This document shows positions 1 through 64,000 of a stretch of 64,000 nucleotides of DNA, piece by piece; position 1 is the first letter of the stretch; each line of letters starts with the position of its first letter. Source of the stretch: Spirosoma oryzicola. GTDB taxonomy: Bacteria > Bacteroidota > Bacteroidia > Cytophagales > Spirosomataceae. The notes beneath the pieces are model-generated. The model had not been told where the DNA came from. It did not search any database and worked only from the letters and a program-made list of their open reading frames with translations. Where the stretch lies: NCBI RefSeq assembly GCF_021233055.1, contig NZ_CP089543.1:117562-181561 (forward strand). Reading direction: 5' to 3'. Position numbers and translations under genes: made by a program.

Positions 1-870
1 GGTAAAGAACTGGGTCGCTAAGAAATCCTGATTTCGAACAAGGGTATCCGGAATGCAACTACCCGTTGCCGCAATGACTGAGCGAATCATAGTTTTGAAT
101 GCTTAAGCGATGGTGTGTGGTATCGACCGAACGAAGCAGGTGCTCTCAACGCGTACTATGCTTCCTTACATATCTGGCCAATTCGTTCGTTGCCTGAGTG
201 GGTTGGCAAATGACAATTTGAAGCTAGGCACTGGCTTTTCAAAGGACCTTATTCCGTGTTGATGAACTAGATTTGGGTACGCTCCTAAGATTCGCTGATT
301 GGTCGACCTGGGCACAGGAGATACTAATCATTCAAAATGGAATCTAATCCGGCCACCTAACATGAATTGATCGCAAGTGTGATAAGAGTCAGATCAGCAT
401 TACTGGTTTTCTTTTAATTAGTAAACGCTTAACACAGTCAGCAACCGCTAATTCGATAGACGGAAGCTAATTTTCACAAAAAACAAACCTATTTGACTAC
501 AAGACGCTTTATTCTGGTTATTTTAATGAGGTAACGGCTTCCTTGGTTGGATGCATCACCAATCATAGCGGAGCCCCGACTCGTGCCACTTATTACTTGA
601 TGATCGCGTCAACAAGGATCGGGCGTAGCCAAAATGAATGACTGAGCAGTAAACCTTCACTGGATAGTGAATTCCATTTGCGTACACTCAGCAATTCGGT
701 AGGTTGACCATTCTCTCCTAAACCGATAACAGACTTGTACCACTACATCACTTTTGGCCTATTCCGAAAAGCAACAAGCTAATACGCTTTTGTTATGTAT
801 GTGTAGAAGCTTACGAAGGCTGCCTGGAGTTATAGGTTTCCTTTTTTCGTTCAACACCAACTTTTAACAC
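1..870. other. Gene-free stretch at the left edge
   Basis: No open reading frame with recognisable protein content was found on either strand. All frames are broken by frequent stops, and no clear inverted repeat or RNA gene stands out. It may be decayed sequence upstream of the transaldolase pseudogene, which would fit the general decay of the first 12 kb. Confidence 0.5.
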
Positions 871-876
871 AAGTCG

Positions 877-1978
877 ATTAACCCAGTCAAACAAGTGCAC
901 GAACTCGGTCAGAGCATCTGGCTGGACTTTATCGACCGGCCCCTGATGAACTCCGGCCAACTGCAACGGCTCATCGAGAAGGATGGCATTCGGGGTATCA
1001 TCTCTAATCCGGCCATCTTTGAGAAAGCGATCAGCAGTAGTCAGGACTATGATGGAGACATCCGAGAACTGACCAAAGAGGGTCTCTCGAACGAAGCAAT
1101 ATTTTACCGGGTTGCCGTAGCCGATATTCAACAAGCCGCTGATCTATTTTTGCCCGTCTACGAAGACAAAGTGAGCGGAGCCGACGGCTTCGTCAGCCTG
1201 GAAGTTTCCCCCCGCCTTGCCCTGGATACCGACAAGACCCTGGAGCAGGCCCGCGAGCTATGGCAAGCCGTCAACCGGCCCAACGTGATGATTAAGATAC
1301 CGGGCACTCAGCCTTGTTTGCCCGCCATTCGGCAGGCCATTGCCGAAGGCATCAATATTAACGTCACCTTACTATTTAGCCTGGATCGCTACGCAGCTGT
1401 GGCCGAGGCTTACATCGCAGGGCTTGAAGACCGCTTAGCCGCTGGTCATCCTATTGATCAATTGGCATCGGTGGCCAGCTTTTTCATCAGTCGCATTGAC
1501 ACCCTCGTCGATCCGGTACTCGCCGAACGGGGTTTGAACGAATTAAAGGGAGAAACAGCCATTGCCCTGGCCAAACAGGCCTATGCCCTCTACGGTCGCC
1601 TGTTTGAGAGTGAACGCTTCCGTAAGCTAGCGTCCCTAGGGGCTACACCTCAGCGGTTACTGTGGGAGAGTACGGGGGGTGAAAGATCCCGATTTTTCAC
1701 CCGTCAAATACGTGGAGGCCCTCATCGGCCCTAAAACAGTGAATACCGTGCCGATGGATACGTTGCAGGCCTACCGTGAACAGGGAAAGCCATCTGTTCG
1801 TTTATCCAGCCACTATTCAGAAGCCCTTCAAATGCTGGAACAAGTGCAGCGGGCGGGTGTGGATCTGAACACAGTTGCTGAGCAACTGGAAAAGGAAGGG
1901 ATCGCTAAGTTTAATCAACCGTATGACAAGCTTCTGAAAGCGATCGATACACAAAAGTATGCCTTGAGGGACGGCTAA
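877..1978 (+). pseudogene. tal: Transaldolase, frameshifted and without a normal start codon
   Basis: Transaldolase moves a three-carbon unit between sugar phosphates in the non-oxidative pentose phosphate pathway. The 5' part (to about 1675) and the 3' part (from about 1676 to 1978) are in different frames. They join perfectly if one G is removed from the run of six Gs at 1674-1679, giving the family's STGVKDPDFSPVKYVEALIG passage. Other family hallmarks are the Schiff-base region MIKIPGT near residue 137 and GININVTLLFS after it. The natural N-terminus NPVKQVHELGQ is encoded from 880, but the codon before it is ATT at 877-879 where ATG is expected, so only a GTG at 895 remains as an internal start. 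Two independent lesions suggest a true pseudogene; a sequencing slip in the G run could explain the frameshift but not the ATT. Confidence 0.85.
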
Positions 1979-2382
1979 GTATAAATACTGGTGAACTCGC
2001 ATCAATTGTCCTTCATCAATAATATAGTACGAAAAGCTGATCAGGAGGATGATCTTATAACGGGACACTGGCTATTGTCTATGGATTATTTGCATAAATG
2101 CTGACGTAGGAGCTTTAGCTAAAGTATTTCGGCCAGGGATGCGCAATCTATTACAGCGGCTTATTTATCAACAATAACAAATACATGAAGCGAAATTCTG
2201 CCGAGATCATACCCGATAGAAAAACTGGATCGGTTATGCCAAGTAGGGATTGCTATTATATACCTATGGTTTGTTAAGAATACCAGTCGGCACTGCCTGT
2301 AAAAAAGCGTTGTATGTTCACCGCCAACTTCTGCGCGGTTAGCGGACGTATATGTATTATCGTTAGAAAATCTATTAGCCGC
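1979..2382. other. Intergenic stretch without recognisable genes
   Basis: About 400 bases between the transaldolase pseudogene and the end of the first family-A gene. Nothing coding is convincing. No strong hairpin was seen. Confidence 0.5.
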
Positions 2383-2892
2383 TTAATTAGAATCAGGTAA
2401 AAAAAGCAGGTATTGTCCGGCTTCCAGGTAAGCGCGCATTAAATGCCGGTAGAAATAAATTCTGTCCTGACCGATGAAAAAAGCCCGCTCGTTCGGGTAA
2501 GGGCAGATAAAGAACAAGCCATTGGCAAAGTGGCCCGAGCCAACTCCGTTGACGCAGTTGAGAAGAGGAGAGATAAACGTTAAGTGCTGCTGGTCGGGAG
2601 ATAGCGGTTCTACGACGTGGGCAGAATTTCGCATGACATCCAGCAGACTGGTAATGTCTTGGTGTTGATTCGGAGTACCCACCTCATCGGTAAAACAAAT
2701 GCGCTTACCCCTCAACTCAGCCTGCCGAACCAAATCGCTTACCCCCCGGATCAACTCGATCCAACCGATCTGGCTCTGGTGCGTAAAGGGCACTGAAGGT
2801 TGAAACAGCTTGGATTGGAACAATCGAGCCATAACTTCCAGATGAGCGATTAATTGCGGCTCCGTCCACACAGCACTCGGGTACTTGATCAT
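2383..2892 (-). CDS. Unknown protein, family A, intact copy 1
   Basis: A protein of 169 residues that I do not recognise. The start at 2892 (MIKYPSAVW) is chosen because the decayed copy at 7782-8283 aligns from exactly this methionine. The C-terminal half holds the best conserved stretch of the family: GKRICF, QDITSLL, GHFANGLFF, ERAFFIG and DRIYFYRH, roughly residues 77 to 155. A more distant paralog is at 5068-5538. No signal peptide or membrane segment is seen. The gene runs opposite to the small plus-strand genes B to E that follow, and its upstream 40 bases (2901-2940) are almost identical in the second copy, so that region may hold its promoter. Confidence 0.7.
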   Translation of the reverse strand: MIKYPSAVWTEPQLIAHLEVMARLFQSKLFQPSVPFTHQSQIGWIELIRGVSDLVRQAELRGKRICFTDEVGTPNQHQDITSLLDVMRNSAHVVEPLSPDQQHLTFISPLLNCVNGVGSGHFANGLFFICPYPNERAFFIGQDRIYFYRHLMRAYLEAGQYLLFLPDSN

Positions 2893-3146
2893 GTGAGAAC
2901 GACATTTAACTGCCGGTAAGCACGCACGCAGCAAAGCTGTCAGGCGGTGAACAAAGGAATTTTAGAAATGATTACATGGAAAGAAAGTTATCTGCCAGAA
3001 GTAACTAGAGTACGTTCTCTATAAGACTAGATGACCCGCTTATAGACTCATCACCCGCCTGAGTTGCCAGCTACTAGCTTCGCGGAGCTATCAAAAATAA
3101 ATAAAGCGTTTTGGTATCAGATGTGTTTTACTCAAAACCCAATCGC

Positions 3147-3296
3147 ATGGCTCATCAGGAAAAGAAAAACAAAAACGTAAAGAAAGCGGCTACGAAACCC
3201 GCTAAGATAGCTGGTCAGGTTGTGTTGCCTAAATACGCTCGCAACGAAACCGTGATAACGGCGCCCACTGTGTCGCCCAAAGCCAAGAAGGGTTAA
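3147..3296 (+). CDS. Unknown small basic protein, family B, copy 1
   Basis: A 49-residue, lysine-rich protein beginning MAHQEKKNKN. The start at 3147 is supported by the paralog at 8529-8678, which has the same length and begins at the matching methionine. Conserved core: LPKYARNETV, then TVSPK and a basic end. It has no membrane segment and no recognisable domain; its charge would allow nucleic-acid or ribosome binding, but that is only a guess. It is first in a same-strand series B-C-D-E, each separated by one to three hundred bases. Confidence 0.6.
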   Translation: MAHQEKKNKNVKKAATKPAKIAGQVVLPKYARNETVITAPTVSPKAKKG

Positions 3297-3438
3297 AATG
3301 AGCCAGTTAAGTAGTTGGCCGCTGTCCAAATCGAGATATCGATGACACGGTGTGATGTTGTTTGTACAGGCAGTCTCCTGCTGAAACCCATCGAAAAGCT
3401 GTCCCGCCCCAAGATTACTTTACTAAACTGATTTTTTT

Positions 3439-3645
3439 ATGGCTACAAACACGTTGATCGTTGTGACAGGCTACAGTTCGATTTCTCCCAAGCCTTTTCG
3501 TAAAGCGTATCTAAACAATAGTGAGGAAATGGCCCGACAGCGCTTCGTTCAGCAGCACCCGGGCGTTCGGGATGTTAGCGTGGCACTTATAGCCTTTGAG
3601 GACGAATTAACTATCCGCTCCAATGGCGACGTTGTCGCGTATTGA
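3439..3645 (+). CDS. Unknown small protein, family C, copy 1
   Basis: A 68-residue protein of unknown function. Conserved features across the family are MATN at the start, GYSSISPKP, AYLN, FVQQHP and FEDE followed by a short N-G-D end. Intact paralog at 12299-12508, frameshifted paralog at 8849-9056. The conservation of protein sequence across three divergent copies supports real translation. No signal peptide or membrane segment is seen. Confidence 0.65.
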   Translation: MATNTLIVVTGYSSISPKPFRKAYLNNSEEMARQRFVQQHPGVRDVSVALIAFEDELTIRSNGDVVAY

Positions 3646-3859
3646 TCATTAAGGTCAGCTCGTTCTTTTTATCCCTGACGAGCTTTAGTGAACTTAATAA
3701 GCGAAGGATACGCCTAACGATACCCAGCACTCCATTATGTCAGAGAAATGACGATGCTATACCAGTCTATTTTGGTATAAATAATCCGACAGACTGAGAA
3801 ATCGGTTGATCTGATTGGGCCACTTCTCAATTATTCGCAAGATCTTATTCCTTATCAGT

Positions 3860-4072
3860 ATGACGATTATCTTTCAGTATCTGTTTACCCAGACCAGTAA
3901 TGGCTTTGTTTGCCGCGTCCCACTTCGCATTTTAGACGGACCCGTACTGGGTAAAGGAATCGTCCCTACTACGGGTGAAGCCGGAGGTATTAATCTACAG
4001 GACTGGATTGGAAGAAATCTGCACGTGACCATAGAGTCGGGTGTCCACACGATTAGGGGTTTGGCAGGCTAG
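3860..4072 (+). CDS. Unknown small protein, family D, copy 1
   Basis: A 70-residue protein beginning MTIIFQYLFTQT. The start at 3860 is chosen because the copy at 9174 begins there too; an upstream in-frame ATG at 3815 is not conserved. Conserved pattern: hydrophobic start, GP-L-GKG in the middle, W-GK/GR-L-V-I and a C-terminal RGLA. The patterns alternate like a small beta-rich fold. More distant relatives are at 6996-7229 and 12006-12239. Function unknown. Confidence 0.6.
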   Translation: MTIIFQYLFTQTSNGFVCRVPLRILDGPVLGKGIVPTTGEAGGINLQDWIGRNLHVTIESGVHTIRGLAG

Positions 4073-4182
4073 TGCCGCATGGGTTCCCTTAGCCCTACGC
4101 ATGGAGTCAGAAAACCGGCTCTGTACGTTGGCTTAGGGCTACAAGATGCCCAGTTCAACTCATTTCCCCGATTATACTGTGT

Positions 4183-4617
4183 ATGAAAAAATGGCTCAAG
4201 GTTTCACTGTATAGTCTGGGCAGTTTGGTAGGAGTGATTCTGATTGGGCAAATCAACTCTACAGATGATTATATTAAAACGACCCTTCTAGAGAAACAAC
4301 AAAAAGCAGTCGTATCGAAAAATGCTGAGCCCAACACCCAGCGGGATTTAGTGATCAATACGTTTCGATGGCAGAAAAGCGAACAGGATTCAACCGGCTA
4401 TCATTGGTTCACGGTTCATAATACCTCAAAGCGGCACAGCTATACAACGATACCCGTCCGATTTAGCTATTATTCAGACGCAGGCGAAGAAGTAGGTTAT
4501 GTAGATAAAGTAATTGACAAAGCCATAAAAATAGGAGAAACCGTGCAAGTGGATAAAATAGAAACAGCCTTACCCGATCAACATACGGATGGTGCCGACA
4601 TGGAAATCACGAAGTAA
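4183..4617 (+). CDS. Membrane-anchored unknown protein, family E, copy 1
   Basis: A 144-residue protein starting MKKWLKVSLYSLGSLVG. Residues 5 to 25 form one hydrophobic segment after a short basic start, so it is probably anchored in the inner membrane with the rest outside. The external part has NTFRWQK, HWFTVHNTSKRH and VRFSYYSDAGEEVGY, then GETV. This is the layout of FxLYD-like domains, which describe how a conjugated beta-sandwich handles secreted segments; the match is by eye only. The paralog at 9491-9925 has exactly the same length. Confidence 0.7.
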   Translation: MKKWLKVSLYSLGSLVGVILIGQINSTDDYIKTTLLEKQQKAVVSKNAEPNTQRDLVINTFRWQKSEQDSTGYHWFTVHNTSKRHSYTTIPVRFSYYSDAGEEVGYVDKVIDKAIKIGETVQVDKIETALPDQHTDGADMEITK

Positions 4618-4669
4618 ACGCCCCTGAGGATAAGTCACAGACTATTCGTTGTACCGCTTCCTGCAAGAT

Positions 4670-5026
4670 CTAGGCTAAAATGACCCAATTTGCCGTGATA
4701 CGGCTTTGAATCGCTACCGACTTGGCAAACGGTAAATGTCCTTTAGGAGCTAACAAGTACAGCTCCCCACCACTGAGTAAAGCCAATTGACTCAGCAGTT
4801 TAAGCTTGGAGAGCAACTCATCCACAGGACTGGTTTTGAGAATCACTTCAAAGTAAGACTTCTGCTCAAATTGCTTCCCCGTTACATCCGGAATAAACGA
4901 TAGTCCATCCTGCTGGCGACCGTAGCCACCCGGCGTTGGGTAGCCATCTGCATTAGCCATGATATCAATGAAACCGTGTGCTTTGGCCCAGTTAGCGGCC
5001 TGCTGAATATACGTTTGTTTTCTCAT
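4670..5026 (-). CDS. Unknown protein, family F
   Basis: A 118-residue protein that I do not recognise with confidence. It carries FIPDVTG near residue 46, then a strand YFEVILKT near residue 60, and a later strand-rich passage ELYLLAPKGH. An acid-x(n)-E...K arrangement followed by such a strand recalls PD-(D/E)XK nuclease-like folds, but the spacing E-V-I-L-K is not canonical. It converges on gene E copy 1. Its 3' end (about 4670-4735) is repeated after gene E copy 2 (about 9998-10063), where the copy is cut off. Confidence 0.5.
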   Translation of the reverse strand: MRKQTYIQQAANWAKAHGFIDIMANADGYPTPGGYGRQQDGLSFIPDVTGKQFEQKSYFEVILKTSPVDELLSKLKLLSQLALLSGGELYLLAPKGHLPFAKSVAIQSRITANWVILA

Positions 5027-5067
5027 GATCCGGATTGATGGGTAAATAAGTGATATACCACAGCCGT

Positions 5068-5538
5068 CTAAAGCCGTTGCTCGTGAGCGTATTCCACTTC
5101 AGAAACGGCCCGTCGAATTTGCCGGTTGAGATAAACCCGCTGGTCATCGATAAAAAAAGCCAGTTCGTTGTTGAATTCAGCCGTAAAAAATGAGCCATTG
5201 GCAAAATAGCCCCAGCCCTGATTGGCGTATCGGTTTAAGCGATTGGTGGTAAGCTGACCGGGCTTATCGGTAGCTAACTCGGGTAATCGGTCATACATCC
5301 AGGTGATCAGGGAAGTGATGTCCTGTATTTTTCCGGTTACGCCCACGCCTTCCAGAAAATCAACTCGTTTACCCGCCTGGTTAGCTAGCTTCAGTAGGCC
5401 ATGAACCGACGTGATGAGTTGGATAAATTCTGACTTCCAGGGGGCGTCTTCCAATGCGTTTAAGCGGAAAGCGGGGGAATCCAGGGTGGCGTGTGCCGCT
5501 GTTAAGTACTTGTTAAACTCAGTATTAGTAACCTGCAT
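5068..5538 (-). CDS. Unknown protein, family A, divergent copy
   Basis: A 156-residue protein related to the gene at 2383-2892. Shared landmarks are GKR-V/I-F, QDITSLI, GYFANGSFF, ELAFFIDDQRVYLNRQ and a C-terminal RRAVSE. The N-terminal half differs. It lies 41 bases upstream of family F on the same strand, so the two may be co-transcribed. Function unknown; the fixed GxFANGxFF block is the best seed for a search. Confidence 0.65.
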   Translation of the reverse strand: MQVTNTEFNKYLTAAHATLDSPAFRLNALEDAPWKSEFIQLITSVHGLLKLANQAGKRVDFLEGVGVTGKIQDITSLITWMYDRLPELATDKPGQLTTNRLNRYANQGWGYFANGSFFTAEFNNELAFFIDDQRVYLNRQIRRAVSEVEYAHEQRL

Positions 5539-5589
5539 CGTTTTTTGGATTCTAGTATTGGGTCAGACTGGGTCATAGGAAAAAATTTC

Positions 5590-5775
5590 TCAAATCATCA
5601 CCGATGAGGTACTGTCTGAGAAGCGAAGCGTCTTTAGCAACCAACGAATTTTCTGGCTGCAATCGGTCAGCATCTGGTCTAAGGTCATGTAAAACTGGCG
5701 ATAGGTTGGCTCGGTTTCTGGGACCGCATTGATCCGTAAGCTCACCAGATACCTGTCTGTTTTAATGGGATCCAA
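5590..5775 (-). CDS. Possible small unknown protein
   Basis: A 61-residue open frame on the same strand and 51 bases upstream of the family-A gene at 5068. It has no recognised motif and no paralog in the window. It could be the first gene of a small minus-strand series, or chance. Confidence 0.3.
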   Translation of the reverse strand: MDPIKTDRYLVSLRINAVPETEPTYRQFYMTLDQMLTDCSQKIRWLLKTLRFSDSTSSVMI

Positions 5776-5860
5776 TTGCGCTCACACCAGGTTACTTCGT
5801 TGAAGCAAACAGGATAATTTGCAGATCCGTCAGCCTGAGGGGTTTTGCGAGCAGAAACGA

Positions 5861-6031
5861 CTAAAGACTAAACTGAGGAATCAGGTCTTGCCGCTTGGCC
5901 GCCTGCTCAGTCGTTAAATACAGTACCGTACGGGCTAGACCTTGTACCAGATACGGTTTCTTACTCGCTTCGAGGATTTGACGGGCGGCTTGCTGCCGTT
6001 CTTTCGCCGTCAATTTTGGGGCATCTTTCAT
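5861..6031 (-). CDS. Small helical unknown protein (56 residues)
   Basis: An ATG at 6029-6031 opens a frame of 56 codons to a stop at 5861-5863. The product begins MKDAPKLTAKERQQAARQIL and is mostly charged and helix-prone (K-E-R-Q-A rich), ending in LIPQFSL. Its amino-acid composition is protein-like, and it lies on the same strand as the genes downstream. No domain recognised. Confidence 0.45.
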   Translation of the reverse strand: MKDAPKLTAKERQQAARQILEASKKPYLVQGLARTVLYLTTEQAAKRQDLIPQFSL

Positions 6032-6296
6032 GCACTTTGGGAGGATAAGTATGCTTGATTTTTTACTGGCTTCTGAGCGAATTCAGCAAAATTCATCAGC
6101 TAACCAAGCTAATAAATCACAGGTACTGATACACGAGCGGGAAACACTCCCCGTCCAGGTAACGGAAGGGATAACAATTCGGATAGAAAAGAGAACGGCT
6201 ATCGGTAAGAGTTTTTATGGGAAGCAGATATGGGGCAGAAGAGAAGCTTCTAAACCAATAGGCAACCAGGGAGTCAATCATGAGCAGGGCCTTTGA

Positions 6297-6910
6297 CCGC
6301 CGGTTAGCACATACGCAACAACGTAGTAAGCTATAAACGCGCCAGCAACTAAAAAGATTACAATTTTGAATAATATTTCAACAAACCAAAAAAAGGACTA
6401 CTGGTTATTGAAACTCATTAACAATCAACAAGATAACGTTCTCACCAAATGTAAGCCTATTAAACGTTGACAAACAGAAGAACACGACTAGGAACTGTTA
6501 ACTTTTTAATGAACGTAAAGCATTTGAGTATATCAGTTCTGACTGACCAACCCAACATCTTCGTTCATGCAACCGTTTTGCTTGATCCGATTCAGTAAAA
6601 TGATGAACTCAAGTTTGATGGGGTTGACGCTACGAAAGGCCGCAATGCGGTCGAACCGTACCGTTAGGTTCGACCAGCCCGGCTTGCCCATTTAGCTATT
6701 CGTTATCTCAGTTGAGTCCATGTACTGCCATAGACAAGCTCTATTTCGGCGGATTTAGGTGTGCCGCTTATAGGAGCCACTTTCCTGAGCGGTTACCACT
6801 TCGTCGCACTCGGTCAGGACTGCCGGTTTGAGCCGTAGCCAATGGAGTGATAACAACCGGGCCGATCGTACGGACAGCGGCTCTGATATATGAGCCAATT
6901 ATGAGATTGG
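6297..6910. other. Mostly non-coding stretch with one hairpin and a possible tiny ORF
   Basis: No long gene is seen. On the minus strand 6533-6691 encodes a possible 52-residue peptide beginning MGKPGWSNLTVRFD; it contains a nine-base perfect hairpin (6649-6657 with 6667-6675), which may instead be the functional element. Neither can be assigned. Confidence 0.35.
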
Positions 6911-6971
6911 ACTTGCTAGCTTTTATCTAGTAATAGTTCAATAATCTATTACTAGATAAAAGCTAGCAAGT
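6911..6971. terminator. Perfect 26-base inverted repeat after the family-D gene
   Basis: Arms at 6911-6936 and 6946-6971 are exact reverse complements over 26 bases, with a nine-base loop. It begins 25 bases past the stop of the minus-strand gene at 6996-7229. The position fits a transcription terminator or 3' stabiliser. There is no long T run, and the stem is much longer than usual intrinsic terminators. Confidence 0.65.
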
Positions 6972-6995
6972 TCATAAATGTTTACGTGTTTTCAA

Positions 6996-7229
6996 TCAGG
7001 CCACGGCCAAGCCTCGTATGTAATATTCTTTGCCCTGACTACCCGTCCGTATATCTACCAGTAAATCCTTACCCTGCCAGCTAACCGGGTCAACACCATT
7101 GATAGTCCAGGTGCCTCTTTCTAAGCGTAATTCCGGACCACCCCGGATGATACTCATGATATTAATCAGGACTTTTGGTATGACAACGGCATCGGTCACC
7201 GTGAAGAGTTCATTGAAATTGATTCGCAT
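6996..7229 (-). CDS. Unknown small protein, family D, divergent type, intact
   Basis: A 77-residue protein beginning MRINFNELFTVTD. The start at 7229 is supported by the related gene at 12006, which aligns from the same residue and would have the same length. Key blocks: IPKV-INIMS-IRGGPE, then TINGV, SWQGKDLLVDI and the C-terminal YYIRGLAVA. The pattern of hydrophobic start, GPxL, W-GK-L-V and RGLA links it to the shorter D genes at 3860 and 9174. Function unknown. Confidence 0.65.
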   Translation of the reverse strand: MRINFNELFTVTDAVVIPKVLINIMSIIRGGPELRLERGTWTINGVDPVSWQGKDLLVDIRTGSQGKEYYIRGLAVA

Positions 7230-7274
7230 GATTTTATGAATGTAAAGATGAATTGAAAGAGCGGGTTTTATCAT

Positions 7275-7781
7275 GATTCGATAATCAGCAATAGGACCGT
7301 GGAAGGCAGCGGCAAAGCATTTGTCAGTAGCGTAAATTCAGCGTGAGAACATCAGATTACGGTGTCTACCTAATCTCTCATGAATAGAGATGGTACCGAC
7401 TGAATAGGACAGTTCAACTCGAGCGATTAGTGCTCTTCACTGGATGAGCCGAATGAGCTGACTGATAGAATTGATTGCCTAAGCATCCTGGCTGATTGGG
7501 AAGTCGAGCATGATGCGCTCAGGAAGTACATTAAAATACGGAGTCAAAACGTGACTGAGCGGAGTAGCGTATTCGTGACGCTTGCTATGCTACGTCGACG
7601 AATGAATCAGTAAGGCAGGCTGGACTAATCCCGTAATGCCATCAACAGTTAAACACCTATATGCGGGCAATGTTCAGCCTTCAATGTACTAAAGGTCCCA
7701 TTATGCCCATTCGATAACGAAGCTCTATCAGCCTACAGCCCTTCCCGCTTTACGGATGATCAATCCATGGGCAGGCTTAGG
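7275..7781. other. Gene-free stretch
   Basis: About 500 bases with no convincing coding content between the divergent family-D gene and the decayed family-A copy. A short palindrome sits at about 7374-7392. Nothing else was seen. Confidence 0.5.
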
Positions 7782-8283
7782 CTAACTCCGTAAGTAAAAC
7801 AGGTGATTTCCGGCCTCCAGATAAGCGCGCATGGGATGCCGGTAGAAGTAAACTCGGTCCCGACCAAAAAAAAGCTCGTTCGTTTGGATGAGGACAGGCG
7901 AAGAATAAACCATTGGCAAAATGGCCCCAGCCAATTCCGTTGACCTGATTTAAAGCGGGCGTAATGAACGTTAAGTGCTGTTGAGCCGGTGAGAGCGGTC
8001 CTACGACATGGGCAGACTGCCGCGTTGCATCTAGCAGATCGGTGATGTCCCGGTGGTGATCCTGATGGCTCACCTCATCGGTGAAACAAATGCGCTTGCC
8101 AGCCAGGGCTGACTGTCGAACCATATCACTGACTCGTCTGATGAGCTCGATCCAGCAGAGCTAGCTCTGGAGCGTGAAGGGCATGGAAGGCAGGAAAATC
8201 TTGGATTAGAACAGGAAGGCTACCTGCTCCAGATGCTCCATTAATTGCGGCTTTGGCCAAACCTTGTCTGAGGAGTCAATCAT
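7782..8283 (-). pseudogene. Family A, copy 2, decayed
   Basis: This aligns with the intact gene at 2383-2892 from its ATG (8281-8283) to its end. At least three lesions are visible: two in-frame stops in the N-terminal third (within the passages matching ARLFQSK and HQSQIGW) and a net two-base loss in the T/A run around 7864-7873, after ERAFF. Beyond that the original frame continues as RVYFYRHPMRAYLEAG to a stop at 7782-7784. The 40 bases upstream (8294-8333) are nearly identical to those of copy 1. Confidence 0.8.
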
Positions 8284-8528
8284 ATTCAGTGACGACATTT
8301 GACTGCCGGTAAGCACGCACGCAGCAACGCTGTTACGTTGTCAACAGCGCGATTCGACAAATGATTGCAAGTCGAGGGTGTTATTTAGAAGTAGCTCTAT
8401 TCTTATTTGTCAAGACAAGCGGCCTATGAATAATTAGTTTGCCAGTGCTTCTGCTACGTTGATGACTAGCGATTGAAAATAAATAAAGCGATTTATTATC
8501 AATCGTGTTCTACCCTAAACTCGATCTC

Positions 8529-8678
8529 ATGGCACATCAGGACAAGAAGAACAAAAACACTAAAAAAATGGCTACCAAGCCCGCTAAAGTAGCTGGTCAG
8601 CCTGTGCTGCCTAAATACGCTCGTAACGAAACGGTGATGACGACGCCAACTGTATCGCCCAAAGTGAAAAAGGGTTAA
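8529..8678 (+). CDS. Unknown small basic protein, family B, copy 2
   Basis: A 49-residue paralog of the gene at 3147-3296, starting MAHQDKKNKN and sharing LPKYARNETV. Length is conserved exactly and the reading frame is open, in contrast to its neighbours A and C in this block. This suggests it was kept under selection for longer, or simply by chance. Confidence 0.55.
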   Translation: MAHQDKKNKNTKKMATKPAKVAGQPVLPKYARNETVMTTPTVSPKVKKG

Positions 8679-8848
8679 CGAAGCCACTTTGATACGTTAC
8701 CTATGGTCTGCTGGCAATCTTCGCGTTTGAATGGCTGCTCATAACTCCATCCAGGTCGCAGGTTGTTGTCTTCGCTTATACATGCTGAACAGCGTTTGTG
8801 AGTGGTTTTTGCAATCAAGAGTATACTCCTTTACCCAATCGTTTTTGT

Positions 8849-9056
8849 ATGGTCACCAACACGCTGGTCATTATTATGGGCTATAGCTCGATCTCACCGA
8901 AGCCTGTTCCAAAGGTGTATCTAAACAATCAGTGAGGAAACGGCTAGGCTCCGATTCAGTCAGCAAAACCCAGGGGTTCGTTATGTTAGTGTGGTGCTCG
9001 TTTCCTTTGACGATGAATTTACCATCCGTCCTAACGGAGAGATACTGGGGTATTGA
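8849..9056 (+). pseudogene. Family C, copy 2, frameshifted
   Basis: The frame opens at 8849 (MVTNTLVI, then GYSSISPKP and VYLNN) and stops at 8933. Compared with copy 1 there is one extra base at about 8930. After it the family sequence resumes in the other frame (SEET, FSQQNPGVR, FDDEFTIRPNGE) to a stop at 9054-9056. A single-base insertion is therefore enough to explain the break. Confidence 0.75.
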
Positions 9057-9173
9057 CAGCTGAGGGCTAGTTCGCTTTTTTTTGTCACAAAAAGCCTGAA
9101 TTTGATTGGACCATTTACTGAAATCCCTTTCCTGCTGTAAGAAGCACTTAAGGCTCTACTACGCTAATCAGCC

Positions 9174-9386
9174 ATGACGATTATCTTCCAATACCTGTTT
9201 ACGCAGACCAATAATGGGTTTATTTGCCGGGTTCCGCTTCGCATTTTAGAGGGGCCAGTGCTGGGTAAAGGCACCAGTCCAACTACGGCTGAAGCTGGGG
9301 AAGTCGATCTACAGGACTGGGTTGGAAAGAGTCTGCATGTGACCATTCAGTCGGGTATCCATATCATCTTGGGGGTGGCAGGCTGA
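9174..9386 (+). CDS. Unknown small protein, family D, copy 2
   Basis: A 70-residue paralog of the gene at 3860-4072 with an identical start MTIIFQYLFTQT, then FICRVPLRIL, GPVLGKG, LQDWVGKSLHV and a GVAG end. Length is conserved exactly. It lies 104 bases before gene E copy 2, as in the first block. Confidence 0.6.
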   Translation: MTIIFQYLFTQTNNGFICRVPLRILEGPVLGKGTSPTTAEAGEVDLQDWVGKSLHVTIQSGIHIILGVAG

Positions 9387-9490
9387 TACCGTATTGATTC
9401 TACTTGCTAATCGACGTAATCAGGAAACAGCCTCTGCATGCTGACGCCTGCGAGAAGCCTTGTTTAAAACATTCCCTGGTTTTCCCTTGT

Positions 9491-9925
9491 ATGAAAAAAT
9501 GGTTTAAGATAACGCTATATGTTCTTGGCAGTTTGGCGGTGTTGGGCTGGATTTGGCGAGTCGGCCAGGCCGATGATCTCGACAAGAATTTAGTTCGACA
9601 GTCTCAGCAAAAAGCAGTCGAGGATCTAGCTGCCAGGCCCAATGCCAAGCGCGATTTAGTGATCAATTCATTCAGGTGGCAAAAAAACGACGTGGGTACA
9701 GTCGCCTATCATTGGTTCACTGTTTTTAACACCTCCAAGCGGCATACCTATACAAAGTTACCCATACGATTTATCTATTATTCAGAGATCGGAAATGAGG
9801 TAGGCTGCATAAATAAGGTGATTGATAGGACCATACGAACTGGGGAATCCATTCGAATGGAAAACGTGGAAACAGAAATACGCTATCAATATGCGGATGG
9901 CGCAGATATGGAAATCACAGAGTAA
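9491..9925 (+). CDS. Membrane-anchored unknown protein, family E, copy 2
   Basis: A 144-residue paralog of the gene at 4183-4617. It has the same basic start and single membrane segment (about residues 5 to 25). The external part has VINSFRWQK, HWFTVFNTSKRHTYT, IRFIYYSEIGNEVG and DGADMEIT. Protein-level similarity is high while third codon positions differ widely, which points to selection on the protein after duplication. An in-frame ATG at 9404 is less likely as the start because copy 1 begins at the later site. Confidence 0.7.
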   Translation: MKKWFKITLYVLGSLAVLGWIWRVGQADDLDKNLVRQSQQKAVEDLAARPNAKRDLVINSFRWQKNDVGTVAYHWFTVFNTSKRHTYTKLPIRFIYYSEIGNEVGCINKVIDRTIRTGESIRMENVETEIRYQYADGADMEITE

Positions 9926-10065
9926 AAACCTTGAGGATGACTCACCTATTTATTGGTTAAGCCGTTTTTCGCAAACCAATCTGGCATCGCCCTGCAAGCG
10001 TTATAATAAGCTGACCCAGTTGGCCGTGATAGAACTTTCGGCAACTACCGATTTAGCAAGGGTAG

Positions 10066-10265
10066 ATGGCTTTGCCTTACAGCAGAAAATTTATGTCGAT
10101 GCGCAACTTAAATTAAAATGTATACCCAATCTGTTTTTTTCCACCGGCGTCGATCAACGAATGGTCATTGATGCCTACAGTTTGTCAGTACAAAGCTTTT
10201 TTATCAAACCAGCTACCATCCCAGAACTGGAAAAAATGATCACCGTAATCATCGAGTATTGGTAG
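10066..10265 (+). pseudogene. Response-regulator receiver fragment (C-terminal part)
   Basis: The frame reads DGFALQQKIYVDAQLKLKCI, a strand PNLFFSTG, then AYSLSVQSFFIKPATIPELE and ends VIIEYW. This matches the second half of a CheY-like receiver: the loop after beta-3, the Thr/Ser strand, and the conserved Lys-Pro. The N-terminal half with the phosphate-accepting Asp is missing. The fragment begins directly where the family-F remnant of the duplicated block ends (about 10063), so this is a recombination junction. Confidence 0.7.
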
Positions 10266-10367
10266 CGATGTGCCGCGCCGAATAATTTTTAAATACCGTT
10301 TTCCTGATCTATATGGAATAGATCATCAGGCTCCAGAGTCGCACCTGCCCATCAAATACCAACCCCT

Positions 10368-11438
10368 ATGATTCGTTCTGTTATTACAGCTACTGGTAGT
10401 CATATTCCGGATACTATCATCCCTAATGAGGCTTTTTTAAGCACCCAATTCTTTACTCCGGAAAGCGTAGCTATACCTAAAGAGCAAGTGGCGCTGTTAA
10501 CTCAGTTTAAAGCCATTACCGGCATTCAGCAACGGCGCTACGCCCACGCTGACCAGCTAGCCTCAGATCTGGGTTTGTTGGTCGCCAGCCAGGCCCTAAC
10601 CAGCGCAGGCGTCGATCCGGAAACCTTGGATTACCTGATCGTGGCGCACAATTTTGGCGATGTGGCTCAGGGCAGTAACCGTGTCGACTTGGTTCCTTCC
10701 CTAGCCTCTCGAATTAAAGCCCGCTTAGCTATAAAAACCCCCAATTGTGTGGCCTATGATTTGGCCTTTGGGTGCCCAGGTTGGCTGGAAGGGCTTATCC
10801 AGGCCAACTACTATATTCGTTCAGGCGACGCCAGGCGCTGTCTGGTCATTGGTACCGAAACCTTGTCGCGGGTTATTGATCCAGCGGATCGGGATTCGTT
10901 ACTGTTTAGTGATGGGAGTGGCGCGGTTATCTTAGAAGCTCAATCTAATGGGTCAATAGGTTTGTTAGCCCATCATACCCAGACCCATGCCCATCAGCAC
11001 GTTGACTTTCTGAAGATGGGTAAATCCTATGGGCCTGTTGGTGCCGATAGTGCCGATCTGTTTCTGAAAATGAATGGACGTAAAGTGTATGAATTTGCCT
11101 TACAGCATGTACCCCTGGTGATCAAGCAGGCACTGGATAAAGCCGGGATGACGCTAGGGGATGTGAAGCAGGTTCTGATGCATCAAGCCAATGAAAAAAT
11201 GAACATAGCTATTTTAGAGCGTCTTTTCCAGTTATACGGCCAAGCGGAGCCTCGGCTGAGCCTGATGCCCATGACCATTTCCTGGCTGGGCAATAGTTCG
11301 GTAGCCACCCTACCTACGTTGCTGGACTTACTCCAGCGGGGGCAGCTGGTAAATCACCGGCTGGCAGCCGGTGACACGATTGTATTGGCCTCGGTGGGAG
11401 CTGGCATGAACATTAACGCGGTGGTCTATCAGTACTAA
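10368..11438 (+). CDS. 3-oxoacyl-ACP synthase III family protein
   Basis: A 356-residue thiolase-fold enzyme of the KAS III (FabH-like) group, which condenses an acyl-CoA starter with malonyl-ACP. The catalytic triad is visible: Cys136 in AFGCPGW, His272 in LMHQANEKMN, Asn309 in WLGNSSVATLP. The C-terminal GAGMNINAVVYQY matches the family end. It stands alone, with no acyl carrier protein or other fatty-acid genes nearby, so it may serve a specialised product or fatty-acid start rather than being the housekeeping fabH. Start at 10368 gives the normal length. Confidence 0.85.
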   Translation: MIRSVITATGSHIPDTIIPNEAFLSTQFFTPESVAIPKEQVALLTQFKAITGIQQRRYAHADQLASDLGLLVASQALTSAGVDPETLDYLIVAHNFGDVAQGSNRVDLVPSLASRIKARLAIKTPNCVAYDLAFGCPGWLEGLIQANYYIRSGDARRCLVIGTETLSRVIDPADRDSLLFSDGSGAVILEAQSNGSIGLLAHHTQTHAHQHVDFLKMGKSYGPVGADSADLFLKMNGRKVYEFALQHVPLVIKQALDKAGMTLGDVKQVLMHQANEKMNIAILERLFQLYGQAEPRLSLMPMTISWLGNSSVATLPTLLDLLQRGQLVNHRLAAGDTIVLASVGAGMNINAVVYQY

Positions 11439-12005
11439 CTAAGCGATCAGCGTTTAGGTGTAGTATAGGGTTAATCTACAGCTATTCTCCTAGCCTAGGT
11501 TGCGCCTACCAAAGTGGGCCATCGTGGTGCGGCGAACTGTCAAATAGCCTGCCATAAGTTAATCGAAAAGGTTTACATCAAACTTAAATCGGAGCGCCGA
11601 AGCGATAGCCTTTTATACGAATCACGGAGAGTTACTAAGTACTTTATTTTATTGGGCAAGGTTGCGATTGACGCAATCTGTTAGAATACATCTTGTATGG
11701 CTCCTTATATAGCTGGAGTTTTTGAGAAGAAGTAAATAATAATTAATCCTTTTCGGTCTAGATCAGTTGTAGAAAGTGATGCCTGGATGCGCAAAGACGC
11801 TCGGCTGCCAACTTCCCCTATCAGGGTTAACTGCTCTCGAGCACTTCAAACCTAAACAGGATTGGTTTTACTGGTCCAGATTTTTGTAGTCTTCATGAGC
11901 CAACAGCCTGCCTTATGGCTGCTACACATTTAGTCCCGTTTTGTAGATCAGCCGTTTTTGACTTTTTCATAAATTCTGATCGTCTTGCTCCTTTACAGAC
12001 TAGTT
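11439..12005. other. Gene-free stretch
   Basis: About 570 bases between the KAS III gene and the broken family-D gene. No frame has recognisable protein content and no strong hairpin was seen. Confidence 0.5.
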
Positions 12006-12239
12006 ATGCGAATTAATTTTGATGCCCTTTTCCGGGTTATAGATCAGGTCATGATTCCCAAAGTACGGATTAACATCATGAGTGTTATCCGGGGTGGCCC
12101 TGAAATGCGGCTGGCGAAAGACAGCTTAACGATTAATGGTGTAGTTCCGGTTAGCTGGCAAGGGAAAGATCTGCTGGTGGATTTACGCTAATTCGGTGAA
12201 GTCCAGGAATATAATATTCGAGGTTTAGCAGTTGCCTAA
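12006..12239 (+). pseudogene. Family D, divergent type, with a premature stop
   Basis: The product aligns with the 77-residue gene at 6996-7229 from MRINFDALF through SWQGKDLLVDLR. A TAA at 12189-12191 interrupts it. The same frame then continues with EYNIRGLAVA to a stop at 12237-12239, exactly the family's full length. A 61-residue product lacking the C-terminal RGLA block may still be made. Confidence 0.7.
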
Positions 12240-12298
12240 ATAGACTACCTACCTGCCTATTGCTGCTCACTATTAAACCCCCAAATAAATTATCAGCT

Positions 12299-12508
12299 AT
12301 GGCTACTAATTGGTTAGTTATTATTACTGGTTACGCATCGATCAAACCAAAGCCTCATAAACGGGCTTATCTAAATACGAGTGTTGAGCAGGCTAATCAA
12401 CGATTTAAACAGCAGTATCCACAAGCCAGAGACATTACGGCGGTAAGTGTTTCCTTTGAGGACGAATTCATCATCAGCGCCAGTGGCGATATTTCAGCCG
12501 ACTACTAG
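12299..12508 (+). CDS. Unknown small protein, family C, copy 3
   Basis: A 69-residue protein starting MATNWLVIITGYASIKPKP. It shares AYLN, FKQQYPQARD and FEDEFII with the copies at 3439 and 8849. Here C follows a D gene, whereas in the two duplicated blocks C precedes D. Function unknown. Confidence 0.65.
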   Translation: MATNWLVIITGYASIKPKPHKRAYLNTSVEQANQRFKQQYPQARDITAVSVSFEDEFIISASGDISADY

Positions 12509-12587
12509 TCATGCGATTCCTGAAAGGCCGACCTATCCAAGCTGATATGGTAGTTACACAGTTAACATCTTCTCGCCACTTTTCTTA

Positions 12588-13463
12588 ATGGCTATTTGGG
12601 TCCAACTTACTCACCAGACGCTTTATCAGTATGAGCGAATGGTCTATCTATCAACTCAACTGATTCGTTTGAAGCCCACGGCTTATTGCCAGGCAGTTAT
12701 CGAGGACTATTCCTTAACGATTCAACCAGCTAATCATGTGCTGCACTGGCAGCAAGACCCATTTGGTAATTTTATCGCCCGCGTTGATTTTTTGGAAAAA
12801 GTAACTCGCCTGTCGATTCAGGTTCAGTTGACAGCTAACCTTCAATCGATAAACTCCTTCGATTTCTTAATTGATGAATATGCTTTGTTTTTCCCATTCG
12901 AGTACACTGATTCACTCCAACATGATTTAGCGCCCTACCGAGGGGCTACTGAACATGGAGCTTATCTAACCCAATGGATTGGGCAAATTAGCCATCAATC
13001 TCGTCAAGAGACGGTTTCCTTTCTCATCAACCTTACTCAACAGGTTTGTCAGGCCATCATCTACCAGGTACGGCTACAACCTGGGGTACAGGCTGCTGAC
13101 GAAACGCTCCGACGTTCTACAGGTAGTTGCCGGGATTGCGCCTGGTTATTGGTGCAACTCGTCCGTAAGTTAGGCCTGGCAGCCCGCTTTGTCTCAGGTT
13201 ATTTAGTGGAGTTGTCCGATTCATTGAGCGACACCTCCACTGATGCTACTAGGGATTCGCTGGCCTTACACGCCTGGACAGAGGTATACCTACCAGGGGC
13301 GGGTTGGCTAGGGCTTGACCCCACTTCGGGAATGGTGGTTACCGAAGCCTATATTCCACTGGCGAGTTCGCCTGATCCAGTAGGTGCCGCTGTGATTAGC
13401 GGCACAACAGATAGCGCACAAGCTACCCTTTCCTATTCAAGTACTGTTGTTCATTTACCCTGA
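12588..13463 (+). CDS. Transglutaminase-like cysteine protease family protein
   Basis: A 291-residue protein with the two-part layout of bacterial transglutaminase-like proteins. The N-terminal beta region is about residues 1 to 100. The papain-fold core has a visible Cys-His-Asp triad: Cys181 in GSCRDCAWL, His228 in LHAWTEVYLPG and Asp244 in GLDPTSG. RFVSGYL between them is typical. No signal peptide is seen, so it is probably cytoplasmic. The family is usually thought to act as peptidases or amidases; the substrate is unknown. The 125-base gap before it allows its own promoter. Confidence 0.85.
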   Translation: MAIWVQLTHQTLYQYERMVYLSTQLIRLKPTAYCQAVIEDYSLTIQPANHVLHWQQDPFGNFIARVDFLEKVTRLSIQVQLTANLQSINSFDFLIDEYALFFPFEYTDSLQHDLAPYRGATEHGAYLTQWIGQISHQSRQETVSFLINLTQQVCQAIIYQVRLQPGVQAADETLRRSTGSCRDCAWLLVQLVRKLGLAARFVSGYLVELSDSLSDTSTDATRDSLALHAWTEVYLPGAGWLGLDPTSGMVVTEAYIPLASSPDPVGAAVISGTTDSAQATLSYSSTVVHLP

Positions 13464-13494
13464 CCTGACTGTCTACGTTGGATCAGGGATTATT

Positions 13495-14391
13495 TCATAG
13501 GGAGTAATAGCGTTCAGGAACTAGTAGCTCAGGAATTATTGTATACCCCGTCATACTTTTAAGACTAATTTCAATCGAGCGCGCGATGGTGGTGACCGGT
13601 GTATCAGTGGGTTGGTTCTCAAAGGGGTCTTGTAATTGAATCGCGCTTTTTTCGATTAAAATAAACGCAGCTGATATGAGCGTCACTAGTGGCACATCTA
13701 AATAATAATATTGATCATCAAAACAAAAAGGAAGTATACTCGCGAATAGGTAGATGAACACCTGCATATTGAAGGTATAGGTCCGAGGGAAAACTGTATT
13801 TTTAATCCGTTCACAGCGCCCCATAGAATCTGTCAAGTTAGTGAGCGTAGCGTTTAGCTGCACCAGCTGATAATCCGTAATTAATGCCTCATCATACAGC
13901 CGTCGAATTGCCAACGCATGCTTTACCAGCAGCATATTCGGTGGGTTGTGCGCATCAGCAACCTGCTTAGCTTCTTGTGAAGGAAGAAACTCCTCTAGTC
14001 GCTGAGACACTGGCTGTCTGCGTAAGGTATCCCCTAATACGTAACACCAAGCACATTGACGCTCAACAAATGGATGGAGATAGGTTTTGTGGTTAGTATC
14101 CACGGGCAGGAAGGTTTGCAATTGCCGAATAAAACTACGGCTATCATTGACAATAGCTCCCCAGGCTATTCTTGCCTCCCACCAACGATCATAAGCTTGA
14201 TTGGTCCGAAAAGCTAGTAAGAGAGCGATACAGGTTCCCAGAATTGCCGCAATGGAGATAGGGATCTGGAAGGACCAAGGAATAAACCATTTACTGATAA
14301 CAACCAGATTGGCAAACAAAAAAATCAAAAAGGCCTGTTTTAGTATATGCCGGATGTAGAAACGGATGGAAATCTTATTGTTTAGTAGCAT
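13495..14391 (-). CDS. Bestrophin-like (UPF0187) membrane channel protein
   Basis: A 298-residue membrane protein. Family hallmarks: FRTNQAYDRWWEAR with WGAIVNDSR near residues 60 to 85, CERIKNTVFPRTY near 195, and LQDPFENQPTDTP near 258. Hydrophobic segments lie at about residues 15-35, 43-60, 205-222 and 228-245. Bacterial members form pentameric ion channels (KpBest conducts cations). It converges with the transglutaminase-like gene, whose stop is 31 bases away. Confidence 0.88.
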   Translation of the reverse strand: MLLNNKISIRFYIRHILKQAFLIFLFANLVVISKWFIPWSFQIPISIAAILGTCIALLLAFRTNQAYDRWWEARIAWGAIVNDSRSFIRQLQTFLPVDTNHKTYLHPFVERQCAWCYVLGDTLRRQPVSQRLEEFLPSQEAKQVADAHNPPNMLLVKHALAIRRLYDEALITDYQLVQLNATLTNLTDSMGRCERIKNTVFPRTYTFNMQVFIYLFASILPFCFDDQYYYLDVPLVTLISAAFILIEKSAIQLQDPFENQPTDTPVTTIARSIEISLKSMTGYTIIPELLVPERYYSL

Positions 14392-14937
14392 TGAGCTTCT
14401 TTATGGTAGTAGCTATTGAGGATGCACAAACAACCTTGAAGTGACTTTGCTATAGTATATACAAAGCTTCGTTGTTTCAGGTCAAATTGTTTTAGTCACG
14501 ACTTTACCTAACAATTAACCTGTTAAATACGGATTAGTTCACAGTTTCTTTAAATGCCCAATTGTTGAAGCATATATATGAAAACTCCATCGTCTCATCT
14601 AGGAGCGTAATGGTGAGACTGTTAGCCATAACCAAACAAAGAGGTGGCTGGCCTCTATCGCCGGACCGACGCTCGGCAAATTTCCGAGCGCTTCTCCGAC
14701 CCATCCGGGTACGCTCACCACGGCAGGCATCGCAACGGGCAAACGTGCCGGAGCGGGACCGTTACGAATTTCAATAAGAAAAATCAATATGCATACCTAT
14801 TGATTTTCAGTTATTTCCAGAACAAACCGAGCCAGATGCTAGCTGACGATGAAGCGCCACTTAAGTGCCGTATAAATGCCGTCCGATCAGTTAATAGGAA
14901 ACGCTTGATTTGACCTACATTGCCGAAAAAACTCGCT
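14392..14937. other. Intergenic stretch with one hairpin repeat
   Basis: About 550 bases between the divergent bestrophin-like gene and the XRE gene. It includes a GGAGCG-type hairpin at 14591-14619 and a short, more G+C-rich patch (about 14640-14770) that has open frames but no recognisable protein. The patch may be a decayed gene fragment. Confidence 0.4.
14591..14619 (+). repeat. GGAGCG-loop hairpin
   Basis: A six-base stem (GTCTCA with TGAGAC) encloses a 16-base loop containing AGGAGCGTAA. One of about ten related elements in the window. It lies between two divergent genes, unlike most other copies. Confidence 0.65.
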
Positions 14938-15468
14938 ATGTCAACTGGACAAAAAATTAAAGAAATTAGGCTTAAACAGGGAATGACACAACAAGAACTG
15001 GCCCTGGAAGCAAACATTAACCTGAGAACTGTTCAACGAATCGAGAATGAAGAGGTAATTCCTCGTAGCTATACACTCAAAATAATTGCAAAAGCATTAC
15101 ATATTGAGGAGTCAGAGCTAATCGATTCGAACCCATCGGGAAATGATCAGCAAAATCCCCGTCAGGGTAAGGCTATGTTAGTATGGCTGCATTTAAGTGG
15201 CTTATTTTTATTGCCGGCTTTTCTGACCTGGTTTTTCGAAAAAGAGCATGATCGGGACATTAAGTACCATGGAGCCGATGTGATCAATTTTCAGCTAAGC
15301 ATGTTGGCCCTTTTACTGCCCTGCTTATTTTTAGCCTGATTGCCTCAGCTAGTAGCTTTATTTACTGTGTTGGTCGTCTTAATCAATACAGTTAGGGTGA
15401 TCAGGGGTAAATCCTACTACTATCCCTTAACGATCAGAATAATAAAGACCTCATTTGAACCTGTATAA
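14938..15468 (+). pseudogene. XRE-family regulator with DUF4870-like membrane domain, interrupted by a stop
   Basis: The start MSTGQKIKEIR leads a helix-turn-helix domain (about residues 5 to 60, with MTQQELALEANINLRTVQRI). Then comes a linker and a membrane domain with DIKYHGADVINFQLS, the DUF4870 signature. A TGA at 15337-15339 ends the frame after LLPCLFLA. The same frame then goes on with a second membrane segment and the typical domain end SYYYPLTIRIIK, to a stop at 15466-15468. A single nonsense change therefore splits an otherwise normal gene. The short product could still bind DNA. An upstream ATG at 14920 is possible. Confidence 0.7.
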
Positions 15469-15798
15469 TAGGCCGATCCAACCCATTACTTTATGCCAAG
15501 TGATTGATATAGTTCGCTACCGTTGAAGAGGAAGTAGGCTAAAGAGGGGCAAATATGACTTATGCTGACAGAAACAGTTTCATCGTAGGGGCGACCCCGC
15601 CTGTTTTATAGAAACTCAGCCTAGTCTCATCGCCCTACGGTAGCAGCCAACGGCTATACTGGTGCCTACAGTAGCTTTGCTCCTCTAAACGGGGTTGCAT
15701 ACAGCTAATTTTTATACCTGTTTCATCTCAGACTGAGAGCGTTTTACGATACATAATAAACTCCTGGAACATCAACAATAGCGAATCGCAGCCCCCTT
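15469..15798. other. Convergent intergenic stretch
   Basis: About 330 bases between two gene ends. A degraded member of the GGAGCG hairpin family is at 15724-15750 (ATCTCA, GAGCGTTTTA). Nothing else was seen. Confidence 0.45.
15724..15750 (+). repeat. GGAGCG-loop hairpin, degraded copy
   Basis: The left arm ATCTCA and a loop core GAGAGCGTTTTA are recognisable but the right arm is lost. It lies between two convergent gene ends, as most copies do. Confidence 0.35.
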
Positions 15799-16413
15799 TT
15801 AGGCTACTAGTAACTGAATTTTACGGAGTGTGTGTTCAACCGCTTGAATAGGAAAATCACCCCTGCGACCGTAGGCCTCAAAGCGTAAATACTCACCCCA
15901 TACTAGGGCTCGGCCTTTCGCCGATTTATGCCAGTCGGCCTGACTAACTCCATACCCCTCTACCTCAGATGGTAGCACCAATGGCCAACCCGTGATCTCG
16001 CCTTGTGCATGAAACAGATAGGACCGCATGGTAGCGTAGGAATGGGCTATGAATAACATTTGCTTGGATACTTGAAAATTATACGCTTTCCGGGCTTCTA
16101 CTACATTTTCTAAGGTATTAGTCGATATGGTTTCTAAGATGAAGCGCAGATCGGTCCGATCTCTATACTTGATGGCGGCTAAGATACGTTCGGACTCGGC
16201 TACTGAATCAATTCGCAGATCGTTGTAGCGAGCCACACCACCGGTGATCAGAATGAGCTTGACCCCAGTCGTCTCAATTGCCTGGTTAATGAGTTGTGCT
16301 AACTGGTGCTGGAAGACGTTGGAACCAAAGACGAACAGGAAGTCCACGGGCTCTACTAGGTCTTGTCGATAAAAACAGAGACTGGTTAATTCATCAATCA
16401 GGGTCTGACTCAT
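15799..16413 (-). CDS. DUF218 (YdcF-like) protein
   Basis: A 204-residue protein if started at MSQTLIDEL; an upstream in-frame ATG at 16506 would add a proline-rich leader with no family match. The DUF218 fold shows as DFLFVFGSN at the first strand, KLILITGG, the acid-rich SERILAAI, the ETISTNTLENVVEAR block and a late HSYATMRSYLF. Related proteins bind nucleotide-like ligands or act in envelope polysaccharide metabolism, but the role of this cytoplasmic short form is not known. Confidence 0.75.
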   Translation of the reverse strand: MSQTLIDELTSLCFYRQDLVEPVDFLFVFGSNVFQHQLAQLINQAIETTGVKLILITGGVARYNDLRIDSVAESERILAAIKYRDRTDLRFILETISTNTLENVVEARKAYNFQVSKQMLFIAHSYATMRSYLFHAQGEITGWPLVLPSEVEGYGVSQADWHKSAKGRALVWGEYLRFEAYGRRGDFPIQAVEHTLRKIQLLVA

Positions 16414-16601
16414 CGAAGGTGGCTGAGGAAGTCTTGGAACCTCTCGATTAGGATTCACGGGTTGGCAGGGGCTAGTTTTCGGAGGTAGACCGCTCAATTT
16501 TGGCAAAAGACTAAGGTAGGTAAACTATTGGCCTACTTTTTCTAAACACTAGCATTTTATAAAAATGTAGTCGCCGATCAGCGATTCTAGACAAGAATTA
16601 T

Positions 16602-16629
16602 TGTCCCATAACGGAGCATTTTATGAGAT
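16602..16629 (+). repeat. GGAGCG-loop hairpin, variant copy
   Basis: GTCCCA, then GGAGCATTTTA and TGAGAT follow the family order, with a weakened stem. It lies downstream of the minus-strand NmrA gene, which ends at 16750. Confidence 0.45.
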
Positions 16630-16691
16630 GTCATTATTGAATACCTGGCAACGCCAGTTGGCCGTATGCAATCATTACTGCTCTAAAAATA

Positions 16692-16730
16692 ATTGTCACC
16701 TGATTTATATAAAATAAATCAGGTGACAAT
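16692..16730. terminator. 17-base perfect inverted repeat after the NmrA gene
   Basis: Arms at 16692-16708 and 16714-16730 are exact reverse complements with a five-base A-rich loop. It is 20 bases past the stop of the minus-strand gene at 16750, which suits a terminator. Confidence 0.7.
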
Positions 16731-16749
16731 AGTATCTGACTTAGAATCG

Positions 16750-17661
16750 CTAAACAAGGTTCAGCCGTGCCCATTCTTCCATCGTCAAACCAGGGCGACC
16801 TACGACCGTTAAAACGTCGTCTTTGACAATTGTCTGCGCTTCCATTTGTCCACTTTTTGCTAATTGCATCGTTATGTAAGCGCTTTCCATATACGCTTTT
16901 ACCAATACAGATGGAATTTGCTCAATTATCGCTTTCTGGTCGTCTGGATTGAGAACATTGCAGGTAATTTCTTTTCCAGATGCTTTTGACAGGATAGCCG
17001 CTACTTGAGGTCCGGTCAATACTTCAGTACTTAAATAGTAGTTGGCTCCGCCGCGTTTTTTGGGGCCTTCACGCAACACTGTAGCGGCTACAGCGGCAAT
17101 ATCTGACGCAAAGACCCATCCTTGTGGCGCATCACCCCAATAGACTGTGAACGAACCTATTTCGGTGATAGGTGGATCTACCGCTAATGAAGTATCTGCA
17201 ATCACGTTCGGATGAAGATGCGTCCAGGCCATTCCACTGGCTTCGATGTATGTTTCAACCATATCGTGCCACATGAAGTGAGGGATTAGGTCGTGACGGG
17301 AAGTAAATACGCCCAGATGAACGATATGACTCACGCCCGCTTTTGAGGCAGCATCGACTAGCAGTTTGCTTTGACGAAGCATGTCTACGGTATAACCAGT
17401 CAACAGAAATATTCTGTCAATACCATCCAGCGCATCGGCAAAAGTTTCCGGTTTGTCCAAGTCCAGAACTACTGAATCCCAACCTTGCTGCTGCCATTGA
17501 TTGGCTTTTTTCTGATCAGTTGTAGAAAGACGGACGGTAATCGAATCACTATTCCTGTCGAGTTCTTCAACAACCTGTGACCCTACTCGCCCCGTAGCAC
17601 CAATAATCAATACTTTGGCTCTTTCACTTCCGCTACCAGTTGAGGCAGGATTATTTTTCAT
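16750..17661 (-). CDS. NmrA-like NAD(P)-binding protein
   Basis: A 303-residue protein starting MKNNPASTG. The Rossmann motif GATGRVGSQVVEEL (about residues 20 to 33) and DRIFLLTGYTVDM, HIVHLGVF and WTHLHPN identify an atypical short-chain dehydrogenase of the NmrA type, which lacks the usual catalytic tyrosine motif. Members act as redox sensors or quinone/NADPH oxidoreductases. The start at 17661 is preferred to the ATG at 17730 because the protein match begins there. It is divergent from an HxlR regulator, a common pairing in which the regulator controls the oxidoreductase. Its paralog is at 31701. Confidence 0.85.
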   Translation of the reverse strand: MKNNPASTGSGSERAKVLIIGATGRVGSQVVEELDRNSDSITVRLSTTDQKKANQWQQQGWDSVVLDLDKPETFADALDGIDRIFLLTGYTVDMLRQSKLLVDAASKAGVSHIVHLGVFTSRHDLIPHFMWHDMVETYIEASGMAWTHLHPNVIADTSLAVDPPITEIGSFTVYWGDAPQGWVFASDIAAVAATVLREGPKKRGGANYYLSTEVLTGPQVAAILSKASGKEITCNVLNPDDQKAIIEQIPSVLVKAYMESAYITMQLAKSGQMEAQTIVKDDVLTVVGRPGLTMEEWARLNLV

Positions 17662-17721
17662 AACAGTAAAGGTTGACTTATAGGACAAAACTAGCGAGCC
17701 AATACTATACATTTGCAACCT

Positions 17722-17757
17722 GTTACACAAAGGATAGTAGTTACATAAAGGATACTA
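17722..17757. promoter_or_regulatory. Tandem direct repeat, probable HxlR operator
   Basis: Two copies of GTTACAYAAAGGATA stand head to tail in the gap between the divergent NmrA and HxlR genes. They differ at one position in the shared 15 bases. HxlR-type regulators commonly bind such sites next to their own gene. That they are the target here is inference. Confidence 0.55.
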
Positions 17758-17759
17758 GG

Positions 17760-18116
17760 GTGAGAGGGGCTTCAGAAAATCAGACGGAAACGCCGTACAA
17801 AAAGGCAAGATTATCCATACAGGATACCTTGGATGTAGTCGGAGGTAAATGGAAATTAGTCTTGATATTTGTTCTTATCGATGGGAAAAAGAGGTTCAAT
17901 CAACTCTCGAGAGAGGTTGGTATTAGTCCTCGAATTTTGTCGAAAGAGCTACAAGAACTAGAAATGAATGGACTGATCAGCCGCACGGTTTGCCATACCA
18001 AACCTGTTACGGTTGATTATGCGCTTACTGACTATAGTAAGACCCTGTCGGATGTAGTTACAACCATGTGTAAGTGGGGGGAAAGACACCGGGAGAAAAT
18101 TGTTGGTAGCGATTAA
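17760..18116 (+). CDS. HxlR-family transcriptional regulator
   Basis: A winged helix-turn-helix regulator of about 118 residues. The signature is clear: LDVVGGKWKLVLIFVL, KRFNQLSREVGISPRILSKE, LQELEMNGLISR and VDYALTDYSKTL. Such proteins often sense quinones, aldehydes or hypochlorite by cysteine chemistry; a Cys lies in the turn after GLISRTV and another near MCKWGE. The GTG at 17760 is taken as the start because it gives normal length and leaves the operator-like repeats upstream; an ATG at 17673 would put them inside the gene. Confidence 0.82.
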   Translation: MRGASENQTETPYKKARLSIQDTLDVVGGKWKLVLIFVLIDGKKRFNQLSREVGISPRILSKELQELEMNGLISRTVCHTKPVTVDYALTDYSKTLSDVVTTMCKWGERHREKIVGSD

Positions 18117-18253
18117 CGTTCGGCGTAGCGCTGTTTAATTTCATGAGCGCTTTACACTCGGGCTGATGTTGCGATACGTAGCAAAGCAGTAATAAATGTA
18201 GGTTGCAGGCACTTCTTTCCCATTTCCAGATCAGTCACATGAACGCTTCGTTG

Positions 18254-18279
18254 CCTCTATCAGGAGCGTTTAAATGAGA
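18254..18279 (+). repeat. GGAGCG-loop hairpin, variant copy
   Basis: The order CCTCTA, CAGGAGCGTTTA and TGAGA is kept, but the left arm no longer pairs fully. It lies between two convergent gene ends (18116 and 18337). Confidence 0.5.
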
Positions 18280-18336
18280 ATTGAGAACTTTGAAAGGAAA
18301 ATGGACAGCCGCTTCTTACCACTGCCGTATAACTGA

Positions 18337-19806
18337 TCAGCTCAAAGCCAGTATGGATTTCCTGACAACCCTTGTCCGCCAGAGCCAGTAAGCAGCCAAC
18401 AATAGATTAACTAGACCAAACCAGTTCCCAGTCTTGGTATAGAAACTGCTTATTGGAGAAGCGGGTATGCTGCCGATCAAAACCGCTTTGTTACCGGCTG
18501 AGGTATTGGCTTCGTATAAAACATGACCTAACCCATCGCTAACCAACAGACGGCCTTGCCGGGGGGTTCTTACCAGGGAGAAGCCATTTTCAACTCCCCG
18601 TACTAACGCCATGCGGGAATGCAGCCAAGCGTCAACGACAAAATCATTGGCGGGTACAAATAAGCTAGTAATCGGCTCGTTGCCGTACCGGCGCATCGTG
18701 CCAGGAAAATCAAGGTCTTTACAAATAGCAACACCCGCTTTCTGACCAGCCAGCTTAAACAGGCCTACTTGGTCACCGGCGGTGAAGTGACCCTCAAAGC
18801 CTCTCACCAGATGGTTTTTAGTATAGTCAGCGACGATTTCCCCCTTCCCATTAATAACCAATGCCGAATTGCGGGCCTGGGGTTGACTGAAATCAGCGAG
18901 TCCATCCACCAGATCGACCTCATAACGGTGGGCAGTCCGCTTGAGGGAAGCTATGACTGGTTGATACGTGTCTAGGCTTAATCGGATAGCCGTTTCTGGA
19001 AGCACAACAACGGTTGCGCCTTGTGCGACAGCTGACGAAATAGCTTGTGAATAATCATCAAGAAGACGCTTAAGTTGGCCAGCAGTAGCCTGCTGGGCTT
19101 TGTGATGTCTACTCTCTTCCAAGGCCACTAATCCCACTTTGAAGCCCGATAAAGGCTTTTGGCCACTGATACGATACCAACTATAGAGAAACGACAGGCC
19201 ATACACCAAGAAGGCACTACTCACTAAGTAGGAAATCCAGTGCCGGTTTCGTTGATAAGCCCAACAACCCAGGGCGATTAGGGCGGGGAAAAAGCTGACC
19301 AAAAACGTAATGCCCAAACTACCTGTTACCGATGCAATCTGAATCAGCGGTACCATATCCGCTTGGGTATAGGCTATGCTGGTCGCCGTTCCGTCGGGTG
19401 AAAACGTCCCGACCAAGTATTCGAAGCTAGTCATTAAGACCGGGTAGGTGAAAACAGTGTACCAGGAATCAAGATGGTGGGTGATGGTAGTTGACCAAAC
19501 AATGATGCGGGCAAATACATAGGCCAGTGCCAGAGTAAGCAGCAGGGCCGGAATGATCGAAACGACGGTTTGTAAATAAGTTAGCCAACTCAGTCTTCCC
19601 AGTAAACAGGCTGCGAAAGCCAACCAAAAACTGGTTCTTGGGGAGCGGTAGTATGCCAGACCTAAAAGAGGAGTCGGCGCTAGCCAGACCAGATACCAAT
19701 AGTTTCCGGTCAGGGCGTTACCAAAGTACCATGCCAAAGCAGAAGTTGCCAGAAGCAGAGCGGCACAAATAGTTTGTTTATTGAGCTTTATCCAAAGGTG
19801 TCCCAA
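18337..19806 (-). CDS. Apolipoprotein N-acyltransferase-like membrane protein
   Basis: A 489-residue protein with at least five hydrophobic segments in the first 210 residues and a nitrilase-fold domain from about residue 222, ending in one more membrane segment near 465. The catalytic triad is visible: Glu271 in VLPETAIRL, Lys330 in YTKNHLVRG and Cys362 in AICKDLDFPG. This is the Lnt layout, in which an acyl chain is moved to the N-terminal cysteine of lipoproteins at the inner membrane. The sequence is divergent from textbook Lnt, and Cytophagales often carry a separate lnt, so this may be a related amide-forming enzyme. Confidence 0.8.
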   Translation of the reverse strand: MGHLWIKLNKQTICAALLLATSALAWYFGNALTGNYWYLVWLAPTPLLGLAYYRSPRTSFWLAFAACLLGRLSWLTYLQTVVSIIPALLLTLALAYVFARIIVWSTTITHHLDSWYTVFTYPVLMTSFEYLVGTFSPDGTATSIAYTQADMVPLIQIASVTGSLGITFLVSFFPALIALGCWAYQRNRHWISYLVSSAFLVYGLSFLYSWYRISGQKPLSGFKVGLVALEESRHHKAQQATAGQLKRLLDDYSQAISSAVAQGATVVVLPETAIRLSLDTYQPVIASLKRTAHRYEVDLVDGLADFSQPQARNSALVINGKGEIVADYTKNHLVRGFEGHFTAGDQVGLFKLAGQKAGVAICKDLDFPGTMRRYGNEPITSLFVPANDFVVDAWLHSRMALVRGVENGFSLVRTPRQGRLLVSDGLGHVLYEANTSAGNKAVLIGSIPASPISSFYTKTGNWFGLVNLLLAAYWLWRTRVVRKSILALS

Positions 19807-19861
19807 GGCACGTTTATTATTCGTTTGTATAATTCACTGGGCATTTATGAGTTTACCTATA

Positions 19862-19963
19862 CCTGGACCTGACGTAAATTAATTTTATAACGCGTCCAGG
19901 GGTAACTAGTCGGTTCAACGCTGAGTTAGCGCTACAAACGGGAACCAACTCAGCGCTGAACCG
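19862..19963. promoter_or_regulatory. Two stem-loops in tandem before the ArsR gene
   Basis: The first stem pairs 19862-19868 with 19894-19900 (seven bases). The second pairs 19911-19927 with 19947-19963 (17 bases, one mismatch). They lie between the divergent Lnt-like and ArsR genes. They might mark a leader, an operator or the boundary of the acquired region; the sequence cannot decide. Confidence 0.45.
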
Positions 19964-20011
19964 GTTGAGAATACATAAGCCAATGCGCATGTATTAAATC
20001 TTTGACCGATA

Positions 20012-20287
20012 ATGGATACCAAATCCCTCGTTAAAATGGCTAAATCCCTCAGCGATCCGCACCGCCTGCAGCTCCTCAAGGAAATTGCCAAAGGGACAAA
20101 CCGGGGGTGTGCCGATTTGTTTGAGGCCGTTCCGATCAGCCAACCGTCTATGTCCCAACATTTGAAAGCGCTTTCGGATGCCGGTTTGATCGAGTCGCAT
20201 AAGGAAGGCCGTAATAAATTTATATCGATTAATCCAGCTAAGCTGCAGGAGTTGGAAAGTTTCCTACAGTCCTTAAAAATAACCTAG
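20012..20287 (+). CDS. ArsR-family transcriptional regulator
   Basis: A 91-residue winged helix-turn-helix protein. ArsR features: SLSDPHRLQLLKEI, the recognition helix ISQPSMSQHLKALSDAGLI and the wing SHKEGRNKFISI. No cysteine pair for metal binding is placed in the recognition helix, so it is probably not a classical metal sensor. It precedes the RND efflux operon by about 270 bases, and a close paralog (26474-26770) follows it, so the two probably govern the pump and the following redox genes. Confidence 0.85.
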   Translation: MDTKSLVKMAKSLSDPHRLQLLKEIAKGTNRGCADLFEAVPISQPSMSQHLKALSDAGLIESHKEGRNKFISINPAKLQELESFLQSLKIT

Positions 20288-20328
20288 GCTATGCTGACCG
20301 GAAGACGATAATGGTTTTCTGTTACTAA

Positions 20329-20475
20329 ATACATAAACACTTAATTATATGTGTATGTATTTATTGACTCATTCATTAAGCACACGTTAAGAAGGCCTTT
20401 TAGCGAATACAGTCCGTTGCGAGCCAATCCAAGCTTCTTTGTTCAATTACATAAGTGTATAATTATCTATTAATG
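20329..20475. promoter_or_regulatory. Probable operator and promoter region of the RND operon
   Basis: An imperfect inverted repeat lies at 20329-20360 (ATACATAAACAC against GTGTATGTAT, AT-rich centre). A related half-site, ACATAAGTGTATAATTAT, follows at about 20450-20467. Both lie between the ArsR gene and the adaptor gene. This fits ArsR-type binding sites, but no experiment-based consensus can be applied here. Confidence 0.45.
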
Positions 20476-20561
20476 TGTTTAATTTACTAACACCGTCACC
20501 GGTTCACCCCGGCAAATCCGGACAACCACATTTGCCAAGCCAACTGCGTGAGCCCTGGCTT

Positions 20562-21719
20562 ATGAAACTAGGCACATTGCTGGCTGGCTGCTGTTTGCTA
20601 GCCAGTTGCGCCGAGCAGCCAACTTCCGAGCAGGCAGCGCCCCCGGCTTTACCCGTAGCCACCGTGCAAACCAGCACCCAAACTACCTATCAGGACTATC
20701 CTGTGGCCATTGAAGGGATCGTTAATGTCGAAATCAGGCCTCAGATCGCCGGAATACTCGACCGTATTCTGGTCGACGAAGGAGCCGCCGTGCGGCAGGG
20801 ACAGCCCCTGTTCAAGATCAACGATGCCCCCTACCGAGAGCGGTTGAATACGGCGCTGGCCGCCCAATATGCAGCAGAAGGCGCTCTGGTTAGTGCCCAA
20901 TTGGAGGTCGATAAATTTGCGCCCCTGGTGCAGAATAAAGTCGTCTCCGATATTCAGCTAAAAACGGCACAGGCGGCCCTGACGGTGGCAAAGGCCAACC
21001 TGCAGCGCGCCGAAGCCGAGGTCAGTAGCGCCCGCATCAACCTGGGTTATACACTCATTAAAGCCCCCGTTAGCGGCTACCTGGGGCGCTTGCTAATCAA
21101 GCAGGGCAGCCTGATAGGACCTACTGATGCCCAAGCCCTAACCCAGCTCTCTGACGTACACCAAATACACACCTACTTCTCGCTGGGAGAAGATGATTTT
21201 CTCTCCTTTCGCAAACAATACGCCGGGCAAACACTTCCCCAAAAGCTGGCCCACGTGCCCCCGGTGGCCCTGGTACTGGCTGACCAAAGTATGTTCCCGG
21301 TACGGGGGAAAGTAGATATGGTGGACGGGCAGTTTGATAAGACGACGGGGGCCGTGACGCTGCGCGCCACCTTCCCCAACGCCAATGGACTGCTGCGCTC
21401 GGGCAACACGGGCACCATTCGGCTGGCCCTGGCGCACCCCAACGTGCTGCTGGTACCCACTGCCGCCACCGTAGAGCTGCAGGACCGCGTATTTGTGTAC
21501 GCGGTGGGCGACAGCAACCGCGTCAGCCGCCAAGCCATCACCATTCAGGGCAAGAGCGGGGCCAACTACCTGGTGAGCGAGGGCGTAAAAGACGGCGACC
21601 GCATCGTGCTGCAAGGCATTGACCACTTGCAGGAAGGTCAACTCATCCAACCGACTCAGGGGCCTAAACCCAATGCCGCCGTGGCGGGCAGGGTAGCCGT
21701 CCAATCTGTTCAGAATTAA
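20562..21719 (+). CDS. RND efflux periplasmic adaptor (membrane fusion protein)
   Basis: About 385 residues from the ATG at 20562. It begins with a lipoprotein signal (MKLGTLLAGCCLLASC), so it is probably anchored to the inner membrane by a lipidated Cys16. The parts follow AcrA/MexE: a lipoyl-like half VEIRPQIAGILDRILV, a coiled-coil hairpin (about residues 95 to 155), the second lipoyl half ending YTLIKAPVSGYLGRLL and the barrel and proximal domains after that. It would bridge the pump and the outer-membrane channel encoded next. An ATG at 20475 is possible but would place the signal internally. G+C rises sharply in the second half of the gene. Confidence 0.9.
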   Translation: MKLGTLLAGCCLLASCAEQPTSEQAAPPALPVATVQTSTQTTYQDYPVAIEGIVNVEIRPQIAGILDRILVDEGAAVRQGQPLFKINDAPYRERLNTALAAQYAAEGALVSAQLEVDKFAPLVQNKVVSDIQLKTAQAALTVAKANLQRAEAEVSSARINLGYTLIKAPVSGYLGRLLIKQGSLIGPTDAQALTQLSDVHQIHTYFSLGEDDFLSFRKQYAGQTLPQKLAHVPPVALVLADQSMFPVRGKVDMVDGQFDKTTGAVTLRATFPNANGLLRSGNTGTIRLALAHPNVLLVPTAATVELQDRVFVYAVGDSNRVSRQAITIQGKSGANYLVSEGVKDGDRIVLQGIDHLQEGQLIQPTQGPKPNAAVAGRVAVQSVQN

Positions 21720-21731
21720 TCGTTTCCCCTC

Positions 21732-24700
21732 ATGTTTACCGTATTCATTGAACGGCCCGTGCTGGCCACCGTCATCTCCATCTTGCTGGTGATTGTGGGA
21801 GCGCTGGCCTTGTGGAAGCTGCCGATTCAGCAGTTCCCCGACATTGCGCCCCCCACGGTGCAGGTCACGGCGCTCTACCCCGGCGCCAACGCCGAAACGC
21901 TGCTGCGCTCGGTGGCGCCCTCGCTGGAAGAAGCCATTAACGGCGTCGAGAACATGATGTACCTGAAGTCGACGGCCAGCAACGATGGCACGCTTGTCAT
22001 TCAGGTGAGCTTCACCCTAGGTACCGATCCCGACCAGGCTGCCGTGAACGTGCAGAACCGGGTGGCCCAGGCCACCAGCCAGCTGCCCAGTGAGGTGGTG
22101 CAGCAGGGCGTAACGGTGGCCAAGCAGCAGAATAGCCTGGCGATGATTGTGGAGCTCTACTCGGATGACCCCAAGAAGTACGATCAGACCTTCCTGGACA
22201 ACTACGCGCAAATCAACCTGATACCAGAGCTCAAACGCATTCCGGGCGTGGGCTCAGCCGCCGTATTCGGGGGCAACAAGGCCTACGCCATGCGCGTCTG
22301 GCTGAACCCGGCCCAGCTGGCTAGCTACGGTCTCACGCCGGCCGAGGTGATGGCCGCCATTCAGGACAAAAACCTGGAGGCCGCCCCCGGCCGCCTGGGC
22401 GAGAGCAGCCAAGAATCATTTGAGTACGTCATCAAATACAAGGGCAAGCGCAACAAGCCCACGGACTACGAAAACATGATTATTCGGGCCAACGCCGACG
22501 GCTCAATGCTGCGCCTTAAGGACGTGGCGCGGGTAGAATTTGGCTCGACGACCTACAACACCTCCGTGCGGATTTCGGGCAAGCCCGGTATGAACGTGGC
22601 CATCTTCCAGTCGGCGGGCTCCAACGCCAACGAGGTGCAAATTGCCGCGGGCAAGGTCATGAAGAAGCTGGAAAAGGACCTGCCGAAAGGGGTCAGGCAG
22701 CTAACCCTGCTCAGTACCAAGGAAGCGCTGGACTTGTCCATCGAGCAGGTTGAGCACACGCTCCTGGAGGCCTTTGTCCTGGTGTTTATCGTCGTGTTCC
22801 TCTTCTTACAGGATTTTCGCTCGACGCTCATTCCCGCCATTGCCGTGCCGGTGGCCATCGTGGGCACGTTCTTCTTCATGCAGCTGGTGGGCTTTACCAT
22901 CAACCTGCTGACGCTCTTTGCCCTGGTGCTGGCCATCGGCATCGTGGTCGATGACGCCATTGTGGTGGTGGAGGCCGTGCACAGTAAGCTGGAGGAAGGC
23001 ACCCACTCGGTAAAAACAGCTACCAGGAAGGCCATGCAGGAGATTACCGGGGCCATTATTTCTATTACCCTGGTCATGGCAGCCGTGTTTCTGCCGGTGG
23101 GCTTGCTGGATGGCCCGACGGGGGTATTCTACCGCCAGTTTGCCTTCACAATGGCCATTGCCATCCTTATTTCGGCCGTCAACGCCTTAACGTTGAGCCC
23201 CGCGCTGGCAGCCCTGTTCCTCAGGCACACCCCGCACGAGCACGCGGCACCGAGCACGGTTAAAACCCGCTTTTTTGCGGGCTTCAACCGTAGCTTCGAG
23301 CGGCTGACTGCCCGCTACGTGGGCAGCATTAAGTTTCTGGTGCGCCACAAGTGGGTGGGCCTCAGCGGCCTGGTGCTGGTTATAGCCCTCACCGGCTGGC
23401 TGGCCAAGCGCACGCCTTCCGGCTTTATTCCGAATGAAGACCAGAGCTTCGTGGCCGTGGCCGTGACCCTGCCGGCTGGTGCATCGCTGCACCGCACCGA
23501 GCAGATTGCCCAGCAAATCGAAGCGCAGTTAATCCCTCTGCCGGCTATTGAGGTCATCAACATGATGGCCGGCTTCAACATCCTGGCGTCGGCCAACAGC
23601 CCCTCGTCCATCACGCTATTTGCGCGCCTGCGGCCCATTAAAGACCGCGGGGCGGAAAAGGACATTGAGGGCATCATGGCCATTATACGCGAGAAAATGA
23701 CCACCATTAAGGGGGCGGACATCTTTGTATTTACTACGCCTACCGTGCCGGGCTTCGGCAACGTAGAAGGCCTGGAAGTGGTGTTGCAGGACCGCACCGG
23801 CGGTGAGTTGCCCAAGCTGGGCCAGGTCGGGCAGGCCTTTATCGGCGAGCTGATGAAGCAGCCGGCTATTGGCGTGGCCTTTACCTCGTTCCGGGCTGAC
23901 TACCCGCAACTGGAAGCAGAAGTAGACGAAGTAAAAGCCGCCCAGCTGGGCGTAGGCGTGAAAGATGCGCTGCAAACCATGCAGGCTTACTTCGGCAGCG
24001 CCCAGGCCACCGACTTCAACCGCTTTGGCAAGTACTACCGGGTGGTGGTGCAGGCCGACAAGGCCAGTCGCGCCGACCTGACGGCCCTCAACGGCGCGTT
24101 CGTGAAAAACAACCGGGGCGAGATGGTGCCCCTGGCTACGCTGGTGCGTTTCAAGCGGGTGTTCGGCCCAGAAACGGCCTCGCGCTACAACCTCTTCAAC
24201 GCGCTGACCATCAACGCGACCCCAAAGCCGGGCTACAGCTCCGGCGATGCCATTAAGGCCGTGGAACGGGTGGCCGAGACGTACTTACCCGCGGGCTACA
24301 CCTACGAGTTTTCGGGCCTGACCCACGAGGAAATCTCCTCGGGCAACCAGTCAACCGTCGTCTTTTTGATGTGTATTGTGTTTGTGTACTTCCTGCTGGC
24401 GGCCCAGTACGAGAGCTACATTCTGCCCTTTGCGGTGCTACTCTCGCTGCCGACGGGCATTTTGGGGGTGTTCGCGGCCATTGGTCTTGCGGGCATTACC
24501 AACAACATCTACGTGCAGGTGGCCCTGATTATGCTCATTGGCCTGCTGGCCAAGAACGCCATCCTGATTGTGGAATTTGCCTTGCAGCGTCGCCACGCGG
24601 GCGAACCGTTGGTGCAGGCCGCGCTCAATGCCTCGGCCTCGCGCCTGCGGCCCATCCTGATGACCTCGCTGGCCTTCGTGGCGGGGATGCTGCCCATGAT

Positions 24701-24905
24701 GAACGTACAAGGCCCATCGGCGCAGGGCAACCATTCGATCAGCATCGGCGCGGCCGGGGGCATGGTCACGGGCGTTTTGCTTGGCCTGTTTCTCATCCCG
24801 GTGCTATTCGTGATTTTTCAACGCCTGCATGAGCGAATTAGCGGTACTTCTCACCCGGTCACGGCTCACCCGACCCCGGTACCCGAACCCGAACCGATTA
24901 ACTAA
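21732..24905 (+). CDS. RND multidrug efflux pump, HAE1 family
   Basis: A 1057-residue inner-membrane drug/proton antiporter of the AcrB/MexF type. The N-terminus MFTVFIERPVLATVISILLV is typical. The proton-relay pair Asp407-Asp408 sits in GIVVDDAIVVVE, at the same numbers as in E. coli AcrB. Two large periplasmic loops follow membrane helices 1 and 7, and GLLAKNAILIVEFA marks helix 11. It starts 12 bases after the adaptor stop and ends 3 bases before the channel gene, so the three are one operon. Base composition is strongly G+C-rich, unlike the flanking genes, which suggests transfer. Confidence 0.95.
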   Translation: MFTVFIERPVLATVISILLVIVGALALWKLPIQQFPDIAPPTVQVTALYPGANAETLLRSVAPSLEEAINGVENMMYLKSTASNDGTLVIQVSFTLGTDPDQAAVNVQNRVAQATSQLPSEVVQQGVTVAKQQNSLAMIVELYSDDPKKYDQTFLDNYAQINLIPELKRIPGVGSAAVFGGNKAYAMRVWLNPAQLASYGLTPAEVMAAIQDKNLEAAPGRLGESSQESFEYVIKYKGKRNKPTDYENMIIRANADGSMLRLKDVARVEFGSTTYNTSVRISGKPGMNVAIFQSAGSNANEVQIAAGKVMKKLEKDLPKGVRQLTLLSTKEALDLSIEQVEHTLLEAFVLVFIVVFLFLQDFRSTLIPAIAVPVAIVGTFFFMQLVGFTINLLTLFALVLAIGIVVDDAIVVVEAVHSKLEEGTHSVKTATRKAMQEITGAIISITLVMAAVFLPVGLLDGPTGVFYRQFAFTMAIAILISAVNALTLSPALAALFLRHTPHEHAAPSTVKTRFFAGFNRSFERLTARYVGSIKFLVRHKWVGLSGLVLVIALTGWLAKRTPSGFIPNEDQSFVAVAVTLPAGASLHRTEQIAQQIEAQLIPLPAIEVINMMAGFNILASANSPSSITLFARLRPIKDRGAEKDIEGIMAIIREKMTTIKGADIFVFTTPTVPGFGNVEGLEVVLQDRTGGELPKLGQVGQAFIGELMKQPAIGVAFTSFRADYPQLEAEVDEVKAAQLGVGVKDALQTMQAYFGSAQATDFNRFGKYYRVVVQADKASRADLTALNGAFVKNNRGEMVPLATLVRFKRVFGPETASRYNLFNALTINATPKPGYSSGDAIKAVERVAETYLPAGYTYEFSGLTHEEISSGNQSTVVFLMCIVFVYFLLAAQYESYILPFAVLLSLPTGILGVFAAIGLAGITNNIYVQVALIMLIGLLAKNAILIVEFALQRRHAGEPLVQAALNASASRLRPILMTSLAFVAGMLPMMNVQGPSAQGNHSISIGAAGGMVTGVLLGLFLIPVLFVIFQRLHERISGTSHPVTAHPTPVPEPEPIN

Positions 24906-24908
24906 TCC

Positions 24909-26345
24909 ATGACGACTACCCAAAAAACGCGCTGGCACCGCCCCACCCTAGGGCTCCTAGGGCTGGCTTGCCTGCTACTGGTTTCGGCCTGCAAAGTGTC
25001 GAAAGACGTGCCGATGCCGACGCTGGGGCTACCCGCTACCTACCGCACGGCTCCCAACGCCGATACGAGTTCCGTGGCAGGCTTGCCGTGGCGGAGCTTC
25101 TTCACCGAGCCAGCCCTGCAACAACTGCTGGATAGCGCTACGGTGCGCAACAACGACCTACAGCTAGCCATCCAAAACATTACGTCTGCGCAGGTTGCTC
25201 TCCGGCAAGCGCGGTTGGGCAATGTGCCGGCCGTGACCCTGCAGGCTGGCGTGACCACCAACCGGCCCTCAGCCAACAGTCTGAACGGCATTTCTTACCG
25301 TCAGTTCCTGGGGGTCAATCACCTCGAAGACTACAATCTGGCCGCGGTCGTGAGCTGGGAAGCCGACATTTGGGGCAAAATACGCAGCCGCAAGGCAGAG
25401 GCCCTGGCGGCTTACCTGCAAAGCCAGGAGGCCCGCAAAGCGGTGCAAACCCAGGTAGTGGCCCAGGTAGCAGAAGGGTATTATAACCTGCTGATGCTGG
25501 ACACCCAACTAGCCGTAGCCCGGCGTAATGCGGCGCTTACGGACAGTACATTAGCGATTACTCAACTTCAATTTACCGCCGGCCAGGTGACGTCCCTGGC
25601 CGTCCAGCAGATCGAGGCCCAGCGGCTGACCGCGGCTGGTTTGATTCCGGCTTATGAGCAGGCCATTACCGTGCAGGAACATGCCCTGAGCACACTGGTG
25701 GGACGGTTGCCGGGCGATGTCCGGCGCTCGGGTAACCTGCTGGCGATGGAGGTGCCGATGATAGCCGCGGCTGGGGTACCCTCGGCGCTCTTGAGCCAGC
25801 GGCCCGATGTACGCAGTGCCGAACTGGCGCTGGAACGAGCCAATGCAGCTGTGGGGTATACCAAAGCGCAGCTTTACCCGACGCTGGCCATCACGACCCA
25901 GGGGGGGCTTAACGCCTTCCAAGCCAGTAACTGGTTCAGCATCCCGGCCTCCCTGTTCGGGCTGGCGACCGGGGGGATCACCCAACCGCTGCTCCAGCGC
26001 CGGGCGCTGCGCACCCAGTATGAGCTCAGCCGGATTGACCGGGAGCGGACGGTCATTCAATTTCGTCAGCAGGTACTGGTTGCCGTGGGCGAAGTATCCA
26101 ATGCGTTGAGTCAAATCACCAAAACGCAGACCCAGCAAGCTTTAGCGTCGGACCGTGTCCGCGCCCTGCGCCAGGCCACCAGCAATGCCAATCTCTTATT
26201 CCGTAGTGGCCTGGCTACCTACCTGGAAGTCTTGACGGCTCAAAGTAATGCGCTGCAAAGTGAACTGGAACTGGCTTCGCTGAAACGTACCCAGTTGGAA
26301 GCGAACGTGGAGCTGTACCGAGCCGTGGGTGGCGGCTGGCAGTAG
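24909..26345 (+). CDS. RND efflux outer-membrane channel (OprM/TolC type)
   Basis: A 478-residue outer-membrane factor. The lipoprotein signal ends LLVSACKVSKD, making Cys28 the likely lipidated residue. Two repeated coiled-coil halves are seen, the second opening with LLSQRPDVRSAELALERANA, a family hallmark. This completes the tripartite pump, opening a path through the outer membrane. It is a little less G+C-rich than the pump gene, so the operon may be mosaic. Confidence 0.92.
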   Translation: MTTTQKTRWHRPTLGLLGLACLLLVSACKVSKDVPMPTLGLPATYRTAPNADTSSVAGLPWRSFFTEPALQQLLDSATVRNNDLQLAIQNITSAQVALRQARLGNVPAVTLQAGVTTNRPSANSLNGISYRQFLGVNHLEDYNLAAVVSWEADIWGKIRSRKAEALAAYLQSQEARKAVQTQVVAQVAEGYYNLLMLDTQLAVARRNAALTDSTLAITQLQFTAGQVTSLAVQQIEAQRLTAAGLIPAYEQAITVQEHALSTLVGRLPGDVRRSGNLLAMEVPMIAAAGVPSALLSQRPDVRSAELALERANAAVGYTKAQLYPTLAITTQGGLNAFQASNWFSIPASLFGLATGGITQPLLQRRALRTQYELSRIDRERTVIQFRQQVLVAVGEVSNALSQITKTQTQQALASDRVRALRQATSNANLLFRSGLATYLEVLTAQSNALQSELELASLKRTQLEANVELYRAVGGGWQ

Positions 26346-26473
26346 CTAAACGGCCTCGCGTCAAGCAGACCGGAATATCCTTACACGAATGGGTTGTATG
26401 GCGTAGCCGACCTAAGCAGGGCCATCGGTAGTTGCCCGAAAAGTCAAATGCGCCTACCTTAAAACCAACGACA

Positions 26474-26770
26474 ATGGAAACCCAGTCACTCGTCAAACTG
26501 GCCAAGTCCCTCAGTGACCCGCACCGCCTGCGTATTCTACAGGAAATGGCTCGGGTGCAGTGGTTGGCATGCGCCGATTTATACGCGTTTGTGCCCATCA
26601 GCCAGCCTACTATGTCGCAGCATGTGAAAGCGCTGGTGGATGCGGGCTTTGTTGATTCCCAAAGAGAAGGCCGCCATATATACCTATCCATTAATCCAGT
26701 CAAGCTACAAGAACTGAATGAGTTTCCACACTTGCTCAACGTCAGCCAACTACCCCGAATCAGTAACTAG
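26474..26770 (+). CDS. ArsR-family transcriptional regulator, second copy
   Basis: A 98-residue paralog of the regulator at 20012. The start METQSLVKLAKSLSDPHRL matches that of the first copy, so 26474 is preferred to an ATG-like start at 26432. The recognition helix is ISQPTMSQHVKALVDAGF and the wing is SQREGRHIYLSI. It contains a Cys in ACADLY, shared with the first copy. It lies between the efflux operon and the monooxygenase gene and probably regulates one or both. Confidence 0.85.
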   Translation: METQSLVKLAKSLSDPHRLRILQEMARVQWLACADLYAFVPISQPTMSQHVKALVDAGFVDSQREGRHIYLSINPVKLQELNEFPHLLNVSQLPRISN

Positions 26771-26862
26771 TATGAAACATACGTACGTAATGGTTTATGA
26801 AAACGTGTCGTTGCACCCCATCGCGCAAACAACGTCTACAACCAGATAAATGAGTAACTACC

Positions 26863-28185
26863 ATGGCTATACCTAAGCAGATGCACCTAATTGCACAGCT
26901 GGCCAGTGGCCAGGGCATCGAACAGGGTGGGTGGCGGTGGCCCACCGAAGATGCCGGGGCCTTTATCAACGAGGACATCTACCTCAAAGCAGCCCAATTA
27001 GCCGAAAAGGCGAAGCTCGACGGTTTATTTATGACGGATGTACCCAGTGTCAACGTCGACCTGCGCAACCAGCCCCCACAAGCCAGCCTCGACCCGGTGG
27101 TGCTGATGGCTCTGATGGCCAAGGCCACCGAGCGCCTGGGCCTGGTAGCCACCATGTCCACCTCCCTTAGCGAGCCCTACACCATTGCCCGGGTCATGCG
27201 CTCGCTGGATCTGGTGAGCAAGGGCCGCGTAGGCTGGAACGTGGTGACTACGGGCACCCAGGAAGTGCTGCTTAACTACTTCCCCGGTGTTCTCGATCAT
27301 AGTCACAAGCACGCCCGTGCCCTGGAGGTGTGGGAAGCCGTGCTACGCCTGTGGGGCAGTTGGCCGGAGGGGGCCCTGAAACTGGACAAGGCGGGTATTT
27401 TTGCCGATGCCGCCCAGATTCAACCCATCAACTTCGAAGGCAAGTATGTTACCACGCGAGGCCCGATTCTGCTACCGCCCTCGCCCCAGGGCCAGCCGGT
27501 GATATTCACGGCCGGCGGGGGGCAGTACGGCTATGCGTTTGCAGCCACCAAAGCCGATGCCATGTACAGCAACCCGCCCACGCTCGATTACGCCAAGGCC
27601 TTCTGGCGGGAGCTATCAGCCAGCATCCGCCAGGCCGGCCGCAACCCGAATCAGTTTACCATCTACAATGGCATCGGGGTATCGATTGCTTCCTCGGAAC
27701 AGGAAGCGCTTCAACGCCGGGCCAGACTCGACGAGATGGGCGACCCGGCCTCCCGCCGGCAGTACCTGAGCCACATGTTGGGCATTCCGGTAGCCGAGCT
27801 GCCCCTGGACGCGCCCATTCCGGCCGCCTTGCTCCAGCGGGCTCGCCCTAATGCCCGCGACCAACGCTCGCCCTACGCCTACGACCTGGCCATGAAGGGT
27901 TTCACCATTCGGCAAGTGTTGGCCCACGGCCCCATCAACTACCACCCCATTTTTTTAGGCACGCCTGAGCAGGTGGCCGACAAGTTCCAACTCTGGTTTG
28001 AGGCTGGTGTGGGAAAAGGCTTCTGCGTAGTGCCCGATTCGGGTCTGGAATCGCTAACCGATTTTGTGGAGCAGGTCGTGCCGATTCTGCAAAAGCGTGG
28101 TCTGTTGCGTACGGAGTACAGCGGCACCACACTACGGCAGCATTTAGGCTTGCCCTACCAGAATGGCTTTCCTGATAAAGACTGA
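26863..28185 (+). CDS. Luciferase-like flavin-dependent monooxygenase (NtaA/DszA type)
   Basis: A 440-residue TIM-barrel enzyme of the LLM group, closest by eye to nitrilotriacetate and sulfur-compound monooxygenases. Landmarks: GGWRWPTEDAG near residue 25, GLFMTDVP, LGLVATMSTSLSEPYTIAR near 110, GRVGWNVVT and SPQGQPVIFTAGG near 205. These enzymes use reduced flavin from a separate reductase. No NtaB-like flavin reductase is next to it; the oxidoreductases that follow could play some part, which is only a guess. It has the same high G+C as the genes around it. Confidence 0.88.
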   Translation: MAIPKQMHLIAQLASGQGIEQGGWRWPTEDAGAFINEDIYLKAAQLAEKAKLDGLFMTDVPSVNVDLRNQPPQASLDPVVLMALMAKATERLGLVATMSTSLSEPYTIARVMRSLDLVSKGRVGWNVVTTGTQEVLLNYFPGVLDHSHKHARALEVWEAVLRLWGSWPEGALKLDKAGIFADAAQIQPINFEGKYVTTRGPILLPPSPQGQPVIFTAGGGQYGYAFAATKADAMYSNPPTLDYAKAFWRELSASIRQAGRNPNQFTIYNGIGVSIASSEQEALQRRARLDEMGDPASRRQYLSHMLGIPVAELPLDAPIPAALLQRARPNARDQRSPYAYDLAMKGFTIRQVLAHGPINYHPIFLGTPEQVADKFQLWFEAGVGKGFCVVPDSGLESLTDFVEQVVPILQKRGLLRTEYSGTTLRQHLGLPYQNGFPDKD

Positions 28186-28222
28186 AACGTTTCACAATCA
28201 ATTAACCAGTAAAGTAACGACT

Positions 28223-28969
28223 ATGAAGATTGGAATCATTGGCACCGGCCCTGTTGGTGGCTCTCTCACCAAAAACCTGGCTGCTCTCGGCCACCAGGTG
28301 AAAGTGACCAACACCCGCCAGCCGGCCGAGTTGGCTCAAAAAGCAAAGGAGCTGGGCGCTAGCCCTGCCACCCTGCAAGACGTGGTACGAGACGTGGACC
28401 TGGTTTTTATCGCCGTGCCCTTCAAGGTACTTGACGAGTTTCCCAAGGACCTATTCCGGTCGTTGCCCCCCGAGGTAATTGTGGTAGACACCGGCAACTA
28501 CTACCCCTTCCGGGACGAGAAGATCGACGCGCTGGAGCAGGGCACGCCCGAGAGTGTACTGGCGGCCGAGCAATTGGGTCGATCCATCATCAAAGCCTTC
28601 AACAACCTGCTGGCCGAAACAATTGCCAGTGGTGGTACCGCCCCCGGCACGCCCGGCCGCATCGCCCTTTCCATTGCGGGCGAGGACGAGCAGGCCAAGC
28701 AAGTCCTGGCCGACCTCTGCAACGATCTTGGCTTTGACGTAGTAGACGGGGGCACCCTGGCCGACTCCTGGCGGCAGCAGCCCGGCACCCCGGCCTACTG
28801 CACCGAGCTCACGGCCCCGGAGCTAACCCAGGCCCTGGCCAACGCCGTGCCCGGCAAGGCTCCGCAGATACGCGACGAAATTATCTCGGCGCTGATGCAA
28901 CGCGAAGCCTGGCCTACCCGCCAGGAAGTGGTAGCTGGCAACCGCGCCAAGCAGCAGGGTAAAATGTAG
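28223..28969 (+). CDS. F420-type NADP-binding oxidoreductase, copy 1
   Basis: A 248-residue Rossmann protein starting MKIGIIGTGPVGGSLTKNLA. The family is named for NADPH:F420 reductase, but most bacterial members have an unknown acceptor; F420 is not typical of Bacteroidota. Landmarks: VTNTRQP, DLVFIAVPF, VVDTGNYYP and DSWRQQPGTPAYCTEL. The start at 28223 is preferred to one at 28163, which would overlap the monooxygenase. A paralog at 30810 shares a 78-base stretch of identical DNA with it. Confidence 0.85.
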   Translation: MKIGIIGTGPVGGSLTKNLAALGHQVKVTNTRQPAELAQKAKELGASPATLQDVVRDVDLVFIAVPFKVLDEFPKDLFRSLPPEVIVVDTGNYYPFRDEKIDALEQGTPESVLAAEQLGRSIIKAFNNLLAETIASGGTAPGTPGRIALSIAGEDEQAKQVLADLCNDLGFDVVDGGTLADSWRQQPGTPAYCTELTAPELTQALANAVPGKAPQIRDEIISALMQREAWPTRQEVVAGNRAKQQGKM

Positions 28970-29070
28970 GTGGTCCCAGTGCCCCGCGTAGTTACTTTGT
29001 GTTCACGCTGGGCAGTGCTACTGCCTTTACAATCAGACTATTATTCTGACATGTCAACCTATTAAAACGT

Positions 29071-30180
29071 ATGAGCGAGCAACCGCTGCTGACCCCTTAT
29101 CACTCCGATAAGCTCATCCTGAAAAACCGCGTGGTGCTGGCGCCCATGACCCGCGCCCGCGCCGACAACGAAGGCAACGTGCCTACCGACCTGATGGTGA
29201 CCTACTACACACAGCGGGCCTCGGCGGGCCTGCTCATCTCGGAGGGCGCATTTGTGAGCCCCCAGGCCGTGGGCTACATCAACGTGCCGGGTATCTACTC
29301 GCAAGCGCAGGTGGCGGGCTGGAAAAAAATAACCGACGCGGTACACGCGCAGGGCAATCTGTTTTTTGCGCAGCTCTGGCACGTGGGTCGGCTGTCGCAC
29401 CCCGACATGCTGAACGGCAACCTGCCGCTGGCCCCGTCGGCCATTAACGCCCACGACAACGTGTATACGCCTAGCGGCTTTCTACCCACGGTGACGCCGG
29501 CCGCCATGACGGTCGCGCAAATCAAGCAAACGGTGGCCGACTTCGCGCAGGCCGCGCAAAACGCGCTGGCCGCCGGCTTCGATGGGGTGGAGTTGCATGC
29601 CGCCAACGCCTACCTGTTTCACCAGTTTTTTGCGCAATGCGCCAACACCCGCGCCGACGAGTACGGCGGTTCGCGGGAAAACCGGGCCCGGTTTCTCTTC
29701 GAGGTGCTGGAGGCAATGCAGACAGCGGACGTGGACCTGAGCAAGGTAGGCGTGCGACTCAACCCCTCGCTCGACGGCTTGGGCGGTATCACGGTTGACG
29801 CTGAAACCCTGCCCACGTTTGATTACATCGTGCAGCGCCTTAATGACTACGGCTTGGCTTACCTGCACCTGCTGGAGCCGTTCACCGACGTGAGCCAGAA
29901 TGCGCTTGCCGAATCCCACATTGCCCGGCGCTACCGCCCCCTCTACCAGGGCACGCTCATCATTAACAACGGCTTTGACCAGGAGAAAGGCAATACGATC
30001 CTGGCCGATGGGGAGGCTGACCTGGTGGCGTTTGGCAAACCCTTTATCGCTAACCCCGATCTGGTCGCGCGCTTTGCACAACACACGCCCCTGGCCAAAC
30101 CAGACAAGGAGACCTTGTACACGCCCGGCCCTAAAGGTTACACGGACTACCCGGCCTTAGCTGAACCGGTACCTCATTAA
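29071..30180 (+). CDS. Old Yellow Enzyme family alkene reductase
   Basis: A 369-residue FMN-dependent TIM-barrel enzyme that reduces activated C=C bonds or nitro groups with NAD(P)H. Landmarks: KNRVVLAPMTRARA at the N-terminus, QLWHVGRLSHP near residue 105, and ELHAANAYLFHQFF, whose H-x-x-N pair binds the substrate carbonyl. RADEYGGSRENRARF and FGKPFIANPDLV are also typical. The length is normal. It sits between the two F420-type genes. A remnant of a second OYE gene lies after copy 2. Confidence 0.92.
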   Translation: MSEQPLLTPYHSDKLILKNRVVLAPMTRARADNEGNVPTDLMVTYYTQRASAGLLISEGAFVSPQAVGYINVPGIYSQAQVAGWKKITDAVHAQGNLFFAQLWHVGRLSHPDMLNGNLPLAPSAINAHDNVYTPSGFLPTVTPAAMTVAQIKQTVADFAQAAQNALAAGFDGVELHAANAYLFHQFFAQCANTRADEYGGSRENRARFLFEVLEAMQTADVDLSKVGVRLNPSLDGLGGITVDAETLPTFDYIVQRLNDYGLAYLHLLEPFTDVSQNALAESHIARRYRPLYQGTLIINNGFDQEKGNTILADGEADLVAFGKPFIANPDLVARFAQHTPLAKPDKETLYTPGPKGYTDYPALAEPVPH

Positions 30181-30224
30181 GGCTGATTGTCAACTTTTAC
30201 GCAAAACATCTTATTTCCAATAGA

Positions 30225-30671
30225 ATGGCAACGAACATCATGCACTCGGCGCAGGCCAAATCGATCGGCGGGCGCGACGGCCGTATTGAATCAACTGACA
30301 ACGTACTCAACCTGGAGCTGACCATGCCCCGCGCCCTGGGTGGCCGCGCCCGAGAAGGCGCGACGAATCCCGAGCAACTGTTTGCGGCTGGCTATGCGGC
30401 TTGTTTCGGCAATGCCGTCATTCATACGGCCCGACAGGCGAAAGTAAGCGTGGGCAACATTTCCGTCGACGCTCGGGTAGAACTCTTCATGAACGAGGAT
30501 AATCTGCCAACGCTTGGCGTGGCTCTGCACGTGAACCTGCCCGACGTAGTCCAAGCCCAGGCCCAGGAAATCGTGGCCCAGGCTCACCAGACGTGCCCGT
30601 ACTCGCGCGCCACGCGCGGCAACATCGACGTCAATCTCATCGTCACCACCGATGCCGTAGTAGCCGCCTAG
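30225..30671 (+). CDS. Organic hydroperoxide resistance protein (Ohr/OsmC)
   Basis: A 148-residue peroxidase of the Ohr type, which reduces organic hydroperoxides with two cysteines. Both are present: Cys60 in GYAACFGNAV and Cys124 in HQTCPYSRATRGN. The subgroup is Ohr rather than OsmC, judged by NPEQLFAAGYAACF. It is 44 bases after the OYE gene, so the two are likely read together. Confidence 0.9.
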   Translation: MATNIMHSAQAKSIGGRDGRIESTDNVLNLELTMPRALGGRAREGATNPEQLFAAGYAACFGNAVIHTARQAKVSVGNISVDARVELFMNEDNLPTLGVALHVNLPDVVQAQAQEIVAQAHQTCPYSRATRGNIDVNLIVTTDAVVAA

Positions 30672-30809
30672 GCCGCCACGTTTGCAGAGCGAGCCTTGCG
30701 CCCTGCTCGAGAGCGACCCTAGACCGGGCGTAAGGTTCTTAGTTCATCTGGGCCCGCCTGTTTAGCGAGCTGATGTTACCCATTTTTTTCACTCTTGCTC
30801 ATTCTCTTT

Positions 30810-31553
30810 ATGAATATTGGCATTATCGGTACCGGTTCAATCGGGGCTACCCTCGCGCAAAAGCTGATGGCTGCCGGCCACCAGGTGAAAGTGACCAACA
30901 CCCGCCAGCCGGCCGAGTTGGCTCAAAAAGCAAAGGAGCTGGGCGCTAGCCCCGCCACCCTGCAAGACGTAGTACAGGACGTGGACCTGGTGTTCGTCAG
31001 CATCCCCTTGCATGTCATTCCAAAGCTGCCCGCTGGCCTGCTGCGCGACCTGCCCACGGAGGTAGTGGTGGCGGATACCAGCAACTACTACCCGCAACGG
31101 GACGGGAAAATCGACGCCTTAGAAAACGGGCAAGTCGAAAGCGTGTGGGTGGCCGAGCAGCTGGGTCGCCCCATCATCAAAGCTTACAACAATATTCTGT
31201 CCCAGACGCTGGTTGCGGGCAGCGATGCCCCCGGCACGTCCGGCCGCATCGCCATTTCGGTAGCTGGCGACGATGCGCAGGCCAAACAGCGCGTGGCCGA
31301 GCTCATCAGCGCTACAGGCTTTGACGTGGTAGACGCGGGCTCATTGGCCGATTCGTGGCGGCAGCAGCCCGGTACGCCGGCCTACTGCACCGAGCTCACG
31401 GCCCCGGAGCTGACCCAGGCGCTGGCCGCCGCCGTGCCGGGCAAGGGCCCACAGGTGCGCGATCAGATTATGGCCCAGCTCACGCAGCGCAACATGCCCC
31501 CCACGCGCGATGACCTCCTGGTCTTGAACCGCTCGCTGGGCATGGGCGTTTAG
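30810..31553 (+). CDS. F420-type NADP-binding oxidoreductase, copy 2
   Basis: A 247-residue paralog of the gene at 28223, starting MNIGIIGTGSIGATLAQKL. The dinucleotide-binding site and the DSWRQQPGTPAYCTEL block are kept. At 30875-30952 the DNA is identical to 28288-28365, although other parts of the genes differ a good deal. This points to gene conversion or selective retention after duplication. Confidence 0.85.
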   Translation: MNIGIIGTGSIGATLAQKLMAAGHQVKVTNTRQPAELAQKAKELGASPATLQDVVQDVDLVFVSIPLHVIPKLPAGLLRDLPTEVVVADTSNYYPQRDGKIDALENGQVESVWVAEQLGRPIIKAYNNILSQTLVAGSDAPGTSGRIAISVAGDDAQAKQRVAELISATGFDVVDAGSLADSWRQQPGTPAYCTELTAPELTQALAAAVPGKGPQVRDQIMAQLTQRNMPPTRDDLLVLNRSLGMGV

Positions 31554-31561
31554 GGCCAGGA

Positions 31562-31608
31562 GCCGGCCGCCATGACGGGAGCGCAAACCAAGCAAACAGT
31601 GGCCGACT
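31562..31608 (+). pseudogene. Remnant of a second Old Yellow Enzyme gene
   Basis: These 47 bases match 29496-29542 inside the OYE gene with four differences (the part encoding PAAMTVAQIKQTVAD). The rest of that gene is absent. The arrangement suggests that an F420-type plus OYE pair was once duplicated and the second OYE was deleted. Confidence 0.65.
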
Positions 31609-31651
31609 CGGCCCTAGCGCCTTAGTAGCCGCGCACGGCCCCACCGACCTA

Positions 31652-31703
31652 TTATAAATTCATAGTGACCTGACATGTTATAAATTCATAGTAACCTCAC
31701 ATG
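31652..31703. promoter_or_regulatory. 26-base tandem repeat leading into the NmrA start codon
   Basis: Two units of 26 bases (31652-31677 and 31678-31703) differ at two positions. Each ends in ATG, and the second ATG is the start of the following gene; the first is out of frame. The shared TTATAAATTCATAGTRACC looks like an operator or promoter motif. It may be a target for an HxlR-type regulator, by analogy with the other NmrA gene. Confidence 0.6.
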
Positions 31704-32609
31704 GGAAATAACCAAAACCCAACCGTCTTAGTCTTGGGCGCCAGCGGCACTATCGGCCGTCGAGTTATTAAAGACCTGGAAGGTCAAGCGGTTAACGTGC
31801 GCATCACCTCGCGCAAACAGGTGGTAGTAGACCAGCTTACCCGCGAAGGCAAAGACTGCACCTACCTGGACCTGGACGACCCTAGAACCTTCGCCCTGGC
31901 GCTGGCCGGGGTGGACCGGGTGTTTCTGCTAACCGGCTACACGGTGGCCATGCTCACCCAGAGCAAAACACTGGTAGATGCGGCCAAGAAAGCAGGCGTC
32001 CAGCATATTGTGCACGTAGGCGTGTTTGCGGAGTGGGATACGACCGATGCGCACTTTGCGTGGCACCAGATGATCGAAAAATACATCGAGGCCAGTGGCA
32101 TTGCCTGGACTCACCTCCACCCGAATATGTTTATGGAAGTATTTACGGGCCTGTACATCCCCAAAAACTTCACCTACACCGGCTATTGGGACGACCGTCG
32201 CATCGGCTACATTGCCTCTAGCGACATTGCGGCAATGGCCACCAAAGCGCTTGTCGAAGGGCCTCAGCGTCACGGTGGTCAACATTATTGGTTGAGCGTA
32301 GAAAGCTTTAACGGACAGGAAATTGCGGAGCTGTTGAGCGATGTTACCGGCCTCGACATCACGTATGAAAACAAAGGGCTCGAAGGCTTTAAAGGGGTAA
32401 TTGAGCAGGTGGTGGCCAACGGCGGGGAGAGCTGGTACGCGAACGCCAACATTGAGTTTGTGACGCAGATGCTCGATGGCAGAATGTCGTATATGTCGAT
32501 GGTGCAGAACGATATTCCGTACGTGCTGGGAAGACCGGCTAAAACACTTCGGGAATTTTTGGAGGAGCATAAGGCTGCCATAGTGGAGTCCGCCACCAAA
32601 AAATCGTAG
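31701..32609 (+). CDS. NmrA-like NAD(P)-binding protein, second copy
   Basis: A 302-residue paralog of the gene at 16750-17661. It has GASGTIGRRVIKDL, DRVFLLTGYTVAML, HIVHVGVF, WHQMIEKYIEASGIAWTHLH and a closing LGRPAKTLREF. It ends the G+C-rich region. Probably a redox or quinone-related oxidoreductase or sensor; the active chemistry cannot be read from sequence. Confidence 0.85.
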   Translation: MGNNQNPTVLVLGASGTIGRRVIKDLEGQAVNVRITSRKQVVVDQLTREGKDCTYLDLDDPRTFALALAGVDRVFLLTGYTVAMLTQSKTLVDAAKKAGVQHIVHVGVFAEWDTTDAHFAWHQMIEKYIEASGIAWTHLHPNMFMEVFTGLYIPKNFTYTGYWDDRRIGYIASSDIAAMATKALVEGPQRHGGQHYWLSVESFNGQEIAELLSDVTGLDITYENKGLEGFKGVIEQVVANGGESWYANANIEFVTQMLDGRMSYMSMVQNDIPYVLGRPAKTLREFLEEHKAAIVESATKKS

Positions 32610-32613
32610 TATT

Positions 32614-32670
32614 TTGTCCTGATATAAGTTATCCATTTTAAGCGAAAATTAGTGACCTATATCAGGACAA
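32614..32670. terminator. Inverted repeat after the second NmrA gene
   Basis: Arms at 32614-32626 and 32658-32670 pair over 13 bases with a 31-base centre. It begins five bases after the stop codon at 32609, which suits a terminator. Confidence 0.6.
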
Positions 32671-32769
32671 GTTATTCTTTTGGGGGCGCCCACTATTAAT
32701 CGTAGAGTAACTGTTAGTATATCGTCTCTTATAACGCCCCATTTGAGAAGCAGATAAATAAACAGCTGT

Positions 32770-32792
32770 CGTCTCAGGTAGGAGCCTTTTTC
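32770..32792 (+). repeat. GGAGCG-loop hairpin, left half only
   Basis: CGTCTCA and TAGGAGCCTTTTT follow the family pattern but the right arm is missing. It lies between two convergent gene ends, just before the Lrp-type gene's stop. Confidence 0.5.
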
Positions 32793-32801
32793 TAAGAAAG
32801 T

Positions 32802-33287
32802 TTAGTGGCGGCTCTGGGAAGAATACGGAATGGGCACCTGCAGACCAACTTTAACGAGTGACATGGCAACGCTGGTTTTGAAAGACTTTACGTTCGTATG
32901 GCTGAAAAAAATCTTTTGCGTCAGACGCCCATAGGCCTCCATAGAAGGGGTCAAAATGATTAATAAAAAATCGTAATCCCCCGTTACATAGTAGCATTGC
33001 TGCACTTCTGGAGTTCCCTCAAAGAGCGCCTTGGCCTCCTCGATATGGTCGATTCGTTCGCTACTTAAACTCACTTCAACCAGCAGCGTCACCAGCGCCC
33101 CTACTTTCTCCCGATTAAGTATAGAGGTATCGGCTGTGATGATCTTCTCCTCCCGCAGTCGCTTGATCCGCCGTTGGACCGCAGCCGCTGACAAACCAAT
33201 GGTTTCGGCGATGTCCCGTTGTGGCCTCATATTGTCGGCCTGTAATTCGCTCAGGATAGCCAGGTCAAATTTATCAAGGTCTTCCAT
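32802..33287 (-). CDS. Lrp/AsnC-family transcriptional regulator
   Basis: A 161-residue regulator from MEDLDKFD. The N-terminal helix-turn-helix includes RDIAETIGLSAAAVQRRIKR and the C-terminal part is the RAM effector-binding domain, with YYVTGDYDFLLII near residue 105. Such proteins respond to amino acids. It is divergent from an EamA exporter with 122 bases between them, a common arrangement in which the regulator controls amino-acid export. Confidence 0.88.
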   Translation of the reverse strand: MEDLDKFDLAILSELQADNMRPQRDIAETIGLSAAAVQRRIKRLREEKIITADTSILNREKVGALVTLLVEVSLSSERIDHIEEAKALFEGTPEVQQCYYVTGDYDFLLIILTPSMEAYGRLTQKIFFSHTNVKSFKTSVAMSLVKVGLQVPIPYSSQSRH

Positions 33288-33408
33288 ATCTAGGTGCCGG
33301 GTAGACAATCAACGAGTCAGAATTGCGTAAAGGGGTCAAAAATAGAGGAAAAGATGCAAACCTTATAAGCGAATTTTGCACGCTATTTCACATTGACTTC
33401 GCAATACG

Positions 33409-34320
33409 ATGGAATCAAAGACGATAAAAGGGGTTAGCTTAGCCATAGGGGCCGCCATACTTTGGGGGGTGTCGGGCACCGTGGGACAATTTCTCTTTGA
33501 GCACCGGCATATCAATGTGGAGTGGCTAATCACCACGCGAATGTTGCTATCGGGCGCTCTGCTGTTGAGCTTTTCTGGGTTGGTTGAAAAGGCCAATCTG
33601 CTGTCGATATGGAAGCACAAAAAAGACGCCCTGCAGTTGGGTGTTTTTAGTCTGGCCGGCATGCTGGCCGTTCAGTATACGTACTTTGCCGCCATCAACT
33701 ATTCCAATGCGGCCACGGCAACGGTGCTCCAATATTCAGGGCCAATTCTCATTGCGGTTTACCTGGCGATCAAAACCAGACGTATGCCTACAAGATCCGA
33801 AGTAGGGGCAATATTGCTGGCGATCTTTGGCACCGTGCTGCTGGTCACCCGGGGTGATATGATGAGCCTGTCAATTTCGGGCTTAGCCTTGCTGTTTGGG
33901 CTTGGGTCGGCGGTTACGCTGGCCATTTACACCTTACAACCGGCCCGTCTTTTAGCTAGGTATAGCTCCTCGCTGGTTATTGGCTGGGGCATGTTTTTTG
34001 GCGGTTTGGTTTTCTCGCTAGTCCGGGCACCGTGGCAGGTCAGCGGAACCTGGGACACACAAACCTATCTGGGTATGGGCTTTATTGTGGTCTTTGGGAC
34101 GTTGGTAGCTTTTTACGCCTATATGTCAGCCGTGAAGCTAATTGGTGGTCAGAGAGCTAGTTTATTGGCCTCGGCCGAGCCCCTCTCCGCGGCTCTGATC
34201 GCGGTGATGTGGCTTGGGCTCTCCTTCACGGGTCCGGAATGGCTTGGCAGTTTTTGTATTATTTCGACAATCTTTCTGTTGAGCAAGCAGTCGGGTTCGC
34301 CAGACTCCCATCCTGGCTAA
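33409..34320 (+). CDS. EamA/DMT-family exporter
   Basis: A 303-residue membrane protein with about ten hydrophobic segments in two repeats of five, the EamA layout. GVSLAIGAAILWGVSGTVGQ opens the first repeat and GMGFIVVFGTLVAFYAYMSA lies in the second; SAEPLSAALIAVMWLG near the end is a typical EamA hallmark. Relatives export amino acids or other small metabolites. It is divergent from the Lrp-type regulator, supporting an amino-acid role. Confidence 0.88.
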   Translation: MESKTIKGVSLAIGAAILWGVSGTVGQFLFEHRHINVEWLITTRMLLSGALLLSFSGLVEKANLLSIWKHKKDALQLGVFSLAGMLAVQYTYFAAINYSNAATATVLQYSGPILIAVYLAIKTRRMPTRSEVGAILLAIFGTVLLVTRGDMMSLSISGLALLFGLGSAVTLAIYTLQPARLLARYSSSLVIGWGMFFGGLVFSLVRAPWQVSGTWDTQTYLGMGFIVVFGTLVAFYAYMSAVKLIGGQRASLLASAEPLSAALIAVMWLGLSFTGPEWLGSFCIISTIFLLSKQSGSPDSHPG

Positions 34321-34360
34321 CAACTTAACTTTAGTTCCGTCGAATCCTCAAATCGATATT

Positions 34361-34389
34361 CGTCTCAGGAGGGAGCGTTTATGTGAGAT
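34361..34389 (+). repeat. GGAGCG-loop hairpin
   Basis: The stem GTCTCA/TGAGAT pairs over six bases (one G-T) around a loop with GGGAGCGTTTA. It lies 40 bases after the EamA stop and before the end of a convergent pseudogene. Confidence 0.65.
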
Positions 34390-34430
34390 TAGACTACCGA
34401 TCTAGTGACTAGGGTGATAAACCGGGTTAG

Positions 34431-34846
34431 GACGGTACAACCAGTTTACCCGCGCCCTGGTCACTTCCCATAAAGTGATGCGCTACCACGATCTGCTCTA
34501 AGGTAAATGTTCCGCTGCCCCTAATCAGATTTGACCCGCTTCAACTTGCCGGATGTAGTGTTGAAACGCCATCGCCGGATTCGTAACCTGACCGCTATTG
34601 TAAGTGGTCAGCCGCCCCATAGCCGGAATAAAGTCCATTGGTACAAACTGAGGACTCGACCAGCTTTCGGCCAGCATCCCACTCATAGACCCGGTACTGC
34701 CGAGTTTGAGACAACGTAGCGAGGCCTGTAAGGTAGAGCTGCCAACCAATTCCACCACTTTATCGACGCCTTCCGGATAAATAGACCGCACGGCCTCCGT
34801 CAATTGACCGTTGTCGACCAATACGTGTGCCGCCCTTTAAGTTTGT
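34431..34846 (-). pseudogene. Quinone oxidoreductase / zinc-type alcohol dehydrogenase remnant
   Basis: The C-terminal third of a medium-chain dehydrogenase. VDNGQLTEAVRSIYPEG, KVVELVGSSTLQ and FIPAMGRLTTYNSGQV are readable to about 34525. A frameshift then moves the tail to another frame, where FTLEQIVVAHHFM and GAGKLVV complete the domain. The whole N-terminal and cofactor-binding part is missing beyond 34846. No function is expected. Confidence 0.75.
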
Positions 34847-34938
34847 AGTAACCCGTCCGTCAGCTTTAAACTATATACACCGGTTGCGGTTCATAGTACG
34901 TTGATTGGCGCAAACTTAAGATTGACTGACCATTACGT

Positions 34939-35850
34939 ATGTCCCTGAACTATATCCGGCGGGGTGCCGGTAAACCACTGTTATTACTCCATGGCCTAGG
35001 TAGCTCTCTGAAGGCCTGGGATCTGGTTATCGATGAGTTGGCTACTCAGCGGGATGTGATTGCCGTGGACTTACCCGGTTTCGGTCAATCACCGGCCCTA
35101 CTAGGCGAAGTATCTATTTCTACGCTGGCTGATGTGGTGACCGATTTTTTAAGCCAGCACCAGCTCCTGGGCATTGATGCTGTCGGCAACTCTATGGGGG
35201 GCCGATTGGTGCTCGAATTAGCCCGGCGGGGCCAGGTTGTCGGTTCGGTCGTATCCTTGGATCCGGGTGGTTTCTGGCAAGGCTGGCAGGTGGCCTATTT
35301 CTATCATTCGGTTCGGCTATCAGCTCAATTATCCAGCCTCATTCAACCGATTTTACCACCCCTGGTAAGCAATCCGGTGAGCCGAACACTGTTGTTCGCG
35401 CAATTTTCGGCTCATCCCTGGACGATCCCGGCTCCAGTGGCCCTGAATGAATTTCGGGAGTTTTTGCCCACCCCCAGCTTTACTAAACTTCTGGATAGTC
35501 TGGCCCATGGCCCCCCGCAGCAGGGAGCGCCCCTTGGCTCTATCCCCAACTTGGTCATTGGCTGGGGTCGCCAGGACCGGATTTGTCCGCCCAGTCAGGC
35601 GAAACGGGCCCTGGCGTTGTTTCCTGACGCGCAGCTTCATTGGTTTTCGAATTGTGGACATGTTCCGCAACTAGATGTGCCGGCTGAAACCGTGGCGCTG
35701 ATTCTGGCCGTTACGGAGGGTCGCTACGAGCCTCAAACCCCAGTTTCTACGGAAACAAAGGAGTCTGAAGTTACCGAAAACGTCTTTATTGGTGTAGGTG
35801 TTGCGGTGCTGTTGGTAGGACTATTTCTCACGTTTGGCTTGAAACGATAA
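34939..35850 (+). CDS. Alpha/beta hydrolase with a C-terminal membrane anchor
   Basis: A 303-residue hydrolase. Landmarks: LLLLHGLGSSLKAWD (oxyanion hole), nucleophile Ser85 in GNSMGG, Asp213 in GRQDRICP and His241 in NCGHVPQLD. After the catalytic domain comes an acidic linker (about 262 to 280) and a single membrane segment (about 281 to 300) followed by K-R. This suggests a tail-anchored cytoplasmic enzyme, an unusual add-on for this family. The substrate is unknown. Confidence 0.88.
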   Translation: MSLNYIRRGAGKPLLLLHGLGSSLKAWDLVIDELATQRDVIAVDLPGFGQSPALLGEVSISTLADVVTDFLSQHQLLGIDAVGNSMGGRLVLELARRGQVVGSVVSLDPGGFWQGWQVAYFYHSVRLSAQLSSLIQPILPPLVSNPVSRTLLFAQFSAHPWTIPAPVALNEFREFLPTPSFTKLLDSLAHGPPQQGAPLGSIPNLVIGWGRQDRICPPSQAKRALALFPDAQLHWFSNCGHVPQLDVPAETVALILAVTEGRYEPQTPVSTETKESEVTENVFIGVGVAVLLVGLFLTFGLKR

Positions 35851-36020
35851 GGTCACATTGATCCGGAAGGCATCTACGATGTCTACTACGATTTAGGGGC
35901 TGTTTCTCTAGGTTAGTGGTGATAAACTAGCTAAAGTCATAGTCTAAATGTACTAGTTTTGGGTATTCAATTCTGAAGTACAAATTATTAGTTACTTCTC
36001 TAATAATTACAATTTATAGT

Positions 36021-36066
36021 TTAGGCGATCTCGTCCACGAAAAGGCTCCTATTCGAGATCGTCTAA
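36021..36066 (-). repeat. GGAGC-loop hairpin with a long stem, minus orientation
   Basis: A 13-base stem (36021-36033 with 36054-36066, one G-T pair) encloses a 20-base loop. Read on the minus strand the loop contains TAGGAGCCTTTT, as in the copy at 32770. It lies between two convergent gene ends. Confidence 0.6.
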
Positions 36067-36091
36067 AAGCCAGAAAAACTAATTTGAATAC

Positions 36092-36313
36092 CTAAATATC
36101 CAATAAGCCCCGTTCATTATAGCCATTCTCTTCTTTTATCAACGCATCAACTTGCTTATCGAGTTTGGGCAAGTACATAGCCTGAATATAAACGAGATCC
36201 ATCGAATTAAAGCAGACACCTCCGACTAGCTCGTAGCCACTGGACAATCGATCAACCACTTGCGACTCGAGCAATTCCAGGGTCTCGGCGGCTTCCACTA
36301 CATATAACTTCAT
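36092..36313 (-). CDS. DUF1737-like small protein
   Basis: A 73-residue protein from MKLYVVEAAETLELLES. The pattern of an opening strand, a helix, then GYELVGGVCFNS and YIQAMYLP matches DUF1737, a small alpha-beta family often found as short stand-alone proteins. Its tail (residues 55 to 73) is acidic and unmatched. The start at 36313 fits the family; one at 36352 would add 13 residues. Confidence 0.6.
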   Translation of the reverse strand: MKLYVVEAAETLELLESQVVDRLSSGYELVGGVCFNSMDLVYIQAMYLPKLDKQVDALIKEENGYNERGLLDI

Positions 36314-36970
36314 AGTAATACGAATTTGGTCAACGTACTGGCCAAGATACAAGCTGACCGCTATTTACTACTATCCGCTGGACTTATTAGTTTGCAATGA
36401 TATCGTAGTTGCATCTTTTTAACCCGTTATTCCTCACTTATTAGCACCTGATCGTCTACTTCAAGATCTCAATTAAACGCTCCAAAGGCAATACAGTGCA
36501 TGAGGTCTTTAACAGAGTTTCGTTAGCTGGTAAACAGAGTTACAAACGATGATCCTAAAGGCAATCTAAATCGGGCTTATAAATAGTATTTTACCGCTAA
36601 AATAGGGGTCAGCATAGCCTGTCCTGTCTTTTTCAAGCTTTGTATTTTTCCTGGCAGTCATTTAGGAAAAGCGGTCTTTCCATGAACAGTTTTGGCAGAA
36701 GATGGTATGAATCAAGTAATAACGATAAGTATAGGTCAGCGTCCAGTTGAGTAAGCGTTATATAGGACGATTATTTTTTGATACCTGTGAAGTGGCCACA
36801 GCGGCTGACCGTCGTCACCCCGGTTTAGTTCATAGCCTATGTTCCTTTGCAATTTATAACCATATAACTTAATCTTTATGAGACCATTACCTCATTTCGG
36901 CTGTCGTAGTGGTATACTAAACAGGTTTAAATTAGTTAGAATCGTTGGAAATATTTAACTATTTTAAGCT
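36314..36970. other. Gene-free stretch
   Basis: About 650 bases with no recognisable gene. It includes the right half of a GGAGCG element on the minus strand at 36466-36484. The last 100 bases are AT-rich and probably hold the promoter of the gene at 36971. Confidence 0.45.
36466..36484 (-). repeat. GGAGCG element, right half, minus orientation
   Basis: On the minus strand this reads GGAGCGTTTAATTGAGAT, the loop core and right arm of the family. The left arm is not found. Confidence 0.45.
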
Positions 36971-37285
36971 ATGGCTGGCAAAGGATACTCAACTCAACAG
37001 CAGCTCCTGTCGAATAAACACCTCAAAGAGTGGAACGACACGACCACTGCCGAAACGGAAGCTTTCTACCAATTACAGTGTAAACACAAAATCGAGCGTG
37101 ATCAGTTAGCCTTTGATAAAATCACGGATACCCATCAACGTAGTCTCTTAATCACTCAGCAATCAAAAGAAGTTGGTGAATTAAAACAACAGCATAGCCA
37201 GAAGCGGGACCTTATTCGAGAATGCCATCTTAAGGAGGAAAGCGCTCTTAAACGAAAATTGGTGGAGTTTACGACGCATAATTAA
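36971..37285 (+). CDS. Unknown coiled-coil protein
   Basis: A 104-residue, highly charged, helical protein. Long heptad-like runs of K, E, Q and L cover almost all of it (for example QQSKEVGELKQQHSQKRDL), so it probably forms a coiled coil. No domain is recognised. A terminator-like hairpin follows 66 bases after its stop, suggesting a single-gene transcript. Confidence 0.6.
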   Translation: MAGKGYSTQQQLLSNKHLKEWNDTTTAETEAFYQLQCKHKIERDQLAFDKITDTHQRSLLITQQSKEVGELKQQHSQKRDLIRECHLKEESALKRKLVEFTTHN

Positions 37286-37351
37286 TGATTGGGTTTCACG
37301 TCTCTATTTCACGAAACGCCCAATTTATGATGCTGACCCATTAAAGCTTAT

Positions 37352-37390
37352 TCGTCTCACGGGGGAGCGTTTAAGGAGACGATTTTTTTT
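37352..37390 (+). terminator. GGAGCG-loop hairpin followed by eight Ts
   Basis: A perfect seven-base stem (37352-37358 with 37376-37382) encloses a loop with GGGGGAGCGTTTA, and eight Ts follow at 37383-37390. This has the exact form of an intrinsic terminator for the gene ending at 37285. It is the clearest clue to the role of the repeat family. Confidence 0.75.
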
Positions 37391-37577
37391 AATAACTGTA
37401 AACTCTAGTTAGTCGCATACGTACTACGATGGTACTATGCCTCCTTTACACCACTGACCTAATGATTTGCCAGCACGAAACGATTGAGTTGATACCAAAT
37501 CGACAGTCGTTAAGAAGTTTACTTATAACTCAATTATTTCCCATTCGGGAATTGGGTAGAAAATTTGCTTAACGGAC

Positions 37578-38363
37578 CTAAATAGAAGCGCTTTTTGCCG
37601 TATCAAATCGCTTTGCCTGTATTCGATCATACTCGTCCACATAATCCGGGTGCTCCGTCTTCAATAGCCGATCCCAAAAACGAAAATACAAACCATAGTT
37701 ACCCTTGAATTTACTGTGATGCAGATTGTGGTGTACCGACGTGTTGAGAATGTCAAAAAGGAATGAATGCCGAAACCAGCGTGGAGCTATCTCATAGCCT
37801 AGGTGACCATACACGTTGATCACAAATCCAACGACCGCAAACAACACGATTGTTAGAGCATGCATGGGTATCAGGCAAGCAATGACCACCAGGACCGCTC
37901 CTTCCGCCAAGGATTCAAGAAAGCTAAATGAATAGGAAGTCCAGGGCGACGGATTAGTTGATCGGTGATGCAACAGATGGGTCAACCGAAAGAGCTGTTT
38001 GTGGTGTAACAACCGGTGCAGCCAATAAAAATATGTATCGTGAATAACTAAACTGAGCACCAGACTCGTCACCACCCACCAGCCTGGATAGTCGGCTAAA
38101 TGATCGTAGACCAGCGTGTAGCTCCTGAAGGGGGTACGCAGGACTAAATACGAAACCAGGGCGAAGACGGCTGTGGATTGCAGGGAATGCAGGATTTCAC
38201 GAATAAAGTCCTTATTGATGGCATTTTTAGGCTGAATTTTCGACTTGGCAAAGTAGGGGGTAAAGACTAAATAGAAAATAAGAAATGGGATGCCGGCTAA
38301 AACGAAATATCGCAGGGTTAACAGGGTAAATGTACCCCCTATGATTTTCAATGAATGCTCCAT
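37578..38363 (-). CDS. Sterol desaturase / fatty-acid hydroxylase family protein
   Basis: A 261-residue membrane di-iron enzyme. The histidine clusters are visible: HDTYFYWLHRLLHH, HLLHHRS and, near residue 210, HHNLHHSKFKGNYG. Four hydrophobic segments surround them. Such enzymes hydroxylate or desaturate lipids such as sterols, carotenoids or fatty acids. No lipid genes are nearby, so the substrate is open. The Crp-type regulator gene lies 69 bases upstream on the same strand. Confidence 0.88.
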   Translation of the reverse strand: MEHSLKIIGGTFTLLTLRYFVLAGIPFLIFYLVFTPYFAKSKIQPKNAINKDFIREILHSLQSTAVFALVSYLVLRTPFRSYTLVYDHLADYPGWWVVTSLVLSLVIHDTYFYWLHRLLHHKQLFRLTHLLHHRSTNPSPWTSYSFSFLESLAEGAVLVVIACLIPMHALTIVLFAVVGFVINVYGHLGYEIAPRWFRHSFLFDILNTSVHHNLHHSKFKGNYGLYFRFWDRLLKTEHPDYVDEYDRIQAKRFDTAKSASI

Positions 38364-38432
38364 GACAGACGGGTTCTAATGAGGCTATAAATCTACTGCC
38401 TCTGGCCTACCCGGCTCGTTAACTTAAGATAA

Positions 38433-39056
38433 TTACCGCTCATGCCGGCTAGCCATTCGTCTTCTTAGCCGACTTAATGACACGGGCGTGATGCCCAGAA
38501 AGGTGGCAATATATTTATTGGGGACCCGATTGATAATATTGGGTTTTTGCTCAACCAGTTGGCGATAGCGCTCTTCGGGTGAAAGCAATACGAACGATTC
38601 GATCCGATCCATTGATTGAGCGAGCATAGTCATCAAAAAGTACTTGCGTGTGCTTTCTAACTTAGGCGTGCTTTCCAGCAGGGCTTGAAGGGCATCATAT
38701 TCAATCTCCAGTAAGTCGGTATCCTCCATGGCCTGATAGGTAAACCGGGATGGTTTATCGAGGAAAATGGCATCTTGGGAAGCCACAAGCTGATCTTCCC
38801 AGTTTAACTCGGTTGTGATTTCATCCCCGTTCTGCTTGACCGTATACACGCGGATCAATCCCTTTAAGATAAGCGCGATTTTGCGATGGGTACTGTTTTG
38901 CTGCATATACACCTCTGAAGCCGCCAGGTGCCGGGGTTTGGCTAGCTGTAACAGAGTGGCTAACTCCTCATACGTCAGGTTTTTAAAGCGCTGCAAGTAA
39001 AACAGTATTCGTTCGGAGTGGGGATCAAAAGCTAGGGGTGGTGTTGGGTTTTCCAT
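38433..39056 (-). CDS. Crp/Fnr-family transcriptional regulator
   Basis: A 207-residue regulator from MENPTPPLAF. The N-terminal cyclic-nucleotide-binding fold includes a ligand-pocket-like region GDEITTELNWEDQLV but lacks the Arg-Ser signature of cAMP binders. The C-terminal helix-turn-helix is NKYIATFLGITPVSLSRLRRR. Many Bacteroidota have such proteins next to metabolic genes. It precedes the desaturase gene on the same strand and may regulate it. The upstream ATG at 39131 is less likely. Confidence 0.85.
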   Translation of the reverse strand: MENPTPPLAFDPHSERILFYLQRFKNLTYEELATLLQLAKPRHLAASEVYMQQNSTHRKIALILKGLIRVYTVKQNGDEITTELNWEDQLVASQDAIFLDKPSRFTYQAMEDTDLLEIEYDALQALLESTPKLESTRKYFLMTMLAQSMDRIESFVLLSPEERYRQLVEQKPNIINRVPNKYIATFLGITPVSLSRLRRRMASRHER

Positions 39057-39181
39057 GTACACGAATGCCGATCGATTGAAGAGATGAAGCAAATATAAGT
39101 TATCAGCACCGGGCCCGTTCGCTCTATCCACGGGTATAGTCTAGGGCACTGACTTAGATCTGCAACAACCGCCCGGTACTC

Positions 39182-39208
39182 ATCTCACTTGGGAGCGATT
39201 AATGAGAC
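39182..39208 (+). repeat. GGAGCG-loop hairpin
   Basis: A five-base stem TCTCA/TGAGA encloses a loop with GGGAGCGATTA, followed by a T-rich tail. It lies between two minus-strand genes, about 160 bases past the end of the upstream one. Confidence 0.6.
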
Positions 39209-39371
39209 GCTTATTTTAATAACTGTTAAGGCCAGTTAGATGAACACGGGTTTACTCTCTTTCATACTTGACTGGTAACAGATCAAGCACCGGAGTTTTG
39301 AAAATGCCTGAGCTATCCTCTGAAATTACCAAAATCGGCCCGGTTGCCTAAGTTAGTCTAGCTGAATCTTA

Positions 39372-39875
39372 TTAAGCTGCGCTAGGGCGTATCGACTCCT
39401 GCCCGGAGTTTACGCCTTTATCCACAATTACGTCTTCAGCACCGGCAGTCTCCAGTAGATCGGCCACTTGTTTGGCTTCAGCGGCCGTTTGGGTTTTCAC
39501 CGTTATCAAACTTCCCCTGGAATCGCACCGATGGACCGGCTGGGACACGCTTGACAATCCGACCACGGTTGAATCACTATTGTCCGGCTCTTTGGTACGA
39601 ATCTGGAGTAGCTGGAAGCGGACCCATCCAGCAGGTCTCCGCTGGGACCAGACCTCATCCGGGCTACTAAAGAGGGAGGAAAAGAACCGACCACTGCTGG
39701 CATCAGCTTGGCCCCCTGCGATGGTGCTGTCACCGATAGTTGTCTGCGAGCCGGTATGGGTCGATAATTCAACGGTTTCCCGGCTAAAGCCCATAGCCAG
39801 CAGGCCTTGAATCGCCTGCTGGGCTTCGGCTGCATTATTAAATAGACCCCGTACCGTTAGTAACTGTGTCATCAT
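39372..39875 (-). CDS. Stress-type N-terminal domain protein with an unusual central insert
   Basis: A 167-residue protein. The first 70 residues (LTVRGLFNNAAEAQQAIQGL, MGFSRETVEL, then FFSSLFSSPDE) resemble the N-terminal domain of general-stress proteins in this phylum. Residues about 120 to 150 (SLITVKTQTAAEAKQVADLL and GAEDV) match the end of that same domain. The 45 residues between are unlike the family, so there may be an insertion or a pair of compensating frameshifts. Function unknown. Confidence 0.5.
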   Translation of the reverse strand: MMTQLLTVRGLFNNAAEAQQAIQGLLAMGFSRETVELSTHTGSQTTIGDSTIAGGQADASSGRFFSSLFSSPDEVWSQRRPAGWVRFQLLQIRTKEPDNSDSTVVGLSSVSQPVHRCDSRGSLITVKTQTAAEAKQVADLLETAGAEDVIVDKGVNSGQESIRPSAA

Positions 39876-40150
39876 GCTGACCTTTAGTTGATTTACTCTG
39901 CAAGGAAGACGAGTAGACTACGCCATCTAACCAAATGTACGACCCTTAGTCCGTATGCTCTATGACCGTCATCACCCGGCTGCATGACCGTTACCCGGCC
40001 CGTTCTGATTATGATGAGCCGACGCTTTGGTTTAGTTCAGTCGGTGAACAATCATAGTCTATACTATCAATGGTCATAGAAAAACCGTCCGCTCCCCCTC
40101 ACCTTTGAGCGTTCTTATCACTTGTCACTTGTTTAACGCGAACTTACTCA

Positions 40151-40558
40151 ATGGACTACGCTAAAACCGTCATTTACATGGCTGACGATGATGCCGATGA
40201 CCGGTACTTTATGCGCCAGTCGCTCCAGGAAGTTTACCCCTGGGTGACAGTTGTCGAAGCCCAGGATGGGAGCGAACTGCTAACGCTGCTCGATACCTGG
40301 AGCCAGCAGCCAGCCCCCCAACCGGTCCACCTAATCCTGCTCGATGTGAACATGCCCAAAGTAAACGGTTTAGAGGCTCTGAGGGCCATCAAAGCAAATC
40401 CGTTACTGCGCCACATTCCGGCCGTAATGCTTTCAACTTCGGTCGAACCGGCTCAAATGGCGACAGCCTACCAAAACGGGGCCAGCATGTGTCTGGAAAA
40501 ACCACATACTTACGCCCACCTGAACCAAATTTCCCGATCAGTCAGCGGTTTTCTTTAG
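40151..40558 (+). CDS. Single-domain response regulator (CheY-like)
   Basis: A 135-residue receiver. The acidic pocket DDDADD (residues 12-17), the phosphate-accepting Asp65 in LLDVNMPK, Ser95 in MLSTS and Lys117 in CLEKP are all present. This subgroup (MADDDADDR) is usually paired with histidine kinases in Bacteroidota. The kinase at 40736 is the obvious partner, though a long hairpin separates the two genes. Confidence 0.9.
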   Translation: MDYAKTVIYMADDDADDRYFMRQSLQEVYPWVTVVEAQDGSELLTLLDTWSQQPAPQPVHLILLDVNMPKVNGLEALRAIKANPLLRHIPAVMLSTSVEPAQMATAYQNGASMCLEKPHTYAHLNQISRSVSGFL

Positions 40559-40585
40559 GCACGCTCGCCAATTAGCCGGTAGGAT

Positions 40586-40654
40586 CTTAGTAACCACAAA
40601 AAGTACCGCTTCCTCATTATAAAATAGGAAGCGGTACTTTTTGTGGTTACTAAG
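40586..40654. terminator. Perfect 29-base inverted repeat
   Basis: Arms at 40586-40614 and 40626-40654 are exact reverse complements over 29 bases with an 11-base loop. It starts 27 bases after the response-regulator stop. The right arm includes a T5 run. It is a very stable hairpin, likely a terminator between the regulator and the kinase. Confidence 0.7.
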
Positions 40655-40735
40655 TAGGTCAAAATTAGACAATTAATAAAAAGTTGGTATAAACCGGTGA
40701 ACCGGCCCCAACCCTAGTTTAGTAAATAAGGTACG

Positions 40736-43180
40736 ATGACGCCGAATAAAGCAGCAACATGGGCTTTCTTGGCCGGGGGGGGGGAGCTAGGCGACCTTAT
40801 GCGTAACAAAGACTGGTCAAATACCTCCATTGGAGCTCCTGACCAGTGGACTCCGAGCTTGCGGGCTACTGTAGGCGTGTGTCTCAATGCCCACACGCCC
40901 GCCCTGATCTGGTGGGGATCTGGACACGTGATGCTCTACAACGATGCCTACCGGCTGATTCTAGGCGATAAGCACCCCAAAGCATTGGGCAGTGAAGGGC
41001 GTGCGGTTTGGCCCGAAATATGGGCTACTTTGGGTCCAAGGCTTAAGGCTGTACTCACACGGGGTGAAGCGGACTGGTCGGAGAATGAATTGCTGCTGGT
41101 CAACCGGCGCGGTTTACCCGAGGCGGCTTACTTTAGTTGTTCCCACAGCCCGATTTACGACGAATCGGGCGGCATTGGGGGCGTCTTCTGCCTGGCTACC
41201 GAAACGACCGACTCCTGGCTACGCCGGCGGCAACGGCAGGAGCTTGAAGAAGCCGGGCGGAAAAAAGAACTAAGTCTGGCTACTCTATTTGAACAGGTAA
41301 CCGTCGGGGTAGCTATTCTGGGGTTGGACCCCGCCTTTACCGTTGAACTAGCCACCCCCTTTTACCACCAAGTTGTTGGACGACCGGCCAACCAACTGGT
41401 AGGCAAACCGCTGCTGGAGGCCTTGCCTGAGCTGGCCGGCCAGGGCTTTGAGGGGCGATTGAAGCAGGTAACAACAACGGGCGTCGCCTACAAGAGTGGA
41501 GAAACGCCTGTCCACCTGATGCGCCGTGGCCAGCTCGAAACAAGCTACGTCGACTTTGTGTACCAACCCCGCTACGAAACCAATAAATCCATTACGGGGG
41601 TAATCATCATCGTAACCGACATTACCCCGGCGGTGCGGGCGCGCCAACGCTTGGAAAGCAACGAACGACTGCTCAGTGCCATCATCCAACAAACACCCTT
41701 GGGCGTGGGCATCTTTAGCGGCCCCGAATTCACTGTCGAAATGGCCAACCCGACCATCTGCCAGCTTTGGGGACGTACCCATCAACAAGTAATCGACAAG
41801 CCTTTATTTACCGTCTTACCCGAAGCCACCGGCCAGGGGTTTGAAGAACTCCTACAGGGTGTCTATAAAACCGGCTTTGCTTTCGAGGGCCACGAACTAC
41901 CCGTCACCTTGGAGCGTAATGGCCAATTGAAGACGGTGTACTTCAACTTTGTCTACGATGCCCTGCGGAACGTGGAGGGGGGCATCGAGCGAACCATGGT
42001 CATCGCCACCGAGGTAACCCGAGCCCGGCAGGACCGCCAGCAAACCGAAGTCAGCGAAGCCAGGCTGCGCAGTCTGTTTCAACAGGCTCCGGTGGCCATC
42101 GCTATTATGCGCGGTCCCACCTTCGTGGTCGAACTGGCCAATCCGCTTATCTGTACCCTCTGGAACCGCACCCAAGCCCAACTCCTGGGCAACCCAATTT
42201 TCGGGGTACTAACCGAAAGCGCCGGGCATGGGTTTGAGGAACTGCTAACCGGCGTATTGCATACCGGGGTGCCGTTTGTGGGCCATGAATTACCCGTACC
42301 CTTTCAGCGCGACGGGCAGGTTCAACCCGTTTACGTTAACTTCGTTTACGAACCGCTGCGCGACCGGCCCGATGGCCCCATCTCCGGCATCGTCGTGGTT
42401 GGAACCGACGTAACCGAACAGGTGCTGATCCGTCAGCAGACCGAGCGGCTGCTGGTGCAGGAGCGCGAGCTCAACGAGCTGAAGTCTAACTTTGTCACCC
42501 TAGCCTCCCACGAATTTCGCACCCCGATGGGCACCATTCTCTCGTCGGCCTCGCTGATCGGTCGCTACAACGGCCCCGACGAGGACGATAAACGGGAGCG
42601 GCACGTGCAGCGTATCAAATCGGCGGTGCATGGGCTAACCGGACTGCTGAATGATTTTCTCTCGCTTAGTCAGATGGAACAATCCACCCTGCACGGCTGC
42701 CCGCAGCCATTGCATATTGTTACCTTCTGCCAGGAAGTCATCGACGATATGCAGGCCTTGATTAAACCTGGTCAGCGCATCGTTTACACCCATCTATCGG
42801 GTGAACCGGCTGTTTCGCTCGACGGACAAATGCTTAAAAATATTCTTATCAATCTACTGGTTAACGCCAGTAAATACTCGGCCAATGGCAAAGCGATCGA
42901 CCTGAGTACGGCCGTGGCGGGCGATCAGTTCCAGCTGACGGTCCGCGACCAGGGCATCGGCATTCCTGACGCCGACAAGGATAAACTGTTCATTAATTTT
43001 TTCCGGGCCCGTAACGTCAATCACGTCTCGGGTACGGGTTTGGGCCTGTATGTGGTTAAACGCTACGTCGATCTGCTGGGGGGAACCGTTAGCTTTACCA
43101 GCCAGCTCGATTCGGGCACCATCTTCACCGTCCACCTCCCCCTAACCCCCCCTTCCCATGAAAACCATTCTGGTGATTGA
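40736..43180 (+). CDS. Multi-PAS sensor histidine kinase
   Basis: An 814-residue kinase without clear membrane segments, so it is probably cytoplasmic. Four PAS-like domains follow one another (about residues 45-160, 175-300, 310-430 and 440-560). The last three look like repeats of one unit, each with GHELPV-like and Y-NFVY passages. Then comes a HisKA domain with the phosphorylated His592 in SHEFRTPMG and an ATPase domain with NLLVNASKYS, DQGIGIP and GTGLGLYVVKRYV. The stop overlaps the next gene by 23 bases, so kinase and regulator are made together. Confidence 0.92.
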   Translation: MTPNKAATWAFLAGGGELGDLMRNKDWSNTSIGAPDQWTPSLRATVGVCLNAHTPALIWWGSGHVMLYNDAYRLILGDKHPKALGSEGRAVWPEIWATLGPRLKAVLTRGEADWSENELLLVNRRGLPEAAYFSCSHSPIYDESGGIGGVFCLATETTDSWLRRRQRQELEEAGRKKELSLATLFEQVTVGVAILGLDPAFTVELATPFYHQVVGRPANQLVGKPLLEALPELAGQGFEGRLKQVTTTGVAYKSGETPVHLMRRGQLETSYVDFVYQPRYETNKSITGVIIIVTDITPAVRARQRLESNERLLSAIIQQTPLGVGIFSGPEFTVEMANPTICQLWGRTHQQVIDKPLFTVLPEATGQGFEELLQGVYKTGFAFEGHELPVTLERNGQLKTVYFNFVYDALRNVEGGIERTMVIATEVTRARQDRQQTEVSEARLRSLFQQAPVAIAIMRGPTFVVELANPLICTLWNRTQAQLLGNPIFGVLTESAGHGFEELLTGVLHTGVPFVGHELPVPFQRDGQVQPVYVNFVYEPLRDRPDGPISGIVVVGTDVTEQVLIRQQTERLLVQERELNELKSNFVTLASHEFRTPMGTILSSASLIGRYNGPDEDDKRERHVQRIKSAVHGLTGLLNDFLSLSQMEQSTLHGCPQPLHIVTFCQEVIDDMQALIKPGQRIVYTHLSGEPAVSLDGQMLKNILINLLVNASKYSANGKAIDLSTAVAGDQFQLTVRDQGIGIPDADKDKLFINFFRARNVNHVSGTGLGLYVVKRYVDLLGGTVSFTSQLDSGTIFTVHLPLTPPSHENHSGD

Positions 43181-44282
43181 AGACACCCCGGCAATGCGGG
43201 AAAACATCAGCGAAATCCTCCAGTTAGCTCCTTATCAGGTCGTTCAGGCGGCTAACGGCAGGGAGGGGATCGAACAGGCCCGCCAAATCCACCCGGACCT
43301 GATTCTGTGCGACATTAAAATGCCTGAACTCGATGGTTTCGGCGTCTTGCACATCCTGCGAAAGGACCCCACCTTAGCTGGTATTCCGTTCATTTTTCTG
43401 ACGGCGAAAGTCGAAGCGGCTGATTTTCGGGCGGGCATGAACCTGGGCGCGGACGATTACTTGACCAAGCCCTTCGACGACCTTACCCTGCTCAATGCAG
43501 TGGAGTTGAGGCTCAAAAAAGACGCAGCGGTACCGCCCCATCCCGCTGAGGTTTCTATCCCCTTAGGCCACCTGACGAAAGCTCTCTTGGAGGGAAACGA
43601 TATCCGCCAGTTTCTGTGCGATTATTACCCAACGACACACTATAACCGTAAACACCGTTTGTTTACGGCGGGGAGCAGGCCGACTGTGGTGTATTTTATC
43701 CAGCAGGGAAAGGGTAAACTTTTCCAGGCGGATGCAGCCGGGAATGAATACATCACGGGCCTAGTTGGTCCGGGCGATTTTGTGGGATACCGGGCGCTAC
43801 TGGAAGAAGAGCCCTACACCGAGACAGCCGAACTACTGGAAGAAGCGCAGGTCTGTAGTATTCCCAAAGCGGACCTGAAGACCCTACTTGATCACCAGTC
43901 GGCTGTGGCCAACCAATTTTTTCGGATGCTGGCTGGCGACGTCGCCGAGCTTCAAGAACGGCTGCTGAAGCTTGCCTATCAATCGGTCCGCAAACGAGTG
44001 GCCGAAGCTCTGTTGATGGTTGAGCGAAAATTTTATCCGCAGTCGGAAGGCCGCACCACCGGCGATACGGTGCGGTCAGAAAGCCTCCGTTTCGGCCATC
44101 CGGACGCTAACACGTCCTCAGTGATGACTCTGTCGCGTGAGAACTGGTCACACTTGGTAGGAGCCTCAACCGAAACGGTCATTCGTATTTTGGGCGATTT
44201 ACGGAAGGAAGGGCTGATTGAAATCAATGCCAGCCAGATTACGTTGCTTGACATTGACAAACTCACTCATCTTAAGCGCTGA
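43158..44282 (+). CDS. Response regulator with Crp-like ligand and DNA-binding domains
   Basis: A 374-residue fusion. Residues 1 to 120 form a receiver with Asp52 in LCDIKMPELDG and Lys104 in YLTKPFDD. Residues about 160 to 280 form a cyclic-nucleotide-binding fold (GKGKLFQADAAGNEYITGLV, GPGDFVGY). The C-terminus is a Crp-type winged helix-turn-helix, WSHLVGASTETVIRILGDLR. It may join phosphorylation to a ligand or redox signal in one transcription factor. The partner is the overlapping kinase. Confidence 0.9.
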   Translation: MKTILVIEDTPAMRENISEILQLAPYQVVQAANGREGIEQARQIHPDLILCDIKMPELDGFGVLHILRKDPTLAGIPFIFLTAKVEAADFRAGMNLGADDYLTKPFDDLTLLNAVELRLKKDAAVPPHPAEVSIPLGHLTKALLEGNDIRQFLCDYYPTTHYNRKHRLFTAGSRPTVVYFIQQGKGKLFQADAAGNEYITGLVGPGDFVGYRALLEEEPYTETAELLEEAQVCSIPKADLKTLLDHQSAVANQFFRMLAGDVAELQERLLKLAYQSVRKRVAEALLMVERKFYPQSEGRTTGDTVRSESLRFGHPDANTSSVMTLSRENWSHLVGASTETVIRILGDLRKEGLIEINASQITLLDIDKLTHLKR

Positions 44283-44671
44283 TAAGCTGAAGTTGATCAG
44301 TCTTGAAGCTGATAAAGATTACCTGGGTTGCTGGTATTCATCATTTCCTTTAGAGTAGCCTGTCATAGATAAGCTGACACCGTCAGGCAACCTTTGGGAT
44401 CTGGGTCAACGCAACTACGTAGGTCAACTTCGGAAAACCAAAACGCGTCAGACTGTCAACGAACATCAGTTATTGACCAGGCTGATGGGTATAGATTATA
44501 CCTAACGTTTGCCCCTGGCACCGTGAGATCTGCTTTAACTGATCATCAATACCTTGGCATACGGATGAGCCTAAAGCCGGACGTTTTATTAGTTAGCAGT
44601 GAATTATACAATTTAGCTGAAGTTAACCAAAAATTGCGCCCCTCGGACCCGTACAAACTTATCGCAAATCT
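44283..44671. other. Intergenic stretch
   Basis: About 390 bases. One open frame (44394-44675) has no protein-like composition and is judged a chance frame. No strong hairpin was seen. The promoter of the following gene probably lies here. Confidence 0.4.
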
Positions 44672-45049
44672 ATGAAAACAGTACGAACTAGAAACCCGCT
44701 TTGGCTGGCATTTTTGCTTTTCTTTATGCTGGGGGGCATAAGTGGCGTGCCTCAAGCCGACCAGATTTTAGGCCGGTGGCTATTTCCCTCGAAAGGGTCC
44801 AGCGTCGAAATCTATCGGATAGGGGCTCGCTATTTCGCTCGCGTTGCCGAAGTCGATCAGGCAGGGGAGAAAAATTATGGGCTGGTGAGAGATAAACCCC
44901 TGATTCGTAACCTTACGTATGATGGACAAGCTTGGTCAGCGGGTGAATTAGAGCACCCAAAAACGGGGGTTATTCATACAGACCTGCGATGTGGCCGAGT
45001 CAAAATGAAAATGGCTCCGTTACGTACTGACGATGAGTTGAAACGCTGA
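44672..45049 (+). CDS. Secreted DUF2147-like protein, short at the C-terminus
   Basis: A 125-residue protein with a signal-like segment (about residues 8 to 28). Then comes DQILGRWLFPSKGSSVEIY, YFARVAEV, LIRNLTYDG, W-AGELEHPKTG, the DUF2147 order of motifs. The final beta strands of the domain are missing or changed. It may be a truncated member; the domain's role is unknown. Confidence 0.6.
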   Translation: MKTVRTRNPLWLAFLLFFMLGGISGVPQADQILGRWLFPSKGSSVEIYRIGARYFARVAEVDQAGEKNYGLVRDKPLIRNLTYDGQAWSAGELEHPKTGVIHTDLRCGRVKMKMAPLRTDDELKR

Positions 45050-45921
45050 AATTTCTTTATGCTAGGATTAAATAAACAAGAGAGAAATGGGTTGTTTTGT
45101 TTTCTAAAAGGGCCTTATTAATACGGTATGTCGTCAAGTAAACGTGGACGTCGCCAAATGAAAGTGGATAAAAGGGCCAGGCCACCGGGCGGTGAAAATG
45201 AGAAGAGGTGGTCCGCCACCGCAGCAATTCAGTAATCGCAGGGCAACGGCCGACCGTCGGCGATGTTTGCATAATCATTCGGTGCTGGCCTTTGGGCAAA
45301 GCCGTCATCCTACTTCGGTTCATTACGTCGATCAGGTCATCCAATACAGTTCCCAAAAACTTAAACCCGCCTAGTTTACATTAACTGCCATCAGGGGGCA
45401 TTTAGAATCGACTTACAGGCCTTAATCTTAAGCGTTTAAGCGGATTATTTTCTTGATTACGAACGTGATTAGCTCAATTAAACCATTGCTTACTTAATTT
45501 TCTTATCAGTGAAACTATGTAGTAAAAGTGACTCTCGAAATGCCCGTTTTAAGCGACCGTCGCTGAACTTCTACCAATGGGGTCAGTTCTAGCTATGTCC
45601 AGTCTCAAATTGTTATCTCAAGAATCAAATTCAAAATCTCACATTTTAGCTGAGTTTTTGAGACTGATTTACTCTCAAATGACCGCAGTCTGAATCATCC
45701 GCCGTTGAAGTAGCATCTCTTTCTGCGAAATCATTTAGTAACGAGCTACCCTATGTTACGGAAATTTTTGGCTTGATTTTTAAAGCAGCATTGATCGTAA
45801 CAGAGTTCCATAATTATTTGTAAGAACTGCCAGCGGTCGCCAGCGCGATGGTAGCTACCAAGAGACCTTTTTTAAATGTGATCAAAACAGTTTCCCCCTT
45901 AAAAACAATACTGTCGTTAGG
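45050..45921. other. Gene-free stretch with a large stem-loop
   Basis: About 870 bases without a convincing gene. A ten-base inverted repeat (45600-45609 with 45657-45666) encloses several TCTCA motifs. The open frame at 45057-45356 on the minus strand has no protein character. Confidence 0.45.
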
Positions 45922-46215
45922 CTAACCCGAGAAGTCCAACCCCTTATCAAAAGTTAAAATAAACTCAGGATGCTCAGCAGCATGAAAGCCTAGCTCCTGA
46001 TCAAGGAGTCGGAGTGCCTGCTCAAGAATTAGTCTTTGAGTAGCTGTAGGTACATAATTAGGCGTAGCCAGATCACGGGATAGTTGGTGTAAAGAGGCTA
46101 TAGTAAATAAATAAGTCGATTCAGAAATTAACATAGTTCGCACTACGATTGTAGCTCCATTTTCAAGTTTTCCTGCCAGCACATGGCTACAAACGAACAG
46201 CAATTTTACAGACAA
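45922..46215 (-). CDS. Unknown small protein
   Basis: A frame of 97 codons. A start at 46131 (MLISESTYLF) would give a 69-residue helical protein (ASLHQLSRDLATPNYVP, LILEQALRLLDQELG) with a plausible composition. No domain is recognised. Confidence 0.45.
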   Translation of the reverse strand: MSVKLLFVCSHVLAGKLENGATIVVRTMLISESTYLFTIASLHQLSRDLATPNYVPTATQRLILEQALRLLDQELGFHAAEHPEFILTFDKGLDFSG

Positions 46216-46387
46216 ATAAATTTATCAATCGGCAATCGTGCCAACTCGGCTTAAATTCAGGACGAACAGTATATTCTACAGGACAAACCCTAATTGATCA
46301 TTTAGATGGCATCTAAGATCGTCGGCCATGTGAAACCATTACTCTACTATTTGACTATATTTAATAGTAAATCATCTTTCATTCATT

Positions 46388-47458
46388 GTGACGTCAACCT
46401 ATTTTGCACCTTCTGAACCAACAATGCTTTATCGCAACGCCGACTTAACACTACTCGTCTCGGCCCATGCCGATGAGCAGGCAATAGCGTTGCTCCAGCA
46501 AACAACTTATGGTACCGAAGGTATTCGTTATCAGCAAACGGGTCAGGAGGCTAAACTAAACCGGCTAAATAATCCCTTCTTTTTTCACCTTTACCAACAT
46601 CAAACGTTGATTGGATTATATTGTCTGGATCAACGGGCCGTTGGTTTTCCTGACGCTTCCATCTCGGGCTACTACGGCCGCTACCTGGCCGTTCATCAAA
46701 ACGTGCAGGGACGCGGGTACGGCCAACTATTGAAAACAACGGCTGTCAACTACGTTAATCAGCATGTGTCGACTCCCCACCTGTTCTATTCCTACATCGA
46801 ATCTAGGAACACCCGCTCCATGGCCGCGTCGATCAAGGAAAACTTTACATCGATAGCCAGGCTGAAAACCTTTATGTTCAGACGCTTTTCGCCCCATAAA
46901 GATACCCGCTTTATCCAGGCCTCATTAACCGACTCAAGTCGAAACTTGCAGCTAGTTCAACGTCAGTATACCGACTATGGCTTTCAGAACTTCTTGAACA
47001 TCAATTATAAAAACAACTACTTTGCCCTTGAAGAAGATGGTCATCTACTCGTAGGGGTTCAGGCCAATCTAATCATCTGGAAGTTAGTCCACATCCCAGG
47101 GAAGTTCGGCTCATTCATTCACTATGTAGCTCCCTTTTTACCTGGCTTGCGTCGTTTCTTCAATCCAGCAAGACAGTCGTTTGTCGCGCTTGAAGGCGTT
47201 TATATTGCGGAAGGCCAGACACAGCTGCTACCTGTTTTGCTGGAAAGTGTACTGGCTCACTTTGATGTTTATACCGCCATGTGGCAGATTGACGAGAAGG
47301 ACCCTTTAATCAATTTATTAAATAGTCCAAAGATGGGTCGCTTTAGCCAGTTTCAGCCGGGTGTTACGACGCACCTCATGGTAAAAGATCTTGACCGACC
47401 TTCCCATATTCAATTAGGTAAGGAACCGGCCTATGTATCCTGCTTTGACTATTCCTAA
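46388..47458 (+). CDS. GNAT-like acetyltransferase family protein
   Basis: A 356-residue protein. The N-terminal half has the acetyl-CoA site pattern GRGYGQLLKTTAVNYV near residue 117, after a strand GRYLAVHQNV, and YIESRNTRSM follows. The C-terminal half has a second, less clear domain (HLLVGVQANLIIWKLV, FNPARQSFVALEGVY). Two-domain GNAT proteins of this kind are poorly studied. The histidine-kinase operon follows in 65 bases, so they may be linked. Confidence 0.65.
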   Translation: MTSTYFAPSEPTMLYRNADLTLLVSAHADEQAIALLQQTTYGTEGIRYQQTGQEAKLNRLNNPFFFHLYQHQTLIGLYCLDQRAVGFPDASISGYYGRYLAVHQNVQGRGYGQLLKTTAVNYVNQHVSTPHLFYSYIESRNTRSMAASIKENFTSIARLKTFMFRRFSPHKDTRFIQASLTDSSRNLQLVQRQYTDYGFQNFLNINYKNNYFALEEDGHLLVGVQANLIIWKLVHIPGKFGSFIHYVAPFLPGLRRFFNPARQSFVALEGVYIAEGQTQLLPVLLESVLAHFDVYTAMWQIDEKDPLINLLNSPKMGRFSQFQPGVTTHLMVKDLDRPSHIQLGKEPAYVSCFDYS

Positions 47459-47523
47459 ATGACGCTATATCCTACTGCATCTCCTTTATCCAACAAGTTC
47501 TAAGATAGGTAGTCCGGTTTCCA

Positions 47524-48945
47524 ATGAACCAAGCCGAAACGCAATTAAAACAGTTACTCGAACGATCCCGCCAGCAGCTGACACGGCCTTTTTCTAACGT
47601 TCAACGTCGATTATTGTACGTCATTAATATTACGTACCTGATTTTAACACCCCTCTTTTTAGCGAGCGAAAAGCTGGCCACCGGCACTTACGTACCTGAC
47701 AATCGGCTTTGGTTCATATACGGGCTTGTTTGGTTAGCTAACCTTATTTCGGGGATTTATGCTTTCTTCACGTTGGCTGAAAATCAACTTACTTTTTTTG
47801 GTAGACCCTTGAATCTATCAACGCTGAAACACAGCAAACGCACCGAAAATGCTCTACGCTGGATCAGTGTGGTATCCGTCATGTTCATGAGTGTAGCCAA
47901 TATGCTTGGCATTGGTAATCCATCCAATGATTCGTTGTTGACCGATTTTGCCCTTGCTCACTCACTCATTGTGTTAGCGGCCATGATATTAGGACGACCG
48001 GCGATGTTCACCTGGGCAGCTGTTGTGATCGGGCTATTGGTATGGGTAACGTTTGGGAAGTTAGAGGGCTACTCCTATCGTTATAACTACCTGACACCCG
48101 ATGAATCCGTTCGTTATCAAACAGCATTAACTCAACGAAAAGCTTGGGCGCTGGACCGTCAGGCCATCCTGAAGGCTAACCACCTTAATCCGCCACAAGC
48201 TTCGCGATACTTTAATACATGGTTGATTTTCATCGTCGTCGCTACGGCCACTGCCTACTATTTCGCCGGTGTTGCGCTTGATTTGTTTAAAATTATACCA
48301 GAAGTAACCGAAGATATAAAGGATGCCATTGAGGCCACTAAAGTAGCCGAAGAACGGCGTCTATTGCAACAGCAGGAAACATTGACTACTGAATTGAAAG
48401 CACTTAAGGCGCAAGTCAATCCGCACTTCCTGTACAACACGCTAAATTATTTTTATATCAGATCTCAGGAGGTGGACCCTGAACTAGCTGACTCAATCAT
48501 TAAACTGTCTGGAATTATGCGCTACAGCATGCGCGAAGACTTTAATACGGCCAGACTATCCGAGGAAATAAACTACATGCAACAGTTCATTAGTCTGCAC
48601 CAGGTACGGTATCCTCTGCAAATACGATTTAACGTGACCGGTGATGTAGAGTCAAAGAACATACTTCCTTTTTTGCTCATTGGCCTGGTAGAAAATGCGT
48701 TTAAACACGGCAATATGACTGACCCTAACTATCCATTTGTGGTTGACATCAAGGCCACCGATGATCGAATTGAGTTCTTTACCTCAAATCTGAAAAATAA
48801 AAAGCAGCGGTTTGAGAGCAACCATATTGGTCTCACCAACACCCGGCAACGGCTCGAGCGTGCTTATGAGCAATACTCATTCGATATTAATGAGACGGAT
48901 GATACCTTTTCCTGTAACCTACTTTTACTTAATCAACGGCTATGA
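47524..48945 (+). CDS. LytS-type sensor histidine kinase
   Basis: A 473-residue membrane kinase. Hydrophobic segments lie at about residues 30-45, 62-82, 115-130, 138-180 and 235-255. A coiled coil leads to the His-kinase domain, with His301 in QVNPHFLYNTLNYFY, and to an ATPase with LVENAFKHGN and HIGLTNTRQRLERAY. It overlaps the LytTR regulator gene by four bases (ATGA), so the two are translationally coupled. Confidence 0.92.
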   Translation: MNQAETQLKQLLERSRQQLTRPFSNVQRRLLYVINITYLILTPLFLASEKLATGTYVPDNRLWFIYGLVWLANLISGIYAFFTLAENQLTFFGRPLNLSTLKHSKRTENALRWISVVSVMFMSVANMLGIGNPSNDSLLTDFALAHSLIVLAAMILGRPAMFTWAAVVIGLLVWVTFGKLEGYSYRYNYLTPDESVRYQTALTQRKAWALDRQAILKANHLNPPQASRYFNTWLIFIVVATATAYYFAGVALDLFKIIPEVTEDIKDAIEATKVAEERRLLQQQETLTTELKALKAQVNPHFLYNTLNYFYIRSQEVDPELADSIIKLSGIMRYSMREDFNTARLSEEINYMQQFISLHQVRYPLQIRFNVTGDVESKNILPFLLIGLVENAFKHGNMTDPNYPFVVDIKATDDRIEFFTSNLKNKKQRFESNHIGLTNTRQRLERAYEQYSFDINETDDTFSCNLLLLNQRL

Positions 48946-49664
48946 CCTGTATAATACTCGATGACGAAGAAATTTGCGTGAATCAGCTCCGGAAGTTCAT
49001 TGAAAAAGTACCCACCTTGCACCTAAAAGCTTGTTTTACAAATCCGAGTGATGCTATTGTGTACCTTGAGCGGGAAAAGGTTGACCTTGTTTTTGTAGAT
49101 ATGGAGATGCCCAACTTATCACTTGACGGGCTGGACTTCGTTCGAATTCTAGGCGATTCTCAGAATTACATATTTACTACGGCACACCCAAAGTATGCGT
49201 CACCAAGTTATGAACATAAAGCCATTGACTTCCTTGAAAAACCATTTTCATTTGAGCGGTTTTCAATAGCTGTTCAGCGAGCAAAACAGCTACTAGAAGG
49301 AATTAAACGAGACGATTCTCCAGCTCCAGACAACTACACATTTGTCCGGGTAGATGGCAATTTACAACGGGTTGATTTTAGCGATTTATGCTGGGTTGAA
49401 AGTGAGCGGAATGGTATCTGGTTCTATACGGAAACAAACCGCTTTCATTCCGCCTTAACTATTAGTGATATTGGGATGCGTCTACCGCAACATCAATTCT
49501 TTCGCATTCACAAATCCTATATCATTCCTGTCAATAAGGCAGAGGTGATTAATAAGTATTCGATTTGCATTCTTAGGCAGGGGAAGCTTCAGGAGATACC
49601 GATTGGAGATACATACCGAAAAGAGTTTATTACATTTATTGAAAATAAGGTGATGAAAAAGTAG
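48942..49664 (+). CDS. LytTR-family response regulator
   Basis: A 240-residue regulator. The receiver has CIILDDEE and Asp53 in FVDMEMPN; FLEKPFSFERF holds the conserved Lys. The C-terminal LytTR DNA-binding domain shows as FVRVDGNLQRVDF, WVESERNGIWFYT and RIHKSYIIPVNKAEVI. It is the partner of the LytS-type kinase just upstream. Confidence 0.92.
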   Translation: MTCIILDDEEICVNQLRKFIEKVPTLHLKACFTNPSDAIVYLEREKVDLVFVDMEMPNLSLDGLDFVRILGDSQNYIFTTAHPKYASPSYEHKAIDFLEKPFSFERFSIAVQRAKQLLEGIKRDDSPAPDNYTFVRVDGNLQRVDFSDLCWVESERNGIWFYTETNRFHSALTISDIGMRLPQHQFFRIHKSYIIPVNKAEVINKYSICILRQGKLQEIPIGDTYRKEFITFIENKVMKK

Positions 49665-49901
49665 AACATAATCATTGACAATTCGAACACCGTCCCATAC
49701 TATCCCAGTAAATGACACTGTAACCCGACAGATCACCTACCTCAGCACTAATTTCTGCTAATACATAATCAATGTCGTTCGTGACGCTCCTGTTACCAAG
49801 ATCGAGATTAATGATTGCAATGATGTTTCATGTTTCCTTCAACGGTATACGTATAATCAGCCGAAAATGGCCTATTTGGGGTTTTACGATTCATTCCATG
49901 G

Positions 49902-50552
49902 CTATTTACAGTTGATACGAATGTCGAAGTAAGCGAGTTGGGTGCGGAACTGTTCACAGTTCATTTTTCGCTGACGCAGAATAGCTTGACGAAGATGTTG
50001 ACGTGTGTAACGACTACCTAGCATCAGACCATTAGCCTCACAAAAAGCATCCAACTGCTGCTGAGTAAATCGACTGGATGAGCCAAGTTTGAGCGTTATT
50101 TCAACTTGTTCGACGTTTGTCCGAGCGGCCAGCTTTCCGCGCAAATCAGTTATGGCTGCATGAACCGTCACCCCAAATCCCAGCTCTCCCCGGAAGCTTA
50201 CACAATAATCCCAAAATTCGTTTTTTAACGCACGTTGATACAGAATGGCTCCTCCGATGCGGTGCTTTATCTGTACGGTCAGATACCCATTCCTCTGTAT
50301 GGATGCAATAACCTTATCGTCGGTTAATTGGTAATTAAGCCGAAAGAATCGACCGATGGTTCTGATTAACCAGTCTCCCGACCATTTTTCAATCGGTACG
50401 CTTCTGACTAATCTTCCCCACTCTCCTCTTCCTTCATAAAAATGAACAACAGCCTGTGCGCTATCCACCAAAATTCGGTAGTCCTCTACCACCGCAAAGG
50501 CATTGGCAGATTGGTTAGTCTGTAAGTTGTTTAAAGAAGTCTCCTGCTCCAT
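49902..50552 (-). CDS. Unknown protein
   Basis: A 216-residue protein from MEQETSLNNLQ. It has no signal or membrane segment. Passages such as FRLNYQLTDDKVIASIQRNG, LTVQIKHRIGGAILYQRAL and DLRGKLAARTNVE suggest an alpha-beta fold but no known family. It stands between the LytTR operon and the mobilisation region, and its origin is unclear. Confidence 0.55.
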   Translation of the reverse strand: MEQETSLNNLQTNQSANAFAVVEDYRILVDSAQAVVHFYEGRGEWGRLVRSVPIEKWSGDWLIRTIGRFFRLNYQLTDDKVIASIQRNGYLTVQIKHRIGGAILYQRALKNEFWDYCVSFRGELGFGVTVHAAITDLRGKLAARTNVEQVEITLKLGSSSRFTQQQLDAFCEANGLMLGSRYTRQHLRQAILRQRKMNCEQFRTQLAYFDIRINCK

Positions 50553-50681
50553 AAATCGGTGATTCCAGCCAGGCATAATATAGGCTCGGCCTAAAGCGGC
50601 CTTGCCAAATATACGCCATTTGGTGAAAGAGACCGACGGATAACGGGCGTATGAACGGAGTAGGGATAGTCGTTTTCTGTT

Positions 50682-50882
50682 TTATCCGCCCTTGGATGTA
50701 CCAATCATCGGTATCCGATCATGGTCAAAATGGGAAGCCAAAATAGAAAACAGGCAGTTGGTTTCATGCGAACTTAATTTGTCCAGCAACTTAGTAATCA
50801 TTCTACGTGCCCGGTGTAACATGGCATCGGCCATCCGACCCGGAGCTGGACAGTTAAACAATCGGCGGTTTATTCCTGACAC
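50682..50882 (-). CDS. Possible small basic protein downstream of the membrane peptide
   Basis: A 66-residue frame with a GTG start that overlaps the end of the membrane-peptide gene by 13 bases. Basic, Cys- and His-containing (FNCPAPGRM, SHFDHDRIP). The overlap could mean coupled translation, or the frame may be chance. Confidence 0.3.
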   Translation of the reverse strand: MSGINRRLFNCPAPGRMADAMLHRARRMITKLLDKLSSHETNCLFSILASHFDHDRIPMIGTSKGG

Positions 50883-51049
50883 ATTTGCAGTAATCCGATG
50901 AGCAGCAAAAATGCGATCACCAATCCGCCAATAACATAATTGGAGGCAAGCAAATAAGTTCTTTTTATGATCCGGCCATACAAGTCAGCAAGCTGATAAT
51001 TGATTAAGAAGTAAGGACGACTAATGAACTCTGCTAGAATAATCTTCAT
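50870..51049 (-). CDS. Small membrane protein (59 residues)
   Basis: An ATG at 51047-51049 opens a 59-codon frame. The product starts MKIILAEFISRPYFLINY and has one clear membrane segment (about residues 38 to 55) and a short polar end MCQE. The fit of a single helix at the C-terminal half and the mobile-element context suggest a real small accessory gene. Confidence 0.5.
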   Translation of the reverse strand: MKIILAEFISRPYFLINYQLADLYGRIIKRTYLLASNYVIGGLVIAFLLLIGLLQMCQE

Positions 51050-51094
51050 CGGGTTTATTCAACTGGTTGCAGTACACTAACCACCATTTCATGT

Positions 51095-51460
51095 TTAAGC
51101 CAAGCTTCTCACACCAACCTGATCGGCAACGGCTCGTGCTTTAGCAAAAGCCTGATTAAAATAGCCGTCCCGAAAATCTTTCATGAGTCGACTTGGGCTA
51201 CTGTAAGCATATGCAATGTCCACATGAGCCAACCACGTTAGACTTTCTGTCTGCTCTGCTTGATTGAAGCTGCCAATGTCATGCCCGTTTATCAATAAGA
51301 TGCTGACTATTTCAGACGCAGGCACCCCGTTATCAGGATATGTTTCGTAAACAATACCTATACTGCCTGCGGGATTAGGGCCGAATGATTCAGTTGTCCG
51401 AACTATATCACCAACTTGGTTAGCCTGGACTGTTTTTTCGTCTGATTTCATGTTTTTCAT
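51095..51460 (-). CDS. Unknown accessory protein of the mobile region
   Basis: A 121-residue protein. GDIVRTTESFGPNPAGSIGI resembles a short SH3-like strand pair and is followed by a beta-rich passage (IVSILLINGHDIGSF) and a helical end. No certain family. It is read on the same strand as the mobilisation genes. Confidence 0.55.
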   Translation of the reverse strand: MKNMKSDEKTVQANQVGDIVRTTESFGPNPAGSIGIVYETYPDNGVPASEIVSILLINGHDIGSFNQAEQTESLTWLAHVDIAYAYSSPSRLMKDFRDGYFNQAFAKARAVADQVGVRSLA

Positions 51461-51566
51461 ATTGAGGATAACGACTAATTAATTTTCAAAAATATGTATT
51501 TCACATTAAACTTAACACCAATAATATAAAATACATATTACATAAGCCAAAATCTGTACCTGTCGG

Positions 51567-51980
51567 TTAGTCCTCATCAGGTTCCTCTAAAGGCAAGCTT
51601 TCATCATCAAGCATAGACCGATTAGTCTGCGCAGATGCAAGAGAAGTAAATCCTATAAATTCCACCTGGTCAGTTAATTCCGATTGGGTCCAGGCCGGTG
51701 CCTGCAGCCTCCCCTCCTGCGTTACCCGATGCCAGAGGGCACACCCATATATAATGTGGCCAGTCGTCCGTAGGCGAAAGGCAGGTGGTAGTGGTTCCAT
51801 GTAAAGCGCTTCATCATCGCAATAGGCAGCATCAGGACAATCGTCTATACTGATTGGTTGTTGTCCGGCAATGGTAAGCCGACGAGCCCCAATTTGTCGG
51901 CAAACATCGACCAGTGAATCGTTTATGTCAACGGGATATACCTTTTCTAGATAAGGGTCAATTTTCAACAGCTCAGTCAT
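51567..51980 (-). CDS. DUF3846-like protein, copy 1
   Basis: A 137-residue protein from MTELLKIDPYLEKVYPVDIN. The order of an opening strand, a helix DSLVDVCRQIGARRL, a CDDEA acidic loop and AFRLRTTGHIIYGCALW fits DUF3846-type proteins found on plasmids and phages. The next gene upstream is a paralog sharing the AFRLR-TG-IIYG block. Confidence 0.55.
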   Translation of the reverse strand: MTELLKIDPYLEKVYPVDINDSLVDVCRQIGARRLTIAGQQPISIDDCPDAAYCDDEALYMEPLPPAFRLRTTGHIIYGCALWHRVTQEGRLQAPAWTQSELTDQVEFIGFTSLASAQTNRSMLDDESLPLEEPDED

Positions 51981-52035
51981 CGTTGATAAGGAGTTAAAAT
52001 TGCGGCCGTCTTCTTGCAAAGACGGCCGTGTTCAT

Positions 52036-52425
52036 TTACCATGAAAACACATAAATTGGCGCAGGCTTATAGGCTATTGGGCCTAGAAACTCAATTTCGC
52101 CAGTTACCTCCACGAGAGTTGCTTCGGGAGTTACTGTATCACCCTCCCCATTACTACCCGTCCATACGCCATTACCGTAAATAATCTGCCCAGTAGAACG
52201 CAGCCTGAACGCTACTAGGTAAGGATCATCAGGGAGAAGGTCATTGCAGAAAACTCCGTCGCCATCAGGTTGGCGGGCCATATAATCTATGGTGTCACAA
52301 TCAATCCACTCATACAACTGCTCCAATGAGCCATCATGTAAAACCGAACGTACCTGCTTATTTGTAGCGTCGATCAGAAATACCGGTACAGATTGCTGAG
52401 GAGAGGGAACAGGTTTCGTTGCCAT
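52036..52425 (-). CDS. DUF3846-like protein, copy 2
   Basis: A 129-residue protein from MATKPVPSPQQS. VFLIDATNKQVRSVLHDGSL, YEWIDCDTIDYM and AFRLRSTGQIIYGNGVW match the family layout and the neighbour at 51567. The start at 52506 would add an unrelated hydrophobic leader and is less likely. The pair suggests local duplication inside the mobile region. Confidence 0.55.
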   Translation of the reverse strand: MATKPVPSPQQSVPVFLIDATNKQVRSVLHDGSLEQLYEWIDCDTIDYMARQPDGDGVFCNDLLPDDPYLVAFRLRSTGQIIYGNGVWTGSNGEGDTVTPEATLVEVTGEIEFLGPIAYKPAPIYVFSW

Positions 52426-52512
52426 TAGTAGCGCCCGCAATAACATGACGGAGCCGCACAAAAAAATACAGAGTAAAGAGGAGCTGGACACAGTTGTCCA
52501 GCTCAAATCGCA

Positions 52513-53181
52513 TTAGGCCAATATAGTCTGTTCATTTACCCCTTCCTGAAACTCTCCTGGCTCGGGTTCGGGAAGCATATCCACAAACGGGTTGAATACG
52601 TTTTTAGCTACCTGCGTTTTCCCCGTCTCGGTGAGCGTCTCACGACGGTACAGGTTGATTGTCTGCACGTAATTGGTCATTTCCAGGGTAATATCTTTAT
52701 CAGCGGGTTTGTAGGTAAATGACGCTATGTAGTATATGCCTTTGGGCTGTATTTTGTTATTCTCCCGCTTATCCGCATTCACCGTCAGTACCACTTCATT
52801 GAGTTTGATACGGTTATAGACCAAGGGGGTTATAAGTCGCTTCAGGTTAGCCACACTGTAACCGTGAAACAAAATTTCCGAAACGCAATCGGCCTCGTCA
52901 ATGAAGAATAATTCAGCCCATATTTTCAGCCCCTGACCCAAAATGTCATCCGAAAAGATACGCCAGGCGATGGGCTGAAACGACAGCGATGAACCCAACT
53001 TTTCAATATTGTTCTCATCATAATGAATGGAGAACTTGCCCTCTTTGGCATCGAAACGGTACTGTTTGGGGTTACCTGGAATGTACAGGTACTTGTCTAC
53101 AACTTCACCCGTTTCAGTATCTACAATCTGAAAGGGACCGACCGGCGACCCGACAACAGAGAGATTCGCTAACGCTTGCAT
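52513..53181 (-). CDS. Unknown accessory protein of the mobile region
   Basis: A 222-residue protein from MQALANLSVVG. It has strand-rich passages (FQIVDTETGEVVDKYLYIPG, SSLSFQPIAWRIF, GIYYIASFTYKP) and an acidic tail. It may be a structural or regulatory accessory protein; no family is recognised. It lies directly upstream of the DUF3846 pair. Confidence 0.55.
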   Translation of the reverse strand: MQALANLSVVGSPVGPFQIVDTETGEVVDKYLYIPGNPKQYRFDAKEGKFSIHYDENNIEKLGSSLSFQPIAWRIFSDDILGQGLKIWAELFFIDEADCVSEILFHGYSVANLKRLITPLVYNRIKLNEVVLTVNADKRENNKIQPKGIYYIASFTYKPADKDITLEMTNYVQTINLYRRETLTETGKTQVAKNVFNPFVDMLPEPEPGEFQEGVNEQTILA

Positions 53182-53328
53182 TGTCTTTGCCCGAAGTAAC
53201 ACGTCGGTGCCGCGCAATAGGAACATTATAAAGATACAGTTAAATAGGCATAAGACAAAGCTATCTACCTGTTAAACAGCAATATACATAAACCCTCCGC
53301 TCCCCTTCGTTCACCGTTCGTTTGAGGA

Positions 53329-53532
53329 TTATTCATGCGATAAATCAACATTCTTTGCCAGCTCTAACCGTAAAAGCTTCAGGCCATAGCTAACGGTCAG
53401 TTTGTCAAGCTTAGATAGGCTCACTTCTTCCGAAGAAACGTTGATGCGCTTAATGAGGTCATTTACTAATCGCTCACACTGTTCGTGCTCAACGTATTTA
53501 ATCTGTATGTCCATTTGTTGCTCAGCATCCAT
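53329..53532 (-). CDS. Unknown small helical protein
   Basis: A 67-residue acidic, helix-rich protein (QCERLVNDLIKRINV, LDKLTVSYGLKLLRLEL). Without a recognised domain, it fits the style of small accessory genes in mobile elements. It follows the primase-like gene on the same strand. Confidence 0.5.
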   Translation of the reverse strand: MDAEQQMDIQIKYVEHEQCERLVNDLIKRINVSSEEVSLSKLDKLTVSYGLKLLRLELAKNVDLSHE

Positions 53533-53581
53533 GTTTCATTTATTCTAGCATTGACATTGTGTTTGGCTGGTTCTCACGTAA

Positions 53582-54949
53582 CTACATTAATTTTTGTGGC
53601 GTAGCTTTAGAAGGTGTGTTCCTCAAAGTGGGTTGAGGCCGCTCGACATTTGCTTTTTGCGTTTGAAGCTCTTCGTTCCAATCCTTTGCAAAGGGACGTT
53701 TGACAACCAGTTTGTCGGTTAGACCCCGCCATTTGATGGACAGTTTTTCAATTCGGGTCAGCATAGGGCGGTGGTTGGGCAAATGAATAGTCAGTAAGCT
53801 ATGGTTTCCCTGATGCATAATAGCATCCGCCGTCGCTCGATTCATGTCCGGTGTGTACCCTTTGTTTAAGGTTGTCAACACTTTTTCTTGTAATGATTCA
53901 AGGTGCAACTTACGTTCTGCTTCTTCAACCGGTAACCCATATACGTCAATTGATAAAATGTTACTGTGTTTGTTGTGATTGATGCTCAACTGGTGATTCG
54001 CCTGCTCAATGGATTGGCCGGGAAGTTGGAGTCGACCTGACCAGCCAATATTGAAGCGAATACCGCTGTTATCATTATCGTGTCCGAGAATAACTTGCTC
54101 CGGCTTCACCCGGTCAATTAACCGTTGTACGGTAAGGGGCTGAAGTGAAGAAGGTTGCCCACCAGTAGACACATAGACCCGGTCGTAAGGTTCCTCCGGT
54201 GGGTGAAGCTGGTGATAGGACAAGGCGTCAATCGGACTCTCACAAATCAGCATTTCTTTGGGTTGATGGCCTTTGGGCAGATTCGACACCCAGATACTCT
54301 CCAGGCGTTCGCCCCAAGTATGTCCATTAACTAAACCCGTTGGACTGTCGTTTTTCAGTAAAATGGCCGTGATGCCCTGTTCACTCTCCATTGGGAATAC
54401 TGTGTTGATAACCGTTTCCCCTGTCTTCTTACTAACAAACGTCTTGTTGAAAATTTTGCCAATAAACGCCCGGTGGCCAATTGTATCGATCGTTAATCCT
54501 CGCTTTTCCATGAGATAATCCGTGTTCGTTAACGGATCAAGCCTGAAGTAATGAGACATGGCCTTACTTCGGGTCGCTTCAGCGGGCGGCTGACTTTCAA
54601 CCGTACCAGTGGAACGGCTATTAGCAAGGTGTGATAAATCACCCGTGTACCGGCCAATAAACTCGTGAAGCTGCTGCCAGCCCTCCCGTGTTGCCGTGTC
54701 GATGTGTAGTTTATCAATTACATAATCAACAATCGTCCCCCGATCACGGCGGTCCTCTGGGTTATAATAAAAGTATTCGTTTGTTTTTTGATTGTTGCCG
54801 ATGATGAGCTTTCGACCTTCAGCGTTTTCAAGCACTGGCCAGCGCCGGGTCGATTTTCGCCGGTCCTTCGTGAAACCTTCTGTCTCCAGAAACTGCACCA
54901 GGTCAATCTTCTGCTTGTAGTCGGATAACTGCGGCTTTGTAGTCAGCAT
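53582..54949 (-). CDS. Toprim/DUF3991 primase-like protein
   Basis: A 455-residue protein. The N-terminal region (FLETEGFTKDRRKSTRRWPV, then EYFYYNPEDRRDRGTIVDYV) is a zinc-finger-like or template-binding module without a full Cys set. A DUF3991-type region follows (HYFRLDPLTNTDYLMEKRGL). A toprim domain is at about residues 230-310, with the catalytic LICESPIDALSYHQL and the DNDNSG acidic motif. Such proteins probably make primers during plasmid or ICE transfer. The C-terminal 120 residues are helical and specific to this type. Confidence 0.8.
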   Translation of the reverse strand: MLTTKPQLSDYKQKIDLVQFLETEGFTKDRRKSTRRWPVLENAEGRKLIIGNNQKTNEYFYYNPEDRRDRGTIVDYVIDKLHIDTATREGWQQLHEFIGRYTGDLSHLANSRSTGTVESQPPAEATRSKAMSHYFRLDPLTNTDYLMEKRGLTIDTIGHRAFIGKIFNKTFVSKKTGETVINTVFPMESEQGITAILLKNDSPTGLVNGHTWGERLESIWVSNLPKGHQPKEMLICESPIDALSYHQLHPPEEPYDRVYVSTGGQPSSLQPLTVQRLIDRVKPEQVILGHDNDNSGIRFNIGWSGRLQLPGQSIEQANHQLSINHNKHSNILSIDVYGLPVEEAERKLHLESLQEKVLTTLNKGYTPDMNRATADAIMHQGNHSLLTIHLPNHRPMLTRIEKLSIKWRGLTDKLVVKRPFAKDWNEELQTQKANVERPQPTLRNTPSKATPQKLM

Positions 54950-54988
54950 ACGTGTATGTTAGTTGGTGATAACGTTGAGAGAAGTTGC

Positions 54989-56446
54989 TTAGGGATTTGC
55001 TTTAGGTGCCCGCTTTGTCCGAGGAGCGGTGGCCGTTTTGCCCTGATTTGTATCGTGGTTGCCTATGCTGTCAGATGCGGTAGCCGAACCGTTGTTCTCG
55101 GACGTACCGTTTGGGATGTGGTCGAAACGTAGGCCTCGGCTTGCCGCTGATACGCGCACATAAGCCGAAAAAGCTGTGCCGGCTTTACTGGTCATGTTAT
55201 CGAGCCGAATGGCCTTTCCCTGAATCAGCCGCTGTTTTTGCAAACCATTAAGCGTTACTCCTTTCAAGTGGGACATCCGCTCAATTTTCGGTCGAATTAC
55301 ATCTGCACGAAGTACCGTAAGTGTCTTCGTGTCTTTGTCAACGCCAATGAAGCCGGTGAACTTTTGGCCACTCTGCTTGTCGATCAGTTCAGCTACCCGG
55401 CCCATGTCGCCGTACTTATGAAGATTAGCTTTATCCTTTTCAGAGAAGATATGCCCCAGGTAACTTTCTTTGAGAGTCAACTTCTGCTGAACGTCCTGAA
55501 GTACAAGTTGTGGGCCGTCGTCTGGTGTATTTAACACATACAGCTTACCAGTATTGCCATCACTCGTTGTGACGACATCCGTTTTTTGGCCATTGAGCAA
55601 TCGCTTTGCGTTCTCCTCGGTTAGCTCGACCGCAAACTGACGGTTTGCCTCTTCGAGTAGTGAATCAGGGTATCGAGTTTCTACTACCACTGGTTGAAGT
55701 TGATCGTTTACTACAGGCTTTTCAGTTACAGGTGACCCACCCGAAACAAGCCTTGCCTGACGCAGATTGACAAACTGACCTGTACCCGGTAAAGTACCGG
55801 CGATAGACACAACCTTAGGTGACTCCCCCTGGTTGAAAACCGTCATATGAAATTGACGATTAGCATACCCGTAACCAATGAGTGGCATGCTCGGGTCATA
55901 GTGACTATAAAGTATGGTTTCAATGGTGCGTATCGCTTCCCGATAACCCAACCGGTAAAGATTCATTTCTGTAGGACAATCGGGATCACCAACTAAGAGC
56001 AAAGGCTGTTTCCAGCTTATGGCCCTGAGCACAGGGAAAAAAAGCGGTTCGTCTCGACGGTACTTCTCCTCAATCAATTCGACGGCCGATTGGTCATTAA
56101 AAATGTATACCTCTACCTCCCGTTCCTTTCGTATGTCAGAAGGTTTGTACTGATTTATCGTGTAGCGAATTGACGCGGATAAAGCACAATACACATTGAT
56201 CTGCGGATCAATTGGTAAACGCTGATACAGATCCTGGATGTGAGATGTATTCTCAAATCTCAATTCGATTGAAGGTGGTTGACTAGTTGAATCAATTTCA
56301 GATACATACCGGATCGGCTCCTCCACAGGGTTGTCGCCGATTAGTAATTGGCGAATCTCATTAAGAATGGCCTTCCCTACCAGATCAAGCACCTGCTGTG
56401 CCATTGAAGCCCTCGCTTGCGCTGTGACTTTCGGTCCTACATGCAT
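54989..56446 (-). CDS. DUF3945-type protein, copy 1
   Basis: A 485-residue protein. The C-terminal half (about 260-450) has ELTEENAKRLLNGQKTDVV, KLYVLNTPDDGPQLVL, a helix-loop DKANLHKYGDMGRV, and GKAIRLDNMTSKAGTAFSAY then VSAASRGLRF, the DUF4099/DUF3945 pattern known from Bacteroidota conjugative elements. The N-terminal half is a different domain. Function is not established; association with relaxase and toprim genes suggests DNA processing. It is paralogous to the gene just upstream (56464). Confidence 0.75.
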   Translation of the reverse strand: MHVGPKVTAQARASMAQQVLDLVGKAILNEIRQLLIGDNPVEEPIRYVSEIDSTSQPPSIELRFENTSHIQDLYQRLPIDPQINVYCALSASIRYTINQYKPSDIRKEREVEVYIFNDQSAVELIEEKYRRDEPLFFPVLRAISWKQPLLLVGDPDCPTEMNLYRLGYREAIRTIETILYSHYDPSMPLIGYGYANRQFHMTVFNQGESPKVVSIAGTLPGTGQFVNLRQARLVSGGSPVTEKPVVNDQLQPVVVETRYPDSLLEEANRQFAVELTEENAKRLLNGQKTDVVTTSDGNTGKLYVLNTPDDGPQLVLQDVQQKLTLKESYLGHIFSEKDKANLHKYGDMGRVAELIDKQSGQKFTGFIGVDKDTKTLTVLRADVIRPKIERMSHLKGVTLNGLQKQRLIQGKAIRLDNMTSKAGTAFSAYVRVSAASRGLRFDHIPNGTSENNGSATASDSIGNHDTNQGKTATAPRTKRAPKANP

Positions 56447-56463
56447 ACAACTATATTGTTAGT

Positions 56464-58443
56464 TTACCCTATTTTTGGACTTTTCTGCTTTTTCACTTTC
56501 TTGGGTTTAGCCTCCTCCCCTAGTGGCTTCGGCGCGTCCTGTTTTTTCTGTTTGGCTGGCTTGGGTGCTTCGATCCGTTGCGCGGCTGCCTGCTTTAGTT
56601 CTTCCTTTGGCTGAATCGTTTTCTTCCCACCAGCCCCATCTCCTTTGAGTTGGTGTACGGGTTTGGTTAGGTCTTGGGCTGTCTTCTGATCGACCGTCTG
56701 TTTGACCAAGTTATCTGGAATTTTCGCGAATGTGAGCGAGCGTTTGGCCGCCGAAACCTGCACATAAGCGTTGAAGGTTTGATCATTATTACTAGTCATT
56801 CCTTCCAGCTTGATGGCCCTTCCCTGCTCTAAGTTTTTTTGCTGAGGTTTAGTCAGTGTTATCCCTTTGATCGTCTGCGGGATGTGTAGGCGCTCGGCTC
56901 GGAGGACCGTCAGGCTTTTGGTGTCTTTATCAACTCCAATGTATCCAACGAACGGCTTGCCAGTCATTTTATCGGTCAGGTCTACCCGCTTTCCCATCTC
57001 CCCGTTTTTTTCTAGATTTTGCTTGTCACGGGCTGTCAACTCATAGCCGAGAAATTCTTTCGGTAGCAGCAATTGCTTACGCTCGGGCTGTATACCGACA
57101 ATTGGCCCATTATCTGGCGTATTGACGATGTACAGTTTCCCGGATATTTGAAAGGGTTTACCTTCCTCACCCGCCTGCGTCAGCTTCATCAACCCGGTCT
57201 TTCTACCATTGAGCAAATCATCAAGGTGGCCAGCTTTTTCTAAATCCTGTCGGGTCACCCCAACCTTTTCGAATTGAGTGGCAACTTCCGCCCACTGGTA
57301 GCGAGTTGGCCGACTCATTACGGGAACATCTACGCCCGGTGTGTTTGTCTCGTTCATGGATATAACTTGAGTTTGATTATTTACGATTGATTGAGTAGTC
57401 GATTGAAGCGATATACCGGCAGTTGTGGTCGCTCCATCGGTCGCGGGCTTACGTTCCATCGCCGTATTGACCGATTGGCTCTCAGCAGACAGATGCCTCT
57501 CGGTTATAGCTGGTGCCTCAGCAAATGAACTGATATGACCTTGGAAAGTCTGGGCGATTGTAGATTGGGGAACTTGTGCATCTGCCTGGTTGACAGTTCC
57601 CAACCGTTCCCCTACCTGAGACGGTTTTGTGGAAGAGTCCAGTTGGCGTACTATGTCATACGGTTCCCGATTGTCAGACGTCGCTTTTGCTGGCGCAATC
57701 CAGTCACTTATGGACTGCCGCAGACGTTGCCAGGCGGTTAAAGAGGGGCCAGATTCCTGGAGTAACTGAAATGATGGAGTCTCGACAGGCTTAACTTTTT
57801 CAGAACCTACTTCCTGGATTGGCTGAAGACGGTCATTGCTCTGGAGCTGGCCTTTCAGTTCTTTATGTTGACGTTCCAGATCGGTAATAAATCGGCTCAT
57901 CTGCTCATGGTTAAGCTGAGCATTGTGCAGGAAGTTGGCTAGAAACCCACCATTAATGTCTAGGTGTAATGTCACAGGACTTACCTGAGTACGCATTAAT
58001 GGCGTACCCAACTCCCCTACTTGTTCATTACGAGATTGGGTTTCAGCTATACGCCCGGGCGTATTGACTACATCAATGCGGTACGTCTCTTTTGGATCAA
58101 TGAACGAAAGAGGCAAACCCTTTGCCGTTTCATGGATCTCCCACAGGTAATCAGTGAGTTTAGCACGGTCGGTTTCAGGTGCTGTTTGGGTACGTTCTTC
58201 AACGCGTTTAGCCAGGTCCGCTTTTTTTAGCGTCTCGTCATACAGGCATCGGGTGATCTCCTCGTCCGAAAGCAAGCCATCGTTAACCAAGTATCCCCTC
58301 AACTGTTCATACTGTGCGGGTAGCACCAGTTGGTATTGTTGCGTTTCTAATCGCTCAAATTCCTGTAGTTGCGCTGCTTCCAGGCGTGTGCGCTCAATGT
58401 GTTTAGGCTCTACCGTGCTTTCGGTAATAGGCATCGGCTCCAT
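56464..58443 (-). CDS. DUF4099/DUF3945-type protein, copy 2
   Basis: A 659-residue protein. The last 250 residues hold YQWAEVATQFEKVGVTRQDL, LLNGRKTGLMKL, KLYIVNTPDNGPIVGI, GYIGVDKDTKSLTVLRAERL and GRAIKLEGMTSN with VSAAKRSLTF. The N-terminal 150 residues are charged and helical, and the middle is a low-complexity linker with several repeated QS and T stretches. It ends with a strongly basic tail (KPKKVKKQKSPKIG), which may bind DNA. It shares most of its C-terminal domain with the next gene downstream. Confidence 0.75.
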   Translation of the reverse strand: MEPMPITESTVEPKHIERTRLEAAQLQEFERLETQQYQLVLPAQYEQLRGYLVNDGLLSDEEITRCLYDETLKKADLAKRVEERTQTAPETDRAKLTDYLWEIHETAKGLPLSFIDPKETYRIDVVNTPGRIAETQSRNEQVGELGTPLMRTQVSPVTLHLDINGGFLANFLHNAQLNHEQMSRFITDLERQHKELKGQLQSNDRLQPIQEVGSEKVKPVETPSFQLLQESGPSLTAWQRLRQSISDWIAPAKATSDNREPYDIVRQLDSSTKPSQVGERLGTVNQADAQVPQSTIAQTFQGHISSFAEAPAITERHLSAESQSVNTAMERKPATDGATTTAGISLQSTTQSIVNNQTQVISMNETNTPGVDVPVMSRPTRYQWAEVATQFEKVGVTRQDLEKAGHLDDLLNGRKTGLMKLTQAGEEGKPFQISGKLYIVNTPDNGPIVGIQPERKQLLLPKEFLGYELTARDKQNLEKNGEMGKRVDLTDKMTGKPFVGYIGVDKDTKSLTVLRAERLHIPQTIKGITLTKPQQKNLEQGRAIKLEGMTSNNDQTFNAYVQVSAAKRSLTFAKIPDNLVKQTVDQKTAQDLTKPVHQLKGDGAGGKKTIQPKEELKQAAAQRIEAPKPAKQKKQDAPKPLGEEAKPKKVKKQKSPKIG

Positions 58444-58532
58444 ATATATTATGTGTTGCTTCAGGCAAAATTAATGTTTTTATATATTTTTCATATAATT
58501 TTATTATAAATAATTTATTATATATATTAAAT
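58444..58532. promoter_or_regulatory. AT-rich divergent promoter region
   Basis: This 89-base gap separates the divergent genes at 58443 (minus) and 58533 (plus). It is almost pure A and T from about 58465, with TATATATT and TTATAAATAATTTATT stretches. Both promoters must lie here, though no exact consensus can be placed. Confidence 0.5.
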
Positions 58533-59348
58533 ATGAAAGTAAAGATCATGGCGGCAACCACCGCGCTTTTACTAATGTCTATAAATTCCGTTCACGCACA
58601 GGTCCTTTTCGCTGCTCCTGCTTTACCCCTGGATACATCAACAACCCGGCAGGGCCGGGCCAGCTTTCGAGTTAGCTGCTTCGAATCAACAATAAACTTT
58701 CAACATGAAGGTTCTCCCGAAAGGCTGCTAATCAATCCGGATATAGACTCACTGCTGGCCTGTTTCACAGATAGTATTTTTAAGGGGTTTAATGCGGTTA
58801 AACATTCCGTTGGAAATCCTACCCACCAGTTACAGTTTATACCAGCTATACCCCCCCTACGATTAGTATCCTGGCGGGAATACCGCGTTACGAGTAAGTT
58901 TGGCTGGCGGACTCATCCAATTGGCGGGAATACTAGCCATCACAACGGACTCGATATAGCTCAACCAAGCGGCACACCCGTTTATGCAACCGCCTTTGGC
59001 GTTGTAAAATGGGTAAAGCGGGAAATGGATGGATTGGGACTAGCCGTTTGTGTTGAGCACCCAACGGGTTATGAGTCCATCTATGGACATCTTTCCACTC
59101 ATGCGGTCCGTGAGCGGGATGTCGTCCAACGAGGTGCGTTAGTTGGACAGGTAGGTAGTACGGGTCGCTCTACAGGACCGCACTTACACTATGCAATACT
59201 ATTTCAGGGCAAGCCTGTTGACCCCGAACGGTATTGTTTTTTATGGATCAAGCTGGCCCGCGCCGAACTAACCCAAATACAACAGCATCGGTCGGACGGG
59301 CAAGGTTTCATTCCAAAGAGTACCAAAGGAACGATTAAACGAGATTGA
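58533..59348 (+). CDS. Secreted M23-family peptidase
   Basis: A 271-residue protein with a signal peptide (MKVKIMAATTALLLMSINS, cut after HAQ). The LytM domain starts near residue 117: GWRTHPI, zinc ligands His137 and Asp141 in HHNGLD, a loop ending in GHLS (His186), and His219 in GPHLHYAI. Such enzymes cut peptidoglycan crosslinks, and mobile elements often carry one to open the wall for the transfer channel. It is the only plus-strand gene in the mobilisation region and has its own AT-rich promoter. Confidence 0.88.
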   Translation: MKVKIMAATTALLLMSINSVHAQVLFAAPALPLDTSTTRQGRASFRVSCFESTINFQHEGSPERLLINPDIDSLLACFTDSIFKGFNAVKHSVGNPTHQLQFIPAIPPLRLVSWREYRVTSKFGWRTHPIGGNTSHHNGLDIAQPSGTPVYATAFGVVKWVKREMDGLGLAVCVEHPTGYESIYGHLSTHAVRERDVVQRGALVGQVGSTGRSTGPHLHYAILFQGKPVDPERYCFLWIKLARAELTQIQQHRSDGQGFIPKSTKGTIKRD

Positions 59349-59360
59349 GCAACCAATTTT

Positions 59361-59768
59361 TCATGGCTTTTGCTCGACCTTATTTATTTCTTCCATAAAC
59401 TGATGGAGCAGGGCAAGTCGTTGGGCTTCGCGCTGATCATTAATACGCTGCCGCTTGACTACTTCATTAGTGAACATAGGTACGTTCGGCTCATCCTCCT
59501 GTTCGGGATTGAACAGCCACTCGTGACTCACCTTGTGGCGTTTTACGTAGTAGAGAGCAATAAGCGTGAACATTTCACGCGAGACTTTCAGCCCGTTCTC
59601 CAGACGATAGGTCAGATTCTGTGTGGTACCAAACTCATCGGCTAGCTCCTGCTGACTCATCTTCAGGAATTCACGTACTTTAGCCATACGCCGGGCTATA
59701 AGTGCTGCATAGGCTTCATTTTCCTTTTCTAATTGCTCCATTACTGGTGATATACGGTCATTACTCAT
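59361..59768 (-). CDS. XRE-family regulator downstream of the coupling protein
   Basis: A 135-residue protein. The helix-turn-helix (about residues 27 to 70) has MAKVREFLKMSQQELADEFG and TTQNLTYRLENG. The flanks are helical, including EQEDEPNVPMFTNEVVK. The start overlaps the end of the TraG-type gene by eight bases, so it is read in the same transcript and could regulate the transfer genes. It converges with the M23 gene. Confidence 0.8.
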   Translation of the reverse strand: MSNDRISPVMEQLEKENEAYAALIARRMAKVREFLKMSQQELADEFGTTQNLTYRLENGLKVSREMFTLIALYYVKRHKVSHEWLFNPEQEDEPNVPMFTNEVVKRQRINDQREAQRLALLHQFMEEINKVEQKP

Positions 59769-61818
59769 CTTTAGGTTGCAGGTTTTCGACCAAGTGCTTC
59801 AATGCTGGATCATTGGTCAGCCGCTCAATTTCGGATTGAATTAACGCAGAAATTTCCTTTTTTACCCCGTTGTAATTTGTCTCCAACATATAACTTAGTT
59901 GATGGTCAGAGATTTGAGCAAATTCAGCACCAGGCGGAATGGGCTTTACCCGCTCTAATTCAGCAATCATCGCCGGTTCTACCAGTAGCCTGGCATGAAA
60001 TATTTTCTGCTTAATAGCCTCATCGAAGTTGTCAGCAACCGCTCCGACAAAATGTCCCTGCGACAAATTTGAGATTTTTGATTCGGGTATCACCGAATCC
60101 AGATTCTCGGAAATAGACAAGTTAGTATCCCGTTCCGTGAACGAGAGTGAGTGTCTAACCTGTTTATTTTTCCCAAACCGACTGGACATGGTCTTAGCCG
60201 TTTCACCTAGTACCTGACCCGAAAACACATTTCCGATCGTATTGAAGATGGTAGTAGCCTCCTTGTCGCCGTAATCACGTTTTAACTGGCTCAGGTCCTG
60301 CAAGCCCAAACAGGTGGACACCTTGTTACTCCGTGCGGTCGCAATCAGGTTGTCTAACCCCCGGAAATAAATAGTGGGTAACTCGTCGATGATCAGTGAC
60401 GATTTTAACCTGCCTTTCTTGTTGACGAGCTTGATCAGCCTGGCGTTGAAGAGACCCAGTGCAGCTCCATACACTTCCTGACGTTCCGGGTTATTGCCTA
60501 CACATAGCACTTTGGGGTCGTCCGGATTGTTAATGTCCAGGCTAAAATCATTACCCGTCATAACCCAGTAAAGCGCCGGGCTGGAGAGTCGAGAAAGTGG
60601 TATCCGCGCAGAAGCAATCTGACCCTCTAATTGCTCATAAGCCTCATTTCTGAGGGCACTCGCGAAGGGCTTAAGTAGGTTTTCAATTTCGGGTTCCGAT
60701 TGTAGGATTGGGAAGAGCTCGCGGTATTCAGCCCCGGCAAATTCAATGACATGGGGAAACGTGCAGTAGCGTTGACCGTCGTCTGTCAACCCCTGCTGAG
60801 CCAAACCTCGCAATCGACGCTCATCGTATTTTTTGAGGTACCAGATAACGGCCGTTAGAAAGTTCATTGGCGACTCCACGAAGAAGTCGCCTTGTTTCTG
60901 AATCCACGATTTATTGAGGTTCAAAAGAATGGTTCGAGCTGCTTCCTGTGCGTCAATAATATCAGACATCAGCTCTGGCAGCAATGGGTTACACCGGTTC
61001 GAGCGCCGAGGATCATCAAAGTTGATGACGTAAAATGTCGGCATCCGTTTGAACGCCCGACGATTTTTCTGTAAATAATGGTAGGCGATATTTGACAGAT
61101 CGGGAAATTTGTAATCGTAGATGTACATGGTAAACCCCTTTTCAAGATGTTGCCGTATGAAGTTATTTACTACAGCAAACGACTTTCCTGACCCAGGCGT
61201 ACCCATGACTAACGTTGCCCGAAACGGATTGACTACGTTTACCCACCCCTTCCGAAACTTCTTCTTCACATGGTATTCTGTTGGAATATTGACCGAGTAT
61301 TCATTCTGTTTCAACTCTGCCTCCTGCTCGAACGACTCGTTTTCGTCATTGAACGCATCTTCTCCAATCTTCACACCTAGAATCTGATTTGCGTAACTGC
61401 CTGCCTTGATCAGCAGCAAATAGCCGATCAGCGTTGTTACTAAGTAAGCTCCGTTACGGGCCTCAGCTGACAGCCACGCCACCCGAAGAAGTTTTCCATT
61501 CAACAATAACAATGCCCCGCCAATAATACTGGCCCAGGTAACATGTGCCCAGGTTACGTTTAGCTGCTTACGCGTTTTGTTACCAAACGTCCATATTCCG
61601 AGTAGCAATAAGGCGGCTAGCTTGGAATAAATGGGGTGTGAAAAAAGGTGGGTTGCCCGGTCAATACTCAATATGAATCGGTCCAGTAGGGCAAAGCTGA
61701 ACCCTATTGATTGTAGCGTGTCGTAGCAGAAGAAATACAGATGAAACCCAATCAGTGCTAGCGACATGAATAGGAGCATGTTAAGAATGCCCCTATACTC
61801 TTTGTCCTGCGTTCCCAT
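59761..61818 (-). CDS. TraG/VirD4-type coupling ATPase
   Basis: A 685-residue type IV coupling protein that delivers the relaxase-DNA complex to a secretion channel. At least four hydrophobic segments lie in the first 150 residues. Walker A is MGTPGSGKS (residues 205-213). Walker B lies in SSLIIDELPTIYFRGL, and LQDLSQLKRDYG follows, both typical for TraG. PDLSNIAYHYL and NPERQEVYGAALGLF are also conserved. The relaxase gene is upstream after a 155-base gap. Confidence 0.9.
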   Translation of the reverse strand: MGTQDKEYRGILNMLLFMSLALIGFHLYFFCYDTLQSIGFSFALLDRFILSIDRATHLFSHPIYSKLAALLLLGIWTFGNKTRKQLNVTWAHVTWASIIGGALLLLNGKLLRVAWLSAEARNGAYLVTTLIGYLLLIKAGSYANQILGVKIGEDAFNDENESFEQEAELKQNEYSVNIPTEYHVKKKFRKGWVNVVNPFRATLVMGTPGSGKSFAVVNNFIRQHLEKGFTMYIYDYKFPDLSNIAYHYLQKNRRAFKRMPTFYVINFDDPRRSNRCNPLLPELMSDIIDAQEAARTILLNLNKSWIQKQGDFFVESPMNFLTAVIWYLKKYDERRLRGLAQQGLTDDGQRYCTFPHVIEFAGAEYRELFPILQSEPEIENLLKPFASALRNEAYEQLEGQIASARIPLSRLSSPALYWVMTGNDFSLDINNPDDPKVLCVGNNPERQEVYGAALGLFNARLIKLVNKKGRLKSSLIIDELPTIYFRGLDNLIATARSNKVSTCLGLQDLSQLKRDYGDKEATTIFNTIGNVFSGQVLGETAKTMSSRFGKNKQVRHSLSFTERDTNLSISENLDSVIPESKISNLSQGHFVGAVADNFDEAIKQKIFHARLLVEPAMIAELERVKPIPPGAEFAQISDHQLSYMLETNYNGVKKEISALIQSEIERLTNDPALKHLVENLQPKDE

Positions 61819-61973
61819 TTGACGTTGACTTAGCGATTAATATTGAACAAACTTGTTTCTATCGCTAATATATGATTTATATTATTTTCATCAACACTAT
61901 GTCTCCAAGTGCTAAATTTGGCTCATACAGGTACACAACAAGCCTCGCTCCATATAAATAATATATTATTTGT
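61819..61973. promoter_or_regulatory. AT-rich gap between relaxase and coupling-protein genes
   Basis: Contains a near-perfect AT palindrome, AATAATATATTATT, at about 61954-61967 just after the relaxase stop. It may hold a promoter for the coupling-protein gene or a relaxase terminator. Confidence 0.4.
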
Positions 61974-63302
61974 TCACATACGGCGAATCTTTTTTGTCAG
62001 ATTTTTTTTCTGCTTTTTCTTCACTTTACCCTGAACTTGCTCCTCTCCCGCTGGTTTTTCTGGCAGCCCTGCAGTCTGATCCAATACTACTGAGATTTTC
62101 GTTTGCTTCTCGCTTTTCTCCTCAACCACCTTGTTCTTACTTTGGACGGTCGTTGATTCCGTGAACCTTGTAGCTTCTCGTTTATGTGCCCTTGTCTCAC
62201 TCGTAGCAACTAGGTTTTGTTTTCGAACGATAGAATCTTGAGGACTTTGGCTTACTGGTTTCGACTTTTCAACAGGTTTGCGCTCTGTCTGCTCTGAAAA
62301 GTTTTTCACCAACACTTCTCTGCTGAATTGCTTTTCTAACTCAGTTTCGTGTATAACAGCTCTGGTCTGGTTGCGTATGTAGAGGTAAGCTCCATCCGTT
62401 TCTCGTATTTCGATGCTGAGTTGGCGTAACGTCTGTTTAAACTCGGTCTCTGTCAAGCTTCGGTAAAGGGCTAATCGCTTTTCAATCAGGCTTTCTACTA
62501 CTCTACACTCTTTTTTGTGTTGATCTTCTCGATTTGAGAATAGCTCTGTTAACCTAGCATATGTTGGTCGACTTGGCAGATTGCTTGCTTTTATGGGTCG
62601 ATTATCAGCACCCCCAGAGTTAACATGTTGGTAAGTGATTCCTGATTGGCTACGCCCAGCTTTCGTATTCATTACAATCCCTTCACAACTCAAGTATTGC
62701 TTGAAGCTGTTCACCGATCCGAATGAGTACGTCTCCAATGTCCTTTTTACCTTCTCGTCAACTGTCAGCCTGGTCGAATGTTGTTCAGCACCTAACTCCT
62801 CCCCAACCCTACCTGGCTCTCTAGTCACGAATGGGCGTTCGGCCTGCACCAAACCGTATTTCGTTTCGAGTCGACGACGTACTTTTTGCAAACGGTTTTT
62901 GATGAATGTATCCGTGATTTTACGCCCTTCTGCATCCACCGCAACGCTCACCACGTGAATATGCGGGTGTTTCGTATCATAATGCTGGTACATCAGATAA
63001 GGCTGTTTACCAAACCCTATTTCCCTCATTACCTCACCCCCTATGGCTTGCAGTTGATCGACTGCTACCACTTCTTTGGGATGAAAAGCAACGGCTAAAT
63101 GCACCGATGGTTTTTGAATGCTAGGATTGAGACGTGCATACTGTTCGAGCAGTTGAAGCCTGAACCGCGCATATTTTTGGGCCTTCTCATTATCGGGGTA
63201 GTTGGCGATTTGGATACGCTCAGCCTCTCCCTGCTCCACTTTCTGCTCATTGTACCGGAACGCTCCTGCTACATCTTTTCCAGTCAAGATTCGTATAACC
63301 AT
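61974..63302 (-). CDS. Relaxase (mobilisation nuclease)
   Basis: A 442-residue relaxase. The N-terminal nuclease domain (about residues 1 to 160) has GAFRYNEQKV with Tyr17, the candidate nucleophile position in this group, VHLAVAFHP, and the metal-binding KHPHIHVVSV (His112, His114, His116). The C-terminal half is a long charged linker ending in a basic KKKQKKNLTKKIRRM tail. It nicks the transfer origin and leads the strand out. It overlaps the accessory gene upstream by 19 bases. Confidence 0.88.
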   Translation of the reverse strand: MVIRILTGKDVAGAFRYNEQKVEQGEAERIQIANYPDNEKAQKYARFRLQLLEQYARLNPSIQKPSVHLAVAFHPKEVVAVDQLQAIGGEVMREIGFGKQPYLMYQHYDTKHPHIHVVSVAVDAEGRKITDTFIKNRLQKVRRRLETKYGLVQAERPFVTREPGRVGEELGAEQHSTRLTVDEKVKRTLETYSFGSVNSFKQYLSCEGIVMNTKAGRSQSGITYQHVNSGGADNRPIKASNLPSRPTYARLTELFSNREDQHKKECRVVESLIEKRLALYRSLTETEFKQTLRQLSIEIRETDGAYLYIRNQTRAVIHETELEKQFSREVLVKNFSEQTERKPVEKSKPVSQSPQDSIVRKQNLVATSETRAHKREATRFTESTTVQSKNKVVEEKSEKQTKISVVLDQTAGLPEKPAGEEQVQGKVKKKQKKNLTKKIRRM

Positions 63303-63688
63303 GCTGTGATCTGTTCAATGGTTTCCTGAATCCTAAGAAGCTCTTCGCTTAGCTTATTGCCAACAATAGACTGGGCTTCCTCCTTCCGATCTTCTTCGAT
63401 TATCTCAGAGATCAGCTGCAATTGGCGTCCCCTTTCCTGTAAATTGATGATGATTGTCAGTAGCAATTCATCTGGTTTCGGTCCCCTGCTTTGCTTGTCT
63501 GACAACAATATTTGCTTGAGAAATTGAGCAAACGCGAGCTTACTGCCTGCTTTCATTTGCACATATTTTGCCTGTATTTGACTATTCTCAATAGGAGTTA
63601 CCCAGCAGTTAAGTTTGATAGTTGATCTCTCTGAGTCGATTTTAGGAGGTCTTCCCCCTCTACGTTGGCCTGTTTTTCTGTTTTCCAC
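63284..63688 (-). CDS. Relaxosome accessory protein (MobC-like)
   Basis: A 134-residue basic, helical protein. It starts MENRKTGQRRGGRPPKIDSE, an AT-hook-like basic lead, then a ribbon-helix-helix-like core STIKLNCWVTPIENSQI, followed by KLAFAQFLKQILL. This matches small accessory proteins that bind the transfer origin with the relaxase. It overlaps the relaxase start by 19 bases. Confidence 0.8.
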   Translation of the reverse strand: MENRKTGQRRGGRPPKIDSERSTIKLNCWVTPIENSQIQAKYVQMKAGSKLAFAQFLKQILLSDKQSRGPKPDELLLTIIINLQERGRQLQLISEIIEEDRKEEAQSIVGNKLSEELLRIQETIEQITAWLYES

Positions 63689-64000
63689 CTTTGCGTTGTA
63701 CGCTGCGTACAGTTGATTTTCAACTTATTTTCCATTCTGTTCTGAGTGAGAATGAAAGCAGGGCAGTTTCGCGGGTAGCAAAACACATCTTGCAAATACG
63801 TCCTAGTGAGGTGTTATGTATTCAGATGGCCGGTACAAATATGCTTCTGTTCTATCTTTTATCAAAGTGACGTTGTTGTGCTTAATACAATATATTATTT
63901 AAGATAGAACTTACTAGCCTTGTCCTTTCTTATCTTTTCATGTTCGAAGAAATGTAACGTGTTTCAAGCGAAATAGACTGTAAGCATTTAATAACCAGCA
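63689..64000. other. Region upstream of the mobilisation genes, candidate transfer origin
   Basis: About 310 bases with no convincing gene. A ten-base inverted repeat pairs 63849-63858 with 63901-63910, and the spacer is AT-rich. Transfer origins commonly lie directly upstream of accessory and relaxase genes, so this is the place to look. No known nic sequence is recognised. Confidence 0.35.

Follow-up and report, generated by a model that had tools for sequence, protein, structure and literature searches.

Integrons are the classic system to store and shuffle single genes. As described in PMC3053210, the attC site carries two pairs of boxes that face opposite ways, with a spacer whose length varies, and attI1 is a terminal site with direct repeats beside a tyrosine recombinase gene. 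According to the relevant sections of the IntegronFinder 2.0 paper, where Spirosoma goes unmentioned, integrons occur in few Bacteroidetes (PMC9024848). In Acinetobacter, plasmids carry dif modules that depend on Xer: they hold one or few genes, in both directions, between sites of about 28 bp (PMC6449649), and a title cited in that paper describes these flanking sites as inversely oriented. Here we compare these systems with a family of short intergenic repeats in a 64,000-nucleotide stretch of a Spirosoma oryzicola plasmid (contig NZ_CP089543.1; hereafter the window), its relatives and their plasmids.

Nearly all array sites share a core, GTCTCA-nnnn-GGAG/CGTTTTnTGAGAC, in which the slash marks the crossover point deduced from sequence; it lies near the middle of inverted TCTCA/TGAGA arms. 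Many array sites also have outer boxes, GTCTC-nnn-AAACGCCC, followed by a spacer of variable length before the core, so that the site is built of two opposed pairs of boxes. Sites were scored by a weight matrix built from members of the family; its alignment lacked 8 of the 53 first-pass sites and never included the window copy at 36021. A preliminary description had listed ten hairpin copies in the window with a conserved loop, and all ten stretches read there as quoted. Seven belong to the family, with plus-strand matches of 18 to 41 bits at 14593, 16604, 18254, 32772, 34363, 37355 and 39183; the minus-strand copy at 36021 is a divergent, inverted junction, and those at 15724 (-7.0 bits) and 36466 (-13.5 bits) fall outside it by the weight matrix. 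In the window the exact loop GGAGCGTTTA is present at four places, and GGAGCCTTTT at two. The features are collected in Table 1.

Table 1. Repeat sites, terminal element and module genes in the window.
Feature	Position	Strand	Remarks
Array site	14544..14618	+	outer boxes 14544-14559 (AAATGCCC at 14552); core 14592-14618; 31.1 bits
Module gene, helix-turn-helix protein	14920..15339	+	
Array site, core, weaker copy	16603..16629	+	18.0 bits
Module gene, NmrA-like oxidoreductase	16750..17730	-	adjoins HxlR regulator
HxlR regulator gene	17673-18116	+	beside NmrA-like oxidoreductase gene
Array site, core	18253..18279	+	22.5 bits
Array site	32724..32797	+	outer boxes from 32724; core from 32771; 30.3 bits
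Module gene, EamA-type transporter	33409..34320	+	
Array site, core	34362..34388	+	26.8 bits
Module gene, alpha/beta hydrolase	34939..35850	+	module ends at 36046
Divergent, inverted junction	36021..36066	-	10.6-bit match at 36058
Array site	37306..37380	+	outer boxes from 37306; core from 37354; 40.9 bits
Module genes	37578..39131	-	fatty acid hydroxylase family 37578-38363; cNMP-binding regulator 38433-39131
Array site, core	39182..39208	+	final one on this plasmid; 26.6 bits
Terminal, attI-like element	45530..45665	+	extra GTCTCA-type repeats; 6.4 kb downstream of last array site

The family is far more abundant than expected by chance. At 15 bits or more, 48 sites were found in 405 kb (contigs C6, C7 and C10) and none in single-base shuffles of the same 405 kb; two other plasmids of the same genome (235 kb) had none, and the sampled chromosome of four relatives (800 kb) had 12. 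Three plasmids of the S. oryzicola genome are filled with sites, and clusters occur in other Spirosoma too, where arrays are seen on chromosomes as well as plasmids. The many matches anticipated for a genome scan were obtained: sites were detected in 30 of 36 Spirosoma genomes, with at most 150 candidates scored in each. As either up to 150 or 41 candidates were scored per genome, site counts per genome are lower bounds. At least 60 sites are present in genome G005, and none were among the candidates scored in G012, G019 and G031.

The repeats might act as intrinsic terminators or belong to a family of structured RNAs, and 24 of 138 sites do have a run of T no more than 15 nt downstream, a larger share than the 14 of 552 among control stretches. 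The sites nevertheless show no bias towards gene 3' ends. They had been thought to lie mostly at convergent ends or downstream of a gene, whereas 39 of 134 were convergent, 34 divergent and 61 tandem. The idea of a variable stem around a fixed loop did not survive as a structure: the arms TCTCA/TGAGA pair in 73.3% of cells and in 73.0% in shuffles, and no covariation was seen. The mean folding z of the sites was about -0.5 to -1.0, compared with -0.1 for their flanks, and Rfam gave no match in the window at gathering scores. Lacking both the 3'-end bias and the compensating stem changes that the preliminary description had itself proposed as the test, the terminator and RNA readings fall. They also leave site orientation and module ends unexplained, and we consider them highly improbable; the hairpin view, too, is probably wrong. 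That no copy lies within a gene is nearly true of the whole family (5 of 141 in predicted ORFs, at a coding fraction of 0.77).

Across the stretches examined, 141 of 146 sites pointed the same way as the rest of their cluster, independently of gene direction; the chromosomal stretches had been picked because the genus scan showed one-strand clusters there. A replicon-wide polarity, such as replication or the transferred strand, is an unlikely cause, since oppositely oriented clusters share one replicon (plasmid 1 of Spirosoma sp. KNUC1025; G005). When orientation was compared with GC skew, the skew was weak and independent clusters were few.

Sequence comparison between sites revealed pairs that agree on one side alone, be it the right or the left, with the switch falling inside GGAG; left and right flanks shuffle independently of each other. 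Duplicated stretches were also compared with site positions. Before filtering, the signal was weak: 16 of 148 ends were at sites, where rotated sites gave a mean of 4.8 and at most 30, and many of the 74 stretches counted were tandem repeats within genes. A filter chosen after seeing the data (at least 80% identity, at least 500 bp, same strand, at least 6 kb apart on one replicon), with L149 dropped and a 95-bp limit, both likewise set after seeing the data, left 16 duplicates. For 20 of their 32 ends, one copy or both had a site no more than 95 bp away, and for 11 both did; in 2000 trials with rotated sites the corresponding means were 2.24 and 0.07 and the maxima 15 and 2. The other 12 of the 32 ends were away from any detected site. 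Two module copies begin at GAGC and have no left half. For the alpha/beta-hydrolase module of the window, homology with a KNUC1025 plasmid stops at 36046, which is GGAG/C of the minus-strand copy at 36021-36066; no site was detected adjoining the KNUC1025 hydrolase gene, and S. rhododendri has a similar module start, as judged by eye. Outer and inner boxes did not pair with each other beyond the level seen under permutation, whether taken from one module or from one site (59 pairs). Module boundaries at sites, together with partner exchange at one point, are, at the level of sequence, a signature of site-specific recombination.

The repeats thus appear to be recombination sites with a direction, placed between mobile gene modules; together they would make up an array of integron type that ends in a distinct terminal site, a reading to which we assign a probability of roughly 0.75. 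One module would be the stretch between successive crossovers. The core is asymmetric, and modules would therefore join head to tail and a cluster would keep a single orientation. Modules may leave and re-enter as circles through exchange within GAG, and exchange may sometimes take place into other GAG-containing targets. Of the contacts suggested earlier, that with RNA is not borne out; a mobile repeat and a protein contact would both hold, and in a stronger version, as recombination sites bounding mobile gene modules.

Strand-specific insertion would also yield a single orientation, as in single-strand transposition by a Y1 transposase (IS200/IS605 or REP-associated) with the modules as passengers and a GGAG-type target. 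The GGAG tetranucleotide recalls REP sequences, and the sites resemble REP/BIME elements with their RAYT transposases in being short, intergenic, palindromic repeats. Unlike those, they are uniformly oriented and modules end at them, and a search with PF01797 found nothing in the site-rich G005; in the S. oryzicola genome it gave a single, marginal hit of 24.8 bits. Folding of the sites is weak on either strand, and we regard this explanation as very unlikely.

The clusters are closed by the terminal element, a longer site than those of the array, with extra GTCTCA repeats. Thirteen copies have sites within 8 kb, and every one of them is downstream of those sites and shares their orientation; six of the 13 were absent from the model of the element. 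In five of five loci, all fetched because of this gene and two of them near-identical, a gene of a Cre-like tyrosine recombinase clade (327-354 aa) stands 0.25-1.6 kb beyond the element, its 3' end facing it, a placement that resembles intI beside attI. The nearest solved structures to this candidate are Cre, and cousins with about 41 to 54% identity are found on Hymenobacter, Runella and Fibrella plasmids (among 40 matches listed of 3140 records). In both respects it is like the Cre/lox plasmid recombinases; the difference is that many diverse sites bound cargo modules here, rather than one lox site. The catalyst may be this enzyme, less surely than the exchange itself, and it would then act in trans on the remaining loci.

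No recombinase gene was recognised beside the window's terminal element, and the Cre-like clade was not found in the S. oryzicola genome, G017 or G035, all site-rich. Two Hymenobacter loci of the cousin gene showed neither array sites nor a terminal element. Clustering of predicted ORFs gave no recombinase shared among the fetched arrays. Elsewhere, the element has serine recombinases nearby (C7; KNUC1025 plasmid 1) or a 417-aa tyrosine recombinase (Larkinella). Serine resolvases were rejected as the common enzyme: G017 has an array and only one weak and one broken match.

Such variety of recombinases near the terminal element fits a common host enzyme. The modules could be moved by the host XerC/XerD, with the terminal element as a plasmid dimer-resolution site with accessory repeats and the neighbouring recombinase a bystander. 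Two Xer-type proteins, classed by size and score and typed in the S. oryzicola genome alone, were the only tyrosine recombinases found across all 15 Spirosoma genomes examined, and the core is close in length to a dif site. Like the Acinetobacter modules, those of Spirosoma plasmids hold one or few genes in both directions between short sites. They differ from what is described there (PMC6449649, in part) in the direct orientation of the sites, another core, arrays on chromosomes too and a separate terminal element. Furthermore, G012, G019 and G031 have both Xer-type genes and no sites among the candidates scored. The enzyme moving the modules may be the Cre-like candidate, with XerCD as a serious, if rather unlikely, rival.

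The likeness to integrons might mean a true integron array, with attC sites of an IntI integrase since lost. The array form in a single site orientation, the two opposed box pairs, the terminal site with direct repeats, and the toxin-antitoxin cargo all agree with this. Against it, RYYYAAC and GTTRRRY occurred together in none of 141 sites, the crossover falls in GAG and not in GTT, and genes run in both directions. In the S. oryzicola genome the best match to IntI (TIGR02249) reached 134.6 bits against a cut-off of 265, and the best scorer was XerD. Unlike folded, strand-specific attC sites, these fold similarly on both strands, and the terminal element would stand at the opposite array end from attI if the left unit corresponds to attC. 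A relic integron is therefore extremely improbable.

No earlier description of the system turned up in searches of an open-licence PMC library. More tentatively, and with somewhat less than even odds, Spirosoma and Larkinella may have a second, independently evolved integron, in which a Cre-like recombinase, an attI-like GTCTCA-repeat terminal site and dozens of directional attC-like sites with a GAG crossover would together act as a gene-capture platform, distributing adaptive and toxin-antitoxin modules among plasmids and chromosomes. If this is true, the same logic would operate with sites unrelated in sequence and possibly an enzyme of the Cre type, and cassette arrays would have evolved more than once. 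This branch of the Bacteroidota would then possess its own gene-capture system, the mosaic plasmids of Spirosoma would be explained, and directional recombination might gain a new tool.

The preliminary description of this window listed about ten intergenic hairpins with a fixed loop and a variable stem. All ten quoted stretches read as given, but exact copies of the loop were few. When the window was scored with a weight matrix, seven of the ten held as array sites (the core GTCTCA-nnnn-GGAG followed by a right half) and 36021 proved to be a divergent member, whereas 15724 and 36466 failed. The window is the end of the 181,561-bp contig C6, one of ten contigs in this genome, and a pattern search allowing up to two mismatches placed most core matches on the small contigs; those on C6, C7 and C10 were all on one strand. 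By weight matrix at 15 bits or more, the plus/minus counts were 15/0 (C6), 23/1 (C7) and 9/0 (C10), with no site on C8 or C9 or in shuffled C6, C7 and C10 DNA. Three two-mismatch core matches also occurred on a fourth contig, C5 (83075, 95422 and 131861).

An interpretation of the repeats as terminators was rejected, as they showed no bias towards gene 3' ends, the supposed stem folded weakly, and the compensating changes proposed for it were not seen. With simple ORF calling, 5 of 141 main-strand sites fell inside predicted ORFs (coding fraction 0.77), and the genes neighbouring 134 sites were convergent at 39, divergent at 34 and tandem at 61. The absence of covariation is expected if the two arms come from different modules, the stretches that run from one site to the next. 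Some copies may also end transcription, because a T run was enriched (24/138 sites, compared with 14/552 controls). Just downstream of one array site lies a perfect 16-bp inverted repeat (TTGTCACCTGATTTAT, window 16693-16729), possibly an ordinary terminator.

Left and right flanks combined freely among the sites, and the switch point was within GGAG. C6:109920 and C7:73967 have only the right flank in common, as do C7:71359/C10:28739 and C7:38463/C10:31394; only the left flank is common to C7:73967 and C7:102098, to C7:34509/66235 and to C7:86599/C10:27593. Entire modules were also repeated between sites, with identity up to 97% (C7:71358-73946 and C10:28738-31326). Of the 32 ends of 16 filtered duplicates, 20 had a site no more than 95 bp away in one copy or both, and for 11 this was true of both copies; the corresponding means in 2000 rotation trials were 2.24 and 0.07 (maxima 15 and 2). 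The other 12 ends were not at a site, and the signal before filtering was weaker. Two module copies begin at GAGC with no left half, as they might after insertion at another target. Similarity of the window hydrolase module to Spirosoma sp. KNUC1025 stops at GGAG/C of the minus-strand copy 36021; by eye, the module starts similarly in S. rhododendri, and no site was detected beside the KNUC1025 hydrolase gene. Judged from sequence, it is likely that recombination takes place at these repeats and that they belong to an integron-like system of gene cassettes.

At 82 of 141 sites, a box matching at least six of the eight letters of AAACGCCC precedes the core by 25 to 45 nt; three nt outside this box, the commonest letters are GTCTC. 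The outer boxes mirror GGGAGCGTTTnnnGAGAC, save for one extra A, and pairing of outer and inner boxes showed no excess over permutation. The layout has two opposed pairs of boxes, as described for attC in PMC3053210, whereas RYYYAAC and GTTRRRY occurred together in 0/141 sites. In L193:15601/L195:15785 (fetched stretches) and C7:73946/C10:31326, duplicated-segment homology ends at the outer AAACGCCC box, not the core, as if this box were a second crossover point in some duplicates.

In S. profusum and in another Spirosoma genome, G005, repeated GTCTCA boxes were noticed on the downstream side of a recombinase gene. This longer, attI-like terminal element was searched for with a 19-nt pattern and later with a profile of seven copies. 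All 13 copies with an array site within 8 kb lie downstream of the nearest one in the same orientation (table). Six of them (G015 inside the array, G017, Larkinella and the three of KNUC1025) were outside the model; the model also lacked the second of the two nearly identical G005 copies. The G015 element at 8.113 Mb (L182) is about 31 kb from the nearest listed site, and in the 30 kb fetched around the S. linguale elements (one on pSLIN01, two on pSLIN03) there was no array site. The profile matched L201 weakly and partially; it did not find the element on C10 or in the fetched G005 and G010 arrays, nor did a later scan in the 11 kb downstream of the latter two.

Terminal elements and their distance from the nearest upstream array site
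Element	Position	Distance (kb)
C6	window 45530-45665	6.4
C7		7.4
G005, two copies		0.1; 5.6
S. profusum		0.7
S. rhododendri		3.0
G015, two copies		1.0; ~4 (copy inside array)
G017		2.4
Larkinella		3.9
KNUC1025, three copies		3.9; 3.5; 4.3

No IntI was found in the genome itself. At five of five loci, all fetched because of the gene (two in G005, 95% identical, and one each in S. profusum, S. rhododendri and KNUC1025), a gene from one clade of Cre-like tyrosine recombinases is found past the element, at a distance of 0.25 to 1.6 kb and with its 3' end facing it. Cre is the nearest structure to this clade, whose presumed catalytic residues are present by eye; five more distant relatives had no element within 5 kb. 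Serine recombinase genes face the element 1.4 to 3.8 kb beyond it at C7:113285-114127 and in the KNUC1025 plasmid 1 record (85190-85852), in Larkinella the next recombinase is a tyrosine recombinase of 417 aa, and no recombinase gene follows the element in the window. The Cre-like recombinase is a good candidate for the enzyme, although not a constant partner of the element, since other recombinases, or none, adjoin other copies. Its main rival is XerCD: no other tyrosine recombinases turned up in every one of the 15 genomes examined.

Window modules encode an oxidoreductase, HxlR and cNMP-binding regulators, a transporter and hydrolases. Families that we take to be RES/Xre toxin-antitoxin-like recur in five arrays (C7, G005, G010, G015 and G017), and in KNUC1025 an annotated RES/Xre pair (L238:1258-2213) fills a single module between sites 893 and 2373. 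Large chromosomal integrons, too, often carry toxin-antitoxin genes. Between two array sites lies an RND heavy-metal efflux island (window 20607-31471), which partially resembles plasmids of Hymenobacter swuensis and H. volaticus (80 to 84% identity); inside it are two diverged direct copies (28222-28903 and 30809-31490, 76 to 80% identical).

At E <= 1e-3, a sequence-only model of 45 sites had matches in 30 of the 36 Spirosoma genomes, up to 67 per genome (lower bounds); at E <= 1e-4, it matched 24 of 160 genomes sampled from the family (17 Spirosoma and seven from three other genera). A strict 27-nt pattern found six stretches among 84,980 species (one genome each, this one possibly absent); Larkinella rosea had one of them and Spirosoma the other five. 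In fetched chromosomal clusters the main orientation was taken by 19/20 (G005), 37/40 (G010), 15/15 (G015), 17/17 (G017) and 4/4 (G016) sites; over a whole chromosome, both orientations occur. Full-text searches of an open-licence library listed no description of such a cassette system. It is plausible that these genomes carry a new platform that would have a Cre-like integrase of its own.
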